Source of the DNA: Porticoccaceae bacterium
GTDB lineage: Bacteria > Pseudomonadota > Gammaproteobacteria > Pseudomonadales > Porticoccaceae
Direction: 5' to 3'
Length of the DNA stretch: 64,000 nt
Assembly: GCA_021773435.1 (NCBI GenBank)
Contig: JAJFKC010000010.1
Location: forward strand, 124,001 to 188,000
Part shown: positions 1-64,000 of the stretch, one piece after another
How the letters are laid out: each line of letters begins with the position of its first letter
Numbering within the stretch: position 1 is the stretch's first letter
Notes under the pieces: model-generated
Told to the model about the DNA's origin: nothing
Databases searched by the model: none
What the model saw: the letters and a program-made list of their open reading frames with translations, nothing else
Position numbers and translations under genes: made by a program

Positions 1-237
1 ATGGGTACGCAATATCGGTCGGCTATTTATTGCTATGGCGAGGACCAGCTTAAACAGGCCCTGGCAACACGAGATACATATCAGTCAGCCCTGAAAGAGA
101 GCCGCTACCCTGATGTGACCACAGAAATCTGCGAGGCACCTGAGTTTTACTACGCTGAACATTATCATCAGCAGTATTTGTCGAAGGTGCCCGATGGTTA
201 TTGCAGCCTGCGCGGTACCGGTGTGAGTTGTGTGTAA
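1..237 (+). CDS. msrA: Peptide methionine sulfoxide reductase MsrA, C-terminal part
   Basis: The first 78 codons read as the C-terminal part of MsrA, which reduces methionine-S-sulfoxide in proteins. The stretches GTQYRSAIY and [16 protein letters not shown] are hallmarks of the family, and the protein ends with a short Gly/Cys-containing tail (GTGVSCV) as MsrA proteins often do. The catalytic GCFW region lies outside the window, so the gene is cut by the window edge and is not broken. The next gene follows within about 10 bp and may be co-transcribed. Confidence 0.93.
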
Positions 238-244
238 ATGATGA

Positions 245-706
245 TTGTCGAAGACACCTCGTAAGGAAATGAAAGCTGGGTCGGATGTAAGCCCTTGCGG
301 TAAGGGTGTCCCGATAGAAGAGCCCGGTATTGTCTACGATGGCGATTGCCCCTTTTGCTCATGGTACGTTGATCACCTCGCGGGTAGCTGCGATCTGCGA
401 AAGATTGATGCGCGCACTCGCAGCGATGTGGTGGAACTATTGGATGGCATGGCTATCGACATTGATCGCGATATGGTGCTGCTTGAACAGGGGCAGGTAT
501 ATCGGGGCGCGGAGGCGCTTTATCGGCTTGCGCGGAAAGAGAGTGAGGGCCCTGGTCGTGGCAATCGCGGGTTTGATTGGCTGCAAGGTGCGGTGTTCAG
601 ATGGCGTCCGCTAGCGATCATGCTTTATCCCATACTACGTTTGTTGAGAACGCTCTACCTTCGCTTGTCTGGGCGCGGCAGAATTCATCCCAGCGTAAAA
701 AATTAG
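245..706 (+). CDS. DCC-family (DUF393) thiol-disulfide oxidoreductase-like protein
   Basis: A 153-residue protein with the family signature DGDCPFC around residues 33-39, where the two cysteines form a CxxC thioredoxin-like pair, followed by a conserved C-terminal region rich in Arg and Leu (YPILRLLRTLYLRL). DCC proteins are predicted thiol oxidoreductases of unknown substrate. The start is uncertain: the first possible start is TTG at 245; an ATG at 269 has an AAGGA directly against it, which is too close for a good ribosome site. The conserved domain begins after both. It lies just downstream of msrA, which suits a redox role, though that link is only contextual. Confidence 0.8.
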   Translation: MSKTPRKEMKAGSDVSPCGKGVPIEEPGIVYDGDCPFCSWYVDHLAGSCDLRKIDARTRSDVVELLDGMAIDIDRDMVLLEQGQVYRGAEALYRLARKESEGPGRGNRGFDWLQGAVFRWRPLAIMLYPILRLLRTLYLRLSGRGRIHPSVKN

Positions 707-907
707 CGTGACAGTATGAACCTGCCGCCGATCTCATCGCAAAATAGTATTTGCTTTCGGAACGGAAAATCGCTGATTGTATAGGTAGATTGGTAGACGA
801 GAGGATAGATGGGAGATTTTTTTAGAAGCAATGCTGATTAGACCGAAAACTCGAATCTGTACCTGAGGCCGCCTGATGAGAATAACAACAAATGAGCGGA
901 TGCGCGG

Positions 908-2095
908 GTGAACGGGTTTAACGATACGGGGCTTGAGGGCAGTGCGCTGGTGCTGTTGTCGCTCGGCGCAATATTTCTCCTCGGTCTTGCTACTGACCTG
1001 CTTGGTCAGAGAACATTTTTACCGCGTGTAACGTTGTTGTTGGTGTTTGGTGCGATTATTGGGCCAGCGGCATTAGATTTGATCCCTGACGTTATTATCC
1101 ACCGGTTTGAATTAATTACTGATATCACGCTATTAATGATTGGTTTTTTGCTCGGGGGGAAATTAACGCTCACCTCGATCCGCGAGATGGGTTCGCAGTT
1201 GTTATGGGTGTCTTTAATCGCTGCTCTGGGCGCAGCTGCGGTCGTTTTTATTGGCTTGTATGCCATAGGCTTGCCTTTGGGTTTGGCTATTTTGTTGGGC
1301 TGCATCGCCGCAGCTACGGACCCCATCGCTACTCTGGATGTTATTACTGAATCGGACAGTCGAAGTAGCTTCTCAAAGCTATTGGCCTCCATCGTTGCAG
1401 TTGATGACGCCTGGGCGCTAATTATCTTTAGTCTTGGCTTGACGTTTGTGGCTTCGGTAAATGGCGGTACCGAGATGTCACCGCTGTTAGCAGGTTCGCG
1501 CGATATTGCTGGAGCTTTGTTACTGGGCGTCTTGCTCGGTTTGCCGGGTGCTTACCTGACGGGACGGGTGAGGGATGGTGAGCCTATGCTCACCGAAGCA
1601 CTGGGCCTGGTATTTGTCTGTGGCGGTTTAGCTATCTGGTTTGATGTGTCCTTTCTGCTGGCATCTATGGCAATGGGCATGACGGTCACTAATCTGGCGA
1701 AACACCACGAATACCCGTTCCACGCAATCGAAGGGATCGAGTGGCCCTTTATGGTGATTTTTTTTATCCTCGCCGGGGCCTCACTGGAATTCACTTCAAT
1801 CGGCCAAATTGGATTTATTGGCGCGGTTTATATTACCTGCCGAATTGTCGGTAAGGTCGCTGGCGGCACCGTGGGAGGTGTAGTCAGCAAGGCAGATAAC
1901 ACAACGCAGCGCTGGATGGGCCTGGCCCTGTTGCCGCAGGCAGGCGCCGCGATGGGTATGGCCCTGGTGGCAGCCAACCAGTTCCCTGAGTACAGAAACT
2001 TGCTACTGACGGTCATTATCAGTAGTACGGTGCTGTTTGAACTTGTCGGTCCAGTGTTGACACGTATGGCACTCCAGCACACCGAAGCAAAGTAA
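908..2095 (+). CDS. Cation:proton antiporter (CPA superfamily, Na+/H+ exchanger domain)
   Basis: A 395-residue, almost wholly hydrophobic protein with about 11-12 membrane segments. It carries TDP at about residues 137-139 and an Asp-Asp pair at about 166-167 (AVDDAW). These match the two ion-binding half-helices of NhaA/CPA2-type antiporters, where paired acidic residues usually mean electrogenic exchange. The start is GTG at 908; nearby ATGs at 892 and 900 are out of frame. It probably exchanges Na+ or K+ for protons at the inner membrane. No regulatory RCK/TrkA domain follows. About 200 bp upstream separate it from the DCC gene, so it is likely transcribed on its own. Confidence 0.85.
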   Translation: MNGFNDTGLEGSALVLLSLGAIFLLGLATDLLGQRTFLPRVTLLLVFGAIIGPAALDLIPDVIIHRFELITDITLLMIGFLLGGKLTLTSIREMGSQLLWVSLIAALGAAAVVFIGLYAIGLPLGLAILLGCIAAATDPIATLDVITESDSRSSFSKLLASIVAVDDAWALIIFSLGLTFVASVNGGTEMSPLLAGSRDIAGALLLGVLLGLPGAYLTGRVRDGEPMLTEALGLVFVCGGLAIWFDVSFLLASMAMGMTVTNLAKHHEYPFHAIEGIEWPFMVIFFILAGASLEFTSIGQIGFIGAVYITCRIVGKVAGGTVGGVVSKADNTTQRWMGLALLPQAGAAMGMALVAANQFPEYRNLLLTVIISSTVLFELVGPVLTRMALQHTEAK

Positions 2096-2401
2096 ATCAC
2101 CGAGCAGCTTCTGTCCCGCCGCTACATAATCTAGGAGCGGTATATTTGCGCAGTCTTTAATGGAAGGTCGTTACAGCCAGGAATCCGTTGCGACGAATTT
2201 AACATTAGGGCTAGGGCTTCGCTGCAATAAATTCAGCGCAACGAGACTTTTGTCGATGGGTGTGGATCGGGCAAAACGTTGACATGTCAACTAAATATCG
2301 ATAGACTCGCGTCGCCTTATTATTGACTACTTCCACTTGTTCGGCCCCGGAAATCTTTTCCTGAATGGCCCCATCCAGGCTTTAGCGGCTTAAATTCATT
2401 T
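2096..2401. other. Intergenic stretch without a recognisable gene
   Basis: About 300 bp between the antiporter and the truncated MFS gene. I see no convincing coding frame, tRNA, hairpin terminator or repeat. It precedes the scar at 2.4-4.0 kb and may contain the old promoter of the MFS gene. Confidence 0.5.
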
Positions 2402-2594
2402 ATGACGACAACGACGACTCCCTCGGTGATGGACGGGCCTCGATTGCCTTTAATGCTGACCGCATTTGCAATCACCGCCGCCAACTTTATGAACGTTCTG
2501 GACCTCACCATCGCAGTGGTTGCGGTGCCGTCTATATCGGGCAGTTTAGGTGCATCTCCCTCTCAAGGTACCTGGGTATTAACCACCTACAGTA
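2402..2594 (+). pseudogene. DHA2-family MFS multidrug transporter, N-terminal fragment
   Basis: The first roughly 64 codons encode the start of an EmrB/FarB-type (DHA2, 14-TM) drug:proton antiporter. The stretch NFMNVLDLTIAVVAVPSI followed by QGTWVLTTYS is the typical first helix and loop of that family. Family resemblance stops at about 2594, and the sequence runs straight into IS3-family transposase coding in the same orientation. Only about one eighth of a normal 500-residue transporter remains. The rest is not found elsewhere in the window, so sequence was deleted as well as interrupted. Confidence 0.8.
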
Positions 2595-2597
2595 TTT

Positions 2598-3191
2598 TGC
2601 GTCCTTTATCCAAAGCCGAACTTAAGCCAACGAAACACGCGCCATAAAGTTTATCCTTATTTACTCAGGCACCTTGAGATTAGCCGAGTCCATCAAGTCT
2701 GGACTATGGACATCATGTACATTGCTATGAGCAGTGGGTTGGTGTGTCTGACGGTGGTGATAGGCTGGTACAGTCGTAAAATTATGCCCTGGCGGCTTTC
2801 AAACAGCCGGGATATCAGTTTCTGCGTGGATGCGCTGGAAGACGCCCTGCACTGCTACGGCAAGCCAGACATCTTTAACACAGATCAGGGGTCACAATAG
2901 AGCAGTAAAGTTTTCACCCAGGTACGCAAAGCCGAGGGCATTCATATCAATATGGACGGCAAGGGTTCATGCCGAGACAACGTGTTTGTAGAGCGACTAT
3001 GGTGTAGCGTAAAGTGCGAAGAAGTCTATTTGAATGCCCATGAATCCATGGATCATGCGAAACAACGGCTGGCGAAATGGATTGATATTTACAATCACGA
3101 GCGCAAACATCAAACGCTGAAAACAACATCGAATCAGATGTATGGCATCGTCGAAGACTTGGAACAAACAGCGCAATCTAGGCGAAAATAA
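2598..3191 (+). pseudogene. IS3-family transposase OrfB, C-terminal remnant (remnant A)
   Basis: Reading one frame from about 2598 gives LYPKPNLS, then YPYLLRHLEISRVHQVW and TMDIMYI, then WYSRKIMPWRLS, YGKPDIFNTDQGSQ and finally VERLWCSVKCEEVYLNA: the DDE integrase core of IS3-family OrfB. A TAG at 2898-2900 interrupts the frame right after the second catalytic Asp (NTDQGSQ). The third acidic residue lies in the C-terminal part (CEEVYL). The N-terminal half of OrfB and all of OrfA are missing; the left side abuts the MFS fragment. A likely right-end inverted repeat follows at about 3205-3229. Confidence 0.88.
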
Positions 3192-3204
3192 TGCCTAAGC
3201 GACC

Positions 3205-3229
3205 TGTCCAAATATCGGGGGATACTTCT
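3205..3229 (+). repeat. Probable right terminal inverted repeat of IS3-family remnant A
   Basis: The sequence beginning TGTCCAAATATCGGGGG, 14 bp after the end of the OrfB remnant, has the TGTCC-AT-rich-CGGGG layout of IS3-family ends. It marks the original right boundary of remnant A. The matching left end is absent, as expected if the left half was deleted. Confidence 0.55.
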
Positions 3230-3611
3230 AACCAACCTTCACCTGTGCGCAGGTACGTGATGTCCCCGCCCAAATCTCGTTGGTGGCAACAGGATTAAAG
3301 TTTTGATTCAGCAAATTATCAGCCACTTGATCGCTGTGTTTTCGCTTCGTGGTCACTTTATAAGCCACACGCTGTATTACTTTAAGATTTAACTGCCGCA
3401 TTTGTTTGTGTACGGTCACGACCAACCTTAAAGCCTTCTTCACGTAATTTCCTGGACAACTCACGACTCTACTACCAAAGCTGCTTCTACCTGCCTTAAA
3501 GAGCGCTTGTGCGCGCCGACACAGGCGCAGCTCATCAGCCGAAATAACCCTGATTGGCCGCTTACGCCAAGCGTAATAGGCAGCTCGACAGACACCCATT
3601 ACGCGGCCCAC
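3228..3611 (-). pseudogene. IS3-family transposase OrfB, N-terminal remnant (remnant B)
   Basis: On the minus strand this reads as the N-terminal part of a second IS3-family OrfB: GVCRAAYYAWRKRP, then RAQALFKAGRSSFGSR, then LNLKVIQRVAYKVTTKRKHS and NLLNQNFNPVATNEIWAG. These are typical of the HTH_21 region before the integrase core. It breaks off where the DDE domain should begin, directly against the right end of remnant A. It belongs to a different IS3 subgroup from remnant A and points the other way. A degraded link with a stop joins it to the OrfA remnant upstream. Confidence 0.82.
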
Positions 3612-3734
3612 GGGAAAATTCGTCGACTGTCCCCAAATGAAACGAGACCTTACTTCATTTTTTTCGCGAAGAAGGTATTAGCCCTTTTTAAAAATATCTT
3701 TTTCCAGCCGCCGGTTTTTAACTTCTTTGCGCAG

Positions 3735-3941
3735 CTAGCTCAGCTCTAGGCGTTCATTCCCCAATAATGACTTGCTCTCTTGCTTCTGCTCTAACTGCTG
3801 TTTCCAGCGAAAAATCATGTTCGGGCGAATATCTAAAGAATCAGCAGCTTGCTGCGTGCTATAACCCTGATCAGTGACTAACGAAACCGCTTCCTCTTTA
3901 AATGCTTGTGGATACTGCTTGTAACTGCGCTTCTCGCTCAT
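3735..3941 (-). pseudogene. IS3-family transposase OrfA remnant (remnant B)
   Basis: A 68-residue product beginning MSEKRSYKQYPQAFKEEAVS, with the helix-turn-helix GYSTQQAADSLDIRPNMIFR typical of IS3 OrfA. A normal OrfA continues into a leucine zipper of about 30 residues; here a stop follows ERLELS. The zipper-like continuation can be seen in decayed form between 3735 and 3611. It sits upstream of the OrfB remnant on the same strand, as in an intact IS3 element. A possible element end lies near 3981-3997. Confidence 0.8.
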
Positions 3942-4206
3942 AAGTACCTCGATAAGTGACTTTGTTCTTGTCTCTTATTGAGGTGTCCAGGGACATTAGG
4001 CCGGAATGCAATTATCTAATAATACATTTGTACTTTTGCTATAAACGAATTGCACTTACTACTTGAGTTCGCGGGTTTTATAACCGCAGGAAGAAACGTA
4101 AACTGGACAACATTCATCACTCCGCCCTTAACTGACGATCCATTAGTTCGAGGTAAAACCAGTTTGATGATTTGTGTTATGGATATTTTAATGCCAGGAA
4201 ATATAT

Positions 4207-5130
4207 GTGATAAAAATTAGACAACTTCAGTTTACTTATCAAGGAGCTGATCAACCGGCACTGGCAAATATTAATCTTTGCGTGAAATCGAAAAGTATAT
4301 TTGGCTTATTGGGCCCTAACGGCGCGGGTAAAACCACGTTATTGTCGATGTTAAGTGGCTTGTTACCACGCCCTGCCAGGTCGATTTTTATCGACGATTG
4401 TGATTTATCCTCAGGCAATAATCCGTGCAATTCAGGCCTATCGTTAGTGCCGCAGGACTACGCTTTTTATCAAAACCTGACGGTCAAAGAAAACCTCAAC
4501 TTCTTTGCAGGTGTGCAGGGCATGGCGAAGCCAGTTTTAAAGACCAGGCTTGGGGAGGTGTCTGAAATTACCGGGCTTCAACAACGTCTCAATCAAAAAG
4601 CAACAACGCTTTCCGGTGGCCTTAAGCGGCGCTTAAACCTGGCTATTGGTTTATTAAATAGCCCTAAACTATTACTGCTGGATGAGCCAACCGTTGGTAT
4701 TGATCCTCATTCGCGGCATTTTATTCTCGAAGCTATCAGAGAGATTAACCGACAGGGCACGACGATTATTTATACCTCGCATTATATGGAGGAGGTGGAA
4801 GCGCTGTGTGACGAAATTGCAGTCCTGGATAAAGGCCAGGTGGTGGTCGAGGGCTCTTTGCAAGCGCTATTGCAGGCCCAGGGCAAACGTTCGCTTTGTG
4901 TTGATCTCATTGATTTACCTGAAGCACAGCAACTTGAAGCACTCGGTAAAATGCCGGGTCTTACCCATAACTCGCTACGGCTCGATATCCCTGTCAGTTC
5001 CGAGGTGGAGATACTGAAAGCCCTCGAAACACTACAGGAGCAGGAGTTAGGCATCGGTCGTATCCATTATGGGGCACATAATCTCGAAGAGTTGTTTCTG
5101 GATATTACTCAGCGCACATTGCGGGATTAA
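4207..5130 (+). CDS. ABC transporter ATP-binding protein of the DAR module
   Basis: A 307-residue ATPase with Walker A GPNGAGKT (residues 36-43), signature LSGG (135-138), Walker B LLLLDE (155-160) and a C-terminal extension of about 85 residues as in ABC-2 drug/lipid exporters. The start is GTG at 4207 with AGGA about 7 bases upstream; the overlapping ATG is followed at once by a stop. The permease gene begins one base after its stop. It probably powers export or membrane placement of a pigment precursor or product, since ABC pairs of this type accompany flexirubin/DAR gene sets. It opens the plus-strand operon 4207-8729. Confidence 0.9.
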   Translation: MIKIRQLQFTYQGADQPALANINLCVKSKSIFGLLGPNGAGKTTLLSMLSGLLPRPARSIFIDDCDLSSGNNPCNSGLSLVPQDYAFYQNLTVKENLNFFAGVQGMAKPVLKTRLGEVSEITGLQQRLNQKATTLSGGLKRRLNLAIGLLNSPKLLLLDEPTVGIDPHSRHFILEAIREINRQGTTIIYTSHYMEEVEALCDEIAVLDKGQVVVEGSLQALLQAQGKRSLCVDLIDLPEAQQLEALGKMPGLTHNSLRLDIPVSSEVEILKALETLQEQELGIGRIHYGAHNLEELFLDITQRTLRD

Positions 5131-5131
5131 C

Positions 5132-6337
5132 ATGAAGCGTCTCTGGTATTTCATACACAAAGAGCTTTTGTTATTAGGGCGAGATCTGCACGGTTTGTTG
5201 CTGCTCTTTGTTATGCCCGCCGTGTTTATTCTTATTATGACCTTTGCCTTGCAAAATCAGTATGCCGATGAAGGTCAGGTAAAAATTGACTATTTCCTTC
5301 TCGACCAGGACGACAGCCCCTTAAGCCGAGAGCTGATCGAGTCATTGGCTCAAATCGATAATCTGCATCGTTTGTCTACAGCTATGAATGAGCAAGCGCT
5401 TCGAGCGGCGACCGCCGAGGATGACAGCAAATTCTTAATGATTATAAATAAGAATTTTGAGCAGCAATTACTGGCTGGTAAGTCGGCCTTGCGACTGGAG
5501 ATTGCTCCCGGCACCAAGCCGGTGATGGTGCACTTAGTCAACGCGCAATTGCAAAATATCCTGGGGCAGCTGTCGCTAAAAATACAGTTGCAAGCCTTAT
5601 TGGCGATGGGTGATCCGGGGGCGGTAGAGACGCTTACGCAAGTTGATGGTAAGGCTTTGGTTACGGTTCAGTCCCTCTATAAAGGTTCTTCAGCTGATAA
5701 AGATAGCCAGGAGAGGCCGTCTTCGGTACAGCAAAATGTCCCTGGCTGGCTATTGTTCTCGATGTTTTTTATTGCCATTCCTTTGTCGAATACACTAATA
5801 AGTGAACGCAGCCAGGGTACTCTGGCACGTTTGCAGAGCATGAACTTTCCCTATTACACGATATTGCTCGGCAAGCTCATCCCTTATTTTTTGATCAACC
5901 TGCTACAGGTCGTCGGTATGTTATTGATAGGGGTTTATCTGGTGCCAATGCTGGGTGGTGAACGCCTCAATCTTGGTAATAGCTTTGCTGGCCTGGCGGT
6001 GATTTCTCTTAGTGCGAGTTTTGCTGCCGTTGCCTACGCATTATTTATAGCGCAATTAGCCAGGACTACGGAGCAAGCTACCATTTTGTCTGGGGTATGT
6101 AATATCATCATGGCCGCTCTCGGTGGGGTGATGGTGCCACGGTTTGTTATGCCCCCGGTGATGCAGGACTTGAGTGTTTTTTCGCCCATGGCCTGGGGCC
6201 TGGATGGCTTTCTTGACATATTGCTACGCAATGGCGGTGTAAATGCAGTGCTTCATGAAGCGGCTGCTTTATCGATCTTTGGTCTGGGCCTGTTGTTGTT
6301 ATCGGCATTTTTATTCTCCCGACCAGGCAAGCACTAA
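5132..6337 (+). CDS. ABC-2 type transporter permease of the DAR module
   Basis: A 401-residue inner-membrane permease: one N-terminal membrane helix (about residues 20-40), a large loop of roughly 170 residues, then about five helices toward the C terminus. This is the usual ABC-2 layout. The start at ATG 5132 fits the family (MKRLWYFIHKELLLLGRDL) and lies immediately after the ATPase stop. An in-frame upstream extension overlapping the ATPase gene is unlikely to be used. It pairs with the ATPase as a half-transporter dimer; the substrate is inferred from context to be an aryl or resorcinol lipid. Confidence 0.87.
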   Translation: MKRLWYFIHKELLLLGRDLHGLLLLFVMPAVFILIMTFALQNQYADEGQVKIDYFLLDQDDSPLSRELIESLAQIDNLHRLSTAMNEQALRAATAEDDSKFLMIINKNFEQQLLAGKSALRLEIAPGTKPVMVHLVNAQLQNILGQLSLKIQLQALLAMGDPGAVETLTQVDGKALVTVQSLYKGSSADKDSQERPSSVQQNVPGWLLFSMFFIAIPLSNTLISERSQGTLARLQSMNFPYYTILLGKLIPYFLINLLQVVGMLLIGVYLVPMLGGERLNLGNSFAGLAVISLSASFAAVAYALFIAQLARTTEQATILSGVCNIIMAALGGVMVPRFVMPPVMQDLSVFSPMAWGLDGFLDILLRNGGVNAVLHEAAALSIFGLGLLLLSAFLFSRPGKH

Positions 6338-6364
6338 TATTAATGAAGTTTTTCTATTGGACAG

Positions 6365-6628
6365 ATGTACATGAATCTTGATGAGCTGAAACAAACACTT
6401 AAAGAGCTGATAGTGGAAGAGTGCGATGTTGATTTAGAGGCCCATGAAATTGACGACGATGAACGTTTGATCGGTAGTGATGGTCGTATGGATCTGGATT
6501 CCCTCGATGCTCTGAGTATTGCTCTCGAAGTCAAAAGTCGTTACGGCAAGCGCATTGACGGAGGCAATGAAACCCGTATGGCCCTGGGTTCGATCTCAGC
6601 GCTAGCCGAATTTATTCTGGCCGAGTGA
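6365..6628 (+). CDS. Acyl carrier protein of the DAR module
   Basis: An 87-residue acidic protein with the phosphopantetheine attachment motif DLDSLDAL; the serine is residue 46. A second in-frame ATG lies two codons on (6371), so the exact N terminus is open. It lies between the ABC permease and a ketosynthase and is the third ACP of the whole cluster. That supports a separate acyl chain built for the resorcinol part. Activation would come from the phosphopantetheinyl transferase at 32152. Confidence 0.9.
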   Translation: MYMNLDELKQTLKELIVEECDVDLEAHEIDDDERLIGSDGRMDLDSLDALSIALEVKSRYGKRIDGGNETRMALGSISALAEFILAE

Positions 6629-6634
6629 GTCTCG

Positions 6635-7813
6635 GTGACTAAGCTTGCCAGGTTAGTGGGCGTGGGTGTGATTAGCGCACAGGGCAAGGGCTGCGAGAAT
6701 AATTTGCGAGGCCTGAATGCAGGTGAAGGTCTTTATCGAAAGCACACGCTAGATAACTTTGATGAGATCGTAGAGGCACCTTATTTATCCGCACATCAGG
6801 ATAGCTTGTCGTCAAATAACGACGAGGCTAATCAAAGCCAATCAGCGATCAAGCATCTCGAATACTTACTTGATTGCGCAGTGCAAGAGGCATTAAGTGG
6901 CGTATCTCTTACCGACGAGGTCCGCAAAACTATACCCCTGTTTATCGGCTCATCGTCCTACGGTATCGGTATCGGTGAAGCGCTGTATCAACAAGCTCTT
7001 AAGCAAGGTGAAGCCGGTACCCCGGTACCGTTGGATGGTTTTACGCAAGTCGGTCATCGCCTGCGCCAAGGTTATGGTCTGCTAGGGCCGGATTACGCCT
7101 ATAACACTGCCTGTACCAGCAGCGCCAATGCTTTACTCAGTGCTGTTAGTAGTATCGCCCAGGGACACAGCGAATACGCTTTGGTGATAGGTCTTGAAAC
7201 CTATAACCTAACGACCCTCGCTGGGTTTTACGGCATGCAATTATTGGCACCTGAAATGATGCGGCCTTTTGATAAACATCGGCAAGGTTTGGTCCTGGGT
7301 GAAGGCTGTGGGGTTTTACTATTGCAGGCCGCTGAAGCAGGCAGTAAGGGTATCACCATTCGAGGTGGTGCCAGTCGTTGCGATACTCACAGTATTGCCG
7401 CGTCAAATCCCGATGGTTCAGCCATCGCTGCGGTGATGGAGGACGCTCTTGAGCAATGCGGTGTGGATGCTGAGGATATTATAGCCATTAAGGCACACGG
7501 TACTGGAAGCCCCCTAAATGATGATGGTGAAGCAGCGGGGATGAAACGGGTGTTTACGAGGGTGCCGCCGTTTTTCTCGCTTAAATCCTATATTGGCCAT
7601 ACTTTGGGTGGCTGTGGTGCTATTGAAACTGCGCTTACAGCGGTTTGTCTGGCTGGGCAAAAGATACCTGCGAGCGCGGGTTTTGAATGTGCCGACGAAA
7701 ACCTGGGGCTTGCGCCCATCCACCAGGCACAGACTGCGGGGCAAGGTTATTACATGCTTAACTTTTTTGGTTTTGGCGGTAACAACTGTAGTCTTATTAT
7801 GCATATTCAATGA
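6635..7813 (+). CDS. Beta-ketoacyl-ACP synthase (FabB/FabF type) of the DAR module
   Basis: A 392-residue decarboxylating ketosynthase. The Cys-His-His triad is present: Cys160 in NTACTSS, His288 in KAHGTGS and His322 in GHTLGGCGA. The start is GTG at 6635, 6 bp after the ACP stop. It should extend an acyl chain on the neighbouring ACP with malonyl units. The next gene encodes a ketosynthase-like protein without the active cysteine, so the two may form a KS/chain-length-factor heterodimer like ApeO/ApeC. Compared with FabF, the region around residues 30-75 is unusually polar. Confidence 0.9.
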   Translation: MTKLARLVGVGVISAQGKGCENNLRGLNAGEGLYRKHTLDNFDEIVEAPYLSAHQDSLSSNNDEANQSQSAIKHLEYLLDCAVQEALSGVSLTDEVRKTIPLFIGSSSYGIGIGEALYQQALKQGEAGTPVPLDGFTQVGHRLRQGYGLLGPDYAYNTACTSSANALLSAVSSIAQGHSEYALVIGLETYNLTTLAGFYGMQLLAPEMMRPFDKHRQGLVLGEGCGVLLLQAAEAGSKGITIRGGASRCDTHSIAASNPDGSAIAAVMEDALEQCGVDAEDIIAIKAHGTGSPLNDDGEAAGMKRVFTRVPPFFSLKSYIGHTLGGCGAIETALTAVCLAGQKIPASAGFECADENLGLAPIHQAQTAGQGYYMLNFFGFGGNNCSLIMHIQ

Positions 7814-7850
7814 CGATGCTTAAGGCCGACACGCAGGGAGTGAACTTTTG

Positions 7851-8729
7851 ATGTTGGAGGTGATATCCCTGGGTGACCATTACGCTCCCGTCGATGATTC
7901 GGAGGGTTTGCCCGAATTACGAGATGAAGTTAATCGTATCTGCGGTGAACGCTTCCGTCGGATTGATCGCTTTATTCAGCTGTGTTTATTAGGCTCAGCT
8001 CGTTGTGTGAAAGGGCAAGCTTTGGGTAGCCAGACGGGACTTTATATTGGCTCTCGATTTGCGGCTATATGCAATACGATCAAGGTGCAGGAGCAAATGT
8101 TTGTCCATGGTCAAATTCCGAAGCCGGCAAATTTTATCAATACGCTGAGTAATTCGGCAGGCTACTACGTAGCGCGAAATCTTAAGTTGCAGGGCAAAAA
8201 CATTTTTGTCTCCCGTGGTAATAATTCTCTGGAAGCCGCTCTGCAATTAGCTCAGCTGGATTTGCGGAGCGCTCAAGTTGATCAAGCGCTGATTGGCGTG
8301 GTTGATGAAGGCGTCCCGGGGCAAGCTACTCATTGTCGACGTATGGGTATTGCCGAGGACACAGCGCTTGGCGAAGGGAGTCAGTGGTTTTTAGTTCGTA
8401 GAGAGTCTGACTCACCGTGCCTGGCCAGGATTATCGACGCACGGACTTTGAGTGATGAAAGTGCGTTACGAGACTGGTTAAGTAGGTATCAAGCGCAGCA
8501 TGAAAACACCTATATTTATTTGGACAAAATTGCTGAACTTCCTGTCAACGGGTTTAACCTGGATATTGAAGCGTATGAGCTGCCGCTAAACTATTACCCA
8601 TCGCGGACGGCGGGTGTTTTATCTCGTTTTATAAAGGAAAAAACCGGTCGGCAAGAAAAGGCTGCGCTCATTACCTTGTGTGGTGATGATGCGGGGCGCA
8701 GTCATGTCACTTATACGGTGGTGGGCTAA
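7851..8729 (+). CDS. Ketosynthase-like protein lacking the active-site Cys (chain-length-factor-like)
   Basis: A protein of about 292 residues resembling the N-terminal half of a ketosynthase. The segment NTLSNSAGYYVAR (about residues 97-109) corresponds to the nucleophile loop of active enzymes, but Ser stands where Cys is expected. The C-terminal His residues of a thiolase fold are also absent because the protein is short. ATG at 7851 is preferred (GGGAG upstream); a TTG one codon earlier is possible. By analogy with ApeC it probably pairs with the KS encoded just upstream and sets chain length. Its own catalytic activity is unlikely. Confidence 0.75.
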   Translation: MLEVISLGDHYAPVDDSEGLPELRDEVNRICGERFRRIDRFIQLCLLGSARCVKGQALGSQTGLYIGSRFAAICNTIKVQEQMFVHGQIPKPANFINTLSNSAGYYVARNLKLQGKNIFVSRGNNSLEAALQLAQLDLRSAQVDQALIGVVDEGVPGQATHCRRMGIAEDTALGEGSQWFLVRRESDSPCLARIIDARTLSDESALRDWLSRYQAQHENTYIYLDKIAELPVNGFNLDIEAYELPLNYYPSRTAGVLSRFIKEKTGRQEKAALITLCGDDAGRSHVTYTVVG

Positions 8730-8816
8730 CTTTAGAGAGGTATTGGTAGTACTTGAATCTGCGGGCGCTATCTAAAAGGTCTGGCCGCCCATTTAGGTAA
8801 AAGTGTGCAAAACCCG

Positions 8817-9824
8817 CTATTGCCGGATAGCCTGGCGTAATTGTCGATAACACTCGCCTTCCATGTCGGCGACCAGTAGCAGTTGGTCGGCAAGTTTGTC
8901 GTAATCGAGTTCAATTCGACCCTTAAGCATTTTTGCAGAGAACAACGCGAACCGACGCCACTCATCCCCGGTATCGGTAAATCGTTTCGAGACCTCATCG
9001 AGTTTATTGTTGTCCATTAGGGCAGCGCTTTCCTGCAAGAAAGAGGCATAGAGAAAGCGAAAACCGGCTCCGCCAGTACCAATTTCTTCCTGCATCCGAA
9101 CCATATGGCCAATCACCAGTTTGTTATAGCTTTCCTTTTTTTCGTGGCTATTGCCCATGGCCCGCAACTTTCCAGCAACACAGCGAATGCCGCGCACGCC
9201 GATAACGGGTAAGGGTGTGCGCAACATCATATTCACGCTTGAGTTAATGGCTTTGCGAATAGCTCCGGGTAAATCCCTTTGAGTGGGAATGTCTTTGGGG
9301 TAATAAATAAGACCTTTGGGTGCCAGCATGCCTTTAACAAAACGGGCCTTTTCAAGGGCCTGGTAACTGCTCTGTACAGGTGTCTCGAAGGTGGGGTCGC
9401 TGAGCAGGTAGTTTTCACCTTCATAACCATAAGCGACTAAATTATGGGCATTAAAATGAAAGCGCATGTCTTTTGGAAAATAAGGCAGCCAGTAAACAGA
9501 GGCCTGCATACCCACAGGACGTCCCTGATCGAGATGATCGTTCAACGTTTGCATACCTTGTTTGCTGTCTCGAAAGCGCTCGAATTGCATGGTGATACCG
9601 AGCCGGGAGGCAGCACCTTTTATCAGACGCCCCGGGGGCATGCGGTAAGCGATCATGGGCATGCCGCTGATCTTGGCTAAGGGGATGTAAGCAAAGGTCA
9701 AGGCGTTGGCTATACCAAAGACCATGGGTTCAGAAATATCGAGGCCGTTATGGCGCAGTAATGCCGACATAGCACCGCTTTCGCAATGGGCGGTCTGGCG
9801 GTGATCGAAATTGATTTCGGGCAT
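8817..9824 (-). CDS. BtrH-like acyltransferase (BtrH N-terminal domain + DUF4872-like)
   Basis: A 335-residue protein whose N-terminal part has a papain-like Cys/His/Asp arrangement: Cys14 in HCESGAM, His127 in HFNAHNLVAYGY and Asp143 in LLSDPTF. BtrH of butirosin biosynthesis moves an acyl group from an ACP to an amino sugar, and relatives are common in flexirubin/DAR clusters. Here it may transfer an ACP-bound polyene or fatty acyl group to a hydroxyl, for example on the resorcinol, or release a chain. It lies two bp downstream of the small unknown gene and in one operon with darB. The acceptor is inferred only. Confidence 0.8.
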   Translation of the reverse strand: MPEINFDHRQTAHCESGAMSALLRHNGLDISEPMVFGIANALTFAYIPLAKISGMPMIAYRMPPGRLIKGAASRLGITMQFERFRDSKQGMQTLNDHLDQGRPVGMQASVYWLPYFPKDMRFHFNAHNLVAYGYEGENYLLSDPTFETPVQSSYQALEKARFVKGMLAPKGLIYYPKDIPTQRDLPGAIRKAINSSVNMMLRTPLPVIGVRGIRCVAGKLRAMGNSHEKKESYNKLVIGHMVRMQEEIGTGGAGFRFLYASFLQESAALMDNNKLDEVSKRFTDTGDEWRRFALFSAKMLKGRIELDYDKLADQLLLVADMEGECYRQLRQAIRQ

Positions 9825-9826
9825 GC

Positions 9827-10234
9827 TTATGAGTCTTCTTTGGGCATAGATCGTAGCTCTGCGGCACTTAAACCCAGCGCTTCCTGGTATCGAGCGAGTT
9901 TATTATCCGTTAGCCTCGAAAATGGTTCCGGCTTTATATGACGCCTTACCTGCCATTTAAAAAACCCGGTACTTTGTGCCAGTACGGAAATGTCCATGCG
10001 TTGGTGATACATGTGATATTCCAGGGGGGCGCTTAAGCCTTGTTCGACGCGACGGCGAGCATCTTTATATAAGGTTTCAAATTGGGCAATGGCCTGATCC
10101 AACACGACTTCTTCCGCCTCCCAGCCACTGGACAGGGCGACCGTATATTCGCCATCTTCATCGATGACGTAGAGCGGTTTCTTTTGTCCTTCAAAAGCTG
10201 CCGACTGATCCTGGGGGACTTCGTCCTGCTTCAC
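9827..10234 (-). CDS. Conserved small protein of DAR clusters, possible helix-turn-helix
   Basis: A 135-residue soluble acidic protein I do not recognise by function. The N-terminal half is acidic and includes a beta-like stretch (PLYVIDEDGEYTVAL). The C-terminal part, MDISVLAQSTGFFKWQVRRH then KPEPFSRLTDNKLARYQEAL, has the helix pattern of an XRE-like HTH (LAxxTGxxKWxVRRH). It touches darB upstream (consecutive coordinates) and btrH-like downstream, so the three are surely co-transcribed. It could be a regulator or a structural partner of DarB; the sequence does not decide. Confidence 0.65.
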   Translation of the reverse strand: MKQDEVPQDQSAAFEGQKKPLYVIDEDGEYTVALSSGWEAEEVVLDQAIAQFETLYKDARRRVEQGLSAPLEYHMYHQRMDISVLAQSTGFFKWQVRRHIKPEPFSRLTDNKLARYQEALGLSAAELRSMPKEDS

Positions 10235-11410
10235 TTACTCGGCCTGCTCGCCGGTCGATTGACTATCGCACACGGTCAGCAGCATAAAGGCGGTCGAAAA
10301 ACGGCCACTTTCTGGCACATAGCAAAGGATGGTCTGGCCCGCTTGAAGGCGCCCCGAATGGTATAGCTCATCCAGAATAATATAAATCGACGCTGAGCCG
10401 ATGTTGCCTTTGGTGGTGATATTGGTAAACCAGCGCTCGAACGGGATTTCGAAATTAACCCGCGCCATACCATCATAGACTTTTTGGCGGAAAAACTTTG
10501 ATGAGTAATGAGGTAGAAAATAGTCTACATCGTCGGGTTTGAGCGACTTGGTCGTCATTATTTCTACTAAGGGCTTTTCAATCGTGTAATTAATAATATG
10601 CTCGTTGAGCAATTTTACGTCTTGTTTTACGGCGAAAACAGAATTCGGAAGCCAGGTATCTGGTGCTAACTGCTGCCAGCCGACCAGCTTGCCATCGGCC
10701 GTTTTCTCGGCACCACTGTACATGCAGGTGTCCATTTCGTGGGCATAGGAGCGTTGCACCATCCATTCAATACGGAGGGACAGGCCCTGTGGTTTTGGCT
10801 GAGCTTGCAGTAACACCGCGCCGGCTCCGTCGGAGAGCATCCAGCGTAAAAAATCTTTTTCAAAGGCTAGTTCCGGTTGTTTCTCCAGGGCTTCAATATT
10901 GCCCGCGACCTCCTGTTCATACATGGCAGCCCGCATCATGGTTGATGCGGTTTCTGATCCGGTAGCCACGGCATTTGAAAACTCGCCACTGGCAATACCC
11001 AGGTAGGCATATTTCATGGCGGTCATACCTGCCACGCAAACACCTGCAGTTGCGACGACTTCACAACAAGGTTTGCCCAGTTCTCCGTGAACCATCACTG
11101 CGTGATTGGGCACCATCTGGTCTGCTAACCCGGTGCCACAAACCAGGCATTGCATTGTGGCTAAATCGAAATCGTCGCTTTGCAGTTTTTCTACCGCTTC
11201 GGCAGTCAGTTGGGCATTGGTATGGGTTGGCTGCCCGGTCGTTCTATCGACAGCATAGTGGCGGCTTTTTATGCCATTGCTGCGGGTCACAATGGCTCTG
11301 GCTCGCGAAGGTTTGCTACCCACCTGACCGAGCACAGCTTCCATTTCGGAGTTGCTGACGGGGTCGTTAGGTAGCACGGCGCTTATATCGGTAATGTAAA
11401 CAGACTTCAT
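10235..11410 (-). CDS. darB: DarB-like ketosynthase (KAS III type), dialkylresorcinol-forming
   Basis: A 391-residue KAS III/FabH-type enzyme. The triad is Cys125 (GVCVAGM), His301 (LPHYSS) and Asn336 (KGNIGSA). DarB enzymes condense two acyl thioesters head to head into a cyclohexanedione, which is then aromatised to a resorcinol. The length (longer than FabH, about 320) and the neighbour darA upstream support DarB over a general FabH. The gene overlaps nothing and is followed directly by the small unknown gene and the BtrH-like gene. Polyketide starter use instead of resorcinol formation is the main alternative. Confidence 0.85.
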   Translation of the reverse strand: MKSVYITDISAVLPNDPVSNSEMEAVLGQVGSKPSRARAIVTRSNGIKSRHYAVDRTTGQPTHTNAQLTAEAVEKLQSDDFDLATMQCLVCGTGLADQMVPNHAVMVHGELGKPCCEVVATAGVCVAGMTAMKYAYLGIASGEFSNAVATGSETASTMMRAAMYEQEVAGNIEALEKQPELAFEKDFLRWMLSDGAGAVLLQAQPKPQGLSLRIEWMVQRSYAHEMDTCMYSGAEKTADGKLVGWQQLAPDTWLPNSVFAVKQDVKLLNEHIINYTIEKPLVEIMTTKSLKPDDVDYFLPHYSSKFFRQKVYDGMARVNFEIPFERWFTNITTKGNIGSASIYIILDELYHSGRLQAGQTILCYVPESGRFSTAFMLLTVCDSQSTGEQAE

Positions 11411-11518
11411 AAATGTACAGCTCTATCCCTGGGCCAGGATGTATAGATTACATCAGTTTAAAAAAGCAGCGGCATTATATTAAAAATGGCAGCGCCACTA
11501 TAGTAATGATCATTGAGA

Positions 11519-12439
11519 TCAGGAGCCAGAAGGTTCGCCAAAATAGGCTTTTTGCTGGGCGATGCGTTTTTTCGTCAGGGGTGTCAGGAGTTTTTTTAGC
11601 ACAATACCCAAGGGTACAACCGTGACAATCATGGTGCCTAAAAATACGACGTAGATTAGCAACACCGGTTTGCGTTTAATCGATCCGCTGGGGCCTAAAG
11701 AGCGTAATAGCTTTCCCCATAGCAAAAAAGCCCGCCGAGCAGTTTTTTCACTGGCAATCAGTGTTTCATTGACGCGTACCGCGTTTAGGCCCTGTAATAA
11801 ATCTCGTTCTAGTGGCTCACCCCTGGCCCATGTGTCAACGATACGTTGGCCAAAGCGCTGGCAGCAAACGATGTCATTATCCGAAACACCGGCCCGGGGA
11901 ATTAGCCCGCCCAGGTGAGGGCCTTTGTCGCCACTCAGCACCCAGGCTGGTGTTGCCAGGAAGCTTCCGATACTGCCAGCTTCATCCACTAAAGCGACGT
12001 TGCCGATCAGGTGGGCATCAAGGCCGGTGAGGAGTTTTTTCATTTCTTCCTGGGCCATAAGCCACATATCGCGGCAGGCAATTAGCGTGATGACGGGTTT
12101 GTCCTTCAACAAACGTGCAGCGAGGGGGCTTTTTAAAAACCCGGTGGTCGGTAGGGAGGGCGACAGAAACCAGACCTGATAAGCGAGGATAATCAAATCA
12201 AAGTCTTCATCACCCTGTAGGCTTGAGGGCTGCATGGGAGGAGGGTCTAGATAGACCGACTCAGGGAAAGTATCTAAAAAACGGAAAAACGGCCAGGGGA
12301 AGGGGTAATCATGCTGTGGCAAAATATTTTCGAAGGTGACCGAAATATCTGGCAAATTAACTAAGGGCTGAGTGAAATGTTCAACGACACTGCTGAGCTG
12401 ACCGCTTTGAGAATAGTGGATCACCAGAATTTTCTTCAT
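11519..12439 (-). CDS. darA: DarA-like flavodoxin-fold enzyme (dialkylresorcinol biosynthesis)
   Basis: A 306-residue protein with a flavodoxin-type FMN phosphate loop at residues 7-14 (IHYSQSGQ). Core strands follow (LIILAYQVWFLSPSLP). A hydrophobic segment near residues 258-285 may anchor it to the membrane. This domain order matches the DarA family (databases often label it dialkylresorcinol condensing enzyme), thought to aromatise the DarB product with flavin. It is the first gene of the minus-strand run darA-darB-small unknown-btrH, with about 108 bp before darB. An extended -10 element lies upstream. Confidence 0.82.
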   Translation of the reverse strand: MKKILVIHYSQSGQLSSVVEHFTQPLVNLPDISVTFENILPQHDYPFPWPFFRFLDTFPESVYLDPPPMQPSSLQGDEDFDLIILAYQVWFLSPSLPTTGFLKSPLAARLLKDKPVITLIACRDMWLMAQEEMKKLLTGLDAHLIGNVALVDEAGSIGSFLATPAWVLSGDKGPHLGGLIPRAGVSDNDIVCCQRFGQRIVDTWARGEPLERDLLQGLNAVRVNETLIASEKTARRAFLLWGKLLRSLGPSGSIKRKPVLLIYVVFLGTMIVTVVPLGIVLKKLLTPLTKKRIAQQKAYFGEPSGS

Positions 12440-12579
12440 CGTGAGATTCCAGATAAACTGTTTTCGATTGCTAGCCGACTACTGCTCAGTTCAAGGGCTT
12501 GTAGTTCAAAGCTTATTGGTGAGTTTGATTGCTAAGAACTCAACCTGCGCTGTATTATTTAACAGTCAAGACAAGAAAA

Positions 12580-12588
12580 ATTATACCA
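12580..12588 (-). promoter_or_regulatory. Extended -10 promoter candidate upstream of darA
   Basis: On the minus strand the bases read TGGTATAAT, a perfect TATAAT with the TG extension, about 140 bp before the darA start. No good -35 hexamer is seen, which an extended -10 can tolerate. It would drive darA-darB and the two following genes. Confidence 0.45.
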
Positions 12589-12691
12589 TATCCCTGTTGT
12601 CGTCGAAGCGGAGCCTTGTTTTTCCCGTTAGAGGATTGCCATTATTTTCGAGGCCTGAAGGCCGTTTCGATAACCGCATAACAAGCTGAAT

Positions 12692-13510
12692 ATGTTTTTT
12701 GAATTCACTATCTCAGATCAACATCCAGCGCTATCCGGGCATTTTCCGGGTCGGCCTATCGTCCCCGCTGCCTTACTTATCGATGAACTGAGCAGGCGAA
12801 TGGCGCAGGATCTTGATCAAGTATTTTGCTGTGCAAAGCTGGTTCGATTTGTCGCTGCGATAAAACCTAATCAGACAATAAAAGTCGAATACGCCCGAAA
12901 AAATACTCACGACATCCGTTTTCAATGCAGCGTCGCCGGTGAAGTGCTTACGCGAGGGATGTTGTCCACTCAGATAGATTATCCCGTTCCTGATTTACCT
13001 TTGAATGGCGAGACCGGGCACCTTATTAATATCGATGATCTCTATCAAAATTTGCCCCACGGCGGCAGCATGTGTCTGCTGGACCACATTGGCAGCTATG
13101 ATCGAGAGAGTATTCACTGTGTGGCAGTTCGATCATCGAATAACCCTTTAAACCGTGAGGACCAGTTGTCGAGCTGGGCATCCCTTGAGTATGCGGGTCA
13201 GGCATTTGCCTGTCATGGTTTGCTTAATGCCGCCACTGATGTCGATGTCGATATTAATGTGAATGTTGATGTGAATGTAGAGCGACAAAGTGGCCCTGGG
13301 ACTAGAGAGATACCGAGAGCCTGGGTGATAGGTATTAAATATCTGGTCTGCCACCGGCAATTTTTGCCGGAGCCTGATCAGAACTTGACTATTGTTGCGC
13401 GCATAATTGCCCATCAACAGGGCGCAGCAAGTTACCAGTTTAGCCTGGGTAGTGATAATAAAATATTTTGTTTCGGTCAGGTCAATGTTGCTTTTGACCT
13501 TACAGAATAG
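12692..13510 (+). CDS. Double-hotdog dehydratase (ApeI-like + ApeP/FabZ-like domains)
   Basis: A 272-residue protein with two hotdog domains. The first (residues 1-100) has HPALSGHFPGRPIVPAALL with catalytic-type His17, like ApeI. The second (115-270) has LPHGGSMCLLDHI with His123 and WASLEYAGQA with Glu166, like ApeP. It should dehydrate 3-hydroxyacyl-ACP. Residues about 183-197 form an odd run of alternating Asp/Asn and Val/Ile (DVDVDINVNVDVNVE) encoded by a tandem repeat inside the second domain. It is divergent from darA and stands alone on the plus strand, so it probably serves the DAR chain. Confidence 0.8.
   Translation: MFFEFTISDQHPALSGHFPGRPIVPAALLIDELSRRMAQDLDQVFCCAKLVRFVAAIKPNQTIKVEYARKNTHDIRFQCSVAGEVLTRGMLSTQIDYPVPDLPLNGETGHLINIDDLYQNLPHGGSMCLLDHIGSYDRESIHCVAVRSSNNPLNREDQLSSWASLEYAGQAFACHGLLNAATDVDVDINVNVDVNVERQSGPGTREIPRAWVIGIKYLVCHRQFLPEPDQNLTIVARIIAHQQGAASYQFSLGSDNKIFCFGQVNVAFDLTE
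13238..13279 (+). repeat. In-frame hexamer-based tandem repeat in the double-hotdog gene
   Basis: Fourteen codons alternate GAT/AAT with GTN/ATT, giving seven degenerate 6-bp units. The tract encodes a loop-like Asp/Asn-Val run inside the second hotdog domain, probably an insertion specific to this lineage. Confidence 0.8.
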
Positions 13511-13520
13511 CGCTGACTTA

Positions 13521-13580
13521 GGTCGTCGGGGCTTAGGTTGTCAGGACCTGGGTTGTCAGGACCTGGATTGACCGGGCATA
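13521..13580 (+). repeat. 15-bp tandem repeat, four units, between convergent genes
   Basis: Units begin at 13521, 13536, 13551 and 13566. The middle two are identical (GGTTGTCAGGACCTG); the outer two are diverged. The tract fills most of the gap between the double-hotdog gene and the methyltransferase gene. Confidence 0.8.
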
Positions 13581-13605
13581 GAAAGTTGCGGCTATCAGAA
13601 ATATT

Positions 13606-14154
13606 CTAGAGTAACCACGGTATAAACATACGCGTTCGCCGGGCGTAGTCTTTGTAGGCTTCACCGAAAAATAAAATGTTCTCTTTCTCCTCGACCTTTG
13701 CGGTAAGGCTTAACAAGGCGCTGACGGCCAGAACCAGACTAATTGTTAAGGGCGTAACATGCTTAAAGAAAGCGCCCCAGGCCAATAAAAGCAGGGAGCT
13801 GTACATGGGATGGCGGACATAGCGATAGAGTCCGTCCTGGACAATATGAACGGTGTTTTCAAACGCAAAATTTTCAGATGCATTGTCTCGCACTTGATGG
13901 CCGCCACGTGTTTTCAGCATGATTAGGGCATGGACAACAAAAATAATGGATGTCAACAAAAGCAGCCCGGAAAGAATATGCAGCGGGGTGAAGGGCTCGG
14001 CAGTCCAGTAAGGGTGATTTAGCAAGATGATCAGCAAAATCCCTTCGAAGGCAAAAAACCGATAAAACCCGTGTTTATTAGGATTGCTTAGGGCTCTGCG
14101 TGAGATCAAAATTAATAGCAGAGTAAAAATAGTAAATAGAGGAATATTTATCAC
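13606..14154 (-). CDS. Membrane methyltransferase, isoprenylcysteine carboxyl methyltransferase-like
   Basis: A 182-residue integral membrane protein with about four or five hydrophobic segments. The C-terminal signature GLYRYVRHPMYSS, then EEKENILFFGEAYKDYARRT and FIPWL, is that of the ICMT/PEMT-like SAM-binding family. It starts with GTG at 14154. It lies just downstream of apeR on the same strand, so it may be the last gene of the APE operon. APE pigments usually carry a methylated aryl head made by a soluble methyltransferase; none is seen here. This protein could methylate the aryl ring oxygen or a carboxyl end, which is inference only. Confidence 0.78.
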   Translation of the reverse strand: MINIPLFTIFTLLLILISRRALSNPNKHGFYRFFAFEGILLIILLNHPYWTAEPFTPLHILSGLLLLTSIIFVVHALIMLKTRGGHQVRDNASENFAFENTVHIVQDGLYRYVRHPMYSSLLLLAWGAFFKHVTPLTISLVLAVSALLSLTAKVEEKENILFFGEAYKDYARRTRMFIPWLL

Positions 14155-14206
14155 AATAAGTATTCTATCTTTCCTGGATCTTTGCTATTGCCATTCTATA
14201 AATACT

Positions 14207-15439
14207 TTATCCCCAGCGCTTAAAAATAAGCGATGTATTGACGCCGCCAAAGGCGAAGTTATTACTCATAACATATTGAGCATTGATGGGGCGAGGCTCC
14301 TGGCGAATATAATCCAGATCACCGCAGGCGGGGTCGATGTTGTTTAAGTTTGCAGTTGCATGTGCCCAGCCTTCATTCATCATTTTAATACTCACCCAGG
14401 CCTCAAGCGCTCCACAGGCACCGAGGGTATGGCCAGTAAAACTTTTGAATGCACTGATGGGGGTTTGATTGCCGAAGATATTATGCGTCGCGATACTTTC
14501 AGCAATATCTCCCCGGTCGGTGGCTGTGCCATGAGCACTGATATAGCCGATGGCATCGGCCGATAAGTCGGCGTCATCAAGCGCCGCCTGCATGGTGCTT
14601 TGCATGGTTTCGTATTGGGGCTGAGTGACATGGGAGCCATCGCTGTTGCTACCAAAGCCGACTACTTCTGCATGGATGTCGGCCCTTCGTGCTTGAGCGG
14701 ATTCTAGCTCTTCAAGAATTAAGCTGCCGGCACCTTCGCCTATCACCAGACCATCTCTATCTGCATCGAAAGGACGTGGTGTGCTTTCCGGATGGTCGTT
14801 TTTGGTGCTAGTAGCATAAAGCGTGTCAAACACCGCTGCCTGGGTGGGATCTAACTCGTCAGCGCCACCGGCGACCATCATCAGTTGGCGGCCAAAGCGA
14901 ATGGCTTCGTAGGCGTAGCCTATGCCCTGACTCCCGGAGGTACAGGCGCTCGATGTGGTGTATATCCGGCCTTTAAGACCAAAAAATACGCCGATATTTA
15001 CTGGTGCAGTGTGGCCCATCATTTTGATGTAGGAGTTGGCGTTTAAGCCATCGGTGGTGTGTTGAAGTAACATCTTGCCAAATTCGGCGATGGCTGGAGG
15101 CGAGCCAGACGACGAGCCATAGGCGACACCCATTCGTCCATCTTTGATCGATTCATCAGTTAATAAGCCAGCATCTTCCAGTGCTAATTCAGTGGCTCGG
15201 GTGGCAAGTAGCGCGACACGGCCCATGCTCCGAGTCGCCTTTCGGGAGTAGTGTAAGGGTTTTTCGAAGTCGCTTATGGGCGCTGCGAGTCGGGTATTGA
15301 GACCTTCATAGATCTCCCAGTCAACCATGTACCGGATACCGGTTGTCATCCCTTTCAGCTTAGCTGAAACAGTTTCCCAGTCGAGCCCGATGGGCGACAG
15401 GCCCGCCATCCCCGTGACTACTACACGTTTCGTTAACAC
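14207..15439 (-). CDS. apeR: Aryl polyene beta-ketoacyl-ACP synthase ApeR
   Basis: A 410-residue FabF-type ketosynthase with Cys166 (SSACTSG), His303 (SAHGTATDRG) and His337 (GHTLGACGA). Size and position after the ketoreductase gene match ApeR, which initiates or elongates the polyene chain together with the ApeO/ApeC pair. Its first codons overlap the end of the apeQ gene by 7 bp, so translation is likely coupled. All motifs are intact. Confidence 0.9.
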   Translation of the reverse strand: MLTKRVVVTGMAGLSPIGLDWETVSAKLKGMTTGIRYMVDWEIYEGLNTRLAAPISDFEKPLHYSRKATRSMGRVALLATRATELALEDAGLLTDESIKDGRMGVAYGSSSGSPPAIAEFGKMLLQHTTDGLNANSYIKMMGHTAPVNIGVFFGLKGRIYTTSSACTSGSQGIGYAYEAIRFGRQLMMVAGGADELDPTQAAVFDTLYATSTKNDHPESTPRPFDADRDGLVIGEGAGSLILEELESAQARRADIHAEVVGFGSNSDGSHVTQPQYETMQSTMQAALDDADLSADAIGYISAHGTATDRGDIAESIATHNIFGNQTPISAFKSFTGHTLGACGALEAWVSIKMMNEGWAHATANLNNIDPACGDLDYIRQEPRPINAQYVMSNNFAFGGVNTSLIFKRWG

Positions 15440-16158
15440 ATTCCACCATTCACAGAAATTACTTGCCGGGTGATGTATCCGGCTTCTTCGGATATTAAAA
15501 AATTAACCGTTGCTGCGACTTCCTCGGTAGTCCCCATACGTCGCGCCGGTATTAGCTTCATGGCTTCTGCCATGGGTACATCGGCCACCATATCGGTTTC
15601 AATGAGTCCGGGGGCGACACAGTTGACAGTGATCGAGCGCTTGGCCAATTCCAGAGCCAGGGCCTTACACGCACCTATTAATCCCGCTTTCGAGGCGCTG
15701 TAATTGACCTGGCCGCGATTCCCCATCACCCCTGATACCGAAGAAAGCGCCACGATACGTCCCGGTTTACGCCTTCGAACCAGGGGCATAGTGAGTGGAT
15801 TGATGACATTATAAAAGCCATCCAGATTGGTGTGTAAAACAATGTCCCAATCTTCGCCACTCATGGCCGGAAAGGCGTTGTCACGGGTGATACCGGCGTT
15901 GCATACCACCCCGTAATACATGTCGTGTAGTTCTATATCGGCTAACAGCGTTTGCCTGGCGGTATCACGATCGCCGATATCAAATTGCAGAATGCGAACC
16001 TTACGGCCCATGGTCTGAATTTCATCCATGACGGTCCTGGCCTCGTCTAATCCGGTACGACAATGCAGCACGATATCGTAACCTTCTCGCGCCAGGCGCA
16101 ACGCAATGGCTTTGCCTATACCTCGACTTGAACCGGTAATAAAAACAGTTTTATCCAC
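15433..16158 (-). CDS. apeQ: 3-oxoacyl-ACP reductase ApeQ (FabG-like)
   Basis: A 241-residue short-chain dehydrogenase/reductase. It has the NADP-binding TGSSRGIG (residues 8-15), NAG near 87-89 and the triad Ser140, Tyr153, Lys157 (NYSASK). It reduces the beta-keto group after each condensation. It sits between the dehydratase apeP and the ketosynthase apeR, as in known APE clusters. It is the only ketoreductase in the cluster, so it may serve the DAR chain too. Confidence 0.9.
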   Translation of the reverse strand: MDKTVFITGSSRGIGKAIALRLAREGYDIVLHCRTGLDEARTVMDEIQTMGRKVRILQFDIGDRDTARQTLLADIELHDMYYGVVCNAGITRDNAFPAMSGEDWDIVLHTNLDGFYNVINPLTMPLVRRRKPGRIVALSSVSGVMGNRGQVNYSASKAGLIGACKALALELAKRSITVNCVAPGLIETDMVADVPMAEAMKLIPARRMGTTEEVAATVNFLISEEAGYITRQVISVNGGMC

Positions 16159-16169
16159 TAATTTGTACC

Positions 16170-16697
16170 CTATTGGTGGCTTAAAATCTGGCGATTTAAA
16201 AAGTCGTCCAGGTTTTGAGGTTGAAAGACACTCAGGCTGGCTTTGGCTTGAATATCACTGACTTCAATATTTTTGACTTCGATGTCATTGCTTTTGTCAG
16301 TGGCCACGCGACTGTTTAAACCCTCGGCAATGATTTCACAACGGAAAACGCCGAGGCCATTATCACCCCGTAACTCCTCATAGACAGATACTTTGAGTCT
16401 TGCCCCGACCGGAAAGTAGGCTCGGTTGCAGGTGTATTTTCGTGTGCCGAGCAAAAACCCGACCGAGACTTCCTGTCCTGCATTTTTAGCCATAAGACCC
16501 GAGTAGGCGGCAATAGCCTGAGCCATATACTCGATGCCGACCCAGGCTGGAACACCGTGAGGTTCTACAAACAGGCTATTTTCAACAATAGTTACCTCAG
16601 CACTGAGTGACTCGGCGTTATAGTCAAGTACCTCATCAAGCAGGGACATAAGGCCTGAATGGGGGACTACCTCGCTAATATCGAAGCTTGACTTCAC
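16170..16697 (-). CDS. apeP: 3-hydroxyacyl-ACP dehydratase ApeP (hotdog)
   Basis: A 175-residue hotdog protein with His13 in VPHSGLMSLLD and a Glu in WVGIEYMAQAIAA, the usual FabZ/ApeP pair. It would form the conjugated double bonds together with the ApeI domain of the ligase fusion. It overlaps the end of apeO by 4 bp. The C-terminal tail is longer than in typical ApeP and rich in Asp/Val/Lys (about 30 residues). Confidence 0.87.
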   Translation of the reverse strand: MKSSFDISEVVPHSGLMSLLDEVLDYNAESLSAEVTIVENSLFVEPHGVPAWVGIEYMAQAIAAYSGLMAKNAGQEVSVGFLLGTRKYTCNRAYFPVGARLKVSVYEELRGDNGLGVFRCEIIAEGLNSRVATDKSNDIEVKNIEVSDIQAKASLSVFQPQNLDDFLNRQILSHQ

Positions 16698-17890
16698 TCG
16701 GTGATTTCCAGAATCAGTGAAATATTGTTACCGCCAAAAGCAAAGGAGTTGCTCATGGTACGCCGCAAGTGGTTTACCCGAGTGTTCGGCTTAACCAGGT
16801 TAATGTCGGCTAATGAAGGGTCTTGTTGGCCATCCCATAAGTGCTGGGGCAAAGTGCTGCCGGTCTGGGAAGATTGTTCAGACAGGCTCAGCCAGCAAAT
16901 ACCGGCTTCAATGGCACCCGCCGCGCCGAGGGTATGTCCGGTATAAGGCTTTGTTGAGCTACAGGGCACCTGAGTTCCGAGTATTCGTTCGACAGCGAAG
17001 CTCTCCATTTTATCGTTTTGAGCTGTCGCTGTACCGTGAAGATTGATGTAGTCGATGGCTTCAGGCTGTAACCCGGCATCCTTTAGAGCCAAAGTCATTG
17101 CTGTGGCCGCCCCTTTTCCTTCGGGGTCGGGTGCTGAAATATGATGGGCATCTGAGCATTCTCCGACACCGCTCAAGCGTATCTTTCCCGGCTTTCGAGT
17201 GAGCAGGAACAAAGCAGCACCTTCGCCGATGTTAATGCCATCTCGCGACACGCTAAAAGGTTGGCAGGGTTTGTCACTGACCGACTCAAGCGCTGAAAAG
17301 CCGTTCACCGTTAACTGACATAAAGAATCGACGCCGCCAGCAATGACCAGGTCACACATATCCATGCGCAACAGGCGTCGGGCACTGGCCAAAGCCTTGG
17401 CGCTGGACGAGCAGGCTGTAGAGATCACATAGGCAGGCCCTTTGGTGTTTAACCAGCGTGCCAGGCTATGAGCAGGGCTGATCATTTCCTGGCGAGCATA
17501 ATGAAAATCAGCGGGTAGCTTACCCTCAGCATGCCAATGGGCGATGGCTTGCTCACCTTCGGCGATACCGCTGGTGCTGGTGCCCAATACGATGCCAATA
17601 CGCAGGGGGTCGAGGTTTGAGGAGGCTTCGTCATAGGCCTCGCGGATTTTCAGCATCGCCGCCATCAAGAGCTGATTGGTGCGAGTTTGTTCGTCTTCTG
17701 GGAATTCATCGAGGGCGGGCAGGGGAGTATTCACCGCGCCTAGAGGTAGGGGTTGTCCAGGGCTGAAAACATCGGTTTCTGTCAGGCAGTCAGTGTGGCC
17801 AGTCGTTAAGCGTTCAAAAATAGTCTGGTGCTGGTCACCCAGGGCACAGACGATGCCTAAGTGATTTAGATAAACCGGCAGTGACTTCAC
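16694..17890 (-). CDS. apeO: Aryl polyene beta-ketoacyl-ACP synthase ApeO
   Basis: A 398-residue ketosynthase with Cys160 (STACSSS), His in LHGTATAQND and His in YTGHTLGAAGA. In the E. coli system ApeO is the active half of a heterodimer with the chain-length factor ApeC; here the ApeC-like gene opens the same operon at 31448. It overlaps the lipoprotein gene upstream and apeP downstream by 4 bp each, indicating tight coupling. Confidence 0.88.
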   Translation of the reverse strand: MKSLPVYLNHLGIVCALGDQHQTIFERLTTGHTDCLTETDVFSPGQPLPLGAVNTPLPALDEFPEDEQTRTNQLLMAAMLKIREAYDEASSNLDPLRIGIVLGTSTSGIAEGEQAIAHWHAEGKLPADFHYARQEMISPAHSLARWLNTKGPAYVISTACSSSAKALASARRLLRMDMCDLVIAGGVDSLCQLTVNGFSALESVSDKPCQPFSVSRDGINIGEGAALFLLTRKPGKIRLSGVGECSDAHHISAPDPEGKGAATAMTLALKDAGLQPEAIDYINLHGTATAQNDKMESFAVERILGTQVPCSSTKPYTGHTLGAAGAIEAGICWLSLSEQSSQTGSTLPQHLWDGQQDPSLADINLVKPNTRVNHLRRTMSNSFAFGGNNISLILEITE

Positions 17891-18576
17891 GGCAATACAG
17901 TCCGTTCCAGGGTTTTGATAATCAGGCGGGAGTGCAGGATGGCGTTAGTGATCTCGATGATTTCTCCGGTGCCAGTTGCTTTATCGGCTGGTGTGATATG
18001 GATGCTGAATACTTTTCTCTTGCCCAAATATAAATCGCGGTTATCCTTACTGGCAATGAAATACCAGGGGCTAGACTTTAAGTGTTGATTGATGACATCT
18101 AAAGGCCAATAACTTAACTGCAATTGAGCCAGAATCTGCCGTCCCGGCAGGGATGTCGGTAAGCGAGGCGAGTAGTCCTCGAAAAATTGCTCGCCATCAT
18201 ACCCTAGTGTCATCAGGGTCTGCCCCGAAGGGCTCAAACCGACCAGGTCGAGTCCCCGTTCACTAATCGACCATGCTACCAATAGTGATAGCGGTGCGCC
18301 GGGAATGACTTCGGCGGAACCGTAGTTTTCGGCGCTATTAGTATTGATGCCATTAGCGTCAATGCCTTTAGCTTCAATGCTTTTAGCTTCAAAATAAAGG
18401 GTCACAGACTGAGTAAGTTGCCAGTGCTGGCCGAGGCTCTGGGGCGGCAGTAGGGGTATTGATGGGGCGAGACTTATTTTTTGCGCCGTACTGCAGCCCC
18501 ATAGAATCGATAAGCTCAGTATTGCCAGGTATTTAGTGGCAAGGCGATAATTAACCAGGCGGTGGTAAAAAGACAT
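17887..18576 (-). CDS. DUF3261-type lipoprotein of the aryl polyene cluster
   Basis: A 229-residue lipoprotein. The N terminus has a signal sequence ending in a lipobox (LSILWGC), so it should be lipidated and sent to the outer membrane or periplasmic face. DUF3261 lipoproteins accompany APE clusters and probably act with the LolA-like and MMPL proteins in moving the polyene lipid outward. Residues about 60-80 contain four 5-residue units (SIEAK, GIDAN, GINTN types) from a 15-bp tandem repeat, likely a recent expansion in a surface loop. Confidence 0.78.
   Translation of the reverse strand: MSFYHRLVNYRLATKYLAILSLSILWGCSTAQKISLAPSIPLLPPQSLGQHWQLTQSVTLYFEAKSIEAKGIDANGINTNSAENYGSAEVIPGAPLSLLVAWSISERGLDLVGLSPSGQTLMTLGYDGEQFFEDYSPRLPTSLPGRQILAQLQLSYWPLDVINQHLKSSPWYFIASKDNRDLYLGKRKVFSIHITPADKATGTGEIIEITNAILHSRLIIKTLERTVLP
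18338..18397 (-). repeat. 15-bp in-frame tandem repeat in the DUF3261 lipoprotein gene
   Basis: Four 15-bp units begin at 18338, 18353, 18368 and 18383 (each starts TTAG on the plus strand). They encode five-residue repeats of the Ile-Xaa-Ala/Thr-Lys/Asn type without breaking the frame. Confidence 0.85.
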
Positions 18577-18586
18577 ATTGACGGGC

Positions 18587-19828
18587 CTAGTCAGCGGGTC
18601 TGCATAGTTCTGCCAGAGTATTTAAACGGCGTTTGCTATCTTTGACATAAGGGTTGTTTTGATCCCATGCATAACCGGCCAGGATCGAGCAAATCATCTC
18701 TCGTACCTGTTTGTTGGCGCTCCCGGGCGCGAAGATAACGTCCTGAAAGCGCCCGTCATACCAGGCCTGGACAAAAACTCTGAAGGTGTCCACGCCGCCC
18801 TGTAAGGGTGCTGCATAATCTGCCGCCCAATCGACCCTTTCACCCTGCAATTGACGATCCAGAGCTGCGGCCGCGAGGCTGGCCGACTTCATGGCAATGG
18901 TCACACCGGAAGAAAATACCGGATCTAAAAATTCACCGGCATTGCCGAGCAGTGCATAGCCTGGCCCCCATAGATTGGAGACGGCGCTAGCGTAGCCACT
19001 CATTTGTTTCGCCGGAGTGTCGAATTTAGCTCGGTCTAGCAAGGGTGAGAAGGTGGGTTCATCGGCAACAATAGTTTGCAGTTGCCGATTGATATCCTGG
19101 TTGCCACCGCTGAAGAAAGCATCGTGGGCAACAACGCCGATAGAGCTACGCCCGTTGGCGAAGGGAATCAACCAGAACCAGACGTCGGTATTGGCATGCT
19201 GAATGGTAATCCGTATTTTATCGCGGTCGAATTGCTCAGCGTCGATATTATCTTCGATGTGAGTAAATAAAGAGGTTCGGGACGGAAAGTCACTGGGACG
19301 ATCCAGCTTGAGTAAACGTGGCAGAACCCGACCAAAACCACTGGCATCAAGGATGAAGCCTGCATGGACTTGGTAGGCTTGCTTAGTGCTGTTGAGAATA
19401 CTGAGTATGGGTGTCGGGCCATTGAGATCGACATCAACTAATTCGTGGCCCCATGAAATAGTCACTCCTTGCCGCTCGACTTCCTCTGCGAGAATCTGAT
19501 CGAAAGGTGCGCGCAGCACCTGATAGGTGGTTCCCCAACCCGCTGAAAATTTTTCGCGAAAGTCAAAATCAGAGTATTCGTCGCGGCGCACAAAAGCGGC
19601 ACCGTGTTTAAATTGAAAATGGCAGGTACTCGCGGCGGCGTGTACTGCATCAAGCAAATTAGCTTCTGCCAAAAATTCCATGCATTGGGGCAGCAGGCTT
19701 TCACCGATCGAAAAGCGGGGAAAGTGATCCCGTTCAATAATATGTACGCGATGGCCTTTTGCATGCAACAGGGCCGCTGCCACACAACCGGCTGGCCCGG
19801 CACCGATGATAACGACGTCATAATCCAT
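18587..19828 (-). CDS. FAD-dependent halogenase-like oxidoreductase of the aryl polyene cluster
   Basis: About 413 residues from ATG 19828 (GGAGG just upstream; another ATG at 19843 overlaps the previous stop). It has an N-terminal GAGPAG FAD loop, then IGESLLP. A WxWxIP motif (WFWLIP, about residues 217-222) is characteristic of flavin-dependent halogenases, and a Lys near residue 74 (FQFKHGA) aligns by eye with the catalytic Lys of that family. Xanthomonadin-type aryl polyenes are brominated, so a ring halogenase fits. It could instead be a related reductase or hydroxylase, because many such proteins share the fold. It follows the MMPL gene in one operon. Confidence 0.78.
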   Translation of the reverse strand: MDYDVVIIGAGPAGCVAAALLHAKGHRVHIIERDHFPRFSIGESLLPQCMEFLAEANLLDAVHAAASTCHFQFKHGAAFVRRDEYSDFDFREKFSAGWGTTYQVLRAPFDQILAEEVERQGVTISWGHELVDVDLNGPTPILSILNSTKQAYQVHAGFILDASGFGRVLPRLLKLDRPSDFPSRTSLFTHIEDNIDAEQFDRDKIRITIQHANTDVWFWLIPFANGRSSIGVVAHDAFFSGGNQDINRQLQTIVADEPTFSPLLDRAKFDTPAKQMSGYASAVSNLWGPGYALLGNAGEFLDPVFSSGVTIAMKSASLAAAALDRQLQGERVDWAADYAAPLQGGVDTFRVFVQAWYDGRFQDVIFAPGSANKQVREMICSILAGYAWDQNNPYVKDSKRRLNTLAELCRPAD

Positions 19829-19839
19829 TTTGCCTCCAC

Positions 19840-22299
19840 TCATACGGGCTTGCTGTCTTCTGTCTGGCTCTGGTCACCTTGACTCCGACCATGTTGCCCC
19901 CGATCTTGATGACCATGAGCCTTAATAAAACAAGGCGCTAATAGCCATACGCAGATGATACCCAAAAGTACTGTGACACCAAAATAATGTAGCACCGGAG
20001 TGGAACTTAGGGCTAACAAACCAAAGGCTAACAGAGTGGTCAGCGATGACAGAGTAACGGCCAGCCAGGTATAGGGGCTGCTGTTGCCCGTTCGTGAATC
20101 GTCCTGTAAAAAAATACTGGCATCGAGACCAATACCCAACACCAATAGCAGGGCCAGGCTGTGGAAAATTGTAATGGCCGCACCGGTAATTTGTAGCAGG
20201 CTCATTACCAGCAAGCTAGCCAGAGCAGGGGCCGCGAGTACCCGCCACGCGTCGCGACCATAGCGTAATGTGGCAAGGACAAGTACCAGACCGTAGGCGA
20301 GTAGTAACCAGCGCAGCAATTGTTCTCGATAATCGCTGAGTAAATTGGAAATATCGCTTACCCGATCAACAAGTTCTACTCCATCAAGCGTGTTTGCCAT
20401 TAGCGCTAATGCTTCGATGGCACGGGTATCTCTGATGCCAAACAGAGTGATGGTCGAATAATAATCGCCTTTGAATTCACCGATCCACAGGTGAGCGGCG
20501 AGTTCACCGATGTCACTGTCCTGCCAATCTTTAACCCGTAGCAGCGTTATCGGTACATCGTGATAACTTTGCCGCGCCTGGGATTCCAGCGCCGGGAAAT
20601 TTACGCTGTTTACCAGCCGATGCAATTGCCCCTGAGGCGCGTAGACTTTGGCGTCTAGCAGTGCCCGGTTATCGAGCTGCCGTTGTTCAGAGGGCAGATA
20701 TTGGGAGGTGGCCATAAAGCCGGTGATTAAGCCTTTATCGATAGCCTGGGAGAGTTTTTCTGAATAAGACTCTTCGCGTTGCAGGAGGGCTTCTTCGCTA
20801 TCTGCCTTTAGTACCAGGTATTGGGCTGGGCTGGCAGCTTTTAGTAAAGTTTGAACAGTAATGTCTTCTTCCAGAAGCTCAGGCGGTGATGTCTGTAGTA
20901 GACGAATATCGTCATTCGTTTTTATGTTGGCAACAACAACAATTAAGCCAATGCTCAAAATGGTCAGGACAATCTTTACCCACATCGAATCCACTTTTGG
21001 CCAACGGCTTTGCCACTGACGCAGTTGATGGATGAGCACGGGATTAAAATTGATGGGCTTTCGGCCTTGTAATAAGGGCAACCAGAACAGCACGGTTAGC
21101 CATGCTCCGATTAAACCAATCACCGAAAAAACTGCCATTTGACGGAGACCCGGAAACGGGGCCATACCCTGAGCGGCATAGGCTAAAACACTCGATACCA
21201 GACCCATAGTCAAGCTGGGTAGAATAATGGGTAAGACGGGGCGGCACAGACCCTGATTATATAGACCCTTATTAGACAGATCTTTGCGATCGGTATTTTC
21301 ATGATTGTGTGCACATAAAAAATGCAGGACATAATCAATGGCAACACCGACCAGACCAGCACCAAAGGCCAGGGTAATCAGGTGTACTCTGTCGAATAAA
21401 ACCAGGCTCAGTGTCAGCGCAATAAGGCAGCCGACGACGAGGGGAACAAACGCCAAAGCAACTGTGCGGACGCGCTGAAAACAGACAAAAAGTAATAATA
21501 GAATACCCAGGGCAGAGCCAATGCCGATGGTGGATATTTCGCCGATGGCTTGTTCAGCTCCGTGGGCGGCATGCAAAATCAGACCGGAGCTTAATAGCTG
21601 GCTTTCTGGTGGCAACGCGGTTTGGGCCTCAAGCAATGTGGCCATAACCTGCTGTTGATAACCTATGTCATAAGGGTTTTCTGACAACTCGGCGGATATC
21701 AGCCGATAGTGCTGAGCGGCTTCGGAACGGGTCAACCAGCCGTCTTCCAGAGAGAAGGGCAGTCTGGGCGTCACCGCTAAGCGCCACTGGAAAAATAGCT
21801 GTAGGGGATCTTCAATTAGCTGGGCACCGACCACAGATGCCAGAGGGCTGTACAGGCGGCCCAGACTCTCTTCAACCAGCGATGGGTCATCGGCCTGTAA
21901 ACGCCGGCGACTTTCGGCGCTGAGTAATTGATAGCGCTGATTCTGGTAGAATTGTTGCCATGAGTCCTTCGGCAAAGTGGTAATTTTCCCCTGTACTCGA
22001 GAAAACAGTTGGCTGTTTTTCAAGGCTTCAGTAAAGGCCTGTGCCGCGTCGGCGCTGCGCGATTTATCACTATCCTCAAGCAGAAACACCATTCGCCGAT
22101 CCGTGGCGTCGGTGAGATGCCTGGTCGCCAGGGATTGGGCTATGGAATGCTCACTCTCTGGCAGTAGCGTCATGACACTGCTATCAAATTGGTAACCCCG
22201 GCTCAGGGTCAGGTAAAGATAAATAAGGCAAGCGAGTACCACCATCGTCCACAACGAGAACAGGCGTTTAGCGTTTTGATGGCTGGGTGCTGGGGGCAT
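19840..22299 (-). CDS. MMPL-family (RND superfamily) exporter of the aryl polyene cluster
   Basis: An 819-residue inner-membrane transporter with two repeats. Each has one TM helix, a large periplasmic loop and about five TM helices, as in MMPL lipid exporters. Segments such as FGAGLVGVAIDYVLHFLCAH and LLLVLGIGLDASIFLQDD mark the TM4 proton-relay regions. It probably moves the finished aryl polyene lipid across the inner membrane to the LolA-like carrier. It corresponds by position to ApeM. A 15-bp tandem repeat at 21248-21292 lengthens a cytoplasmic loop, and the C-terminal tail is rich in Gln, Gly and His. Confidence 0.87.
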   Translation of the reverse strand: MPPAPSHQNAKRLFSLWTMVVLACLIYLYLTLSRGYQFDSSVMTLLPESEHSIAQSLATRHLTDATDRRMVFLLEDSDKSRSADAAQAFTEALKNSQLFSRVQGKITTLPKDSWQQFYQNQRYQLLSAESRRRLQADDPSLVEESLGRLYSPLASVVGAQLIEDPLQLFFQWRLAVTPRLPFSLEDGWLTRSEAAQHYRLISAELSENPYDIGYQQQVMATLLEAQTALPPESQLLSSGLILHAAHGAEQAIGEISTIGIGSALGILLLLFVCFQRVRTVALAFVPLVVGCLIALTLSLVLFDRVHLITLAFGAGLVGVAIDYVLHFLCAHNHENTDRKDLSNKGLYNQGLCRPVLPIILPSLTMGLVSSVLAYAAQGMAPFPGLRQMAVFSVIGLIGAWLTVLFWLPLLQGRKPINFNPVLIHQLRQWQSRWPKVDSMWVKIVLTILSIGLIVVVANIKTNDDIRLLQTSPPELLEEDITVQTLLKAASPAQYLVLKADSEEALLQREESYSEKLSQAIDKGLITGFMATSQYLPSEQRQLDNRALLDAKVYAPQGQLHRLVNSVNFPALESQARQSYHDVPITLLRVKDWQDSDIGELAAHLWIGEFKGDYYSTITLFGIRDTRAIEALALMANTLDGVELVDRVSDISNLLSDYREQLLRWLLLAYGLVLVLATLRYGRDAWRVLAAPALASLLVMSLLQITGAAITIFHSLALLLVLGIGLDASIFLQDDSRTGNSSPYTWLAVTLSSLTTLLAFGLLALSSTPVLHYFGVTVLLGIICVWLLAPCFIKAHGHQDRGQHGRSQGDQSQTEDSKPV
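21248..21292 (-). repeat. 15-bp in-frame tandem repeat in the MMPL exporter gene
   Basis: Three 15-bp units start at 21248, 21263 and 21278 (AGACCCTGATTATAT type). They encode NQGLY/NKGLS-like five-residue units in a loop between membrane helices; the third unit is degenerate. Confidence 0.75.
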
Positions 22300-22351
22300 T
22301 TTTTCTTATGCTTATTGTTTGAATATGGCTGTAATAAATTGGCGTTAAAAA

Positions 22352-23098
22352 TCAGAGCATGGTAAATGCCAATTCGGTACGCTCATTGGCGGATTCAAAC
22401 ATGACCAGTTTTTCAAGCTGGTTTTGACCTTCGAGAGTAATACGTTTAATCATCTCTTTGAGCACCTGATCCCTGGGTGTCAGTGTTAATGTCCAGCGCA
22501 TATTTTTGCCGGCATCATTATTCTCAGTAATCTGCTTATTGATGTGCCCATCCATGTGCTCGTCAATATGCGTATTAATAGCCCCTTCAATAAAAAAATA
22601 ACTTTCCAATGATGGCCAGTCAAAGGATAAAGCCGCCTGTATAACCTGTCCGATAATAACGACTCCGGGCTGGTCATTGCTTATCTGCCAAACCTCCTGG
22701 CCATTTTGATTTTGACGTATGCCTTCGTCGTCAAAGACCATGCGGCTTGCTAGCGGCTCAATCACCAACCATTCGAGGCCCGACTTTTTATCCATACGGA
22801 AACGGCCGCTGGAGAGTAGAGGTTGGGGAAGTACGGCGATAAATTTACGTTGTTCAAATAGCCCTGCGATACTTTCTCCAATATCAACCTGGGCGGTGAT
22901 GGCGTTTAATAAAGTTCGTTGCTCTGTCGTGTCAGCAATGCTCGGACTGGTTGTGGCGGGACTAAGTCGAAGGGCTGCATCTTGAGTTGGGGCAGTGTCA
23001 GCCCTGGCGTATTGAATAGCACCAACATAAGTGGTTAAAACCATAAAGCCGATCAGGTGAAAAAATCTGAGCGTAAGTAAATTGGCGTAGAAATTCAC
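22352..23098 (-). CDS. LolA-like periplasmic lipoprotein carrier of the aryl polyene cluster
   Basis: A 248-residue exported protein with an N-terminal signal peptide (hydrophobic FFHLIGFMVLTTYVGA, cleavage near ARADT). The middle region (GLFEQRKFIAVLPQPLLSSG then LVIEPLASRMVFDDEGI) is the half-barrel LolA-like fold found in APE clusters, position of ApeL. It would carry the hydrophobic polyene lipid across the periplasm. It has a His/Asp/Ile-rich insertion at about residues 173-188 from a 12-bp tandem repeat. It overlaps the thioesterase gene upstream by 4 bp. Confidence 0.8.
   Translation of the reverse strand: MNFYANLLTLRFFHLIGFMVLTTYVGAIQYARADTAPTQDAALRLSPATTSPSIADTTEQRTLLNAITAQVDIGESIAGLFEQRKFIAVLPQPLLSSGRFRMDKKSGLEWLVIEPLASRMVFDDEGIRQNQNGQEVWQISNDQPGVVIIGQVIQAALSFDWPSLESYFFIEGAINTHIDEHMDGHINKQITENNDAGKNMRWTLTLTPRDQVLKEMIKRITLEGQNQLEKLVMFESANERTELAFTML
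22532..22579 (-). repeat. 12-bp in-frame tandem repeat in the LolA-like gene
   Basis: Four 12-bp units start at 22532, 22544, 22556 and 22568. They encode four-residue units of the form HIDE, HMDG, HINK, placed in the middle of the LolA-like fold. Confidence 0.78.
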
Positions 23099-23502
23099 GC
23101 CATGAAACCCAGTTTTTCAAACAGAATGGCTGGTGATTCGAGACACATTTCTTCGGTGCTCATATCTACAGCTACCTGGATGGTATAGCCTCGGGTCAGA
23201 CGTTTTGAGGTCAGGCTGTCGCGGATCTCGTAATCTATTTTGAGGCGGTTTTCCCATTCACTGATCGCTGCTTTTACGGTGATTTTCTGGTTGAAAACAG
23301 TGGGTCCTGGATAGCGGATACGGAGATCGATGACCGGCCAGGCATAGCCTGAGTTCTTCATTTGCAAGTAGTTGTAATCAATTTTGTCAAAGAGCACACA
23401 GCGGGCCAATTCAAAATATTTTACATAGTGGCCGTGCCAGGTAATGGCCATCATGTCTACATCGTGAAAAGGAATAGTGAGTTCGACCTCAGCTTCATGC
23501 AT
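23095..23502 (-). CDS. Acyl-CoA/ACP thioesterase, 4HBT hotdog family
   Basis: A protein of about 135 residues from ATG 23502. Earlier in-frame starts exist but lie inside the ammonia lyase gene, and the family begins here (MHEAEVELTIPFHDVDMM). The motif FHDVDMMAITWHGHYVKYFE is the 4HBT active-site helix region, with the second Asp as likely catalytic residue. It occupies the place of ApeK and may remove stalled chains or release the polyene for transfer. It overlaps the lyase stop by 8 bp. Confidence 0.82.
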   Translation of the reverse strand: MHEAEVELTIPFHDVDMMAITWHGHYVKYFELARCVLFDKIDYNYLQMKNSGYAWPVIDLRIRYPGPTVFNQKITVKAAISEWENRLKIDYEIRDSLTSKRLTRGYTIQVAVDMSTEEMCLESPAILFEKLGFMA

Positions 23503-25039
23503 CGCCAGTCTCCGGGTAAAGAACCCATGCCTGACCCTGGATGGCCTTAACGATGGCGTGTAATTCTGTGTCCAGGGCGCGATCCTCATTTAAAAATGGG
23601 CTGATGTCTCGAACCGATTTGAACATGCTTAAAATGTCCGGGGTGAGTGTGTCAAAGGACAAGTCTTTTTGTCGAATTCTGAGTTCAAGGCCCTGGCAGG
23701 CACTTAATAAAGCAGCGCTTGCGACCTGTTCAGTGAGTTGTAAAACGCGTAAACAGTCCCGTGCAGCGATGGTGCCCATACTGACTTTGTCCTGGTTGTG
23801 GCACTCAGTTGAGCGGGAAAACACACTGGCAGGCATGGTTTGTTTGAGTGCTTCGGCAGTCCAGGCTGATGAGGCGATTTGCACGGCTTTGAAACCATGA
23901 TTAATGACACTCCGAGACCCTTCGGCCCCGGATAGATTAGCGGGCAGACCATGATTAAATTTGGTATCGACCATCAAGGCAATTTGTCGATCCAGTAAAT
24001 CAGCGGTATTGGCGGTGGTGTTTTTAAGGGTGTCCATGACCAGTGCAATATGCCCACCATAAAAGTGGCCGCCGTGGAGCACGTGTTCGCCTTCGCTATC
24101 GATAATAGGGTTGTCGTTGGCACTATTGAGTTCGTTCTCTATTAACTGCCTGGCCCAGGGCGCGGTGTCTTCCATCACGCCAATAACATGAGGCGCGCAA
24201 CGCAGGGAATAGCGATCCTGCAAGCGTTTCGGGTTTCTGGGTGATTCGCCTACGGGTAGATCCTGACGCAACCAACTAGCGACTTTTTGTAAACCGGGGT
24301 GGGGTTTGACCCGAAATAAAATATCGTCAAAGTGGTGGGCATTACCGTCGGTCGCCAGTGTTGTTATTGCCGTAAGCCGCGTGGCTAATTTGGCCAGGTA
24401 ATCAGCACGGTTATAGACCATGCAGGCCAGGCCAGTCATCACGGCCGTGCCATTCATAATGGCCAGGCCTTCTTTAGGTCGTAACACCAGTGGTTTGATC
24501 GCCAATGTTCTAAATATTTCGTGAGCCTCTTTTATTTCGCGCTGGTAGAGGACCTTTCGTTCGCCACAAAGCACAGCGGCCACATAAGATAGCGGCGTGA
24601 GATCGCCACTGGCACCCACTGATCCCTCTTCAGGAATCAGTGGCAGTATGTCGTGCTGTAATAACAGAGTGAGTTGTTCGAGGAGTGCATAGCTGACCCC
24701 CGAATAACCCCGGCACAGAGATGCCAGGCGTGTCGCCAATACTGCCCGGGTCATTTCTGGACTCAGGTAGGCACCCATACCGCAACCATGGAAGGTGTAG
24801 AGATGTTTCGGCAGTTCGCCGACCAGATCCGGGGGAATGGTGACCGTGCAGGAATCACCATAACCGGTAGTGACACCATAAATTGCACCATCTTCGATCA
24901 GTAAGCGGTCGAGAAATTCACTGCCTTTGTCAATGCGTGTCCGAAATTCCGTGTTCGCGCTAAGCTGTATATCGTCCTTCGTCAGGGCGATGGCAACAAT
25001 ATCCTCTATTTGCAGGGGTGAACCGTCAAAAGTGACCAT
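23495..25039 (-). CDS. Aromatic amino acid ammonia lyase (HAL/PAL/TAL family)
   Basis: A 514-residue lyase. The Ala143-Ser144-Gly145 triad in GSVGASGDLTPL forms the MIO prosthetic group, and Tyr54 is in YGVTTGYGDS. In this context it should deaminate tyrosine or phenylalanine to 4-coumarate or cinnamate, the aryl starter. The substrate-selectivity pair (LYTFHGCG) appears to be Phe83-His84, unlike His-Leu of classic TAL or Ser-His of histidine lyases. It lies between the lysophospholipid-type acyltransferase and the thioesterase on the same strand, with a 153-bp gap upstream that may hold an internal promoter. Confidence 0.88.
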   Translation of the reverse strand: MVTFDGSPLQIEDIVAIALTKDDIQLSANTEFRTRIDKGSEFLDRLLIEDGAIYGVTTGYGDSCTVTIPPDLVGELPKHLYTFHGCGMGAYLSPEMTRAVLATRLASLCRGYSGVSYALLEQLTLLLQHDILPLIPEEGSVGASGDLTPLSYVAAVLCGERKVLYQREIKEAHEIFRTLAIKPLVLRPKEGLAIMNGTAVMTGLACMVYNRADYLAKLATRLTAITTLATDGNAHHFDDILFRVKPHPGLQKVASWLRQDLPVGESPRNPKRLQDRYSLRCAPHVIGVMEDTAPWARQLIENELNSANDNPIIDSEGEHVLHGGHFYGGHIALVMDTLKNTTANTADLLDRQIALMVDTKFNHGLPANLSGAEGSRSVINHGFKAVQIASSAWTAEALKQTMPASVFSRSTECHNQDKVSMGTIAARDCLRVLQLTEQVASAALLSACQGLELRIRQKDLSFDTLTPDILSMFKSVRDISPFLNEDRALDTELHAIVKAIQGQAWVLYPETGDA

Positions 25040-25192
25040 ATTAAGTGTTGTTTATCTCTAGTTTAGTGAATGGAAAAACCTTCAAAAACGGATGGTCGAG
25101 CTTAGCGTGTGCTTTTTTCTCAAGGCCAGCTTTCTTTATTTACGGGCATTATTATAAATAAGGTTTCGATTAGCGTAGCACTGGGCTGAAGA

Positions 25193-26125
25193 TTATTCAG
25201 AGTTTTCAGATTGAGGCTCCCAATAATTATAAAAATTATTCCACTGCAAAGGAAAGCGGGTGGCGTAATGAGTCAGGCGTTCAGCGTATTTTTGTGCCCA
25301 CTGAGACACATCTGCCTCTCTGGTTTTCCGCGATAACCGTATTTTTTCGGCAAAGGCTTCAAAAAATATTTGATAGCCTTTGCAGTCTCTTACACAAAAC
25401 ATTAAATATACCGGACAACGCAATACCGAGGCGAGAATATAAGGTCCCTGGGGAAACCGGGCCAGGCTGTCTAAAAAATTAGCGCTAGTTTGCCTGCCGC
25501 CGCCTATGGGTATGCGATCCCCGGATGTGGCAATCACCTCTCCGGCATCGATCTTTTCCTGTAGCAGTATGGCTGTGGCGGGTGTGACTTCAGTCACCTG
25601 AATCAGGTTGAGGTGATTGTCGTTATCGATTTGTTTCATCAGACGGTTAAATTTTTCTGCTTCTGTAGAGTGCACCAAAATATTCAATTTGACCGCGTGA
25701 CTGGCGTTTAACAGGGCACGACATATTTCAAGATTGCCGAGGTGGGAAACGATGACCAGTGCCCCGCAGCCTTTATCCATCAGCTTTAAGAAATCATCTC
25801 GCTGATGAAAGGCGACGTTGTCGTAGTTAAACGCGCCACTCCAGGCCGCTAATCTGTCGAGTAAATTGCGCGTGAATTGTAAGAAGTGTTTGAAACTCCA
25901 ATAGCTTAAATTAGCATTTTCCGGAATGCCGCCACAGGCTTTGACTCGATTGAGATAGTCCAGGGAGGCCTGGCGAGCAGACTTTCTAGTCAGGAAGAAA
26001 TACAGGACGACAGGATAGGAGCACAGCTTTAAGGCCCACCAGCCGATCCAACGGTGGACGAAGAACATAAATTTTAAGCCAACAACAGCGCCTGCTTCCT
26101 GCACTTGAGACCAATGCCTGGCCAT
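25193..26125 (-). CDS. LpxL/HtrB-like lipid acyltransferase of the aryl polyene cluster
   Basis: A 310-residue membrane-associated protein with an HX4E active-site motif (His128 and Glu133 in SHLGNLEI), as in LpxL/LpxM late acyltransferases. An N-terminal hydrophobic helix (about 14-45) anchors it. In several APE clusters this domain is fused behind the glycosyltransferase as ApeJ; here it is a separate gene 12 bp downstream. It probably attaches the polyene acyl chain to a glycolipid core. Confidence 0.82.
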   Translation of the reverse strand: MARHWSQVQEAGAVVGLKFMFFVHRWIGWWALKLCSYPVVLYFFLTRKSARQASLDYLNRVKACGGIPENANLSYWSFKHFLQFTRNLLDRLAAWSGAFNYDNVAFHQRDDFLKLMDKGCGALVIVSHLGNLEICRALLNASHAVKLNILVHSTEAEKFNRLMKQIDNDNHLNLIQVTEVTPATAILLQEKIDAGEVIATSGDRIPIGGGRQTSANFLDSLARFPQGPYILASVLRCPVYLMFCVRDCKGYQIFFEAFAEKIRLSRKTREADVSQWAQKYAERLTHYATRFPLQWNNFYNYWEPQSENSE

Positions 26126-26137
26126 TGCTATCTCCTC

Positions 26138-26914
26138 TTAGTCGGTCTGTAGTGGGCGCAGTTTGCGCTTTGTTAATTTACGGGCGACTAAGCGTGGCAA
26201 ACGCCGCAACATACCAAAAAATAGGGTGGCGTGCATTTTGCTGATAGCGAGATTATCTCGCCAGGGAGAAAAATGGGAAATACCATCGACAGGGTAGGAG
26301 ACCTGGGTGGGGAGGTTGATGACTTCGCCGCCACACCAGACCCAGTGGACCGCGATTTCTGATTCGAATTCCATGCGATTACCCATGGCTTGCTCATCAA
26401 TCAGCGCCACAGTTTCCTTAAGTGGATAAAGCCGAAAACCGCACATGGAGTCTTTCACTGCCAGAGACAGGGAGTTGATCCATACCCAAATATGCGTCAG
26501 GTAACGGGCATAGTAGCGATGTGCCGGGACACTGCTATCGTATATCGGACAGCCGCAAATCAATGCGGCGGGCTTGTTCTTGCCCATCGCCAGAAAACGC
26601 GCCACATCTTCAGTGGCGTGCTGGCCATCGGCATCTATCTGCAAGGCGTGGCTGAAACCCTGGGTTTTGGCCTCTCTCAGTCCTGCTTTCAGAGCCCCGC
26701 CTTTGCCCCGATTGGTGGGCAGTCGAATGATTTCAGTGCCTGGGTCATCACTGGCTAGTTTTTGCAGTACCTTAGCGCAAACTGAGTCGGAGCCATCGTC
26801 CACCAGGATGATGGGTAATCGCGCTGTCAATAAGTGAGCCATGGTGGCGGTGATAGCCTGCTCGTGATTGTATACCGGCACGATAATACAAGGCTTGAAG
26901 TCTGGATCGCTCAC
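26138..26914 (-). CDS. Family 2 glycosyltransferase of the aryl polyene cluster
   Basis: A 258-residue GT-A fold enzyme. Its N terminus IIVPVYNHEQ, the VDDGSD at about 38-43 and the DADGQH metal-binding motif at about 94-99 match dolichyl-phosphate-sugar-like GT2 enzymes. No membrane domain follows. It probably adds a sugar to the lipid carrier of the polyene. It overlaps the ligase fusion by 4 bp, and the acyltransferase follows; the two together cover the domains of a fused ApeJ. Confidence 0.83.
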   Translation of the reverse strand: MSDPDFKPCIIVPVYNHEQAITATMAHLLTARLPIILVDDGSDSVCAKVLQKLASDDPGTEIIRLPTNRGKGGALKAGLREAKTQGFSHALQIDADGQHATEDVARFLAMGKNKPAALICGCPIYDSSVPAHRYYARYLTHIWVWINSLSLAVKDSMCGFRLYPLKETVALIDEQAMGNRMEFESEIAVHWVWCGGEVINLPTQVSYPVDGISHFSPWRDNLAISKMHATLFFGMLRRLPRLVARKLTKRKLRPLQTD

Positions 26915-28701
26915 GTATTTTGACCCAGTACAATACGGCCAGTGGCATGGGGGCCGAGATCGGAATAATAAGTAAAGTCGATCTTTTGTTTGGCTGAATC
27001 GTATTGTAGTTCGAGGGTGATTTTCTGACCCGGATGGATGATCTGTTTGAACTTGATGACTTCAAGGCGCAGGAAGTCTTGCTTCAAAGTAAACATCTGG
27101 CGGGCATAATGATTTGCCCAATGCACTTGAACAACGCCCGGTAAAATGGGGGCTTCGTCAAAGTGACCATCAAAAAATAGCAGGTCTTCCGGTACCTGTA
27201 GTTGCAAGCATAGATGTTCCGCGCTGGGGCTGTGGCGTTCCAGCTCTACAGGCAGCTGCGGGCGTGCTTGCTCCGTTGTCTTGACGAACAAATCGAGCAG
27301 CGTTTTTTGTTCCAATTTGCCTTGCGAGTTGATCGGGAGTCGTTCTACATATCGCCACCGACGGGGTAGCAAAGGTCGCTCAAAGCTTTGTAAAAGGTGT
27401 TCTCTGAGCGATTCATTGAGGTGGCGTTTACCTTTGTCGCTCATAAGTTTTTCTGCTGCAGTGGACAAAACCACCACAGCGGCAATTTCTACCCGCTGAC
27501 CGTCAAGCATCAAAAGGCGAGCAGCCTTCACAAAAGGGTGTTCGAGCATGCAGGTTTCCATTTCATCCAGAGAGGTACGCTTGCCTTCGACTTTGACAAT
27601 ACGGTCAGCCCTGCCGAGGAGGGTAAACTCGCCGTGATTATTAAAACGCACTCGGTCTGCAGTCTTCAGCCACTCGACCGAGTCTGGTAAGTGATCTGAG
27701 CACACTGCAAGGGTGTCATCACTATTGTTTTTACGCACCTGAACCCCTGGCATAGCTTGCCAGAAGGCTTCATCAGCGGGGTTTTGTTGACGCCAGGCAA
27801 TACCTCCGGTCTCTGAACTGCCGTATACCTCGGATATAGCCACCCCGAATCGCTCTCTGGCAAGCAGACTGGCGTCTCGGTGTAGCGGTGCCCCGGAGCT
27901 GAAAATAGCCGACATTTTTTTTAGGGTATCGCCATCAAGCTGAGCTGGAATCCGCGATAAATGGGTGGGGCTTGAGATCAGAGCCAGGGGCCAATCCAGC
28001 CGAGCTCGGAATTTGATTTCTTCGAGGTATTCACAGGCCTGGGCATCAAAGCAGTGGCCCGCGGCCAAAGGCCAGAGTACGCGAAACAGCAGGCCATAGA
28101 TGTGTTGATGGCTCACCGTGGCCAGCACCAGGGTCGGCGACGCAGGACGGGTGGCAGATGGTGGCAGGGTAGAGCATAAGTCATTACCCCAAAGTGTCTG
28201 TAAATGCGCAACTTCGCTGCTTAATTGTTTGATGGTTTTGGGAATGGCCTGAGGCTCGCCGCTGGAGCCGGAAGTGTAGACTTTCAGTAATACGGCGTTG
28301 GGATCAATTCTGATATGAGTTAATTCGCTCAGTAGTTGTGGCTTCAAGGCATGAGGCAAAGGCGGTGTTAGTGTAGGCGTTGTCACCAGGTCATCAAAAT
28401 CACCAATAAAGGCATCTACCTGTTTAGCCAGGCCGGCTACCAGAGCCGGTTGTCGGCTACCCGGTAAATAAGCAGTTTTACCCAGGGACCAGAGTGCAAA
28501 CAGGATGGCCGAAAACTCTCCTGCATCGTGGTGGTACAAAGCCCAGTCTTGCTCGTCCCGCTGCTGTAAGAGCTGCCGCCAGGTGGCGACTCGGCTTAAC
28601 CAATCAAGCCAGCTTGATACAGTACCGTTATTGATAAGGACTGGCCAACTGTCGTCACGGACTGCACCCAGTAAGTCTTCGATCGCGATGAAATTAGTCA
28701 T
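26911..28701 (-). CDS. Acyl/aryl ligase fused to a hotdog dehydratase (ApeH-ApeI fusion)
   Basis: A 596-residue fusion. Residues 1-470 form an AMP-binding ligase (P-loop TSGSSGEP at 143-150, then YGSSETGGIAWR and LLGRADRIVKVEGKR), like ApeH, which activates an aryl acid and loads it on ACP. Residues about 500-596 form an ApeI-like hotdog with FFDGHFDEAPILPG, catalytic-type His513. In the E. coli APE cluster these are separate genes. The fusion would keep loading and dehydration on one protein. It follows the COG4648-type membrane protein gene. Confidence 0.87.
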   Translation of the reverse strand: MTNFIAIEDLLGAVRDDSWPVLINNGTVSSWLDWLSRVATWRQLLQQRDEQDWALYHHDAGEFSAILFALWSLGKTAYLPGSRQPALVAGLAKQVDAFIGDFDDLVTTPTLTPPLPHALKPQLLSELTHIRIDPNAVLLKVYTSGSSGEPQAIPKTIKQLSSEVAHLQTLWGNDLCSTLPPSATRPASPTLVLATVSHQHIYGLLFRVLWPLAAGHCFDAQACEYLEEIKFRARLDWPLALISSPTHLSRIPAQLDGDTLKKMSAIFSSGAPLHRDASLLARERFGVAISEVYGSSETGGIAWRQQNPADEAFWQAMPGVQVRKNNSDDTLAVCSDHLPDSVEWLKTADRVRFNNHGEFTLLGRADRIVKVEGKRTSLDEMETCMLEHPFVKAARLLMLDGQRVEIAAVVVLSTAAEKLMSDKGKRHLNESLREHLLQSFERPLLPRRWRYVERLPINSQGKLEQKTLLDLFVKTTEQARPQLPVELERHSPSAEHLCLQLQVPEDLLFFDGHFDEAPILPGVVQVHWANHYARQMFTLKQDFLRLEVIKFKQIIHPGQKITLELQYDSAKQKIDFTYYSDLGPHATGRIVLGQNT

Positions 28702-28732
28702 AGATATTGATTATCGGGCATCGCTTCGGGCA

Positions 28733-29275
28733 TCAGGCATTTCTCATCACCCGCTGCCTCACTAGCCACTCTGCGGCGAAAAGTGTGCCCATGCACAAAT
28801 AGGCGACCAGGCCATTATATAAAGCCCACTGCGCATCTGTACCGTACAGAGTGATGGCTAAGGCGACACTGCCATTTAAGCCAAAAAAACAGCACCATAC
28901 CTTGGTTACCTGGCGGGTATAAATCACGCCCCGTTCTGGTAATTGAGGGTCCTGGAGACGGGCAATTCGCTCAATCATTGATGGTGGGCTTTTTAAACTC
29001 CAGAGAAATAACCCCAGGAAGCTGACACTCACTAAAACCGGATAGAGCTTTAGTGCCAGGGGACTATTGAGCAGCCAGGTCCATACGCCCAACAGCGTTA
29101 ATAAAGGCAGCCAGAACCAATGATTTAGAGGTGATTCACCTAGACTCATCATACGAATTCCGGCGATAACAATGAGCAGTAAAACCAGATGCCGTGCATC
29201 AAAACTTTGCAGTCCCATATAGACAGCCAGGGGATAGAGCAGGGTGATGATCACTAGCACAACGCGTTTAGCCAT
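28733..29275 (-). CDS. COG4648-type inner-membrane protein of aryl polyene clusters
   Basis: A 180-residue protein with about five predicted membrane helices and short loops, plus the family segment SPPSMIERIARLQDPQLPE. Such proteins occupy the ApeG position between the ACPs and the ligase; their function is unknown. Here the gene lies 15 bp after the second ACP and 31 bp before the ligase fusion. It may scaffold the synthase at the membrane. Confidence 0.75.
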   Translation of the reverse strand: MAKRVVLVIITLLYPLAVYMGLQSFDARHLVLLLIVIAGIRMMSLGESPLNHWFWLPLLTLLGVWTWLLNSPLALKLYPVLVSVSFLGLFLWSLKSPPSMIERIARLQDPQLPERGVIYTRQVTKVWCCFFGLNGSVALAITLYGTDAQWALYNGLVAYLCMGTLFAAEWLVRQRVMRNA

Positions 29276-29290
29276 GGCTGTTTTAAGGGT

Positions 29291-29545
29291 TTATTGAGAT
29301 TTCGATATCAGGCTTTCGACGGCATCGACGATATCATCAACGGTGCGAACACTTTTGAAATCTTCGGGTTTGATTTTCTTGCCGGTGAGCTTTTTGAGCT
29401 CTACGACCAGATCAACCGCATCGATACTGTCGATATCGAGATCTTCGTACAGATTCGACGCCAGGCTAATATCGGCTTCGTCCAGTTCAAATAACTCTAC
29501 CAAAACTGTAGTGATTTTGTTTTGAATCTCATCTCGGTCGAGCAT
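29291..29545 (-). CDS. apeF: Acyl carrier protein, second of the aryl polyene pair (ApeF position)
   Basis: An 84-residue ACP with the attachment motif DLDIDSIDAV (serine at residue 40). Start ATG at 29545 shares one base with the stop of the upstream ACP gene, so translation is coupled. Assigned as ApeF by order only; ApeE and ApeF have distinct roles in starter loading and elongation in the E. coli system, and the sequence does not say which is which here. Confidence 0.85.
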   Translation of the reverse strand: MLDRDEIQNKITTVLVELFELDEADISLASNLYEDLDIDSIDAVDLVVELKKLTGKKIKPEDFKSVRTVDDIVDAVESLISKSQ

Positions 29546-29829
29546 TAGTGTTCTCCTTTCCCGTCAGCCTGGGTCGAGGCCTGAGTTTTGACGAAAAGAG
29601 CCAGATTATGCACACAGGCAAAGTGTATTTTAATTTGCTCTGAGTCGGCATCACCCTTGACCCCATAACGCTTTTGCAATGCCAGACCCAGCTCCAGTGC
29701 ATCAATCGAGTCGAGCCCCAGGCCCTCCACAAACAGGGCCTCATGACTGTCAATGTCGGCAATGGCGATATCTTCAAGGTCGAGGGTGTCGATAATCAGT
29801 TGCTTAAGCTCCTGCTCTAGTTCATTCAT
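29545..29829 (-). CDS. apeE: Acyl carrier protein, first of the aryl polyene pair (ApeE position)
   Basis: A 94-residue ACP with GLGLDSIDALEL (serine at residue 41). It is less acidic at its C terminus than the following ACP. It lies directly after the PlsC-like acyltransferase gene with an 8-bp overlap. Assigned as ApeE by order. Confidence 0.85.
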   Translation of the reverse strand: MNELEQELKQLIIDTLDLEDIAIADIDSHEALFVEGLGLDSIDALELGLALQKRYGVKGDADSEQIKIHFACVHNLALFVKTQASTQADGKGEH

Positions 29830-30628
29830 GTAACACTAACTCCTGAGTGAAGTATTGTTCTAAAAAACGCGTCAGCTGACGGGCAGCTCGTGCAGGGGTA
29901 GCTAGATTTCGGAATTCTTGTATATCGAGTGTTGGCCGCAGGATAAGGGAAAAATGCATGCGTCGCTCAGGAATTTGATACCACTTAAGATCTTTGGTCA
30001 ACGTACTTGGCCGGCAATTGATGATGGCCGGGGTGACATCGCTACCCGAGCGTAACGCAATATTGGCTGCACCACGGCGCATTGACAGCGCTTGACCAGG
30101 GCTTGTCCGTGTACCCTCCGGAAAAATTATCAGTGTGTTACCGCGTTTTAGTGACTCGGCCGCTAAGTCAATCACTAGCTCGGGGCTGTCGTTGGCGATG
30201 TACCCTGCCATTTTAATGGGGCCTCTCCTGAAAGGGTTGCTCAATAAGCTACTTTTTACCACGCAGTCGGCCCGTTTAATAAAGGCAATCAGAAATACCA
30301 CGTCAATTAGCGAAGGATGGTTGGCAAAAATAAGTTGGCCTGGGCGATTAAGCTCGCTGCGATCGGGCATGGAGTAAGTTAACACGCCCAGGCCGCGCAT
30401 CATCTCAACAAAAGCGCGGAAGCTGTAGTGGACTAAGGCTTTGGCCCTACGTTCTCGCTTTAAAGCCCCGCCGGGCAAGAGGTATAGCAGAGGTATCGCA
30501 AGCCAGGGCAGGATTAACCCCCCAATGGCGAAGACCAGAAAACAAAGGCCCGTAGCCGCCATGCGCCAATATTTATTGACTAGCGTTAACATCGCTAGAC
30601 TTATTTGTTTTTGTCCAGCGCCAGGCAT
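29822..30628 (-). CDS. PlsC-like 1-acylglycerol-phosphate acyltransferase of the aryl polyene cluster
   Basis: About 268 residues from ATG 30628, chosen because GGAG lies 6 bases upstream; ATG 30655 (weak site) or 30592 are alternatives. A hydrophobic N-terminal pair of helices is followed by NHPSLID (HX4D) and FPEGTR, the catalytic and acceptor motifs of PlsC enzymes. It holds the ApeD position and probably acylates a glycerol- or sugar-linked carrier of the polyene. It overlaps the 3' end of apeC, typical of tight coupling. Confidence 0.83.
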   Translation of the reverse strand: MPGAGQKQISLAMLTLVNKYWRMAATGLCFLVFAIGGLILPWLAIPLLYLLPGGALKRERRAKALVHYSFRAFVEMMRGLGVLTYSMPDRSELNRPGQLIFANHPSLIDVVFLIAFIKRADCVVKSSLLSNPFRRGPIKMAGYIANDSPELVIDLAAESLKRGNTLIIFPEGTRTSPGQALSMRRGAANIALRSGSDVTPAIINCRPSTLTKDLKWYQIPERRMHFSLILRPTLDIQEFRNLATPARAARQLTRFLEQYFTQELVLHE

Positions 30629-31448
30629 GACGGTCTCCAGAGACAATGAGTTCATTATCTTCTGGACTTAGCAGGTACTTCAAAAGGGCTAAGGCCTGTG
30701 GTTCAGGTATCTGTTGATTGAGTGCCTGTTGGTCCAGTACTGGTAGCTCAGGAGCTTTATTGGCACGATCGCCACGACGACTGAGGGGCGCTGGATCGCA
30801 AATTGACAGTGTCAGCTTCTGAGGAGTGTAGCGGTGCGCCTCTTCGTTCAGCTCTGCACTTATCTCAAGGTCAGGGCTTGAAGCCTCAGAACTCAACAAG
30901 AAAGCGATGGCGTAGGGGTATTCAGGTCCAGGATCGTTACCTGTGTAGATCGATGGAACCGGTTCATCGTAAATAATACACAGGATTTCTGAGCAGGATT
31001 GCTCATCCATAATGGCGGCAGCTTCGAGTAATGTCGTGCCGATATCGCCCGCGAGCGCGGTAATGCTGCTTGGGTCCTTTCTGGCAATGGACATGACGCC
31101 GCCAATGGCATTGTGTACTGACAGGCTGAAATGGGTGGGGGATAAAGGTTCTTGCGCAGCCAGCGATTGGAGCAGCCCGACGGTGCGTTCAAGCTCCCCA
31201 TGGCGACTGCTGAACACACAGGGGATTTCAATATCGCTACCTCGCAGCAGCGGGAAGGCTACAGACAACGCCATTTTACCCAGTGAGCTGAGACGACGTC
31301 GCAGCATGGGCGGCACATCGGATATATCTGGAGTACTGCTCACTTCGGCTTGTTTCTGACCCGATGCCCATTGCTGCCAATCTTCCAAAGAGTGAATGCC
31401 GGGCATCCATGCAGACCAGTCTTTAACGGTTAAAACAATAGAACTCAT
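30573..31448 (-). CDS. apeC: ApeC-like ketosynthase homolog, chain-length factor
   Basis: A 291-residue protein with a ketosynthase-like N-terminal fold. At the nucleophile position it has SVHNAIGGVMS with no cysteine, so it is inactive as a condensing enzyme. It is the usual first gene of the APE biosynthetic run and pairs with ApeO to fix chain length. It begins the long minus-strand operon that continues to 14207 or beyond. A hairpin lies in its leader (31458-31476). Confidence 0.8.
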   Translation of the reverse strand: MSSIVLTVKDWSAWMPGIHSLEDWQQWASGQKQAEVSSTPDISDVPPMLRRRLSSLGKMALSVAFPLLRGSDIEIPCVFSSRHGELERTVGLLQSLAAQEPLSPTHFSLSVHNAIGGVMSIARKDPSSITALAGDIGTTLLEAAAIMDEQSCSEILCIIYDEPVPSIYTGNDPGPEYPYAIAFLLSSEASSPDLEISAELNEEAHRYTPQKLTLSICDPAPLSRRGDRANKAPELPVLDQQALNQQIPEPQALALLKYLLSPEDNELIVSGDRHAWRWTKTNKSSDVNASQ

Positions 31449-31457
31449 GGGGCCTCG

Positions 31458-31476
31458 AAAGCACGCGATGTGCTTT
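31458..31476. promoter_or_regulatory. Inverted repeat in the leader of the aryl polyene operon
   Basis: AAAGCAC and GTGCTTT are perfect 7-bp arms around a 5-bp loop, starting 10 bp upstream of the apeC start codon. It could be an operator or an RNA hairpin near the ribosome site. No known regulator consensus is recognised. Confidence 0.4.
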
Positions 31477-31650
31477 TATATACAAAGCAATATGTCTACA
31501 AAACAGCGTGCGCCCTATGCCGGAGAAGGGCGCGATGTCTGTATTGAAATGATCAATAATACTGATGCTACGAGCCAGCAGACAAAAGGAATACAATTGC
31601 GTGCATATTTTACTGGCAAATAAGGTTCAGGCAAGTGTGCTTGAGATCAG

Positions 31651-31678
31651 TTGCCAAGCGTTAACCTTGCGCTATAAT
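31651..31678 (+). promoter_or_regulatory. Sigma-70-type promoter for the PPTase operon
   Basis: TTGCCA (31651-31656), 16-bp spacer, then perfect TATAAT (31673-31678), 35 bp before the small exported protein gene. It would drive that gene and the phosphopantetheinyl transferase. Confidence 0.65.
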
Positions 31679-31713
31679 CAGCTTTTACTAAACACCTGGA
31701 GCGGACAAAGGAT

Positions 31714-32145
31714 ATGAAAACGCGTTCAATGATTATGATATTCACTATGCTGGTACTTTCAACGGTGGCTCAAGCCCGGGATACTAAACACCTGTTTCCG
31801 ATTGCTGAAGCGATGAACAGCGCTGCTGCACAGGAGCAACTTAATAAGAATATTAAATTCTACTTTGGTAAGAATTCGGCAAAATATCAGAAGGCCGTGG
31901 GTACCTATACCGCCAATCGAAAAACCAACGCCTTTAATAAATCGGACGATGAAGCCTGCAGATGGGTCTTTCTGTCCGCGTTAGTGGCGCTCCAGGATCG
32001 AGCTATTGCTGAAGGCGGCAATGCGGTAGTTGATATCCATAGCTATTATAAAAAAGATGCGATGCACAGCGCCGAAAGTTATGAATGTCACGCCGGTGCT
32101 TTTATGTCCGGCGTTGCTCTCAGAGGAACAGTCGTTAAAAAGTAA
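31714..32145 (+). CDS. Small exported protein of unknown function
   Basis: A 143-residue protein with a signal peptide (MIMIFTMLVLSTVAQA then cleavage near ARD). The mature part has two cysteines (DEACRW and YECHAG) that could pair, and a conserved block GGNAVVDIHSYY ... GVALRGTVV. Relatives are sometimes mislabelled as an excinuclease subunit; nothing here supports DNA repair. It is six bp upstream of the phosphopantetheinyl transferase, under one strong promoter, so it may have a cell-envelope role tied to the pigment. Confidence 0.75.
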   Translation: MKTRSMIMIFTMLVLSTVAQARDTKHLFPIAEAMNSAAAQEQLNKNIKFYFGKNSAKYQKAVGTYTANRKTNAFNKSDDEACRWVFLSALVALQDRAIAEGGNAVVDIHSYYKKDAMHSAESYECHAGAFMSGVALRGTVVKK

Positions 32146-32151
32146 ACTGAC

Positions 32152-32877
32152 ATGGGGGCCTCAGTCGCCCTGTGGCTTTGGCCTGATGTAGACCACCTGT
32201 CGAATCTGCAAGTCGAAGAATATGTGCCTGGGTTTAGTGCAAGTGAAAAGCGCTATCTCAATAGTATTAGCGCTAGACGTCGAAGACTTGAATATATTGC
32301 TGGTCACCACTTAATCCGGCAGATGCTGGTCGACCTTATTCCTCTCTGGGATCAAGATCACAGCATTGAGCACCACAAAGGGGCTGCGCCATTCTTGAGC
32401 GGCCCTGACCTCGACGGTATTTCTTTTAATCTCTCACACAGCGGTAATAGGGTTTGTTGCGCTGTCGGGCTTCATTGTGAGCTGGGTTTGGATATAGAGT
32501 TACCTCGAGAGCGTCGTCGAGGTCAACAGATTGCAGAGACTTATTTCACTGAGAAGGAAGCAGAGCGGATAGCCAGGCTACCCTTAACTGAGCGAGGTGG
32601 TGAGTTCTCCCGGGTCTGGACCTTAAAAGAAAGCCTGCTCAAAGCCAAAAGGGAAAGTATTACCAGCAAAAATATCGCTATCGAGTTTCAGCGCCAGATC
32701 GAAGCTCCAGCCAGTGCGAGTTGGTATTGTTATAGTTTTATGCTGGATCGTCTTTATGGTGCGCTGAGCCTCTCATCGCCATTGACCAGGCCTCTTCAGG
32801 TTCAGGTTTACCGTCCTGCCATGATCTCAACGACAATTATTAAGCCCGAAACAATGCTTTATACCCCCCGGTTTTAA
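32152..32877 (+). CDS. 4'-phosphopantetheinyl transferase (Sfp type)
   Basis: A 241-residue PPTase. It has FNLSHSGN, then GLDIELPRE with the Mg-binding Asp and Glu, and FSRVWTLKESLLKA, the Sfp-type signature. It transfers phosphopantetheine from CoA to the ACP serines of the cluster (three ACPs). Position at the edge of an APE gene set is usual. It probably activates both the APE and the DAR ACPs. Confidence 0.9.
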   Translation: MGASVALWLWPDVDHLSNLQVEEYVPGFSASEKRYLNSISARRRRLEYIAGHHLIRQMLVDLIPLWDQDHSIEHHKGAAPFLSGPDLDGISFNLSHSGNRVCCAVGLHCELGLDIELPRERRRGQQIAETYFTEKEAERIARLPLTERGGEFSRVWTLKESLLKAKRESITSKNIAIEFQRQIEAPASASWYCYSFMLDRLYGALSLSSPLTRPLQVQVYRPAMISTTIIKPETMLYTPRF

Positions 32878-33239
32878 GTGGAGTTTTTACTAAACGTCAG
32901 CGGAAAGGGGGTAAGGAAAATGGCTGGTGGAGGGACTGTGTTCTAATCCCCAACATTATCGGCATCGACCTGGCCGCTGAGCCTGCGCCGCACATGAGAC
33001 CATGACATACCGATAGCGAGAATCAGGCATAAAATAATAATTGATTGCCGTTGAGTTTTCAGAGTATTCAACAATTAACTTTCGCCTTCTGTATCGCGCA
33101 ACTGCGCGATACTATAAGCTCTTCTGCCAGGCTCTACTGCTTAGGTTTTGAACTTCAATTAAAGCTGTTTCGCTATCTGCCGGATGTCTTATTCTATTTG
33201 CATCCAGCCGCGGTACGCAACTTGCGTTGTAGTGATCCA
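32878..33239. other. Intergenic stretch without a recognisable gene
   Basis: About 360 bp between the convergent PPTase and GMC oxidoreductase genes. A 70-codon plus-strand frame exists (33045-33254) but has no family resemblance, no good ribosome site and overlaps the GMC gene end. No terminator with a clear T-run is seen. Confidence 0.5.
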
Positions 33240-34859
33240 CTATGCCGAAACTGAAAGGTTACCCTTCGCTATAATTTGTAGGGCGACTCGCGTCGCCAAA
33301 GCCTGAATAACGATGGTGGGGTTTCCTGCAGTTGACGTTGGGAAGAGAGAACCGTCAGCGATGTATAGCCCAGAGATATCGTGGGTTTCACCGTAAGCGT
33401 CGGTCACCGACGAGTTGGGATTCGCACCCATTCGACAAGTGCCTAGCAAATGGGTGCCCAAAAAACCGGGTGCGAGGGCTTCGTGAATATCATTAGCACC
33501 GGCAGCACTTAAGACGTCATGAACGGTTTGTTTCATATGGTGCAGCATAGTTCGATCATTATCGTGAATATTAATTTTGATACGGGGCACAGGCAGACCA
33601 AAAGTGTCTTTTACCGCTGGGTCTAGACTAATCTGATCTCGCTCCGTTGCGAAGTGTTCACCATATGCTGATATTGCAACCGAATGGCCAAAGTTTTTCT
33701 CGATATACTCGACAAGCTCTTTTCCAAAGAGGTTTTTCGGAGCTGCCATTTTGTCGTAGAAACGTACTGGTCCGCCTTCGGCATTGCGCAGCGCTAAAAT
33801 ATAGCCTCCTGCGAAATCTCGTTTGTCATCGTGGTCATAGTAGTCCTGTACCATGCCATTGATATTCGGCCCCTTGTATGCGTCTATTCGTTCCTCGAAA
33901 AGTCCACGTGCACTGACCACGGTGTGGCAGGAGAAGTTTTTGCCGACCAGGCCGGACGAGTTAGCAAGTCCATTAGGATGATCGTAACGCGCAGACATCA
34001 ATAGTAAACGCGGTGTTTCAACAGCGTTACAACAGAGCGCTACAACTTTGGCTCGTTGGAACTGCAAATTTTTTGACTCATCGAAGTACTCTATACCCGT
34101 CACGCGCTTTCCGTCTTTCGCAAGCATAACTCTCGTCGCCATCACTCCAATGCGGATGATGGCGCCGGATTTTTCTGCTTCGGGTAGATAAGTTTGAGCC
34201 ATATTACTGATGGCGCCCATAAAACAGCCTGACCAACAACCCCCACAAAAATTGCAGGGTGCACGGGTATTAGTAGCACGTGAGAGGATGGCCATTGGCG
34301 CATGGGCAGCGTTAAGACCTAAGGCATCGCAGCCCTTTTTCACACGTTTCACGGCACAGCTCATTTCGATGGCAGGGTTAGGATACGGGCCGCGTGGTGG
34401 CTCGAACCGGTTGTCCAGCTTGCCGGAAACCCCAAGCATGGCTTCAACTCTCTCGAAATGGGGTGTTAATTCGCTAAAAGGTATAGGCCAGTCGACCGCT
34501 AGCCCGGTCAGGGAGTTGCGCTTTAAGTCGCCTGGGTGTGGGCGTGCACAAAAGCCCTCGTAATGCATGGTCGAACCGCCAACCGCCTTGACACGAGAAA
34601 GTACAAAGCTGGGATCGCTATCGGGTGCATAGGTGACTCGATCTCGTTGTGCATCTTCATCGACATTATTACTGGAAAAATATTGGTCGGGGCGCAGCTC
34701 CCAATGAGGCAAATTGGTAGGGATTCGCGAACGATCGAGCCGCTGACCAGCTTCGAGGACGACGACTTTTAAACCTTTGAGAGCGAGCTCCCGCGCCAGC
34801 ACACCGCCGCTGGCACCCGAACCAACTATGCAGACATCTACCTCATCTGTGCCTGGCAT
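33240..34859 (-). CDS. GMC-family oxidoreductase with Fe-S-type cysteine cluster
   Basis: A 539-residue flavoprotein. It has GSGASGG (13-19) for FAD, the family block VKAVGGSTMHYEGF (90-103) and a C-terminal GTCRMG ... VIQALATR. Cys202, Cys205, Cys208 and Cys212 (CNFCGGCWSGC) resemble the Fe-S-binding loop of FAD-dependent glucose/gluconate dehydrogenases, which pass electrons to cytochrome c. Its partner, a subunit-3-like protein, is encoded directly upstream with a one-base overlap. Substrate unknown: sugar, alcohol or steroid-like. No cytochrome subunit is adjacent. Confidence 0.87.
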   Translation of the reverse strand: MPGTDEVDVCIVGSGASGGVLARELALKGLKVVVLEAGQRLDRSRIPTNLPHWELRPDQYFSSNNVDEDAQRDRVTYAPDSDPSFVLSRVKAVGGSTMHYEGFCARPHPGDLKRNSLTGLAVDWPIPFSELTPHFERVEAMLGVSGKLDNRFEPPRGPYPNPAIEMSCAVKRVKKGCDALGLNAAHAPMAILSRATNTRAPCNFCGGCWSGCFMGAISNMAQTYLPEAEKSGAIIRIGVMATRVMLAKDGKRVTGIEYFDESKNLQFQRAKVVALCCNAVETPRLLLMSARYDHPNGLANSSGLVGKNFSCHTVVSARGLFEERIDAYKGPNINGMVQDYYDHDDKRDFAGGYILALRNAEGGPVRFYDKMAAPKNLFGKELVEYIEKNFGHSVAISAYGEHFATERDQISLDPAVKDTFGLPVPRIKINIHDNDRTMLHHMKQTVHDVLSAAGANDIHEALAPGFLGTHLLGTCRMGANPNSSVTDAYGETHDISGLYIADGSLFPTSTAGNPTIVIQALATRVALQIIAKGNLSVSA

Positions 34860-35356
34860 CAGCTATTCGTCATTTTTGTTTTCGTATCTCCACAGTGAGA
34901 TGCATAGTCGGCGTATCCCTGTGGTTGGGGAGTACGGTAACCGATTGATGGCCAGGATTGAGGGTTAGAATAATAGGCGTGGGCGCAGTGGGTAAGCAAG
35001 CTGCTCAGTTGCTCTGAGAGTTTACCTCCTTCTAACTGCTCTTCCAGTCGCTTGATCTGTTCATCGTGAGATAGCGCGAGAAATTGTTCTCCAAGCCCCG
35101 TTACGATATTCTTGAACAGCGTGCGTCCATACGATGTTTGTACATATATGCTCATTAGCTGATGACCAAGTTCCACATCTTTTGCGCCCGGTCCGGTATC
35201 GCTTGCTGGAATAAAATGATTACAAACCAAGTGAAAAATTTCAGTTCCGTTGCTGACGGTATCGATTTTTTTTGCAAATAAGGCCTCACATGGTGTGAAA
35301 ATCAGGCTAATTAATGCAAGAAATTTCCGGCGGGACGATTTAGCAACTGTCAGCAT
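34859..35356 (-). CDS. Gluconate 2-dehydrogenase subunit 3-like protein with Tat signal
   Basis: About 165 residues from ATG 35356 (AAGGA 8 bases upstream); a longer frame to 35431 is less likely. The N terminus carries a twin-arginine-like signal SSRRKFLALISL, so the protein is probably exported folded together with its GMC partner. The domain FHLVCNHFIPASDTGPGAKD is typical of small subunits of membrane-bound dehydrogenases. It overlaps the GMC gene by one base. Confidence 0.83.
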   Translation of the reverse strand: MLTVAKSSRRKFLALISLIFTPCEALFAKKIDTVSNGTEIFHLVCNHFIPASDTGPGAKDVELGHQLMSIYVQTSYGRTLFKNIVTGLGEQFLALSHDEQIKRLEEQLEGGKLSEQLSSLLTHCAHAYYSNPQSWPSIGYRTPQPQGYADYASHCGDTKTKMTNS

Positions 35357-35596
35357 GTCAGATCCTTTCGATACCAAATGTTGCTTTGGTGGCTGGTTGT
35401 TGAGTATTCGATTGAACAGGTGTAAGAGCATTGCTGGCCTTCCATTGGCAGGGGTTCCTTTATTGCTGATAATTATTCCATTTTGTCATTTGAGTAATGA
35501 TTAAACCAATTCTTTGAATTATGGATCCATTATAGAACCATAACTAAATTTCCATTTCGGGGATGGTACCACTACTCATTGACGCTGCTTGACTAT

Positions 35597-36084
35597 ATGT
35601 CACTTATCAAGCGCGGCAAAATCTGGTGGGTCAGCTTCACGGCGCCGAGTGGGCGGCGAATACGCCAATCTGCGGGGACTGAAGACAAGAAGTTAGCTCA
35701 AGAATATTATGACAGGCTAATAGCTAAGTGTTGGAAGGTTCATCATCTCGGTGACAAGTCAAGGCGCACCGGCAAGAAGCTGCGGTGCGTTGATTTACGG
35801 AAAAGGAACACAAAGCGGATCGCGAGAAGGGCACCGGTAAGCTGCGCTGGTATCGATAATTTTCGTTGGCATGACCTGCGCCACACCTGGGCTTCGTGGC
35901 ACGTACAGCAAGGAACCTCACTCCAAGAACTATGGAGTTGGGTGGTTGGGCATCGTTTGAGATAGTGTTGCGCTACGCCCATTTATCGGGAGAGCGTTTA
36001 CGCGGAGCGGTGGACCGCCTGAGTGGCACAATTCTGACACAGTCAAGGTCGAAACAACATTTAAAATTGGTTGTAACTAGCTGA
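35597..36084 (+). pseudogene. Tyrosine-type phage/island integrase, decayed
   Basis: The N terminus [20 protein letters not shown] is the arm-binding start of island integrases; after about 55 residues, roughly 200 residues are missing. Then [20 protein letters not shown], the RxxH catalytic box, follows. A one-base deletion near 35930 shifts the frame; the following frame reads [19 protein letters not shown] with the active-site Tyr (LRYAHL). An ATG start at 35597 is preferred over the upstream TTG. It ends 7 bp from the tRNA-Phe gene, the classic place for integration. Confidence 0.85.
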
Positions 36085-36090
36085 TTTTAT

Positions 36091-36166
36091 TGGTGCCCGG
36101 GGGCGGAATCGAACCACCGACACGAGGATTTTCAATCCTCTGCTCTACCGACTGAGCTACCCGGGC
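36091..36166 (-). tRNA. tRNA-Phe (anticodon GAA)
   Basis: 76 nt on the minus strand fold as a cloverleaf: GCCCGGG acceptor arm pairing with CCCGGGC before a coded CCA, D-loop AGCTCAGTCGGTAGAGC, anticodon GAA (36133-36131) in TTGAAAA context, and T-loop GGTTCGATTCC. The integrase remnant adjoins its 3' end. Confidence 0.97.
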
Positions 36167-36256
36167 TGGAGAAGGCGCGTATTAAACCGTTTAGGTGTTA
36201 TATCGTCAAGCCGAAGAGGCTGTTTTGTGCTGATTCTTATTTGGCTTTGGTCGGAC

Positions 36257-36529
36257 TCATTTTGCTTCGGGCACATAGCCCTCGGCCTCGTCAAATTCCT
36301 CGCCAGCAAGAAACTTGCCGCGTTGCTCCGCAAGGTAAGCGCGGGCGGTCATATCCATCATGTTTAGCTGCTTTTCATTGATTAGCCGGGTTTGGTGCTC
36401 CATCCATTCCTGCCAGGCCTTGTTTGATACATTGTTGAAAATTTCCTCGCCCTTGGAACCCGGGAACGGCGGCGCATCAAGCCCATCCAGTTGTTTCTGA
36501 TATTTGCTACAAAATACTGTTCGACTCAT
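36257..36529 (-). CDS. yggX: Fe(2+)-trafficking protein YggX
   Basis: A 90-residue protein matching YggX: MSRTVFCSKYQKQLDGLD with the single conserved Cys, then PPFPGSKG and WQEWMEHQTRLINEKQLNM. It protects Fe-S proteins from oxidation and lies next to mutY, an Fe-S enzyme, as in many gammaproteobacteria. Confidence 0.95.
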   Translation of the reverse strand: MSRTVFCSKYQKQLDGLDAPPFPGSKGEEIFNNVSNKAWQEWMEHQTRLINEKQLNMMDMTARAYLAEQRGKFLAGEEFDEAEGYVPEAK

Positions 36530-36618
36530 TTTCGATCCTCAATTGCGGTGCCCAGCATAAGAACTTATTGGGGTTGAAACAAGTCGATTTCACGGCCTTT
36601 CCTCAATGGCTAAAGTGT

Positions 36619-37752
36619 TTAATTTGCTGTGTTAGCGTTTTTGTTTATGGAATCAAACAAATTGTTTAAACACATGTCGCTGAGCATTTTTTCGACTGGA
36701 CGGGGCAATCCCAATTTGCCTGGACAATCGGCGGCAACCCAGGTCATCTGCTGTCCAGCAATTTGTGATTTGAGCGTCACGCTGAGGTAAATAGGTGTGT
36801 AATCAAGATGATAATGACTGAAGGTATGGCGTTGCTCATCGCCGTACTGATAGTCGTTTGTTGTTGGCTGGTTCTTCTGGTTGGAAGTATCAAGTGTATC
36901 CAGTGGCGTGACGTCGAGTTGCGCGCACACCTCCTGGATTTCTGATTGGTTTTCACATTCAGGAAAACTCCACAAGCCGCCCCATATTCCGACGGGTGGT
37001 CTTTTTTGCAGGAGAATATGTCCTCGATCATCAGCCATGACTAAAAAGAAGGTCTTGCGCGTGGGCAGTATCTTTTTGGGTTTTCTGGTGGGGTATTGGT
37101 TTACTGCATCGTTGGAGTAGGACTGGCAGCTGGGTTGTACCGGGCAGGCAGTGCAGTTTGGTTTGCTGCGTGTACATAATGTAGCGCCGAGATCCATAAT
37201 CGCCTGGGTATAGTCAGCGCAGCGAGATTCAGGCGTGATTGCTTCGCTGATTTGCCAGAGTTGCTTCTGAATTGTGCTTTGCCCCGGCCAGCCTTCAATG
37301 GCGTAATGCCGACTTAACACGCGTTTTACGTTGCCATCAAGTATGGCGCGGGGTTGATCGTGGGCAATAGCGCAAATGGCTCCGGCAGTTGAACGTCCAA
37401 TACCGGGCAATTGTTGAAGTTGCTCTGGATCTTCGGGGAGTTTCCCAGCGAACTCTGTACAGACAATGTTGGCGGTCTTGTGGAGATTCCTTGCCCGGGC
37501 GTAGTAGCCAAGTCCGGTCCAGAGGTGGAGCACTCCATCCAACGGCGCGTGGGCCAGAGTGTAGATATCTGGGAAGCGTTCCTCAAAGCGTTTGAAATAA
37601 GGCAGCACAGTATTAACCTGGGTTTGTTGGAGCATAATCTCTGAAATCCAAACCCGATACGGCGTTATATGCTGCCGCCATGGCAGGTCAGCACGGCCAT
37701 GCTGGTCATACCAGCCTAATAGTTTGTTTGCGAAGTCGGCGTTTTTAACCAT
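36619..37752 (-). CDS. mutY: A/G-specific adenine glycosylase MutY
   Basis: About 377 residues from ATG 37752 (a TTG at 37776 is less likely, as it overlaps the asmA-like stop). It has the helix-hairpin-helix LQQLPGIGRSTAGAI, the catalytic Asp in ILDGNVKRVLSR and the 4Fe-4S loop CTRSKPNCTACPVQPSC. A C-terminal Nudix-like domain recognises 8-oxoG. It removes A mispaired with 8-oxoG. Downstream of the asmA-like gene, upstream of yggX. Confidence 0.94.
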   Translation of the reverse strand: MVKNADFANKLLGWYDQHGRADLPWRQHITPYRVWISEIMLQQTQVNTVLPYFKRFEERFPDIYTLAHAPLDGVLHLWTGLGYYARARNLHKTANIVCTEFAGKLPEDPEQLQQLPGIGRSTAGAICAIAHDQPRAILDGNVKRVLSRHYAIEGWPGQSTIQKQLWQISEAITPESRCADYTQAIMDLGATLCTRSKPNCTACPVQPSCQSYSNDAVNQYPTRKPKKILPTRKTFFLVMADDRGHILLQKRPPVGIWGGLWSFPECENQSEIQEVCAQLDVTPLDTLDTSNQKNQPTTNDYQYGDEQRHTFSHYHLDYTPIYLSVTLKSQIAGQQMTWVAADCPGKLGLPRPVEKMLSDMCLNNLFDSINKNANTAN

Positions 37753-37765
37753 TAAGGCGGCCCGT

Positions 37766-39907
37766 TTAGCGTCCAAACAAGCCTTTTAAGAGGCCATCGA
37801 TTGCCTCGGCAGCATCGTCATCCAGATTTATTTTATCGCCAATTTTGTCGAGCACTTTGCTTTGCAGGAGCTGTTTGACGAAATCACCATCGGGACCACA
37901 ACTCTTTGCGCCAGCATTTGCGAAGCTATCTTTGCAGCGTATGGGGATGTCTTTGTCTCTTATGGTTTTACTTTTCACAAGACACCCGTTTTCACTGGTG
38001 CGATCACCGTTCAAACGAGTGATAGCCAGTGCATTAAAGGCCATTTTTTCGGTGTCGATAACGGCATTGCCGCGAAACGATAAACTGTTTAGTCCGGTGG
38101 TATAGGGGTCTAGAAGTATTTTGTAACCCTTTAGTGTAAAGCTTGCGTCGAGATCCGTGAGTTTGCTACCCGTCGGCCATATTTTTGCTGGTTCGGATTG
38201 CGCCTGAGTTGCTTCGGCTTTTTCCACCCTGGCGGCGATTTCACAATAGGCCCGTTCGATATTAAAAGTGGTGATGGTTGGCTGTTTAATTTGTAACTGA
38301 CCGGTGCCAGTAAGATTCGTTTGCAGCTGCGCCTGACTCGAGCCTCGAGACTTACCTTTCACATCAAAATTCAGACTGCCGGTTATATCGTCGCCACCCC
38401 CGAAAGCGGTGGCGATCTGCTCAACGGAGATGGCCTTAATTTGTTGGTCAAAAGATATCTCTGGTTGCTTTGGCTTGAGGTTGATCTGGGCCGTGGTCAG
38501 CAGCGAACCGCCAAAGGTATTGGCAGATAAGTGGGTGAGCTTGAGCGTTTTGCCGCGAACTTTAGCCTGTAAGGCAATATCTTTTATCGAGATGTTTTTT
38601 AGCTCAGATGTATTAATAGCTAATTCATCAAGTTTTATATCGATATCACCGCTGCCACCTTCAAGCCATACAAGGGGTGCCAGCAAAGGCAAAAACAGAT
38701 TGCCAGTAGGCGCTTGTTGCGCGGTAGTTTCCGTATCGCTGGTTTCGGCGTCGTCGTTTGGTGCCAGGTAGCGGCTTACATCAAGCTTGCTGCCGGTTAG
38801 CTGCACGTTTAATGTTTTTGGGGCCGTGAGTTTCAGTTCTATATTACCGTCCGCAGTAAATTCGTCGAGCCGGAGAGATAACGCTTTCACGTTAATTTTA
38901 TTTGTTGAGCCTTTAATCTGAGTGCGCAAGGCGAATTTTTGTAAAGCCGTGGTGGGTAGCGATGTCAAATCAATCCCCCAGTTATCTAGCGTCTCACGTA
39001 AATTCATGGTGGGGATATCGATCTGGACTAGCCCCTGTATATCGCCGCGTAGGTCGCTTGCATCGATCTTGATTTCTGCGTTCAAGTCATTGCTGGCAAC
39101 CGTCAGCAGGGGCACTTGCAGGGTGTCTTTTTTGCCGTCGACCAGCAACTCCAAATTGATTTTCACCGGAGGGAGATCACGGATGGATAATTCTACCGTG
39201 GCCTTGCTGATTGCTAATTGTTCGTCAGCCTGGTTAATGGCGGCATAGGTATGCAGCGATACGCCGAGCGGACCGGGCAGGGAAGGATCCTGGTATTCAA
39301 AAGCTGTATCCACGGCGAAAGGCGTCCCCTCCAGGTTTAATTCCCTTACCGAGAGATCAAAATGCTGGAATTTGCTTCCGGAATTTGATCCTCCTGGTGT
39401 ATCACCGGAGGCTTGGCCCCCAGGTAAAGTAATAGTGCTGTCAGTAATCTTGAGCTCGTCGATGGCGAGGGAGAAAGCTTGACTGGTTGGTTCGGAATCT
39501 TCCGCCCCAACCGCAGCAGCGACGGGTGCTACGGCCACCGCAGCCGCTTGCTGCCGGTTATCGAGATTGATATTGGCCTCGTCAATGCGGATAGATTGCA
39601 CAGCAATTTGGCGTTTTAAAAGGGCCATCCAGCTCAGGCTCAGGCTGGCACTTTTGAAGCGCGTATCGGGGATGCTCTGGGTGATGCTAGACACCTGAGT
39701 TTCACCGATCTGGATGGCCAGGTTGGGCAAAAATTGCCAGCTCAAACTGCCGCTGATTTCCAACGAAATGCCTTTTTGTTCGGCCAGCTTGGTGATTTCA
39801 GGTTTGTAGCTATTGGGGTCGATACCGATCACCACATACATCAATCCGGCAATGACGAGAATCACAATCAGTGCAAGGGTAGCGCCAATCCATTTTGCTA
39901 AATTCAT
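37766..39907 (-). CDS. AsmA-family protein
   Basis: About 713 residues from ATG 39907 (GAGAG upstream; an earlier start at 39946 is less likely). One N-terminal membrane helix (WIGATLALIVILVIAGLMYV) anchors a long periplasmic beta-rich domain typical of AsmA-like bridge proteins that help lipid transport between membranes. An Ala/Val-rich stretch (about residues 120-135) is low complexity. A C-terminal region has conserved Cys residues. It is next to mutY, a common arrangement. Confidence 0.87.
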   Translation of the reverse strand: MNLAKWIGATLALIVILVIAGLMYVVIGIDPNSYKPEITKLAEQKGISLEISGSLSWQFLPNLAIQIGETQVSSITQSIPDTRFKSASLSLSWMALLKRQIAVQSIRIDEANINLDNRQQAAAVAVAPVAAAVGAEDSEPTSQAFSLAIDELKITDSTITLPGGQASGDTPGGSNSGSKFQHFDLSVRELNLEGTPFAVDTAFEYQDPSLPGPLGVSLHTYAAINQADEQLAISKATVELSIRDLPPVKINLELLVDGKKDTLQVPLLTVASNDLNAEIKIDASDLRGDIQGLVQIDIPTMNLRETLDNWGIDLTSLPTTALQKFALRTQIKGSTNKINVKALSLRLDEFTADGNIELKLTAPKTLNVQLTGSKLDVSRYLAPNDDAETSDTETTAQQAPTGNLFLPLLAPLVWLEGGSGDIDIKLDELAINTSELKNISIKDIALQAKVRGKTLKLTHLSANTFGGSLLTTAQINLKPKQPEISFDQQIKAISVEQIATAFGGGDDITGSLNFDVKGKSRGSSQAQLQTNLTGTGQLQIKQPTITTFNIERAYCEIAARVEKAEATQAQSEPAKIWPTGSKLTDLDASFTLKGYKILLDPYTTGLNSLSFRGNAVIDTEKMAFNALAITRLNGDRTSENGCLVKSKTIRDKDIPIRCKDSFANAGAKSCGPDGDFVKQLLQSKVLDKIGDKINLDDDAAEAIDGLLKGLFGR

Positions 39908-40033
39908 ATATCTCTCTAAGTGAAGTATGAGTGTCAGGTAGCTCAATATGCCACTAAATAGCGGCTGCAGTTGATAGCTTTAAGGTCGCCGGTTTCATCG
40001 GGAAGGCAGCTGGCGAGCTGCTTAACGTCCCCG

Positions 40034-40039
40034 TATAAT
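40034..40039 (+). promoter_or_regulatory. -10 element candidate for the his genes
   Basis: A perfect TATAAT, 66 bp before the hisB ATG, followed by a G+C-rich discriminator. No strong -35 is seen, so this is tentative. Confidence 0.4.
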
Positions 40040-40104
40040 GGCGGCCTCTTACCGTAGGGCCATAGCCTTAAACGGTATCGATAGTTGTAAGAACGGAGAA
40101 TATC

Positions 40105-40698
40105 ATGGCTGGGCGAACGGCGACGGTGAATCGCGACACATTGGAAACGAAGATCACAGTGAGTGTCGATCTCGATGGTTCCGGTCAGGCAGAATTTGAC
40201 ACTGGCGTGCCGTTTCTTGAGCACATGCTCGATCAGATTGCCCGCCATGGCTTGATTGATCTCTCAGTTAAGGCCACTGGTGATGTCCATATTGATGACC
40301 ACCACACGGTCGAAGATATTGGTATTAGTCTGGGCCAGGCGATAGGCAAGGCGCTTGGTACTAAGAAGGGCATTTACCGTTATGGTCACGCCTATGTGCC
40401 CCTTGATGAAGCGCTTTCGCGAGTAGTGATTGATTTTTCGGGAAGACCCGGGTTGATTACCGATGTCTCTTTTACCAGAGACCTGGTGGGTAAATTCGAT
40501 GTTGATCTGGTCTTTGAATTCTTCCAGGGCTTTGTCAATCACGCTGGTGCTACCCTGCACATTGATAACTTACGCGGCGATAACAGTCATCATCAGGTCG
40601 AGACTATCTTTAAAGCGTTTGGCCGGGCCTTGCGTATGGCGATGGCAATGGACGAGCGAATGGGCGATGTAACACCTTCGACTAAAGGTTCTCTGTAA
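40105..40698 (+). CDS. hisB: Imidazoleglycerol-phosphate dehydratase HisB
   Basis: A 197-residue monofunctional HisB with [24 protein letters not shown] and [15 protein letters not shown], the metal-binding His/Glu motifs. It catalyses the sixth step of histidine synthesis. The phosphatase domain of enterobacterial HisB is absent, as usual outside that group. Confidence 0.97.
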
Positions 40699-40804
40699 GC
40701 AGCGGTGTTCGGTTAAGTGGGCTTATTCGGTAACGGTTAGGCCAGTGTTATTCCTGGATAAATTTCCAGACAAACCTGTATAGCCAAAGTGTGGTTTCTA
40801 ATTT

Positions 40805-41461
40805 ATGAGTGATTTTCGCAATCGCATCGCGGTGCTCGACTATGGCATGGGTAATTTGCATTCAGCGGCCAAGGCACTGGAGCATGTTGCACTGGACAGT
40901 CATGTCGTTGTCACCTCAGATCCCATGGAAGTAGACCGGGCAGACAGAGTGGTGTTTCCGGGTGTCGGCGCGATTCGGGACTGCATGGCGGAAATTCGCC
41001 GCGCCGGTTTTGATCAAGCCGTGGCCCGAGCGATAAAGGAAAAACCCGTACTGGCCATCTGTGTCGGCATGCAGGCGCTTGTGACTTCGAGTGAAGAAAA
41101 TGATGGAGTTGCCTGCCTCGACCTCCTGCCGGGCAAGGTGCGCTACTTTGGCTCGGATTTGCGCGACCAGGATGGCGAGCGCTTGAAAGTACCTCACATG
41201 GGGTGGAATCGAGTTCATCAAACTATTGACCATCCGTTGTGGCATGGTATAGAACAGGGCACCCGCTTTTATTTTGTCCATAGCTACTACGTTGATGTTG
41301 ACGACCAGTCGTTGGTTGCGGGTCGTTGTGAGTATGGTCAAAGCTTTGCCGCTGCGCTCGCTGAGGGCAATTTGTTTGCTGTGCAGTTTCATCCTGAGAA
41401 GAGTCATACTGCGGGCCTTCGATTACTAAGTAACTTTATACAGTGGGATGGCTCGTTATAA
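40805..41461 (+). CDS. hisH: Imidazole glycerol phosphate synthase subunit HisH
   Basis: A 218-residue class I glutamine amidotransferase. The nucleophile Cys is in AICVGMQAL, and His/Glu are in FHPEKSH. It supplies ammonia to HisF; hisF is not found in this window. It lies between hisB and hisA. Confidence 0.95.
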
Positions 41462-41516
41462 TTATTAAGCCATTAAATATCAAATAGATATGGTCTGTAG
41501 TTAAAGGCATTAGTTA

Positions 41517-42254
41517 ATGTTAATTATTCCAGCAATTGACCTTAGAGATGGCCAATGTGTGCGCTTAAGGCAAGGTCGAATGGAAGACAGCACGGTGTTT
41601 TCAGATGATCCTGTTGCCATGGCTGGGCGTTGGGTGGAGCAAGGTGCCAGACGTTTACACCTGGTGGATTTAAACGGTGCGTTTGCTGGAAAGCCGATTA
41701 ATGGTGAGGTGGTTAAAGCCATCGCCGCGAAGTATCCGAGTCTGCCGATTCAGATTGGTGGCGGCATCCGGACGGCTGAAACGATTGGCGCTTATCTCGA
41801 CGCCGGGGTTGAATATGTAATTATTGGTACCAAAGCGGTAGAAGATCCGGATTTTGTTACCGAGATGTGCCGTACCTTCCCCGGCCACATAATTGTTGGC
41901 ATAGATGCTAAAGCTGGACAGGTGGCAACGGATGGCTGGGCAGAAATAAGCAGTATTAAAGCCATTGATCTAGCGCATCGCTTTGCCAGGGATGGAGTTA
42001 GCGCGATTGTTTACACCGACATTGATCGTGACGGCATGATGCAGGGCGTCAATGTAGAAGCCACTGTGGCGATGGCCAGGGCCTCACCCATTCCGGTGAT
42101 CGCCTCCGGTGGTATTACTAATATCGATGATATTGTGCGACTACAGGCCGTGGCTCATGAAGGTATTCTTGGCGCCATTACTGGTCGGGCAATTTATGAG
42201 GGCACACTCAACGTGCGCGAAGCGCAGGAGCTGTGTGACTCAGATGTTATGTGA
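41517..42254 (+). CDS. hisA: Phosphoribosylformimino-5-aminoimidazole carboxamide ribotide isomerase HisA
   Basis: A 245-residue TIM barrel. It begins [20 protein letters not shown] with catalytic Asp8, and has the second catalytic Asp in [11 protein letters not shown]. Its 3' end lies in a 16-bp repeat that includes the stop codon. In most gammaproteobacteria hisF follows directly; here a convergent CoA-transferase gene follows. Confidence 0.96.
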
Positions 42255-42265
42255 CCCAGATGTGA
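42234..42265 (+). repeat. 16-bp direct repeat at the end of hisA
   Basis: Two units (42234-42249 and 42250-42265, TGTGACTCAGATGTTA type) differ at two or three bases. The hisA stop codon lies in the second unit, so the duplication may have set the C-terminal end. Confidence 0.7.
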
Positions 42266-42303
42266 TAATAAGGCTGAATAATTAACCAGGCCGGTAGTTC
42301 GTT

Positions 42304-43452
42304 CTAACCGGCACCTTTTATAGCACCCTTGCTGTGCAGTTCGGTAATTTCATCCGCAGAATAATTCCACTCAGCCAATATCTCATCGGTGTGTTCACCA
42401 CGCTGAGCCGGGGGGCGTGAAATTCCTCCAGGTGTTGCACTGAATCTTGGTGCCGGCGCTGGCTGGATAACCCCATCAACTTCAACAAAGGCCTCCCGCG
42501 CTTTATTGTGAGGGTGCTCCGGAGCTTCTGCGAAGCGTAAAACTGGTGCAAAGCAGATGTCACTTTGCTGCAAGAGCTCACACCACTCATCCCGAGATTT
42601 ACTGAGAAATACAGCTTTTATTTTGGTGCGCTGTTCAGCCCAGCGTTTTGGATTCATTTGTTCGCCAAATTCCTCCTCGCTAAGGTTTAACAGCTCTTTC
42701 AATTCGGCATAGAACTGCGGCTCGACGGATGCAATAGAAATATACTCACCGTCGGAGCATTCAAAGGCGTCGTAGTAATGGCTTGCGCCATTCAGCGGGT
42801 GCTCGCCGCGTCCTTCCCTGAGTTTGCCTTCCGCAAGCTGCCCGAAGAATGAAGTGCTGAGAATAGACGCGCCATCAACCATGGCAGCATCGACTACCTG
42901 GCCAGTCCCGGACAACTTGGCTTTTAATATCGCAGTGACCATGCCAAAGGCCAGTAGCAAACCGCCACCGCCGAAGTCACCAACCAGGTTAAGCGGTGGT
43001 GCAGGGGGGCCGCCTTTAACACCAATATTAAACAGAGCACCGGTGAGTGCGATGTAGTTAATATCGTGGCCGGAAACATTTGAGATAGGCCCTTCCTGGC
43101 CCCAGCCAGTCATTCGTCCAACGACAATCGCTGGGTTTTTTTTGAGAAGAATGTCGGGGCCGATCCCAAGCCGTTCCATGACTCCAGGCCGAAAGCCCTC
43201 AAGTATGCCATCGGATTTCTCGACTAAGTGTAAAAGGATTGCTTTACCTTCATCACTTTTTAAGTCCAGACGCATAGAGCGCCGACCACGGGCGAGAAGA
43301 TCATACTTTTCGGCCCGAGGCATGCCACCCGCTGCACCGGTGCGGTCGATACGGATGACTTCAGCACCCATATCAGCCAGCATCATGGCGCAAAACGGGA
43401 CAGGACCAATGCCCTGTAATTCTATAATTCGCAAACCTTCTAATGGCCCCAT
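42304..43452 (-). CDS. CoA transferase family III / alpha-methylacyl-CoA racemase (AMACR-like)
   Basis: A 382-residue protein of the CaiB/BaiF family, subtype AMACR. GHDINYIALTG holds the catalytic His and VGDFGGGG the catalytic Asp of the racemase. These enzymes interconvert (2R)- and (2S)-methylacyl-CoA in degradation of branched or steroid side chains. It lies convergent with hisA; two SDR genes follow further along on the same strand. Confidence 0.88.
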   Translation of the reverse strand: MGPLEGLRIIELQGIGPVPFCAMMLADMGAEVIRIDRTGAAGGMPRAEKYDLLARGRRSMRLDLKSDEGKAILLHLVEKSDGILEGFRPGVMERLGIGPDILLKKNPAIVVGRMTGWGQEGPISNVSGHDINYIALTGALFNIGVKGGPPAPPLNLVGDFGGGGLLLAFGMVTAILKAKLSGTGQVVDAAMVDGASILSTSFFGQLAEGKLREGRGEHPLNGASHYYDAFECSDGEYISIASVEPQFYAELKELLNLSEEEFGEQMNPKRWAEQRTKIKAVFLSKSRDEWCELLQQSDICFAPVLRFAEAPEHPHNKAREAFVEVDGVIQPAPAPRFSATPGGISRPPAQRGEHTDEILAEWNYSADEITELHSKGAIKGAG

Positions 43453-43530
43453 GTCTGTTTCCCCTAATTTTTTAGATAATTATTAAATAGCTTTGTAAAT
43501 AGTTTTATTAATGGCCTGATAAACAGGTTT

Positions 43531-43869
43531 TTAATGGCTATTAATATTTTTTAACTGGTAGTGATTGGCCTCAAATTTGCTGAACAGTTTTTCTACCTGT
43601 GGATGACGCACCGGCTTGCCGCTAGCGTCCGACAACAGGTTTTGCTCGGAGACATAAGCGATGTAATAAGATTCTTCATTTTCGGCAAGCAGGTGATAAA
43701 ACGGCTGATCCTTTTTTGGACGAATATGTTCGGGGATGGAGTCCCACCACTCTTCGGTATTATTGAAGGTGGGATCGACATCAAAAATAACGCCGCGAAA
43801 AGGAAATAGCCGGTGTTTTACCACATGGCCAATTTCAAATTTTGCGGTTCGATTAATTTTTTCAATCAT
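43531..43869 (-). CDS. hspQ: Heat shock protein HspQ-like
   Basis: A 112-residue protein matching HspQ/YccV: KFEIGHVVKHRLFPFRGVIF, the DPTFNNTEEWW block and YYIAYVSEQNLLSD. HspQ is a small hemimethylated-DNA-binding-like protein that modulates Lon proteolysis in enterobacteria. Single gene between the AMACR-like and SDR genes. Confidence 0.88.
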   Translation of the reverse strand: MIEKINRTAKFEIGHVVKHRLFPFRGVIFDVDPTFNNTEEWWDSIPEHIRPKKDQPFYHLLAENEESYYIAYVSEQNLLSDASGKPVRHPQVEKLFSKFEANHYQLKNINSH

Positions 43870-43931
43870 TGTTTGCGTTCCTAAATATAGCTTGGCCGAT
43901 TTGGATTTTGACTGCTTAAGTTAGCCAAGGT

Positions 43932-44684
43932 TTAACGCATAGCGCCATCAATCTGGATGGTCTCGCCATTGAGCATACGGTTTTGGCAAATATGTTTGAC
44001 CAGCTCACCCAATTCTTTTGGATCACCCCAGCGTTTTGGAAAGGGCACCAGGGAGATAAGTTTGTCGGTATGTTTGGCGTCAACGGTCTCGGCGAGTGGC
44101 GTTTTAAAAAAGCCTGGCGCAATAGTCATTACGCGAATCCCGTAAGGGGCAAGGTCGCGTGCCAGCGGTAATGTGGCTCCAGCAACGGCGCGTTTTGATG
44201 CCGCGTAAGCGGATTGCCCCGGCGGGCCATTAAATGCCGCTCCCGATGCGATGTTGATAAGGACACCTCGCTCACCGTCTTCAAAAGGTTCCAGGTCCAT
44301 CATCCGTTCTGCGAATAAAGCACAGGCGTCGAGAGTTCCAATCACATTTATGTCGATTTGTCGTTGCAGCGATTCGATGGGGTGAGCACCCTGTGATCGA
44401 CTGGTGATTTTTCGGCTGACATCAATGCCCGCAAAATTAATCGCAATGCGTGGCGGCCCGATAGTCTCGCAGGCCTGGGCAACGGCGGCGCTCAGGGATT
44501 CATGATTGGCAACATCGCATTCGACAGCGACGCCGTGCAATTGTTTGGCCAGGGCTTGGGCCAGAGCCATATCCCGATCCAGCAAAGCGACTTTTGCGCC
44601 AGCTTCGGCGAGTAAAGTGGCGCTGGCCGCGCCGAGTCCTGATGCCCCACCGGTTATAAATGCTGTTGAGCCATCGAGTTTCAT
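43932..44684 (-). CDS. SDR-family dehydrogenase (first of a paralogous pair)
   Basis: A 250-residue SDR: TGGASGLG for NAD binding, then the active Ser and YAASKRAV with the Tyr/Lys pair. Strongly similar to the next gene throughout, pointing to an old duplication. Resembles 3-hydroxyacyl-CoA dehydrogenase type 2 (HSD10-like), so a beta-oxidation role fits with the neighbouring AMACR gene. Confidence 0.85.
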   Translation of the reverse strand: MKLDGSTAFITGGASGLGAASATLLAEAGAKVALLDRDMALAQALAKQLHGVAVECDVANHESLSAAVAQACETIGPPRIAINFAGIDVSRKITSRSQGAHPIESLQRQIDINVIGTLDACALFAERMMDLEPFEDGERGVLINIASGAAFNGPPGQSAYAASKRAVAGATLPLARDLAPYGIRVMTIAPGFFKTPLAETVDAKHTDKLISLVPFPKRWGDPKELGELVKHICQNRMLNGETIQIDGAMR

Positions 44685-44754
44685 TGCCCGCCCTCGTTGC
44701 TTGTAATCATAATGTTGTAGATTGGATTGTTAGCGTAAACCTGGATGGTCATCA

Positions 44755-45510
44755 TTAGAAGAACCCTGCGTCAATGCGTATGGTGGCAGCATTGAGCATC
44801 TGGTTTTCGCAAATATGTTGTACCAGTGAGCCGATTTCTTCGGGCCTGCCTTTGCGCTGGGGGAACAAGGCGCGGCGCAATAATTGCCCGGTCATTTGTT
44901 CGTCCATTGTGCCAGCTAACGGCGTATCAAACAGTCCTGGAGCGATGGTAACAACGCGAATACCGTAACGGGATAGATCGCGAGCCATAGGCAATGTTGC
45001 ACCAACTACCCCAGCTTTTGAGGCAGCATAAACTGCCTGACCATTGGGGGCATTAAATGCTGCAACAGAGGCTATATTAATCAACACGCCTCGTTCGCCA
45101 TCGTCATCCAGAGCCTCAAGATCGAGCATTGCCGTTGATGCATGGGCGCAGCAGCTCAGTGTGCCGACCAGATTTACATCGATCACTCGTTGCATCGGGC
45201 CAATGGCATGGGCACCGGATTTGCGACTGGCTATTTTGCGTGCGGTATCAATGCCAGCGCAATTAACCAGAATGCGCGCCGCGCCGTGTTCCGCTTGGGC
45301 GTTGGCAAAGGCCTGTTGTACGGATTCATCATTGGCGACATCGCAAGCAATGGCTATGCCGCCGACCTCTCGAGCTGTGGCTTCGGCAAGCTCCAGGTTT
45401 CGATCAAATACCGCTATTTTGGCACCGGCCTGAGCCAGCACCCGTACAACGCCAGCGCCAATGCCGGAAGCTCCGCCAGTGACGACTGCGCTTAAATCCT
45501 GAATTTTCAT
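44755..45510 (-). CDS. SDR-family dehydrogenase (second of a paralogous pair)
   Basis: A 251-residue SDR with TGGASGIG, then the catalytic Ser (LINIASVAAFN) and YAASKAGV. It is a paralog of the gene 70 bp downstream, and shares most blocks with it, including MARDLSRYGIRVVTIAPG. In the first copy the corresponding Ser block reads INIASGAAFN. Probably acts on 3-hydroxyacyl-CoA. Confidence 0.85.
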   Translation of the reverse strand: MKIQDLSAVVTGGASGIGAGVVRVLAQAGAKIAVFDRNLELAEATAREVGGIAIACDVANDESVQQAFANAQAEHGAARILVNCAGIDTARKIASRKSGAHAIGPMQRVIDVNLVGTLSCCAHASTAMLDLEALDDDGERGVLINIASVAAFNAPNGQAVYAASKAGVVGATLPMARDLSRYGIRVVTIAPGLFDTPLAGTMDEQMTGQLLRRALFPQRKGRPEEIGSLVQHICENQMLNAATIRIDAGFF

Positions 45511-45635
45511 AGTTGATCCTGGTTGGGATTAATAACTTGATTGTTTTCTAGAACGTCCAGGCTGGGGTGTCTAGACTTAACTACTCCGTGTGCGCATAGC
45601 TTAGTTGCTAAGGTGTTGCTAAGGACAGCTAAATG

Positions 45636-47024
45636 TCACTCAATATTTAGTTTTTTAAGTTTGTACCGAAGTTGCCTAAAACTAATGCCGAGCTTTTCAG
45701 CGGCGGCGGTTTTATTCCAGCGTGTTGCGTCAAGGGCCTCCTCTAGCAAACGCTTTTCTATAGTCGCTATGTATTCGTCGAGATTGCCGTCAATATAAGG
45801 GGGCATATTGCCATTGGTTGATGGGACGACGACGTCGAGTTGTTCAGCTGCGGAGTTAGCGGGGGTGAGGGGTGCAGTCATTGCTGTTTGTAGCTGCAAA
45901 TTTTCTGCGGTAATCATCTCGCCATCGCAAAGTGTAAAGGCTCGCTCCAGAGTGTTTTCCAGTTCCCTTACATTGCCGGGAAACGGATGGTTGATCAGTG
46001 CAGACATGGCCGAGGAGTCTAGTTTTGGCGATCTAATGCCTGATTCGGTAGCGTTTCTATCGACAAATAATTGTATCAATTCGGGGATATCTTCCGGACG
46101 TTCGCGTAGGGCAGGCACATGCAATTCAATAACGTTAATTCGATAATACAAATCTTGGCGAAAGTGATTAAGTTCTACTTCCCGAGACAGGTTTTTGTGG
46201 GAGGCACTCAATATCCGGATGTCGACCGGTATTTCCGTATCAGTGCCCACGGGACGAATGGATTTTTCCTGTATGCCACGCAACAGTTTTACCTGCATGG
46301 GCAGGGGTAGATCGGCGACCTCGTCAAGAAATAAAGTACCCCCGTCGGCGGCCTGGAACAGTCCTTGTTTATCCTGAAAAGCGCCGGTAAAACTGCCTTT
46401 CTTATGGCCGAAAAATTCGCTCTCCATCAATTCGGAGGGAATCGCGCCGCAATTGACCGGAATAAAAGGGCCGTCTGCCCTCGGACCCTGATAGTGGATT
46501 GATCTTGCAACCACTTCTTTACCGCTACCGGATTCTCCAGAGATATAGATGGGTGCCTGACTGCGGGCGACACGGCCAATTTGATTGCGCAGCTCTGCCA
46601 TAATCGCTGTGCTGCCAATTAACTGATTTTGCTGTGTGCTGGCGGGATTTTGTTCGCCGCTCAATTTCAGCGCAGCGTTAACCATTGCTCTGAGTTTAGG
46701 AAGCTGAACGGGCTTGCTTACAAAGTCAAAGGCGCCGCGTTTAAGTGCTTCTACGGCGATGTCGGTATTGCCGTATGCGGTGATCATCGCCACCGGTAGC
46801 TCCGGGTATTTTTGCTGAATGTGTTCGATCAAGTCCAGGCCGTTGCCATCGGGTAGACGCATATCGGTGAGGCAAAGATTGAAAGTGCTATTGGCGAGCT
46901 TTTGGTGGGCGGCGGTGATGTCCGGGGCTTCTGAGACGTCGATACCGAGTTTGTTCAGGGTCATACCAATCAATTGGCGGATATCGGGTTCGTCATCGAC
47001 GATAAGTGCGCGTGGTTTGGTCAT
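45636..47024 (-). CDS. pilR: Sigma-54-dependent response regulator PilR
   Basis: A 462-residue NtrC-type regulator. It has a receiver domain with the phospho-Asp in LTDMRLPDGNG (about residue 55), an AAA+ domain with GESGSGKEV and GSFTGA (the sigma-54 contact loop, with Ser for the more common Ala), and a C-terminal HTH (RWNKTAAAEKLGISFRQLRY). PilR controls type IV pilin expression. It overlaps pilS by 4 bp. Confidence 0.92.
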   Translation of the reverse strand: MTKPRALIVDDEPDIRQLIGMTLNKLGIDVSEAPDITAAHQKLANSTFNLCLTDMRLPDGNGLDLIEHIQQKYPELPVAMITAYGNTDIAVEALKRGAFDFVSKPVQLPKLRAMVNAALKLSGEQNPASTQQNQLIGSTAIMAELRNQIGRVARSQAPIYISGESGSGKEVVARSIHYQGPRADGPFIPVNCGAIPSELMESEFFGHKKGSFTGAFQDKQGLFQAADGGTLFLDEVADLPLPMQVKLLRGIQEKSIRPVGTDTEIPVDIRILSASHKNLSREVELNHFRQDLYYRINVIELHVPALRERPEDIPELIQLFVDRNATESGIRSPKLDSSAMSALINHPFPGNVRELENTLERAFTLCDGEMITAENLQLQTAMTAPLTPANSAAEQLDVVVPSTNGNMPPYIDGNLDEYIATIEKRLLEEALDATRWNKTAAAEKLGISFRQLRYKLKKLNIE

Positions 47025-48721
47025 GAATTCTTTGCCGGTAGTAATTGCTCGGGGTGGGCGAAGACTATCCTGAAAAAGCCCTTTTTTGTACCAGATTTTG
47101 TATCGGCTTGGTTAATCGAGTGATTGTTGGCGAGACCACTGTTGTTGAGACCTTGGTTGTTGTCGAGGCAATAGCTTAGTGTGGCATAGTTAAATTCACA
47201 GCGCTCTTTGGCAAGGTAGAGGCCAAGCCCGCTGCCGGTATTTGATGTGGTGAAAAAGGGTTCGAATATCTGGCTGCGATATTTAGCATCGATGCCCGAA
47301 CCTTTATCGTAGATTTCAATGCTGGGTAGCCCGGACACCGGATCGAATTGAGCACTTATTTTTGCCCAGGCCTCGCCCGTCTCGTTGGTGCTATATCGAC
47401 GCGCATTATCAATGAGATTGGTGACGATCTGATTTAGATGAATCGGGTCAAAAAGTACCTGGAGGTTTTTGTCGAGCATCTCAATGACGATAGTCGTGGT
47501 ATCGATATGGGCGTCGTTATACTCCTTACAAAAGTTTTTTAGCCACTGGTCCAGGTGCAGCTTTTGAAAGTTCGGTGCCTTCTGGCTCGACAACTGCAGG
47601 ATACTATCGACGATAGAGTTCACTCTCGCGGAATGTCTATTGATGATGTCAGTAAATTGGGTGGTTATTTCTGATCCCTCACCTTCCTCGGCCAGCATCT
47701 GTGCTGCGTGACTAATCGCACCAAGTGGGTTTCTGATCTCATGGGCAATACTGCCCGCCAAGCGGCCCAGAGAGGCAAGTTTTAGCTGTTGAGCATTTTG
47801 TACGATGGAGCGCGTGTCCTCTATAAAAATGATGGTATGTCGTTCCTCCTGTTCATCCAGCCTGGCGAAATTACATTGAATTTCTGCGTTTGTGTTCGCG
47901 ATTAATATGGGTGGACAACGTGACCAGGGATAAGCTAGCCAGCGATCATAAAGTTTAAACAGTTCTGGTAGGGACTTTAAAGAATGTCCGATGACCAACG
48001 GTGCGCTGGGTTTATGTCCTCCGAGGTGCTCTATTGCAGCACTATTTATAAGTTTAATGTGTGCTGACGTGTCAATAAGTACAATGCCGGTCCTCATACG
48101 GTTGACAATTAGTTCGTTAAGTTTTTGTAAGTGTGCTGCCTGGTCGGCACCTTTTATTGCGAGGTTTTGCGAGGCCAACAAATTACGATTTAGCCCGCGA
48201 AAAAGGAATGATGTCAGAAATAACAGTATGCCCAGCAAACCAGTTGGAAAAAGCGTTGCATTACTGTTGCTGTAGAACGCTAATGAGACAATAGTCCCTG
48301 CCATTACCAAGATACTCGCAATAGCGGCTAGTAAAATGGCTAATTGACCGGTAAAAATAAGCGAGCTGGTTGCGATCGTTACTAGAAGGAGTAAGCCAAT
48401 GCCGCTGCTGGTGCCCCCGCTGGCGAAAATCAACAGATTTAGACAGATGATATCTATCAAGAGGTAGATAAATAGTACGTAGGGTTCGCAGATGAAACTC
48501 CTAATAATTAGCCACGCAAGGCCCAATGTAGTGAGCGTGACAAAACCAACGGCAGTAAAGAAGAAAATATTCGGTGACAAAGTGGCGAAGATGCCATCGG
48601 TAAACTTGGTCAGGTACATGCCCAGTATTAATGCAGATAGCAAAAATCGATAGTAGGCATATACCCTTACCAGCCCGACGGGCGAGGACGATAGACTGCT
48701 CTGTTGGTTGAACTGCGGCAT
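47021..48721 (-). CDS. pilS: Two-component sensor histidine kinase PilS
   Basis: A 566-residue inner-membrane sensor with about six N-terminal membrane helices, a PAS-like region, the His box SIAHEIRNPLGAI and the HATPase domain ending GSGLGLYLAKERCEF. It pairs with PilR. Its C terminus carries a 15-bp tandem repeat (NNQGL/NNSGL-like) and an Asn-rich tail absent from most PilS proteins. Confidence 0.9.
   Translation of the reverse strand: MPQFNQQSSLSSSPVGLVRVYAYYRFLLSALILGMYLTKFTDGIFATLSPNIFFFTAVGFVTLTTLGLAWLIIRSFICEPYVLFIYLLIDIICLNLLIFASGGTSSGIGLLLLVTIATSSLIFTGQLAILLAAIASILVMAGTIVSLAFYSNSNATLFPTGLLGILLFLTSFLFRGLNRNLLASQNLAIKGADQAAHLQKLNELIVNRMRTGIVLIDTSAHIKLINSAAIEHLGGHKPSAPLVIGHSLKSLPELFKLYDRWLAYPWSRCPPILIANTNAEIQCNFARLDEQEERHTIIFIEDTRSIVQNAQQLKLASLGRLAGSIAHEIRNPLGAISHAAQMLAEEGEGSEITTQFTDIINRHSARVNSIVDSILQLSSQKAPNFQKLHLDQWLKNFCKEYNDAHIDTTTIVIEMLDKNLQVLFDPIHLNQIVTNLIDNARRYSTNETGEAWAKISAQFDPVSGLPSIEIYDKGSGIDAKYRSQIFEPFFTTSNTGSGLGLYLAKERCEFNYATLSYCLDNNQGLNNSGLANNHSINQADTKSGTKKGFFRIVFAHPEQLLPAKNS
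47126..47170 (-). repeat. 15-bp in-frame tandem repeat in pilS
   Basis: Three units (47126, 47141, 47156; GTTGTTGAGACCTTG type) encode an Asn/Leu-rich run near the C terminus of PilS. Confidence 0.75.
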
Positions 48722-48797
48722 AAAGTAGAATCTGTTTTGCTATGGCTTAAATTTTAGCTGAAAATGCGCCCCCAATTCACTGCTTACTTGATGTTTT

Positions 48798-50426
48798 ATG
48801 AATACGCTTTCATTAGTTTTGGCCCAGATCAATCCTGTTGTCGGTGACATTCCCGGTAACACCGAGAAGGTTATCGCAGTTGTACAGGAAGCACGTGATC
48901 AATTCTCTGCACAAGTGGTGGTATTTCCGGAACTCGTGTTGTGCGGTTATCCACCAGAAGATCTGTTGCTTCGACCCAGCATGCAGACCCGTATTGAACG
49001 CGCCCTGGGTAAACTGGGAGACGCATGCAGCGATATTTCGGTGATATTGGGTTACCCGTGGCGAGAAAAAGGGGCTTTGTACAATGTCGCGGGACTTATC
49101 CAGAACGGTAAAGTAGTCGCCCAATATGCAAAAACCTGCCTGCCCAACTATCAGGTTTTTGATGAGAAACGCTACTTTGAAGCGGGCAATGCCGCCTGCG
49201 TAGTTGATATTTGCGGCATCAAAACCGCCCTAAGCGTGTGTGAAGATATTTGGGATGACAAGCCCATGGAGCAGGCAAAACAGGCCGGTGCCAGATTGAT
49301 GATTAATATCAATGCCTCACCTTTTCATAAGAATAAGCAAACGGCGCGTCAGGAAACAGTTGTCCGGCGAGCACGACAAGGGGCAATGCCGGTAGTCTAT
49401 GTCAACCAGATCGGCGGTCAGGATGAGCTAGTCTTTGACGGCGGCTCTATGGTGATCGATAGCAGTGGTGAGTTGTGTGTGCAGGCACCTTTGTTTGAGG
49501 AATTGCTTATCCCGATCACGCTGGAGTTCGATAATAATATTATTCAGGTGGTTAAAAAGTCGATAACCCCCGCACCCGATGTGTTAGTTGCGGTTTATCA
49601 GGCCCTGGTGGTCGGTGTTCGAGATTACGTCAATAAAAATGGCTTTCGGGGCGTGGTGCTGGGTTTGTCAGGGGGTATTGACTCGGCGCTGACCCTGGCG
49701 GTTGCCGTGGATGCTCTGGGGGCGGACAGAGTCGAAGCGGTGATGATGCCGTTTCGTTATACCTCTCAACTCAGCCTGGACGATGCTCAGGCAGAGGCAA
49801 ATTCACTGGGTGTTAATTACAAAATAATCAGCATCGAATCGGTGTATGAGTCTTTCTGCAGCGCTCTGGAGGAAGAATTTAGCAATACTGAAAAGGATAA
49901 AACCGAGGAGAATATCCAGGCCCGCTCACGGGGTGTGTTGTTGATGGCAATTTCAAATAAAAAAGGTTATCTGGTGTTAACAACTGGAAATAAAAGTGAA
50001 ATGGCAGTTGGTTATGCGACTTTGTATGGAGATATGGCGGGAGGCCTTGACGTGCTCAAGGATGTGCCCAAAACCATGGTGTTTGAGCTGGCCAGATATC
50101 GAAATACTATCTCACCGGTCATTCCAGAATCTGTGATTACCAGGCCACCTTCGGCAGAGTTGGCGCCGGAACAAAAAGATGAAGATTCTTTGCCACCTTA
50201 TGATATTTTGGACCAAATTTTGGCGCTGTATATTGAGGAGGATATGGCGGCACAGGATATTATCAATCGAGGATTTTCAGCCGAAGACGTCAATCACATT
50301 GTCCGTTTAGTTGATTTAAACGAATATAAACGACAGCAGGCAGCCGTAGGGATACGTATTTCAGAGCGAGGCTTCGGCCGGGATCGGCGTTATCCAATCA
50401 CCAATGGCTGGCGACCTGGCGACTAG
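48798..50426 (+). CDS. nadE: Glutamine-dependent NAD+ synthase
   Basis: A 542-residue two-domain enzyme. The N-terminal nitrilase-like amidase has Glu in FPELVLCGY, Lys in YAKTCLPN and Cys in SVCEDIWDD; the C-terminal synthetase has the P-loop GLSGGIDSALTLAV. It makes NAD+ from deamido-NAD using glutamine. It is divergent from pilS with only 76 bp between. Confidence 0.95.
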   Translation: MNTLSLVLAQINPVVGDIPGNTEKVIAVVQEARDQFSAQVVVFPELVLCGYPPEDLLLRPSMQTRIERALGKLGDACSDISVILGYPWREKGALYNVAGLIQNGKVVAQYAKTCLPNYQVFDEKRYFEAGNAACVVDICGIKTALSVCEDIWDDKPMEQAKQAGARLMININASPFHKNKQTARQETVVRRARQGAMPVVYVNQIGGQDELVFDGGSMVIDSSGELCVQAPLFEELLIPITLEFDNNIIQVVKKSITPAPDVLVAVYQALVVGVRDYVNKNGFRGVVLGLSGGIDSALTLAVAVDALGADRVEAVMMPFRYTSQLSLDDAQAEANSLGVNYKIISIESVYESFCSALEEEFSNTEKDKTEENIQARSRGVLLMAISNKKGYLVLTTGNKSEMAVGYATLYGDMAGGLDVLKDVPKTMVFELARYRNTISPVIPESVITRPPSAELAPEQKDEDSLPPYDILDQILALYIEEDMAAQDIINRGFSAEDVNHIVRLVDLNEYKRQQAAVGIRISERGFGRDRRYPITNGWRPGD

Positions 50427-50467
50427 CGCTGATGTGGACTGTGCTTTGGTATTGATCAGCAGCGGTA

Positions 50468-51523
50468 TTACTCGCCAAACAAACCGAATGATAGTCGATT
50501 CAGCCAGGAGCGGGGCGGTTTGCCAGACTTAACAGTTGGTAAGGTCCCATTGCTATCGCCGTTCAGACTTGCGGGAACCTCATTTCGAAGTACGGCTATA
50601 TTGCGGTCTATCGGATTGAAAATATTGCGACTATCAAAAAATGGTGTTTTTTCCGGCTTAAAGTAACCAAATGTAAGACGACTCTGCCAGTGTTTTTCGT
50701 CTTCAATGACGCCTTGCTGATAGTTGAACTGACCTTGTTCGTCGAGGGCCGGATGGTTAGAGTAGTTTGTAGCTAGAACCCTGGCAGCATCATCGGCCAA
50801 ATCCTGATATCCGATCAAATAATAACCCTGCGCCATAACCGCTAGTCCATCGGGTACCGCAGGTGTTTGCTGAAAATTCTCAACAACATAGCGACCACGA
50901 TTTACCGCCGCAAGATACGCGCCACGTTTAAAATAATAGTTGGCCGCCTGGATTTCGTGGCGTGCCAGTGTATTGCGCAGGTATACCATCCGTTTGCGCG
51001 CGTCAGCCGCGTAAGCGCTATTGGGATAGCGACTGATTAACTGGCTAAATGTCGCAAACGCCTGCCGCGCTTCTCCCGGATCGCGGCGTGTTTCGTCAAC
51101 CGGCATGATGTTGGAGAATATGCCTTTGGTTTGCGCGGTAGCTGCAAGCCCTTTGATGTAGTAGGCGTAATCGACGTTAGGGTGACGGGGATGAAGCCGG
51201 ATAAAACGTTCCGCCGATGCCACCGCGGCCTCATGGTCGGCTGATTCAAAGTAAACATAAATCAGCTCTAGCTGGGCTTGTTCTGCGTAGTTACCAAATG
51301 GGAATTGCGATTCAAAGCCCTGCAGGTTTGTAATCGCATCGGTCCAGTTTTTAGCAGTTAGGTTTTTTTGTATACGGTCATAAAATTGCTTTTCATTTAA
51401 GCCTTTCAGTTCTTCCTGTTTGGCTTTTTCTGCTTTTTCGTCGGCTTTTGAATCGACAAAAGGCATCCATGAACAGCTTGAAATTAACAGTGACGCTGCA
51501 GCAAAAAAAATAACTAAACGCAT
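50468..51523 (-). CDS. bamD: Outer membrane assembly lipoprotein BamD
   Basis: About 351 residues from ATG 51523; an earlier start at 51589 lacks a signal. Signal peptide with lipobox LISSCSW. Repeated TPR-like helices (SQFPFGNYAEQAQLELIYVY and later). A long C-terminal tail extends past the usual BamD end. It is essential for beta-barrel assembly. Divergent from rluD, a classic arrangement. Confidence 0.93.
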   Translation of the reverse strand: MRLVIFFAAASLLISSCSWMPFVDSKADEKAEKAKQEELKGLNEKQFYDRIQKNLTAKNWTDAITNLQGFESQFPFGNYAEQAQLELIYVYFESADHEAAVASAERFIRLHPRHPNVDYAYYIKGLAATAQTKGIFSNIMPVDETRRDPGEARQAFATFSQLISRYPNSAYAADARKRMVYLRNTLARHEIQAANYYFKRGAYLAAVNRGRYVVENFQQTPAVPDGLAVMAQGYYLIGYQDLADDAARVLATNYSNHPALDEQGQFNYQQGVIEDEKHWQSRLTFGYFKPEKTPFFDSRNIFNPIDRNIAVLRNEVPASLNGDSNGTLPTVKSGKPPRSWLNRLSFGLFGE

Positions 51524-51622
51524 GATTGAGGAGGTTCCCGGTGTCTGTCGGAGTGTTGCCTGGAGAGCATGGCCATGTAGAATCGCCATTTAAACACAGC
51601 CATCAGGCAAGCTGAATAGCAA

Positions 51623-52600
51623 ATGCAGCAAGATCAGGCCGTCACCCCCGTCAAAAAACGGGTGCCAGAGGGATTACAAGGTTGTCGGCTGGATCAGGCC
51701 GCCGCCAAAGTGTTTCCCGAGTATTCTCGGTCACGATTACAGCAGTGGATACGGGACGGTCGCTTAAGCGTTGATGGTAGGTCGGCGACTGTTCGCGAAA
51801 AGCTAGTGGGTGGTGAGTATCTGAGTTTGACCGCTGAGCCTGAAAGCTCAACCGAGTGGCAAGCGCAGCCATTGAATCTGGCAATTGTCTATGAGGACAG
51901 CGCCATCCTGGTGCTGAATAAACCGGCCAGTCTGGTGGTGCATCCCGGTGCCGGCAATCCCGATCAAACGCTGCTTAACGGATTGCTGCATCATTGCCCG
52001 CAATTAGCATCGATACCCCGCGCAGGCATTGTTCATCGCCTGGATAAAGATACCACCGGCCTGCTGGTCGTTGCCAAAACGCTCATTGCCCACAATAGCC
52101 TGGTAAAACAACTTAAAGCGCGTTCAGTGTCCCGCGAATATGAAGCCGTCGTGCAGGGCGAGCTATATCGCAGTGGCAGTGTCGACGAGGCTATCGGCAG
52201 ACATCCGGTGGCAAGGATTCGTATGGCGGTATTACCGAGAGGCGGTAAAGCGGCCAAAACCCATTATCGGGTGCTGACGACATTTCATGGGTACAGCCAT
52301 CTCAGAGTCATTTTGGAAACCGGCCGAACCCACCAAATTCGCGTGCATATGGCACACCTTGGTCACCCTCTAGTAGGTGATGCACTATATGGCGGACGTC
52401 TGCGTATACCGGCTGGTATTGACGAGCAACTGGCGAGCGCGATACGCAGCTTTGATCGTCAGGCGCTCCATGCCACACAACTAGCCCTGACTCATCCGGA
52501 GTCTGGTGAGCCAATGACCTGGCAGGTACCGTTGCCCGAGGATTTGGCTGATCTCCTGGCGCATTTTAGAGTAGACAATGATCGAGCCTCTCAGTCGTGA
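51623..52600 (+). CDS. rluD: 23S rRNA pseudouridine synthase RluD
   Basis: A 325-residue RluA-family enzyme: an S4 domain (RLDQAAAKVFPEYSRSRLQQ) then the catalytic GIVHRLDKDTTGLLVVAK with Asp. It modifies 23S rRNA helix 69. It overlaps pgeF by 4 bp (GTGA). Confidence 0.95.
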   Translation: MQQDQAVTPVKKRVPEGLQGCRLDQAAAKVFPEYSRSRLQQWIRDGRLSVDGRSATVREKLVGGEYLSLTAEPESSTEWQAQPLNLAIVYEDSAILVLNKPASLVVHPGAGNPDQTLLNGLLHHCPQLASIPRAGIVHRLDKDTTGLLVVAKTLIAHNSLVKQLKARSVSREYEAVVQGELYRSGSVDEAIGRHPVARIRMAVLPRGGKAAKTHYRVLTTFHGYSHLRVILETGRTHQIRVHMAHLGHPLVGDALYGGRLRIPAGIDEQLASAIRSFDRQALHATQLALTHPESGEPMTWQVPLPEDLADLLAHFRVDNDRASQS

Positions 52601-53394
52601 ATGTCGCTGCAGGTGACGCTTTCTCGATTCTAGACCCCACCTGGCCACTGGCCACCGGCGTGCGAAGCGTTATTACCACACGTCATACGGGTGTGGCTGG
52701 GAGTAACATTTTTGATGAAAAGTTGCTGGGATTATCCGCATCAATTCCCGATGATTCTGACGAAGCCCACACTGTGCAACAGGCACGCTCGCAGTTAGCC
52801 GGGGATCTGGGCCTGAATTTGCCACCTCAATGGTTGCAACAGGCGCACGGTGCCGAAGCCATAGAAGCATCTGCAAACGGCAAAATAGCGCTTGCCGATG
52901 CAACTTTCACTCGCGAAACAGGTTTGGCCTGCGCGGTGTTGACCGCTGATTGTCTGCCCATATTGGTCAGCGCGAAAGACGCTTCAATTGTGGCGGCCAT
53001 CCATGCCGGGTGGCGGGGACTGGCTAGTGGTATTGTCGGAGCAACACTCTCCGAGTTAGAGGTCGATGCTCGGGAACTGATGGTTTATCTCGGCCCCGCC
53101 ATCTGCGCACAACACTTTGAGGTTGGTCGGGAAGTTCGACAGGCGTTTTTAGCTGGCTGCATGGCTGATCTTAAATCGTCTCTGGTGAGCAGATGTTTTC
53201 GGCCATCAGATGTAAAACCGGGGCATTACTTTGCAGATCTTTATGCGTTAGCACGTGCCCAGCTTCGCGCTTTGGGTGTTATCGATATATATGGCGGCGG
53301 ATATTGTACCTTCGACCAGACCTCGTTGTTTTATTCCCACCGGCGGAGTGGTGATGTCGGCAGAATGGCGAGTCTTATCTGGATTGAATCTTAG
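52597..53394 (+). CDS. pgeF: Peptidoglycan editing factor PgeF (multicopper laccase-like YfiH)
   Basis: A 265-residue protein. The zinc-binding and catalytic motifs QQAHGAEAI, LTADCLPIL and AAIHAGWRGLASGIV match PgeF, which removes L-Ser from mis-charged peptidoglycan precursors; older names call it laccase or polyphenol oxidase. GTG start at 52597 overlaps the rluD stop. Confidence 0.93.
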   Translation: MNVAAGDAFSILDPTWPLATGVRSVITTRHTGVAGSNIFDEKLLGLSASIPDDSDEAHTVQQARSQLAGDLGLNLPPQWLQQAHGAEAIEASANGKIALADATFTRETGLACAVLTADCLPILVSAKDASIVAAIHAGWRGLASGIVGATLSELEVDARELMVYLGPAICAQHFEVGREVRQAFLAGCMADLKSSLVSRCFRPSDVKPGHYFADLYALARAQLRALGVIDIYGGGYCTFDQTSLFYSHRRSGDVGRMASLIWIES

Positions 53395-53447
53395 GATGGC
53401 TCGAAACTAAGTATGAATCTAATGTTAGATTGCCAGGTATTTATGGC

Positions 53448-53987
53448 CTAGCGTTTATGGCGACGAATCAGATCGGTTCTCACCGGGAATATACCGGCCT
53501 TCCGGTCGGCAAAGAAATGTTCCAGGGTCGTTTTTACAGACGGAAAAGCGATGTCCGACCAGGGGATGTCTTCCTCACGAAACAGTTCAACCTCAAGGGA
53601 TTCTATACCTGGTGAGAACTCGGGCTTGGCCAGTTGGCCTCGATAAAATATATAGACCTGATTAATATGGGGAATATCAATCATGGTGTAAAGTTCAAGG
53701 GCATGCAGGGCTACATTGGCTTCTTCCATGCTCTCCCGCTCGGCACCTTCCAGGGTTGTCTCACCGTTTTCCATAAACCCGGCAGGTAGTGTCCAGTAGC
53801 CATAGGCAGGTTCAATGGCGCGCCGACAAAGCAGAACCTTATCGTCATAAACCGGCAAGCTGCCGGCTATAATGCAGGGGTTTTGATAGTGCACCGTATC
53901 GCAGACATTGCAGACATGACGGTGCCGATCATCTCCCTCGGGAATTCGTTGACTCACGGCCTCGCCGCAGGCGCTACAATATTTCAA
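53448..53987 (-). CDS. Nudix hydrolase with N-terminal zinc ribbon
   Basis: About 179 residues from a TTG at 53987 (MKYCSACG start typical of the family); a frame to 54026 also begins with TTG. Two CxxC pairs (CSAC and CNVC) form a zinc ribbon, followed by the Nudix box GFMENGETTLEGAERESMEE. Substrate not deducible; possibly NADH or nucleoside diphosphates. Confidence 0.87.
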   Translation of the reverse strand: MKYCSACGEAVSQRIPEGDDRHRHVCNVCDTVHYQNPCIIAGSLPVYDDKVLLCRRAIEPAYGYWTLPAGFMENGETTLEGAERESMEEANVALHALELYTMIDIPHINQVYIFYRGQLAKPEFSPGIESLEVELFREEDIPWSDIAFPSVKTTLEHFFADRKAGIFPVRTDLIRRHKR

Positions 53988-54231
53988 GGTCAGGGTTTCC
54001 CTGATAAAGACAAACCATTTAAACAATATGAAGATACCTTGTACAGGCTGTCAATGTGCAAGTGTTCAATTCGAAAAAAGCGTGATTAGCACGGCTTGAA
54101 AGGTTTACCATTCGATGCTGCGATGGCTGGCTATTTTTATGGGTGCCCACAGACTTGATTTGTGGGATTTATCTTCGGCAAGCAGTTGTTTCACGTTGCC
54201 TTGCCAACATACGCTTATTAAGGAGCGATAA

Positions 54232-54759
54232 ATGATTTATCAGTTCGAAGATCGAGTGCCGGTGATTGGCAAAGATGTATTTGTTGCCGACAGTGCAGAT
54301 GTCATAGGCTTGGTCGAATTGGGTGACAATGCCAGCGTCTGGTTTAACGCTGTGCTGAGGGGTGATACCGACCTGATTTCGGTAGGTGCGGGCAGCAATG
54401 TTCAGGACAACGCGGTTTTACACACTGACCCAGGGATGCCGGCAATTATCGGAAGTAATGTCACCATCGGTCACTGCGCCATGGTGCACGGTTGCGAAAT
54501 TGGCGATAACACTTTAGTTGGCATAAGTTCGGTCATACTCAGTGGTGCTAAAATTGGCAACAACTGCCTAATTGGCGCTAATGCCCTGGTGCCGGAGGGC
54601 ATGGTGATATCGGATAACTCAATGGTCCTGGGTACGCCTGCCAAAGTAGTGCGGGAGCTGGACGAACAAATGGTCAAGATGTTACGGGGCTCCTCACAAA
54701 TATATATAGAAAAAGCGGCGCTGTTCAGAACTCGGCTTAAAGTAATTTCAACTAGCTGA
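54232..54759 (+). CDS. Gamma-class carbonic anhydrase-like protein (YrdA/PaaY family)
   Basis: A 175-residue left-handed beta-helix protein with hexapeptide repeats ([20 protein letters not shown]) and the zinc-ligand His residues in the [11 protein letters not shown] stretch. Function in this subfamily ranges from carbonic anhydrase to thioesterase-like. AAGGAG upstream of the ATG. Confidence 0.9.
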
Positions 54760-54785
54760 CTACTTATTAGCATAGGAGTTAGCTT

Positions 54786-54980
54786 ATGAGCGAAAACCCC
54801 ACAATACCGTCACCCTGCGTGTCGATTTGCTTGTTGGACAAACAAGACATATGTCGAGGTTGTTATAGAAGTGGCGAAGAGATTCGCGGCTGGATAATGA
54901 TGTCCGATGTCGAGCGTCTCGAAGTATTAAACTTCGCGCGCAAGCGTAGTCAGTATGGTAACCCCTTTGCGGCTGGCTGA
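54786..54980 (+). CDS. DUF1289-family small protein
   Basis: A 64-residue protein with conserved cysteines: PCVSICLLDKQDICRGCYRS, the DUF1289 signature, then EIRGWIMMSDVER. Four Cys could bind a metal or Fe-S. Often found near ferredoxin or YrdA-type genes; function unknown. Confidence 0.9.
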   Translation: MSENPTIPSPCVSICLLDKQDICRGCYRSGEEIRGWIMMSDVERLEVLNFARKRSQYGNPFAAG

Positions 54981-55060
54981 AAGCGTTGAAATTGTAGTGG
55001 CTGAATACTCACATACACTGTTTGAAACTTACATACACTGAAACGACAAACACTTTAAAA

Positions 55061-56347
55061 TTAATCGACCATGTGTGGTGCCGGTTCTTTGCGCCAGGCT
55101 TTGATAGTAGAAACCATTTTTTCTGAAAGCGCCAGAATTTCAAAATGGTAATTGCCCAGAGTAAAGCTGGCCCTCGCATCGGGGAAGCTTTCCAGTTGCT
55201 CAAGGGCGAGACCGTTGAGTGTTTTGGGGCCATCAAGGGGTAACTCCCAATTGGTGGTTTTGTTAATTTCCAGAATAGTGACGCTGCCGTCGATTACAAA
55301 ACTGCCATCCGGCTGGAGGGCGATTTCGTCCTCTGGTTGCATTTGGTTAGTTGTATATTCGCCGACAATCTCTTCGAGAATGTCATCCAGTGTTGCCAGC
55401 CCATCGACCTCGCCATATTCATCGACAACCAGGCCAATCCGGCGTCTGTTTTTCTGGAAATTAATCAACTGCAAATTTAGCGGCGTTTCAGCGGGGATAA
55501 AATAGGTGTCCCGTGCAAAGCGCTTCAGCGATTCTTTCGTTAGCGAATGCTCGCCACCACGTAGTAGACGATTGACCCGGCGCATATGCAAAAAGCCGTG
55601 AACCTGGCTGATATCGCCACTGTATACCGGCAGCCGCGTGTGTTCAGTGTTAACAATTTGCTCAATCAGTTCGTCCAGAGGGTCATCCAGATTCAGGCCG
55701 ATAATTTCGTTACGTGGCACCATGATGTGATTAACCGTAACCCGCTCGAGGTCGAGTATACCGAGCAACATGTTTTGATCGCGAAAGGGGATATCTTCAT
55801 CGGTGGATTCGTCAACGACGGTTCTTAACTCATCGCTGTTGAGACTATCGTTAGCTTTTTTATTCGGATTAAAACCCAGTAGACGAACCAGAGCGTTGGA
55901 CATGTGATTGACGATCCAGACCAACGGGTAAAAAAGCTTCAGCAAAGGTTTAAGCACATGACTGGCTGGGAAAGCCACCTGTTCAGGATGCAGCGCCGCA
56001 ATAGTTTTTGGCGTTACCTCTGAAAAAATAAGTATAGCCAGCGTCAACGCCACCGTTGCTACTGCGATACCAATCTCCGGCCCAAATAGCCGGGTACAGA
56101 TAATAGATGCGGTGATGGAGGCAAGAATATTCACAGCGTTATTGCCGATGAGAATAATGCCGATTAATCGATCAGGACGCTTTAACAGGTGGCGGGCACG
56201 GCGGGCACCGCTATGTTTTTTTGCGAGGTGTTTTAAGCGATAACGGTTGAGCGTCATCATGCCGGTTTCTGAACCGGAGAAGAATGCAGAGACGATCAGT
56301 AAGCAAACCAACAGGCTGGACAACAGCCATAAAGGAGCATCGTTCAA
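55061..56347 (-). CDS. corB: CNNM/CorB-type transporter (DUF21 + CBS pair + CorC_HlyC)
   Basis: A 428-residue protein: a DUF21 membrane domain (about 1-190, four helices, SGSETGMMTLNRYR), two CBS domains (about 205-335) and a C-terminal transporter-associated domain. Involved in Mg2+/Co2+ efflux or resistance. The pairing with ypjD next to ffh is conserved from E. coli. Confidence 0.9.
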   Translation of the reverse strand: MNDAPLWLLSSLLVCLLIVSAFFSGSETGMMTLNRYRLKHLAKKHSGARRARHLLKRPDRLIGIILIGNNAVNILASITASIICTRLFGPEIGIAVATVALTLAILIFSEVTPKTIAALHPEQVAFPASHVLKPLLKLFYPLVWIVNHMSNALVRLLGFNPNKKANDSLNSDELRTVVDESTDEDIPFRDQNMLLGILDLERVTVNHIMVPRNEIIGLNLDDPLDELIEQIVNTEHTRLPVYSGDISQVHGFLHMRRVNRLLRGGEHSLTKESLKRFARDTYFIPAETPLNLQLINFQKNRRRIGLVVDEYGEVDGLATLDDILEEIVGEYTTNQMQPEDEIALQPDGSFVIDGSVTILEINKTTNWELPLDGPKTLNGLALEQLESFPDARASFTLGNYHFEILALSEKMVSTIKAWRKEPAPHMVD

Positions 56348-56491
56348 AGCGGGGCGAACCTCGCGCAGTTCAAGACAGCTTATGGTGTATCAGATTGTGC
56401 TTAATAACAACTGGTGTGTGGTTGGTTTTATATGGGCGTAATATTATCTGCTTTTATGCCGGGTACCTACCTGCTTTGGCGGCTAAGATGA

Positions 56492-57331
56492 TCACAGTAA
56501 AACTTCGAGAACAAACTTTGATCCCCAAAAGGCGAGCATCAGGGCAATAAAGCCCGTCAGAGTCCACAGGGCGGCAGTTTTTCCCCGCCAACCCAGCTTG
56601 AACCGGCCCCACAATAATGTCGCATAGACCAGCCAGGCGACCAGTGAAAACACGGTTTTATGGGCCAGGTGTTGGGCAAAGAAATCCTCAATAAATATAA
56701 AGCCTGTTACCAGTGCCAGGGTCAGCAACACAAAGCCAGTGGCAACCAGGCTGAACATCAACATTTCCATGGTCTGCATGGGCGGCAATACACGTAGCAA
56801 ACCGCCGGTGTGATGCTGGTGCAATTGATGATTTTGATAGGCCAGAAACAACGCTTCAAGGGCCGCAATTGTCATCAAACTGTAAGCCACAATAGACAGC
56901 AACACATGGAAACCAAGGCCCAGGGTGAGTGCCTTGCCGGGGTGGGTGTTATCGATAAAAAAAATCGAGATCAGGATCATCGTTACGGTGGCCGGAAACA
57001 GCAGTAAAAACAGGTTTTCCAGGGGTTGGCGAAGGCTGCCGATAATGACAATCAAGTTGATAACAAAAAGTGTTGCCAAAGAGATAGGCATCAAACTGAA
57101 GTCGAGGCCCTCATGGCTTATCAACTGACCCCAACTGAGGTTAAAGTGAGCAAGCAATGCACAGACGGCCACTGCTCCACCAACAAAGCGGCTAAGCCGG
57201 CCGCTCAAATCTTGATCAGCGTCAGTGGTTAACCCCAGGTTCGCCTGAGGTCGCAAGACCTGCGCCAATTGCAATGCGAATGCGCACAGGTACAGCACAA
57301 CAGCGAGTATTCCACTGATCAAAACAGTCAT
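56492..57331 (-). CDS. ypjD: CcsA-family inner-membrane protein YpjD
   Basis: A 279-residue protein with about eight membrane helices and the CcsA-like segment GLGFHVLLSIVAYSLMTIAALEA. It is divergent from ffh and next to corB, the E. coli order. Function unclear; relatives assist heme or metal handling. Confidence 0.88.
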   Translation of the reverse strand: MTVLISGILAVVLYLCAFALQLAQVLRPQANLGLTTDADQDLSGRLSRFVGGAVAVCALLAHFNLSWGQLISHEGLDFSLMPISLATLFVINLIVIIGSLRQPLENLFLLLFPATVTMILISIFFIDNTHPGKALTLGLGFHVLLSIVAYSLMTIAALEALFLAYQNHQLHQHHTGGLLRVLPPMQTMEMLMFSLVATGFVLLTLALVTGFIFIEDFFAQHLAHKTVFSLVAWLVYATLLWGRFKLGWRGKTAALWTLTGFIALMLAFWGSKFVLEVLL

Positions 57332-57442
57332 AGTCCAGCAATATTCCAGTTAGCGGGGCAGTTTGTCATACAAATTAGGGGCAGCAAAGCGTGGACCTGG
57401 AGTATACTCTTGAGCCAATCAATCTGCTGGATTTGAATAGTT

Positions 57443-58822
57443 ATGGCAATGTTCGAAAGTCTCAGTGATCGGCTGTCGCAAAGCCTGCGTAAGGTAACTG
57501 GCAAGGCGGCACTGAGCGACGATAATATTCAGGAAACCCTGCGTGAAGTACGCATGGCCTTACTGGAAGCTGATGTCGCGCTGCCCGTCGTCAAGATATT
57601 TATCGATCAGGTCAGAGAGCGAGCTATAGGCCAGGAAGTCGCCAGAAGCCTGGACCCCGGTCAACAGTTCCTCAAAATTGTTCAGCAACAACTCGAACAG
57701 GTTATGGGTTCGAGCAACGAGAGCCTCGATTTAGCCGCTCAGCCGCCAGCGGTAATTTTGATGGCAGGGTTGCAGGGTGCGGGTAAGACTACCTCCGTTG
57801 CCAAGCTAGCGCGCCATCTTCAGGAGCGCGAAAAGAAAAAAGTCATGGTGGTCAGTGCCGATGTTTATCGCCCAGCCGCTATTGAGCAGTTGCGCACTTT
57901 GGCTGAAGAGATAAATGCCGAGTATTTCCCCAGTGACATTGAGCAGAAGCCGGTCGACATCGTTATTGCGGCATTATCTGAAGCGAAAAAACGTTTTGCC
58001 GATGTCCTGATTGTCGATACCGCCGGCAGGCTTCATGTCGATGATGTGCTGATGGATGAAATCAGACAATTACACGGTGCCATCCAGCCTGTCGAAACCC
58101 TGTTTGTTATCGATGCAATGATCGGCCAGGATGCGGTCAATACTGCTAAAGCGTTCAACGATGCGCTCCCCTTGACCGGCGTTGTTCTCACTAAAGTCGA
58201 TGGCGATGCACGGGGCGGCGCGGCGCTATCGGTTCGCCAGGTCACCGGTAAACCTATCAAATTTCTCGGCGTCGGTGAAAAGACCGACGCTTTGGAGCCA
58301 TTTCATCCCGATCGTATTGCCTCCCGAATTCTGGGTATGGGTGATGTGCTGTCACTGATTGAGGATGTAGAGCGTAAGGTCGATCAGAAGAAAGCCGAAA
58401 AGCTGATCAAAAAAGTCCAGAAAGGCAAGAGGTTTGATCTGGAAGATTTACGCGATCAGTTGCTGCAAATGCAAAACATGGGCGGCATGACCTCCATGCT
58501 CGATAAATTGCCGGGCATGGGCAATATGGCGCAAATGGCTGAGCAGGCCAATGTCACCTCACAATTTGGCCGCATGACGGTGATAATCGATTCCATGACC
58601 CCTGCGGAAAGGCGCAACCCGGCCTTGCTCAATGGCTCGCGCAAACGCCGTATCACGTTGGGTTCAGGTTCGACCATTCAGGATTTGAATCGACTGTTAA
58701 AGCAGCACAAGCAGATGAGCAAAATGATGAAACGTATGAAAGGCAAAGGCATGGCCAAAATGATGCGAGGTATGGAAGGTATGTTGCCGCCAGAGGGAGG
58801 TATGCCTCCGGGCCGTTTTTGA
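57443..58822 (+). CDS. ffh: Signal recognition particle protein Ffh
   Basis: A 459-residue SRP54 protein. It has the N domain, the G domain with GLQGAGKTTS (P-loop), DTAGRLH and TKVDGDARGG, and a Met-rich M domain (MSKMMKRMKGKGMAKMMRGM) that binds 4.5S RNA and signal peptides. Confidence 0.96.
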   Translation: MAMFESLSDRLSQSLRKVTGKAALSDDNIQETLREVRMALLEADVALPVVKIFIDQVRERAIGQEVARSLDPGQQFLKIVQQQLEQVMGSSNESLDLAAQPPAVILMAGLQGAGKTTSVAKLARHLQEREKKKVMVVSADVYRPAAIEQLRTLAEEINAEYFPSDIEQKPVDIVIAALSEAKKRFADVLIVDTAGRLHVDDVLMDEIRQLHGAIQPVETLFVIDAMIGQDAVNTAKAFNDALPLTGVVLTKVDGDARGGAALSVRQVTGKPIKFLGVGEKTDALEPFHPDRIASRILGMGDVLSLIEDVERKVDQKKAEKLIKKVQKGKRFDLEDLRDQLLQMQNMGGMTSMLDKLPGMGNMAQMAEQANVTSQFGRMTVIIDSMTPAERRNPALLNGSRKRRITLGSGSTIQDLNRLLKQHKQMSKMMKRMKGKGMAKMMRGMEGMLPPEGGMPPGRF

Positions 58823-58978
58823 GCGTCTTTCTGGAATGGTAAGGTTTGGTCATTGCTGCAATATCCGGCACGGACATTGAGGCACCCAAAGATCGCACAA
58901 TGCCCTGTTAGCATAACCGTTAGGTTAGCATTATTTCCCGACTCTAAAGCAGTACAGAAAAATAGATGTTTCAGGGGA

Positions 58979-59007
58979 TTTTCATTAAGCGCTTATTAAC
59001 GTAGAAT
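58979..59007 (+). promoter_or_regulatory. Promoter candidate for rpsP-rimM-trmD-rplS
   Basis: TTTTCA (-35), 17-bp spacer, TAGAAT (-10), followed by a G+C-rich discriminator (CCGCGC) typical of stringently controlled ribosomal promoters. Leader of about 165 bases. Confidence 0.45.
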
Positions 59008-59070
59008 ACCGCGCTTTTTTAGGGTCAGTGTTCAGTTACAGTGTTGAGGGTGGTTGGCTTATCAATAGGT

Positions 59071-59100
59071 AGCAGGTCGACAGATAGCAGGTCGACAGAC
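59071..59100 (+). repeat. 15-bp direct repeat in the rpsP leader
   Basis: Two adjacent units (59071-59085 and 59086-59100, AGCAGGTCGACAGAT type) differ only in the last base. Confidence 0.85.
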
Positions 59101-59179
59101 ACTGGGCTTTATAATAGGAATACACTGGCTAAAACGCTAACGGCGCATTTTGTAATTTAGCAATCGGAAGAAATATTTC

Positions 59180-59437
59180 ATGGTAACAATTCGTTTGGCA
59201 CGGGGTGGTTCAAAAAAACGCCCATTTTATCATCTAACCGTATGCGACAGCCGCAGATCCAGAGATGGCCGATATATTGAGAGGGTGGGATTTTTTAATC
59301 CCGGGGCTCGAGGTCAGGAAGAACGCCTGCGTATAGATACGCCGCGCGTAGAACACTGGGTTAGTCAGGGCGCTGAACTATCTCAGCGCGTCGCTAGTCT
59401 GGTTAAAGAGGCAGGAGTGCAGACCGCTTCAGCCTGA
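59180..59437 (+). CDS. rpsP: 30S ribosomal protein S16
   Basis: An 85-residue S16: [20 protein letters not shown] at the N terminus and the conserved [14 protein letters not shown]. First gene of the rpsP-rimM-trmD-rplS operon. Confidence 0.97.
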
Positions 59438-59467
59438 CTGGGCACTGTGCGAATTGCTTGAAAGAAA

Positions 59468-60049
59468 GTGTCTATCAAGACAGACCGTAGTGCTAAATCG
59501 CTGAGCTTACCTGATCATTTGTTGGTGGTAGGGCGAATTGCCGGGGTTTACGGTATTAAAGGTTGGGTCAAGATAGATTCATCGACCCAGCCAAAAGAAA
59601 ATATATTTGGCTATCAGCCCTGGTATGTGCCAGGCAAAAATGGCAAGCAGGCGTTGAAGATTGATGAATATCGCGCCCATGGTAAAGGCTACGTTGGTCA
59701 TATCGTTGGTGTTGATGACCGTGATATTGCCCAGGGCTGGTGTCGAAAGGACATTTGCATAGAAAAAAGCCAGCTGCCGGATCTTGTTGATGATGAATGG
59801 TACTGGCATCAGCTAGAATACATGAAAGTTTACAGTGTCGGCGTTGCGCTAGACGTGCCAGGCCAGCGAGTATTATTGGGCGAGGTTAGTGGAGTAATGG
59901 AGACCGGCTCCAACGATGTGCTGGTATTAAAAAGTTGTCCAGGCAGTATTGATGACCGAGAACGCATGGTTCCGTGGCTTGATGAGTTTTTACACAACAT
60001 CGATATTGACCAGAAAGAGATTGAGGTCATTTGGGATCCGGATTTTTAA
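59468..60049 (+). CDS. rimM: Ribosome maturation factor RimM
   Basis: A 193-residue RimM: VGRIAGVYGIKGWVKI followed by a PRC-barrel (LGEVSGVMETGSNDVLVL). GTG start at 59468. It binds S19 and aids 30S assembly. The operon position is canonical. Confidence 0.94.
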   Translation: MSIKTDRSAKSLSLPDHLLVVGRIAGVYGIKGWVKIDSSTQPKENIFGYQPWYVPGKNGKQALKIDEYRAHGKGYVGHIVGVDDRDIAQGWCRKDICIEKSQLPDLVDDEWYWHQLEYMKVYSVGVALDVPGQRVLLGEVSGVMETGSNDVLVLKSCPGSIDDRERMVPWLDEFLHNIDIDQKEIEVIWDPDF

Positions 60050-60063
60050 TACCGGTGCCGGCC

Positions 60064-60119
60064 TGTCAAGAACGTTAAGTCAAGACCATTTAGTCAAGAC
60101 CATTTAGTCAAGACCGTTA
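60064..60119 (+). repeat. 14-bp tandem repeat, four units, between rimM and trmD
   Basis: Units start at 60064, 60078, 60092 and 60106 (AGTCAAGACCATTT type). The middle two are identical; the outer two differ at two to four positions. Confidence 0.87.
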
Positions 60120-60147
60120 AATTAAGAGTGGCTAAGAGTAGCTAAGC

Positions 60148-60930
60148 GTGAAACTAGCAATTGTCACTTTGTTTCCGGAAATGTTTGTCGCGCTGACTGA
60201 CTATGGCGTTAGTGGTCGAGCCATCAGCAGGGGCATAGTGGATATCGGGTTATATAATCCCCGGGACTACGCAACGGATAAACACCAGACAGTGGATGAC
60301 CGACCTTACGGCGGTGGTCCTGGCATGGTCATGACTATTGAGCCTTTGCGCCAGGCGATAACGGCTGCTAGAAACTGGGCCGAGACTGATGTTAGTTATG
60401 GTGTAGAGACAAGAGTTATTTACATGTCACCGCAAGGCCGTTTACTCGATCAGGCGGCAGTCACTCACTTCGCTGAGCAAAGGTGCAATTGGGTGTTGGT
60501 AGCAGGACGCTACGAAGGAATAGATGAGCGTTTATTGGCCATGGAAGTCGATGAAGAGTGGTCAATAGGCGATTACGTGGTTAGTGGCGGTGAGCTGCCA
60601 GCAATGGTGCTGATTGATGCATTAATGCGTCAATTACCGGGGGTTTTGGGTCATGATCAGTCGGCGGTTCAAGATTCATTTACCCAGGGCTTATTGGATT
60701 GCCCGCACTACACCCGGCCGGAAGAGTATCGGGGGCAGCGAGTACCAGATGTGTTGTTGTCGGGCGATCACGAACACATAAGACGCTGGCGTTTAAAGCA
60801 GTCGTTGGCCCGGACCAGACAGCGCAGGCCGGATATTTTAACTGACATGTCGATGGATCAGGAGCTGAGTGAGCTATTTTCAGAGCTTCGTATATCAGAG
60901 CTTCGTAGCGAATCGGGCGAAAGCGAATAG
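60148..60930 (+). CDS. trmD: tRNA (guanine-N1)-methyltransferase TrmD
   Basis: A 260-residue SPOUT methyltransferase with [13 protein letters not shown] and [12 protein letters not shown], then [15 protein letters not shown]. It methylates G37 of tRNAs. GTG start at 60148. The C terminus is extended by a Ser/Glu/Leu/Arg-rich repeat (SELR units). Confidence 0.95.
60880..60909 (+). repeat. 15-bp direct repeat at the 3' end of trmD
   Basis: Two units (60880-60894 and 60895-60909, TCAGAGCTTCGTATA type) encode two SELRx-like runs at the TrmD C terminus. Confidence 0.8.
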
Positions 60931-61075
60931 GAAGGCGAATAGATCGGAATAAACAAGAAAACGAAATTAATATGAAACAAAAAAGAATAATATTGGTACA
61001 GAGTCAGTAATAGCAATAAACAAACATCAGTAAATTGGTCAAAATATCGACCATCGACCCAACCAGGAGCAGGTC

Positions 61076-61426
61076 ATGAGCAAAAACAATATTATCGCCG
61101 CGCTAGAAGCAGAGCAGATGAGTAAGGAGATTCCTGATTTTCGTCCCGGCGATACGGTGGTGGTCCAGGTTAAAGTGAAAGAGGGCGACCGGGAGCGCTT
61201 GCAGGCTTTTGAAGGCGTCGTTCTGGGCATACGTAAGCGAGGTATTAACTCGGCTTTTACCGTACGCAAAATTTCTAGTGGTATCGGTGTCGAACGAACG
61301 TTTCAAACCTACAGCCCGTTGGTCGATAGCATTACCATCAAGCGTCGCGGCGATGTTCGTCAGGCCAAGCTATATTATCTGCGGGAGCTTTCCGGTCGTG
61401 CGGCGCGTATCAAAGAAAAACTCTGA
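61076..61426 (+). CDS. rplS: 50S ribosomal protein L19
   Basis: A 116-residue L19: [20 protein letters not shown] and [14 protein letters not shown], ending in [15 protein letters not shown]. Last gene of the operon, followed by a strong terminator. Confidence 0.97.
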
Positions 61427-61468
61427 TAATGTTGCCGGTATGGTGAATGCCAATATATTTTGGTCTAT

Positions 61469-61494
61469 AAAAAAGCGGCTTAGGCCGCTTTTTT
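61469..61494 (+). terminator. Rho-independent terminator after rplS
   Basis: GCGGC and GCCGC pair around TTAG, with a run of six A before and six T after. The flanking A/T runs can extend the stem to 11 bp and make it usable in either direction. Confidence 0.9.
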
Positions 61495-61666
61495 ATTGTC
61501 AGCGAGACGGATCGAAATCATTTGGCTTATGTGTTTTGGCTGATGGCGATGCGTAGGCCATATTTATAGATTGGCATCGACAGACTTGAAAATATCTAAA
61601 GGCGAGGAGCTTTCCCAAACTGTCGTCGCTCTGGCATAGTGAGTCTGTCATATTAACGTCGGCATA

Positions 61667-62596
61667 ATGCTACCTGTGCAGAATTCACCGCAGAAAACCA
61701 TACCCACCGATGACCGGATACTTATCACACGCTACCTCGATGCCATGTGGTTAGAGCGTGGCCTTAGCGATAACACCTTGTCGTCCTATCGCCGGGATTT
61801 ACGCGCCTACAGTGTCTGGTTGAGCGCTCAGCAACGGCATTTGCTGAGCGCTGATGAAGCGTCTGTTCAAGACTATTTTGCTTCGCGATTTAAGCAGGCT
61901 GTCAGTCCTCGTTCCGTCGCCCGGGCGTTGTCTTGCCTACGCGGATTTTACAATTATTGCCTGCGTGAAAATAAAATAGAGCACAACCCCGCTGCGATGA
62001 TTCAAAGCCCGAAACTGGGTCGACCATTGCCGAAAAGTCTGACTGAAGAAGAGGTTGATCGCTTGCTGGCCGTGCCCGATATTGATACTGCCATTGGGCT
62101 ACGGGACAAGGCGATGATGGAGCTACTCTATGCAACCGGGTTAAGAGTGTCGGAGCTGATAGGTTTGAGTTTGTCCCAGGTGAATTTGCGCCAGGGGGTG
62201 GTGCGAGTAATTGGTAAAGGCGACAAAGAGCGGCTGGTGCCCATTGGTGAAGAGGCACTGGATTGGCTTATTCGTTATCAACGCACGGCTCGTATGGAGC
62301 TCCTGGGTGATGCCCAGACTGGTATATTGTTTCCCAGTAGTCGCGCCCGTGAGATGACTCGACAAACTTTCTGGCACCGGATAAAACATTGGGCGAAGGT
62401 GGCAGATATCACCAAGCCGCTATCGCCCCATGTGCTGCGTCACGCTTTTGCGACACATTTGCTTAACCATGGTGCTGATTTACGTGTTGTACAAATGTTA
62501 TTGGGCCACAGCGATCTGTCTACGACGCAAATCTACACTCATGTTGCCCAAAGTAGGATGAAAGCTTTGCATGCTCAGCACCACCCTCGCGGCTAG
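61667..62596 (+). CDS. xerD: Site-specific tyrosine recombinase XerD
   Basis: A 309-residue recombinase: core-binding domain (LDAMWLERGLSDNTLSSYRR) and catalytic domain with ATGLRVSELIGL, HVLRHAFATHLLNHGADLR and the Tyr in STTQIYTHVAQ. It resolves chromosome dimers with XerC. The order xerD-dsbC-hom is common in gammaproteobacteria. Confidence 0.94.
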   Translation: MLPVQNSPQKTIPTDDRILITRYLDAMWLERGLSDNTLSSYRRDLRAYSVWLSAQQRHLLSADEASVQDYFASRFKQAVSPRSVARALSCLRGFYNYCLRENKIEHNPAAMIQSPKLGRPLPKSLTEEEVDRLLAVPDIDTAIGLRDKAMMELLYATGLRVSELIGLSLSQVNLRQGVVRVIGKGDKERLVPIGEEALDWLIRYQRTARMELLGDAQTGILFPSSRAREMTRQTFWHRIKHWAKVADITKPLSPHVLRHAFATHLLNHGADLRVVQMLLGHSDLSTTQIYTHVAQSRMKALHAQHHPRG

Positions 62597-62688
62597 GCGT
62601 TGTCATGCTGACCACGATTTCAGGCTACCAGGGAACGCACTCGATCGTTTACACTCAAACCCACAGGATTACTCAAATAGAGAGACAT

Positions 62689-63486
62689 ATGCTTAAGCGA
62701 AGTAGTGCCGCGATTGCGGTGTTAAGGGTTCGATTTTTAGTGGCGATAATTTTGTTGGCTGGGGGAATCACCGTCCGAGCTGAATCAGTTGCCATTGCAG
62801 CGGTTGATGAAACTGTCAGCAAGACAATTATTGCTCTGCTCAAATCGGCACGACCCGAGTTGGATTATTCGGATGTGGCACCTAGTCCTGTAGAGGGTAT
62901 GTATCAGGTACAAGTAGTTGGTGGGCCAGTCTTATATATCACTAAAAATGGTCAATATTTTTTCGATGGGGAGCTTTACGAGGTTACGCCCAATCGGTTT
63001 GTTAACCTCAGCGAGGCGGCAATGAACCAGACGCGGAAAAAACTACTCGCCGAATTAGACATCGGCGATATGATTGTATTCTCACCGGCCGGCCCGACCA
63101 AAGGCGTGATCAGTGTGTTTACTGATGTAGATTGCGGTTTCTGCAGAAAGCTCCACAAAGAAGTGCCAGAGCTTAATAGCCTGGGTGTTGAAGTTCGCTA
63201 CCTGGCTTTCCCACGGGCTGGTATCGGTTCGCCTTCCTATGAAAAAATCGTCAGTGCCTGGTGTTCGGATACCCCGGGTGAAACACTGACCGCGCTCAAA
63301 AACGGTGTGCCTGTCGAGCCGAATGAATGTGCCGATAACGCGGTTGCTGAGCAGTACGAACTTGGTCAAAAAATGGGGGTCAACGGTACCCCTGCAATTG
63401 TACTAGCTGATGGCACAATGATACCCGGCTATCGACCTGCGGAGGGGATAGCGCGCATTTTTGGGATTTCGGTAGACACCGATTAG
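62689..63486 (+). CDS. dsbC: Thiol:disulfide isomerase DsbC-like
   Basis: About 265 residues from ATG 62689; an upstream start at 62605 is less likely. Signal peptide (FLVAIILLAGGITVRA), an N-terminal dimerisation region (GMYQVQVVGGPVLYITKNGQ) and a thioredoxin fold with DVDCGFCRKLH (CGFC; E. coli DsbC has CGYC). A second Cys pair lies further on. It isomerises disulfides in the periplasm. Confidence 0.92.
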   Translation: MLKRSSAAIAVLRVRFLVAIILLAGGITVRAESVAIAAVDETVSKTIIALLKSARPELDYSDVAPSPVEGMYQVQVVGGPVLYITKNGQYFFDGELYEVTPNRFVNLSEAAMNQTRKKLLAELDIGDMIVFSPAGPTKGVISVFTDVDCGFCRKLHKEVPELNSLGVEVRYLAFPRAGIGSPSYEKIVSAWCSDTPGETLTALKNGVPVEPNECADNAVAEQYELGQKMGVNGTPAIVLADGTMIPGYRPAEGIARIFGISVDTD

Positions 63487-63662
63487 AAACCGTAAATAGT
63501 TTGTTAATAATCTACTCTGTTGGCAATACTTTTAAATAATGAATTTTTGAATGACAGATTATTTGGTTAAAATTTGTCAAATTTGTGAGCAATAAGTCAG
63601 ATTGACAGACACCAGTGTCGCCATTAAGGTGGCCGACTAATTTTTATCTCTGCGAGGCACAG

Positions 63663-64000
63663 TTGAAGTCTGTAAATATAGGTATCTGTGGGCTTGGTGT
63701 GGTCGGTGCCGGGACCTTCAATCTGCTGTTTACTAATCGCGACACGGTAAATGCCCACGCTAATCGGGATTTGCAGGTGAGCAGGGTTGGTGCCAGACGT
63801 GATAACCCTGCCTGCGATCTGGGCAATACGGTTGTTGATAGAGACGTGCTGGCTGTCGCCGACAGCGATGTCGATATTGTCGTTGAATTAATTGGTGGCA
63901 CTACTATCGCGAAAGAGCTGGTATTTAAAGCCATTGCCAACGGCAAGCACATTGTCACGGCCAATAAAGCCCTGATCGCCGAATATGGCAACGAAATATT
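63663..64000 (+). CDS. hom: Homoserine dehydrogenase, N-terminal part
   Basis: The open frame begins with TTG at 63663 (GAGG upstream) and runs off the window. It has GICGLGVVGAG for NAD(P) binding and the segment VDIVVELIGGTTIAKELVFK then IVTANKALIAEYG, typical of homoserine dehydrogenase. Threonine and methionine synthesis. Confidence 0.92.
   Translation, partial: MKSVNIGICGLGVVGAGTFNLLFTNRDTVNAHANRDLQVSRVGARRDNPACDLGNTVVDRDVLAVADSDVDIVVELIGGTTIAKELVFKAIANGKHIVTANKALIAEYGNEI

Follow-up and report, generated by a model that had tools for sequence, protein, structure and literature searches.

Aryl polyene (APE) and dialkylresorcinol (DAR) genes stand side by side at positions 4207-32877 of the window (the whole stretch of DNA analysed, 64,000 nucleotides), which raises the question of whether they make two products or are joined in making one. 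We consider the locus to be, with a probability of roughly four in five, a biosynthesis and export cluster for an aryl polyene carboxylic acid esterified to a 2,5-dialkylresorcinol, a yellow pigment of the arcuflavin/flexirubin type. This reading draws on gene content, order, conservation, co-occurrence and the key residues of a few enzymes, and takes its chemistry from the named relatives.

Two gene sets in one locus

The APE set is of the E. coli type and lies on the minus strand in the order C-D-E-F-G-HI-J1-J2-lyase-K-L-M-halogenase-like-N-O-P-Q-R. It opens with the chain length factor apeC (30573..31448; PF13723), the acyltransferase apeD (29822..30655; PF01553), whose listed start overlaps apeC, two acyl carrier proteins, apeE (29545..29829) and apeF (29291..29545; both PF00550), and the membrane protein apeG (28733..29275), which has no Pfam match, is named by position and is conserved in relatives. 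An acyl-ACP synthetase and a dehydratase are fused in apeH-apeI (26911..28701; PF00501 and PF22818, the C-terminal part matching PDB 6qsr chain A at E 2.2e-17), and apeJ is split into a glycosyltransferase half (26138..26914; PF00535) and an acyltransferase half (25193..26125; PF03279). The thioesterase apeK (23095..23502; PF13279) has an open reading frame listed to 23589, a start that by eye is too early, 23502 being the likely one on the minus strand. The names of the LolA-like apeL (22352..23098; NF053544 at 40 bits, below the cut-off of 125) and the RND-type exporter apeM (19840..22299; TIGR03480 at 50 bits, far below the cut-off of 752) are putative and given largely by position. The set closes with apeN, a LolB-like DUF3261 protein (17887..18576; PF11659), the ketosynthase apeO (16694..17890; NF006618 at 510 bits, cut-off 407), the dehydratase subunit apeP (16170..16697; PF22817; PDB 6qsr chain B at E 1.3e-9), the ketoreductase apeQ (15433..16158; PF13561/PF00106) and the ketosynthase apeR (14207..15439; NF006587 at 702 bits, cut-off 470), so that the elongation enzymes ApeO, ApeC, ApeQ, ApeI and ApeP are all found in the locus. 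On the plus strand beside it are a small protein with a signal-like start and no Pfam match (31714..32145; 48-71% identity in loci G435, G389 and G413) and a phosphopantetheinyl transferase (32152..32877; PF01648; 33-48% identity in those loci).

The DAR set comprises darA, DarB, DarG, DarH, an acyl carrier protein, a ketosynthase/chain length factor pair and an ABC exporter. The exporter consists of an ATP-binding protein (4207..5130, plus strand; PF00005 at 95 bits) and an ABC-2 permease (5132..6337, plus; PF12698 at 132 bits), each present in 49 of 51 full-length loci; the permease frame is listed from 5069, which by eye is too early, about 5132 being the likely start. The carrier protein darC (6365..6628, plus; 47/51 full-length loci) scores 43.8 bits against NF006617 (cut-off 70) and has no Pfam match but carries a DSLD motif, and its name is provisional, given largely by position. 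The ketosynthase darJ (6635..7813, plus; PF00109/PF02801) keeps its Cys and both His and groups with ApeO in a tree, while its chain-length-factor-like partner darK (7848..8729, plus; PF00109 at 21 bits) is without the catalytic Cys, as in 13 of 13 sequences compared; by profile comparison, darK is about as similar to apeC as to apeR. The ketosynthase darB (10235..11410, minus) is of the StlD/DarB type (NF005293 at 603 bits, cut-off 450) and scores 518.5 against the narrower model NF053539, below its cut-off of 550. The predicted aromatase darA (11519..12439, minus) matches nothing in Pfam or NCBIfam, nor do five of its relatives in NCBIfam; the name follows from position and from identity to DarA-like frames in other loci (34-62% in 71 of 80). 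Among full-length loci (n=51), DarG is held by 51, and DarB and DarA by 50 each. A plasmid search with DarA gave just 32-33% matches, on three Streptomyces plasmids.

Every named gene has an open reading frame, and most match their own families, with DarH, DarG, the StlD/DarB family, ApeO and ApeR passing curated NCBIfam cut-offs. Marinobacter changyiensis and two genomes of the same family carry the entire unit, with the fused and split genes, the ammonia-lyase and the halogenase-like enzyme, and since it recurs in other genera the gene set is not due to chance. G435 is Marinobacter changyiensis, its sequence agreeing at every letter over locus L068. Family matches and gene order thus bear out the preliminary description of an APE set in the usual order beside a DAR set. 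Its further claim, that the locus differs from the standard plan, is right as to the presence of fusions, splits and a halogenase-like gene; as a distinction it is weaker, because all of these recur in the relatives just named and some are published. GC content was discarded as a signal of recent gain, the composition showing no step.

The unit also includes two genes between the sets, an ICMT/PEMT-like membrane methyltransferase (13606..14154, minus; PF04191, PF04140), with an ICMT-like frame in 18 of 51 full-length loci, and a double-hotdog dehydratase (12692..13510, plus, divergent from darA). In hhalign comparisons the N half of the latter matches ApeI (E 1.7e-20) and the C half ApeP (E 3.9e-26), and its model matches PKS dehydratase domains. 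It may not be a part of the DAR machinery at all, being instead a surplus copy of the APE dehydratase pair of the xanthomonadin/arcuflavin type, imported with the DAR module, which we rate at somewhat short of even odds. Many genomes that have ApeO but lack DarB (e.g. G335, G101 and G362) encode proteins against which its halves score strongly, so that a DAR-specific role for it is not supported. Against the spare-part reading, it sits in or next to the dar block in four other loci (L068, L069, G389, G413), and two P-type matches of at least 45 bits, a threshold picked after the list had been seen and with some matches on different contigs, occur in 5 of 21 genomes with DarB versus 2 of 59 without (p 0.012). 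A further idea, which we regard as rather doubtful, is that the DAR half has its own APE-like chain builder (darJ, darK, darC and the fused dehydratase), which makes both DarB substrates, the beta-ketoacyl donor and the enoyl acceptor. The resorcinol chains, perhaps unsaturated, would then owe nothing to ordinary fatty acid synthesis but would have a production line of their own, controlled or organised by DarG.

A proposed route to the ester and the place of DarH

The route would begin with an aromatic amino-acid ammonia-lyase (23495..25039, minus; PF00221 at 519 bits), the predicted starter-unit enzyme, making cinnamate or coumarate. No chorismatase (XanB2/ArcB) was found among the open reading frames scanned at 4207-31448, where the ammonia-lyase stands. 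The motifs of the lyase gave no substrate assignment: the first reads F-H (S-H in the aligned tyrosine aminomutase) and the second NQ, which we take to be PAL/TAL-like. The same mixed pattern has been reported, without predictive value for substrate (PMC3992019). ApeH would load the starter onto the ApeE/F carrier, and ApeO/ApeC, ApeQ and ApeI/ApeP would build the polyene, which the ICMT-like enzyme may methylate and the FAD enzyme may halogenate. The latter (18587..19843, minus) matches the Pfam Trp_halogenase family (PF04820 at 88 bits, cut-off 21) and has both marks of flavin-dependent halogenases, the WxWxIP motif (here WFWLIP) and the catalytic Lys, which aligns in FQFKHG with that of CndH. 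Its closest PDB protein, 3nix (E 5.9e-108; CndH, 1.8e-37), is annotated merely as a flavoprotein, and it passed none of the NCBIfam halogenase models, the best being CmlS (141.5 against 900).

DarB enzymes join a beta-ketoacyl and an enoyl chain, and DarB would do so here, on chains that may come from darJ, darK, darC and the fused dehydratase, after which DarA would aromatise the ring. DarH would probably then move the polyene from its carrier onto a resorcinol hydroxyl, and LolA-, LolB- and RND-like proteins together with the ABC proteins would place the pigment in the envelope.

The hybrid reading hinges on DarH (8817..9824, minus), a BtrH-type acyltransferase and the candidate ester-forming enzyme (NF053550 at 463.6 bits, cut-off 300; PF14399, PF16169); the name is NCBI's, and its counterpart by content in Azoarcus is darE. 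Residues C14, H123, H127 and D143 are invariant in 17 of 17 sequences. No PDB relative was found at E 0.01, and the literature yielded no tested activity for DarH. In a sample of 369 genomes of the class, ApeO occurs in all 18 that bear DarH and in 82 overall (Fisher p 3.5e-13, relatedness not corrected), which is compatible with an ester-forming role.

The set could alternatively yield two products that are never joined, one a plain APE lipid of the E. coli type, the other a dialkylresorcinol left free, with DarH doing something else. E. coli makes its APE lipid without a resorcinol, which counts against a hybrid, and apeD and apeJ, which attach the polyene to lipid there, are retained here. 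Possession of both sets is no proof of a hybrid, because three genomes (G104, G198, G221) have a bare darA-darB and ApeO and no DarH (sought genome-wide at E 0.001), and the roughly 19 kb surrounding darB in them contain none of DarG, the exporter and darCJK. The window, on the other hand, holds the full darG-darH-ABC-darCJK module, and DarH is never found apart from ApeO in the class sample, so that two separate products are quite improbable. Gene content thus supports the hybrid pigment proposed in the preliminary description, as it does the comparison made there with arcuflavin and flexirubin. That the locus is a relic, silent or in decay, is very improbable: DarH is above the cut-off in only two of six genomes of the genus (the other four being 66-91% complete) and a transposase-like fragment lies at 3228-3611, but the genes are open, darJ, DarH and the fused dehydratase keep their key residues, and the unit is found in other genera.

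DarG as a possible regulator

The preliminary description recognised no dedicated regulator in the locus, which may be wrong. DarG (9827..10234, minus; NF053536 at 166 bits, cut-off 70), an NCBI name for what is probably darD in Azoarcus, adjoins DarH in loci from several phyla, going by their record titles. It is modelled as a helix-turn-helix protein of the Cro/C1 (XRE) type, with block means of pLDDT of 93-97 over residues 51-130; the closest structure is 3kxa (Z 9.6, 83 aligned, rmsd 2.6), followed by many Cro/C1 domains, while Foldseek returned nothing at E 0.001 (best 2.7e-3). Support from sequence is weak: the DarG of the window matches no helix-turn-helix family, 6 of 16 family members match PF13443 weakly (best E 0.0055), and 2 of 16 match the unrelated family SUKH-3 (best E 0.0013). 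DarG may be the cluster's own regulator. A conserved operator was sought by a crude count of spaced dyads, and no widely shared site emerged upstream of darA (89 regions) or the ABC gene (84); the best dyad occurred in 5/89 and 12/84 regions, respectively, against maxima of 3 and 5 in shuffles, with related genomes not corrected for, and the larger counts upstream of darH (25/101) lie inside the adjacent coding sequence.

With so compact a hybrid cluster, gathered in one locus and present also in a named species, Marinobacter changyiensis, three questions would come within reach of direct tests: the identity of the ester-forming enzyme, the origin of the resorcinol chains and a regulatory role for DarG.

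Comparison with known pigment clusters

In the E. coli APE cluster the gene order from apeC to apeR is the same, but the window is without apeA and apeB and has two genes inserted, and the E. coli gene table has neither DAR genes nor an ammonia-lyase or FAD enzyme, apeJ being a single gene and apeH and apeI separate (PMC8253772). Fusion of apeH and apeI has been described for Acinetobacter baumannii (PMC8041823).

Azoarcus sp. BH72, with a homologous DAR gene set and unlinked APE genes, makes arcuflavin, whose ester was proposed from mass spectra (PMC3949708). Shared with the window are the DAR genes darA and darB, a BtrH-like gene, an acyl carrier protein, a ketosynthase and an ABC exporter, and the APE genes for a ketosynthase, a reductase, dehydratases and LolA together with a halogenase gene, listed as arcA in the arcuflavin set (PMC3949708 Table 1). 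Azoarcus differs in its chorismatase starter enzyme (ArcB), where an ammonia-lyase stands here, and in a xanthomonadin-like APE set with mutually unlinked loci, in contrast to the E. coli-type set in one locus found here (PMC3949708).

The flexirubin clusters of Chitinophaga pinensis and Flavobacterium johnsoniae share the ammonia-lyase starter and the combination of APE and DAR (PMC3992019). Against the models for this kind, the lyase of the window scores 324 (FlxA, cut-off 700) and its DarG 135 (flexirubin DarG, cut-off 170), both too low for a flexirubin cluster proper.

Hybrid APE-DAR clusters V1-V3 are published from marine Pseudomonas, and V1, as here, connects an E. coli-type APE set to a DAR set (PMC10165715). 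Five Pseudomonas loci (L105, L110, L115, L141, L142) have the ICMT gene and DAR module, but nothing in the surrounding 10 kb or so matched the fused dehydratase. Yellow-orange Pseudoalteromonas strains are likewise described as carrying a hybrid cluster (PMC9966250). The locus is therefore a good new example of a published kind of cluster and not a new kind of system, to which this analysis adds the helix-turn-helix model of DarG, a darK without the catalytic Cys, and a fused ApeI-ApeP-like dehydratase beside darA.

Gene content of the probable pigment locus

The locus at 4207-32877 was scanned one gene at a time. Its aryl polyene (APE) block runs on the minus strand (31448-14207) and comprises apeC, D, E, F, G, a fused H and I, a J split in two, an ammonia-lyase gene, K, L, M, a FAD halogenase-like gene, N, O, P, Q and R. 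The ape order claimed in the preliminary description was confirmed; compared with the E. coli order of PMC8253772, apeA and apeB are absent and two genes are inserted. In the dialkylresorcinol (DAR) block, a plus-strand half (ABC ATPase, permease, the acyl carrier protein gene darC, and the ketosynthase and partner genes darJ and darK) is convergent with a minus-strand half of darH, darG, darB and darA. A divergent double-hotdog gene (12692-13510) follows darA, and then an ICMT-like methyltransferase gene. In family-model searches, curated NCBI cut-offs were exceeded by DarH, DarG and the StlD/DarB family. The narrower DarB model was missed (518.5 vs 550), and DarA matched no family model.

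Several neighbouring features were also observed. An IS3-type transposase-like fragment, recognised by sight at 3228-3611 (minus strand) just upstream of the DAR block, has no counterpart in the fetched regions of relatives. An Na+/H+ antiporter gene (PF00999) lies at 908-2095 on the plus strand; the Azoarcus arc set also includes such a gene, but its proximity here is probably chance, because no copy was seen in the relatives' fetched regions. Beyond the cluster, the two minus-strand genes at 33240-35431 appear by sight to encode a large GMC-type oxidoreductase and its small partner.

Distribution of the DAR module and its association with aryl polyenes

Among 369 genomes of the class, DarH exceeded its cut-off in 18, the window's genome included, with weaker matches in three more. 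Each of the 18 has DarG and DarB close to DarH, and darJ was recovered in 13; in three of the five lacking it, a contig end lies close to darH. A genome_contigs scan returned at least 563 DarH relatives, of which the best 80 loci were taken, including 51 flanked by roughly 10 kb to either side. These 51 carried DarG (51), DarB (50), DarA (50), the ABC pair (49), darC (47), darJ (47) and a darK-like gene (28). The window's facing layout is one of two common arrangements, darJ and darB being convergent in 22 of these loci and co-oriented in 24. An apeO, apeQ or apeR match of at least 200 bits was present in the retrieved flanks of 10 of the 51, two of which (L080 and L133) had solely an apeR-like ketosynthase (39%). 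In loci L119 and L133, several apeR-like ketosynthases accompany DarH and DarG, a darB match being absent from the retrieved flanks.

Among the matches listed, the closest named loci were those of Marinobacter changyiensis (L068) and Pseudomaricurvus sp. HS19 (L069), with DarH at 65%, and a MAG locus (L067) had DarH at 67%. The complete set is shared by G389 and G413, both from the window's family, and by G435, whose DNA includes the M. changyiensis locus, identical letter for letter. All three have the HI fusion, split J, lyase, FAD enzyme, ICMT, fused dehydratase, small protein and phosphopantetheinyl transferase. DarH exceeded the cut-off in 7 of 78 relatives. Of six genomes examined in the genus, only the window's own and G369 passed it; completeness of the remaining four is 66-91%. 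DarH-like proteins in three relatives (G372, G440, G443) scored 112-124 bits, far under the cut-off, and probably represent another BtrH-type family. Among plasmid records, 90 matched distant BtrH-type relatives of DarH, with Acinetobacter accounting for 45.

ApeO (NF006618) exceeded its cut-off in 82 of the 369 genomes, including 18/18 with DarH (Fisher p 3.5e-13) and 21/21 with DarB over cut-off (p 2.1e-15), both p values ignoring relatedness. This co-occurrence fits, and does not prove, a joining of the polyene and resorcinol halves by DarH; the NCBI family name, 'BtrH-related acyltransferase', is consistent with it. Residues C14, H123, H127 and D143, invariant in 17 aligned DarH proteins, would be compatible with a Cys-His-Asp site for acyl transfer. 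A bare DAR and APE combination also exists, since three of the 21 DarB genomes have darA-darB and ApeO and yielded no DarH genome-wide. Their darA-darB loci (L157 in G104, L156 in G198, L155 in G221) were bare, with all remaining DAR-module genes, DarG, DarH and the exporter included, absent from the fetched 19 kb or so. Four genomes with DarB-like proteins below cut-off (G019, G077, G224, G302) had neither DarH nor ApeO at the thresholds used.

Predicted functions within the cluster

The AlphaFold2 model of DarG, built from 16 sequences, has a mean pLDDT of 81.6, and residues 51-130 reach block means of 93-97. Among solved structures, NGO0477 of Neisseria (3kxa) comes nearest, with a Foldseek E of 2.7e-3 and a Z of 9.6 across 83 residues, a Z size that the tool warns is common among small helical folds. 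Many Cro/C1 domains follow, as does HppE, an enzyme bearing such a domain; Foldseek gave no matches at E 0.001. Pfam HTH_26 was weak (6/16 members, best E 0.0055), and SUKH-3, in 2/16, was slightly better (best E 0.0013). A helix-turn-helix fold is thus likely and DNA binding possible. A regulatory role is unproven, and a crude search found no shared operator.

When 13 darJ and 13 darK proteins were aligned together, every darJ and no darK had the catalytic Cys; the first catalytic His is absent from one darJ (G086), and the second is kept in all. A tree of 44 ketosynthases placed darJ as a single group (99/100) with ApeO (91/99, under the starred level) and separate from both ApeR and the FabF-like enzyme that the genome encodes. 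The Chitinophaga darA and darB together yielded a DAR in a heterologous host (PMC3992019), so the candidate line for the resorcinol chains, comprising darJ, darK and the double-hotdog gene, is dispensable for ring formation. The double-hotdog protein resembles ApeI in its N half (E 1.7e-20) and ApeP in its C half (E 3.9e-26), cross comparisons giving E 0.0066 and 0.034. All five fused copies compared, with a pair of close sisters among them, keep H17 and E166. PMC8041823 describes ApeI and ApeP as a heterodimer sharing a single active site, and PDB 6qsr contains both chains. The five-sequence model (mean pLDDT 68.6) is nearest to PKS dehydratase domains. A DAR-only role appears disfavoured, because both half-profiles match proteins in many DarB-free ApeO genomes (80 of 82 ApeO genomes searched).

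For the FAD enzyme the nearest match is 3nix (E 5.9e-108), with halogenases such as CndH, 5buk and PltA next. The WxWxIP and a Lys aligned to CndH, which we take to be halogenase motifs, are both kept, but the protein falls far from the cut-offs of NCBIfam halogenase models. Halogenation here would be a guess, because arcuflavin was found non-brominated even though a halogenase gene belongs to its set (PMC3949708). A substrate for the ammonia-lyase cannot be assigned from sequence.

Relation to known APE-DAR systems

The NCBI names DarG and DarH differ from the Azoarcus darG and darH, which PMC3949708 lists with 'prevent host death' and PilT domains, respectively. Judged by content, Azoarcus darE is the BtrH-like gene and darD is probably the small gene (NCBI DarG). 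DAR sub-clusters are described in some CFB bacteria (PMC4256081), resorcinol hybrids corresponding to yellow-orange colour in Pseudoalteromonas (PMC9966250), and, for marine Pseudomonas, a DAR set linked to an E. coli-type APE (PMC10165715). Arcuflavin is itself an APE-DAR product already in print (PMC3949708), and the window's cluster belongs to this published kind.
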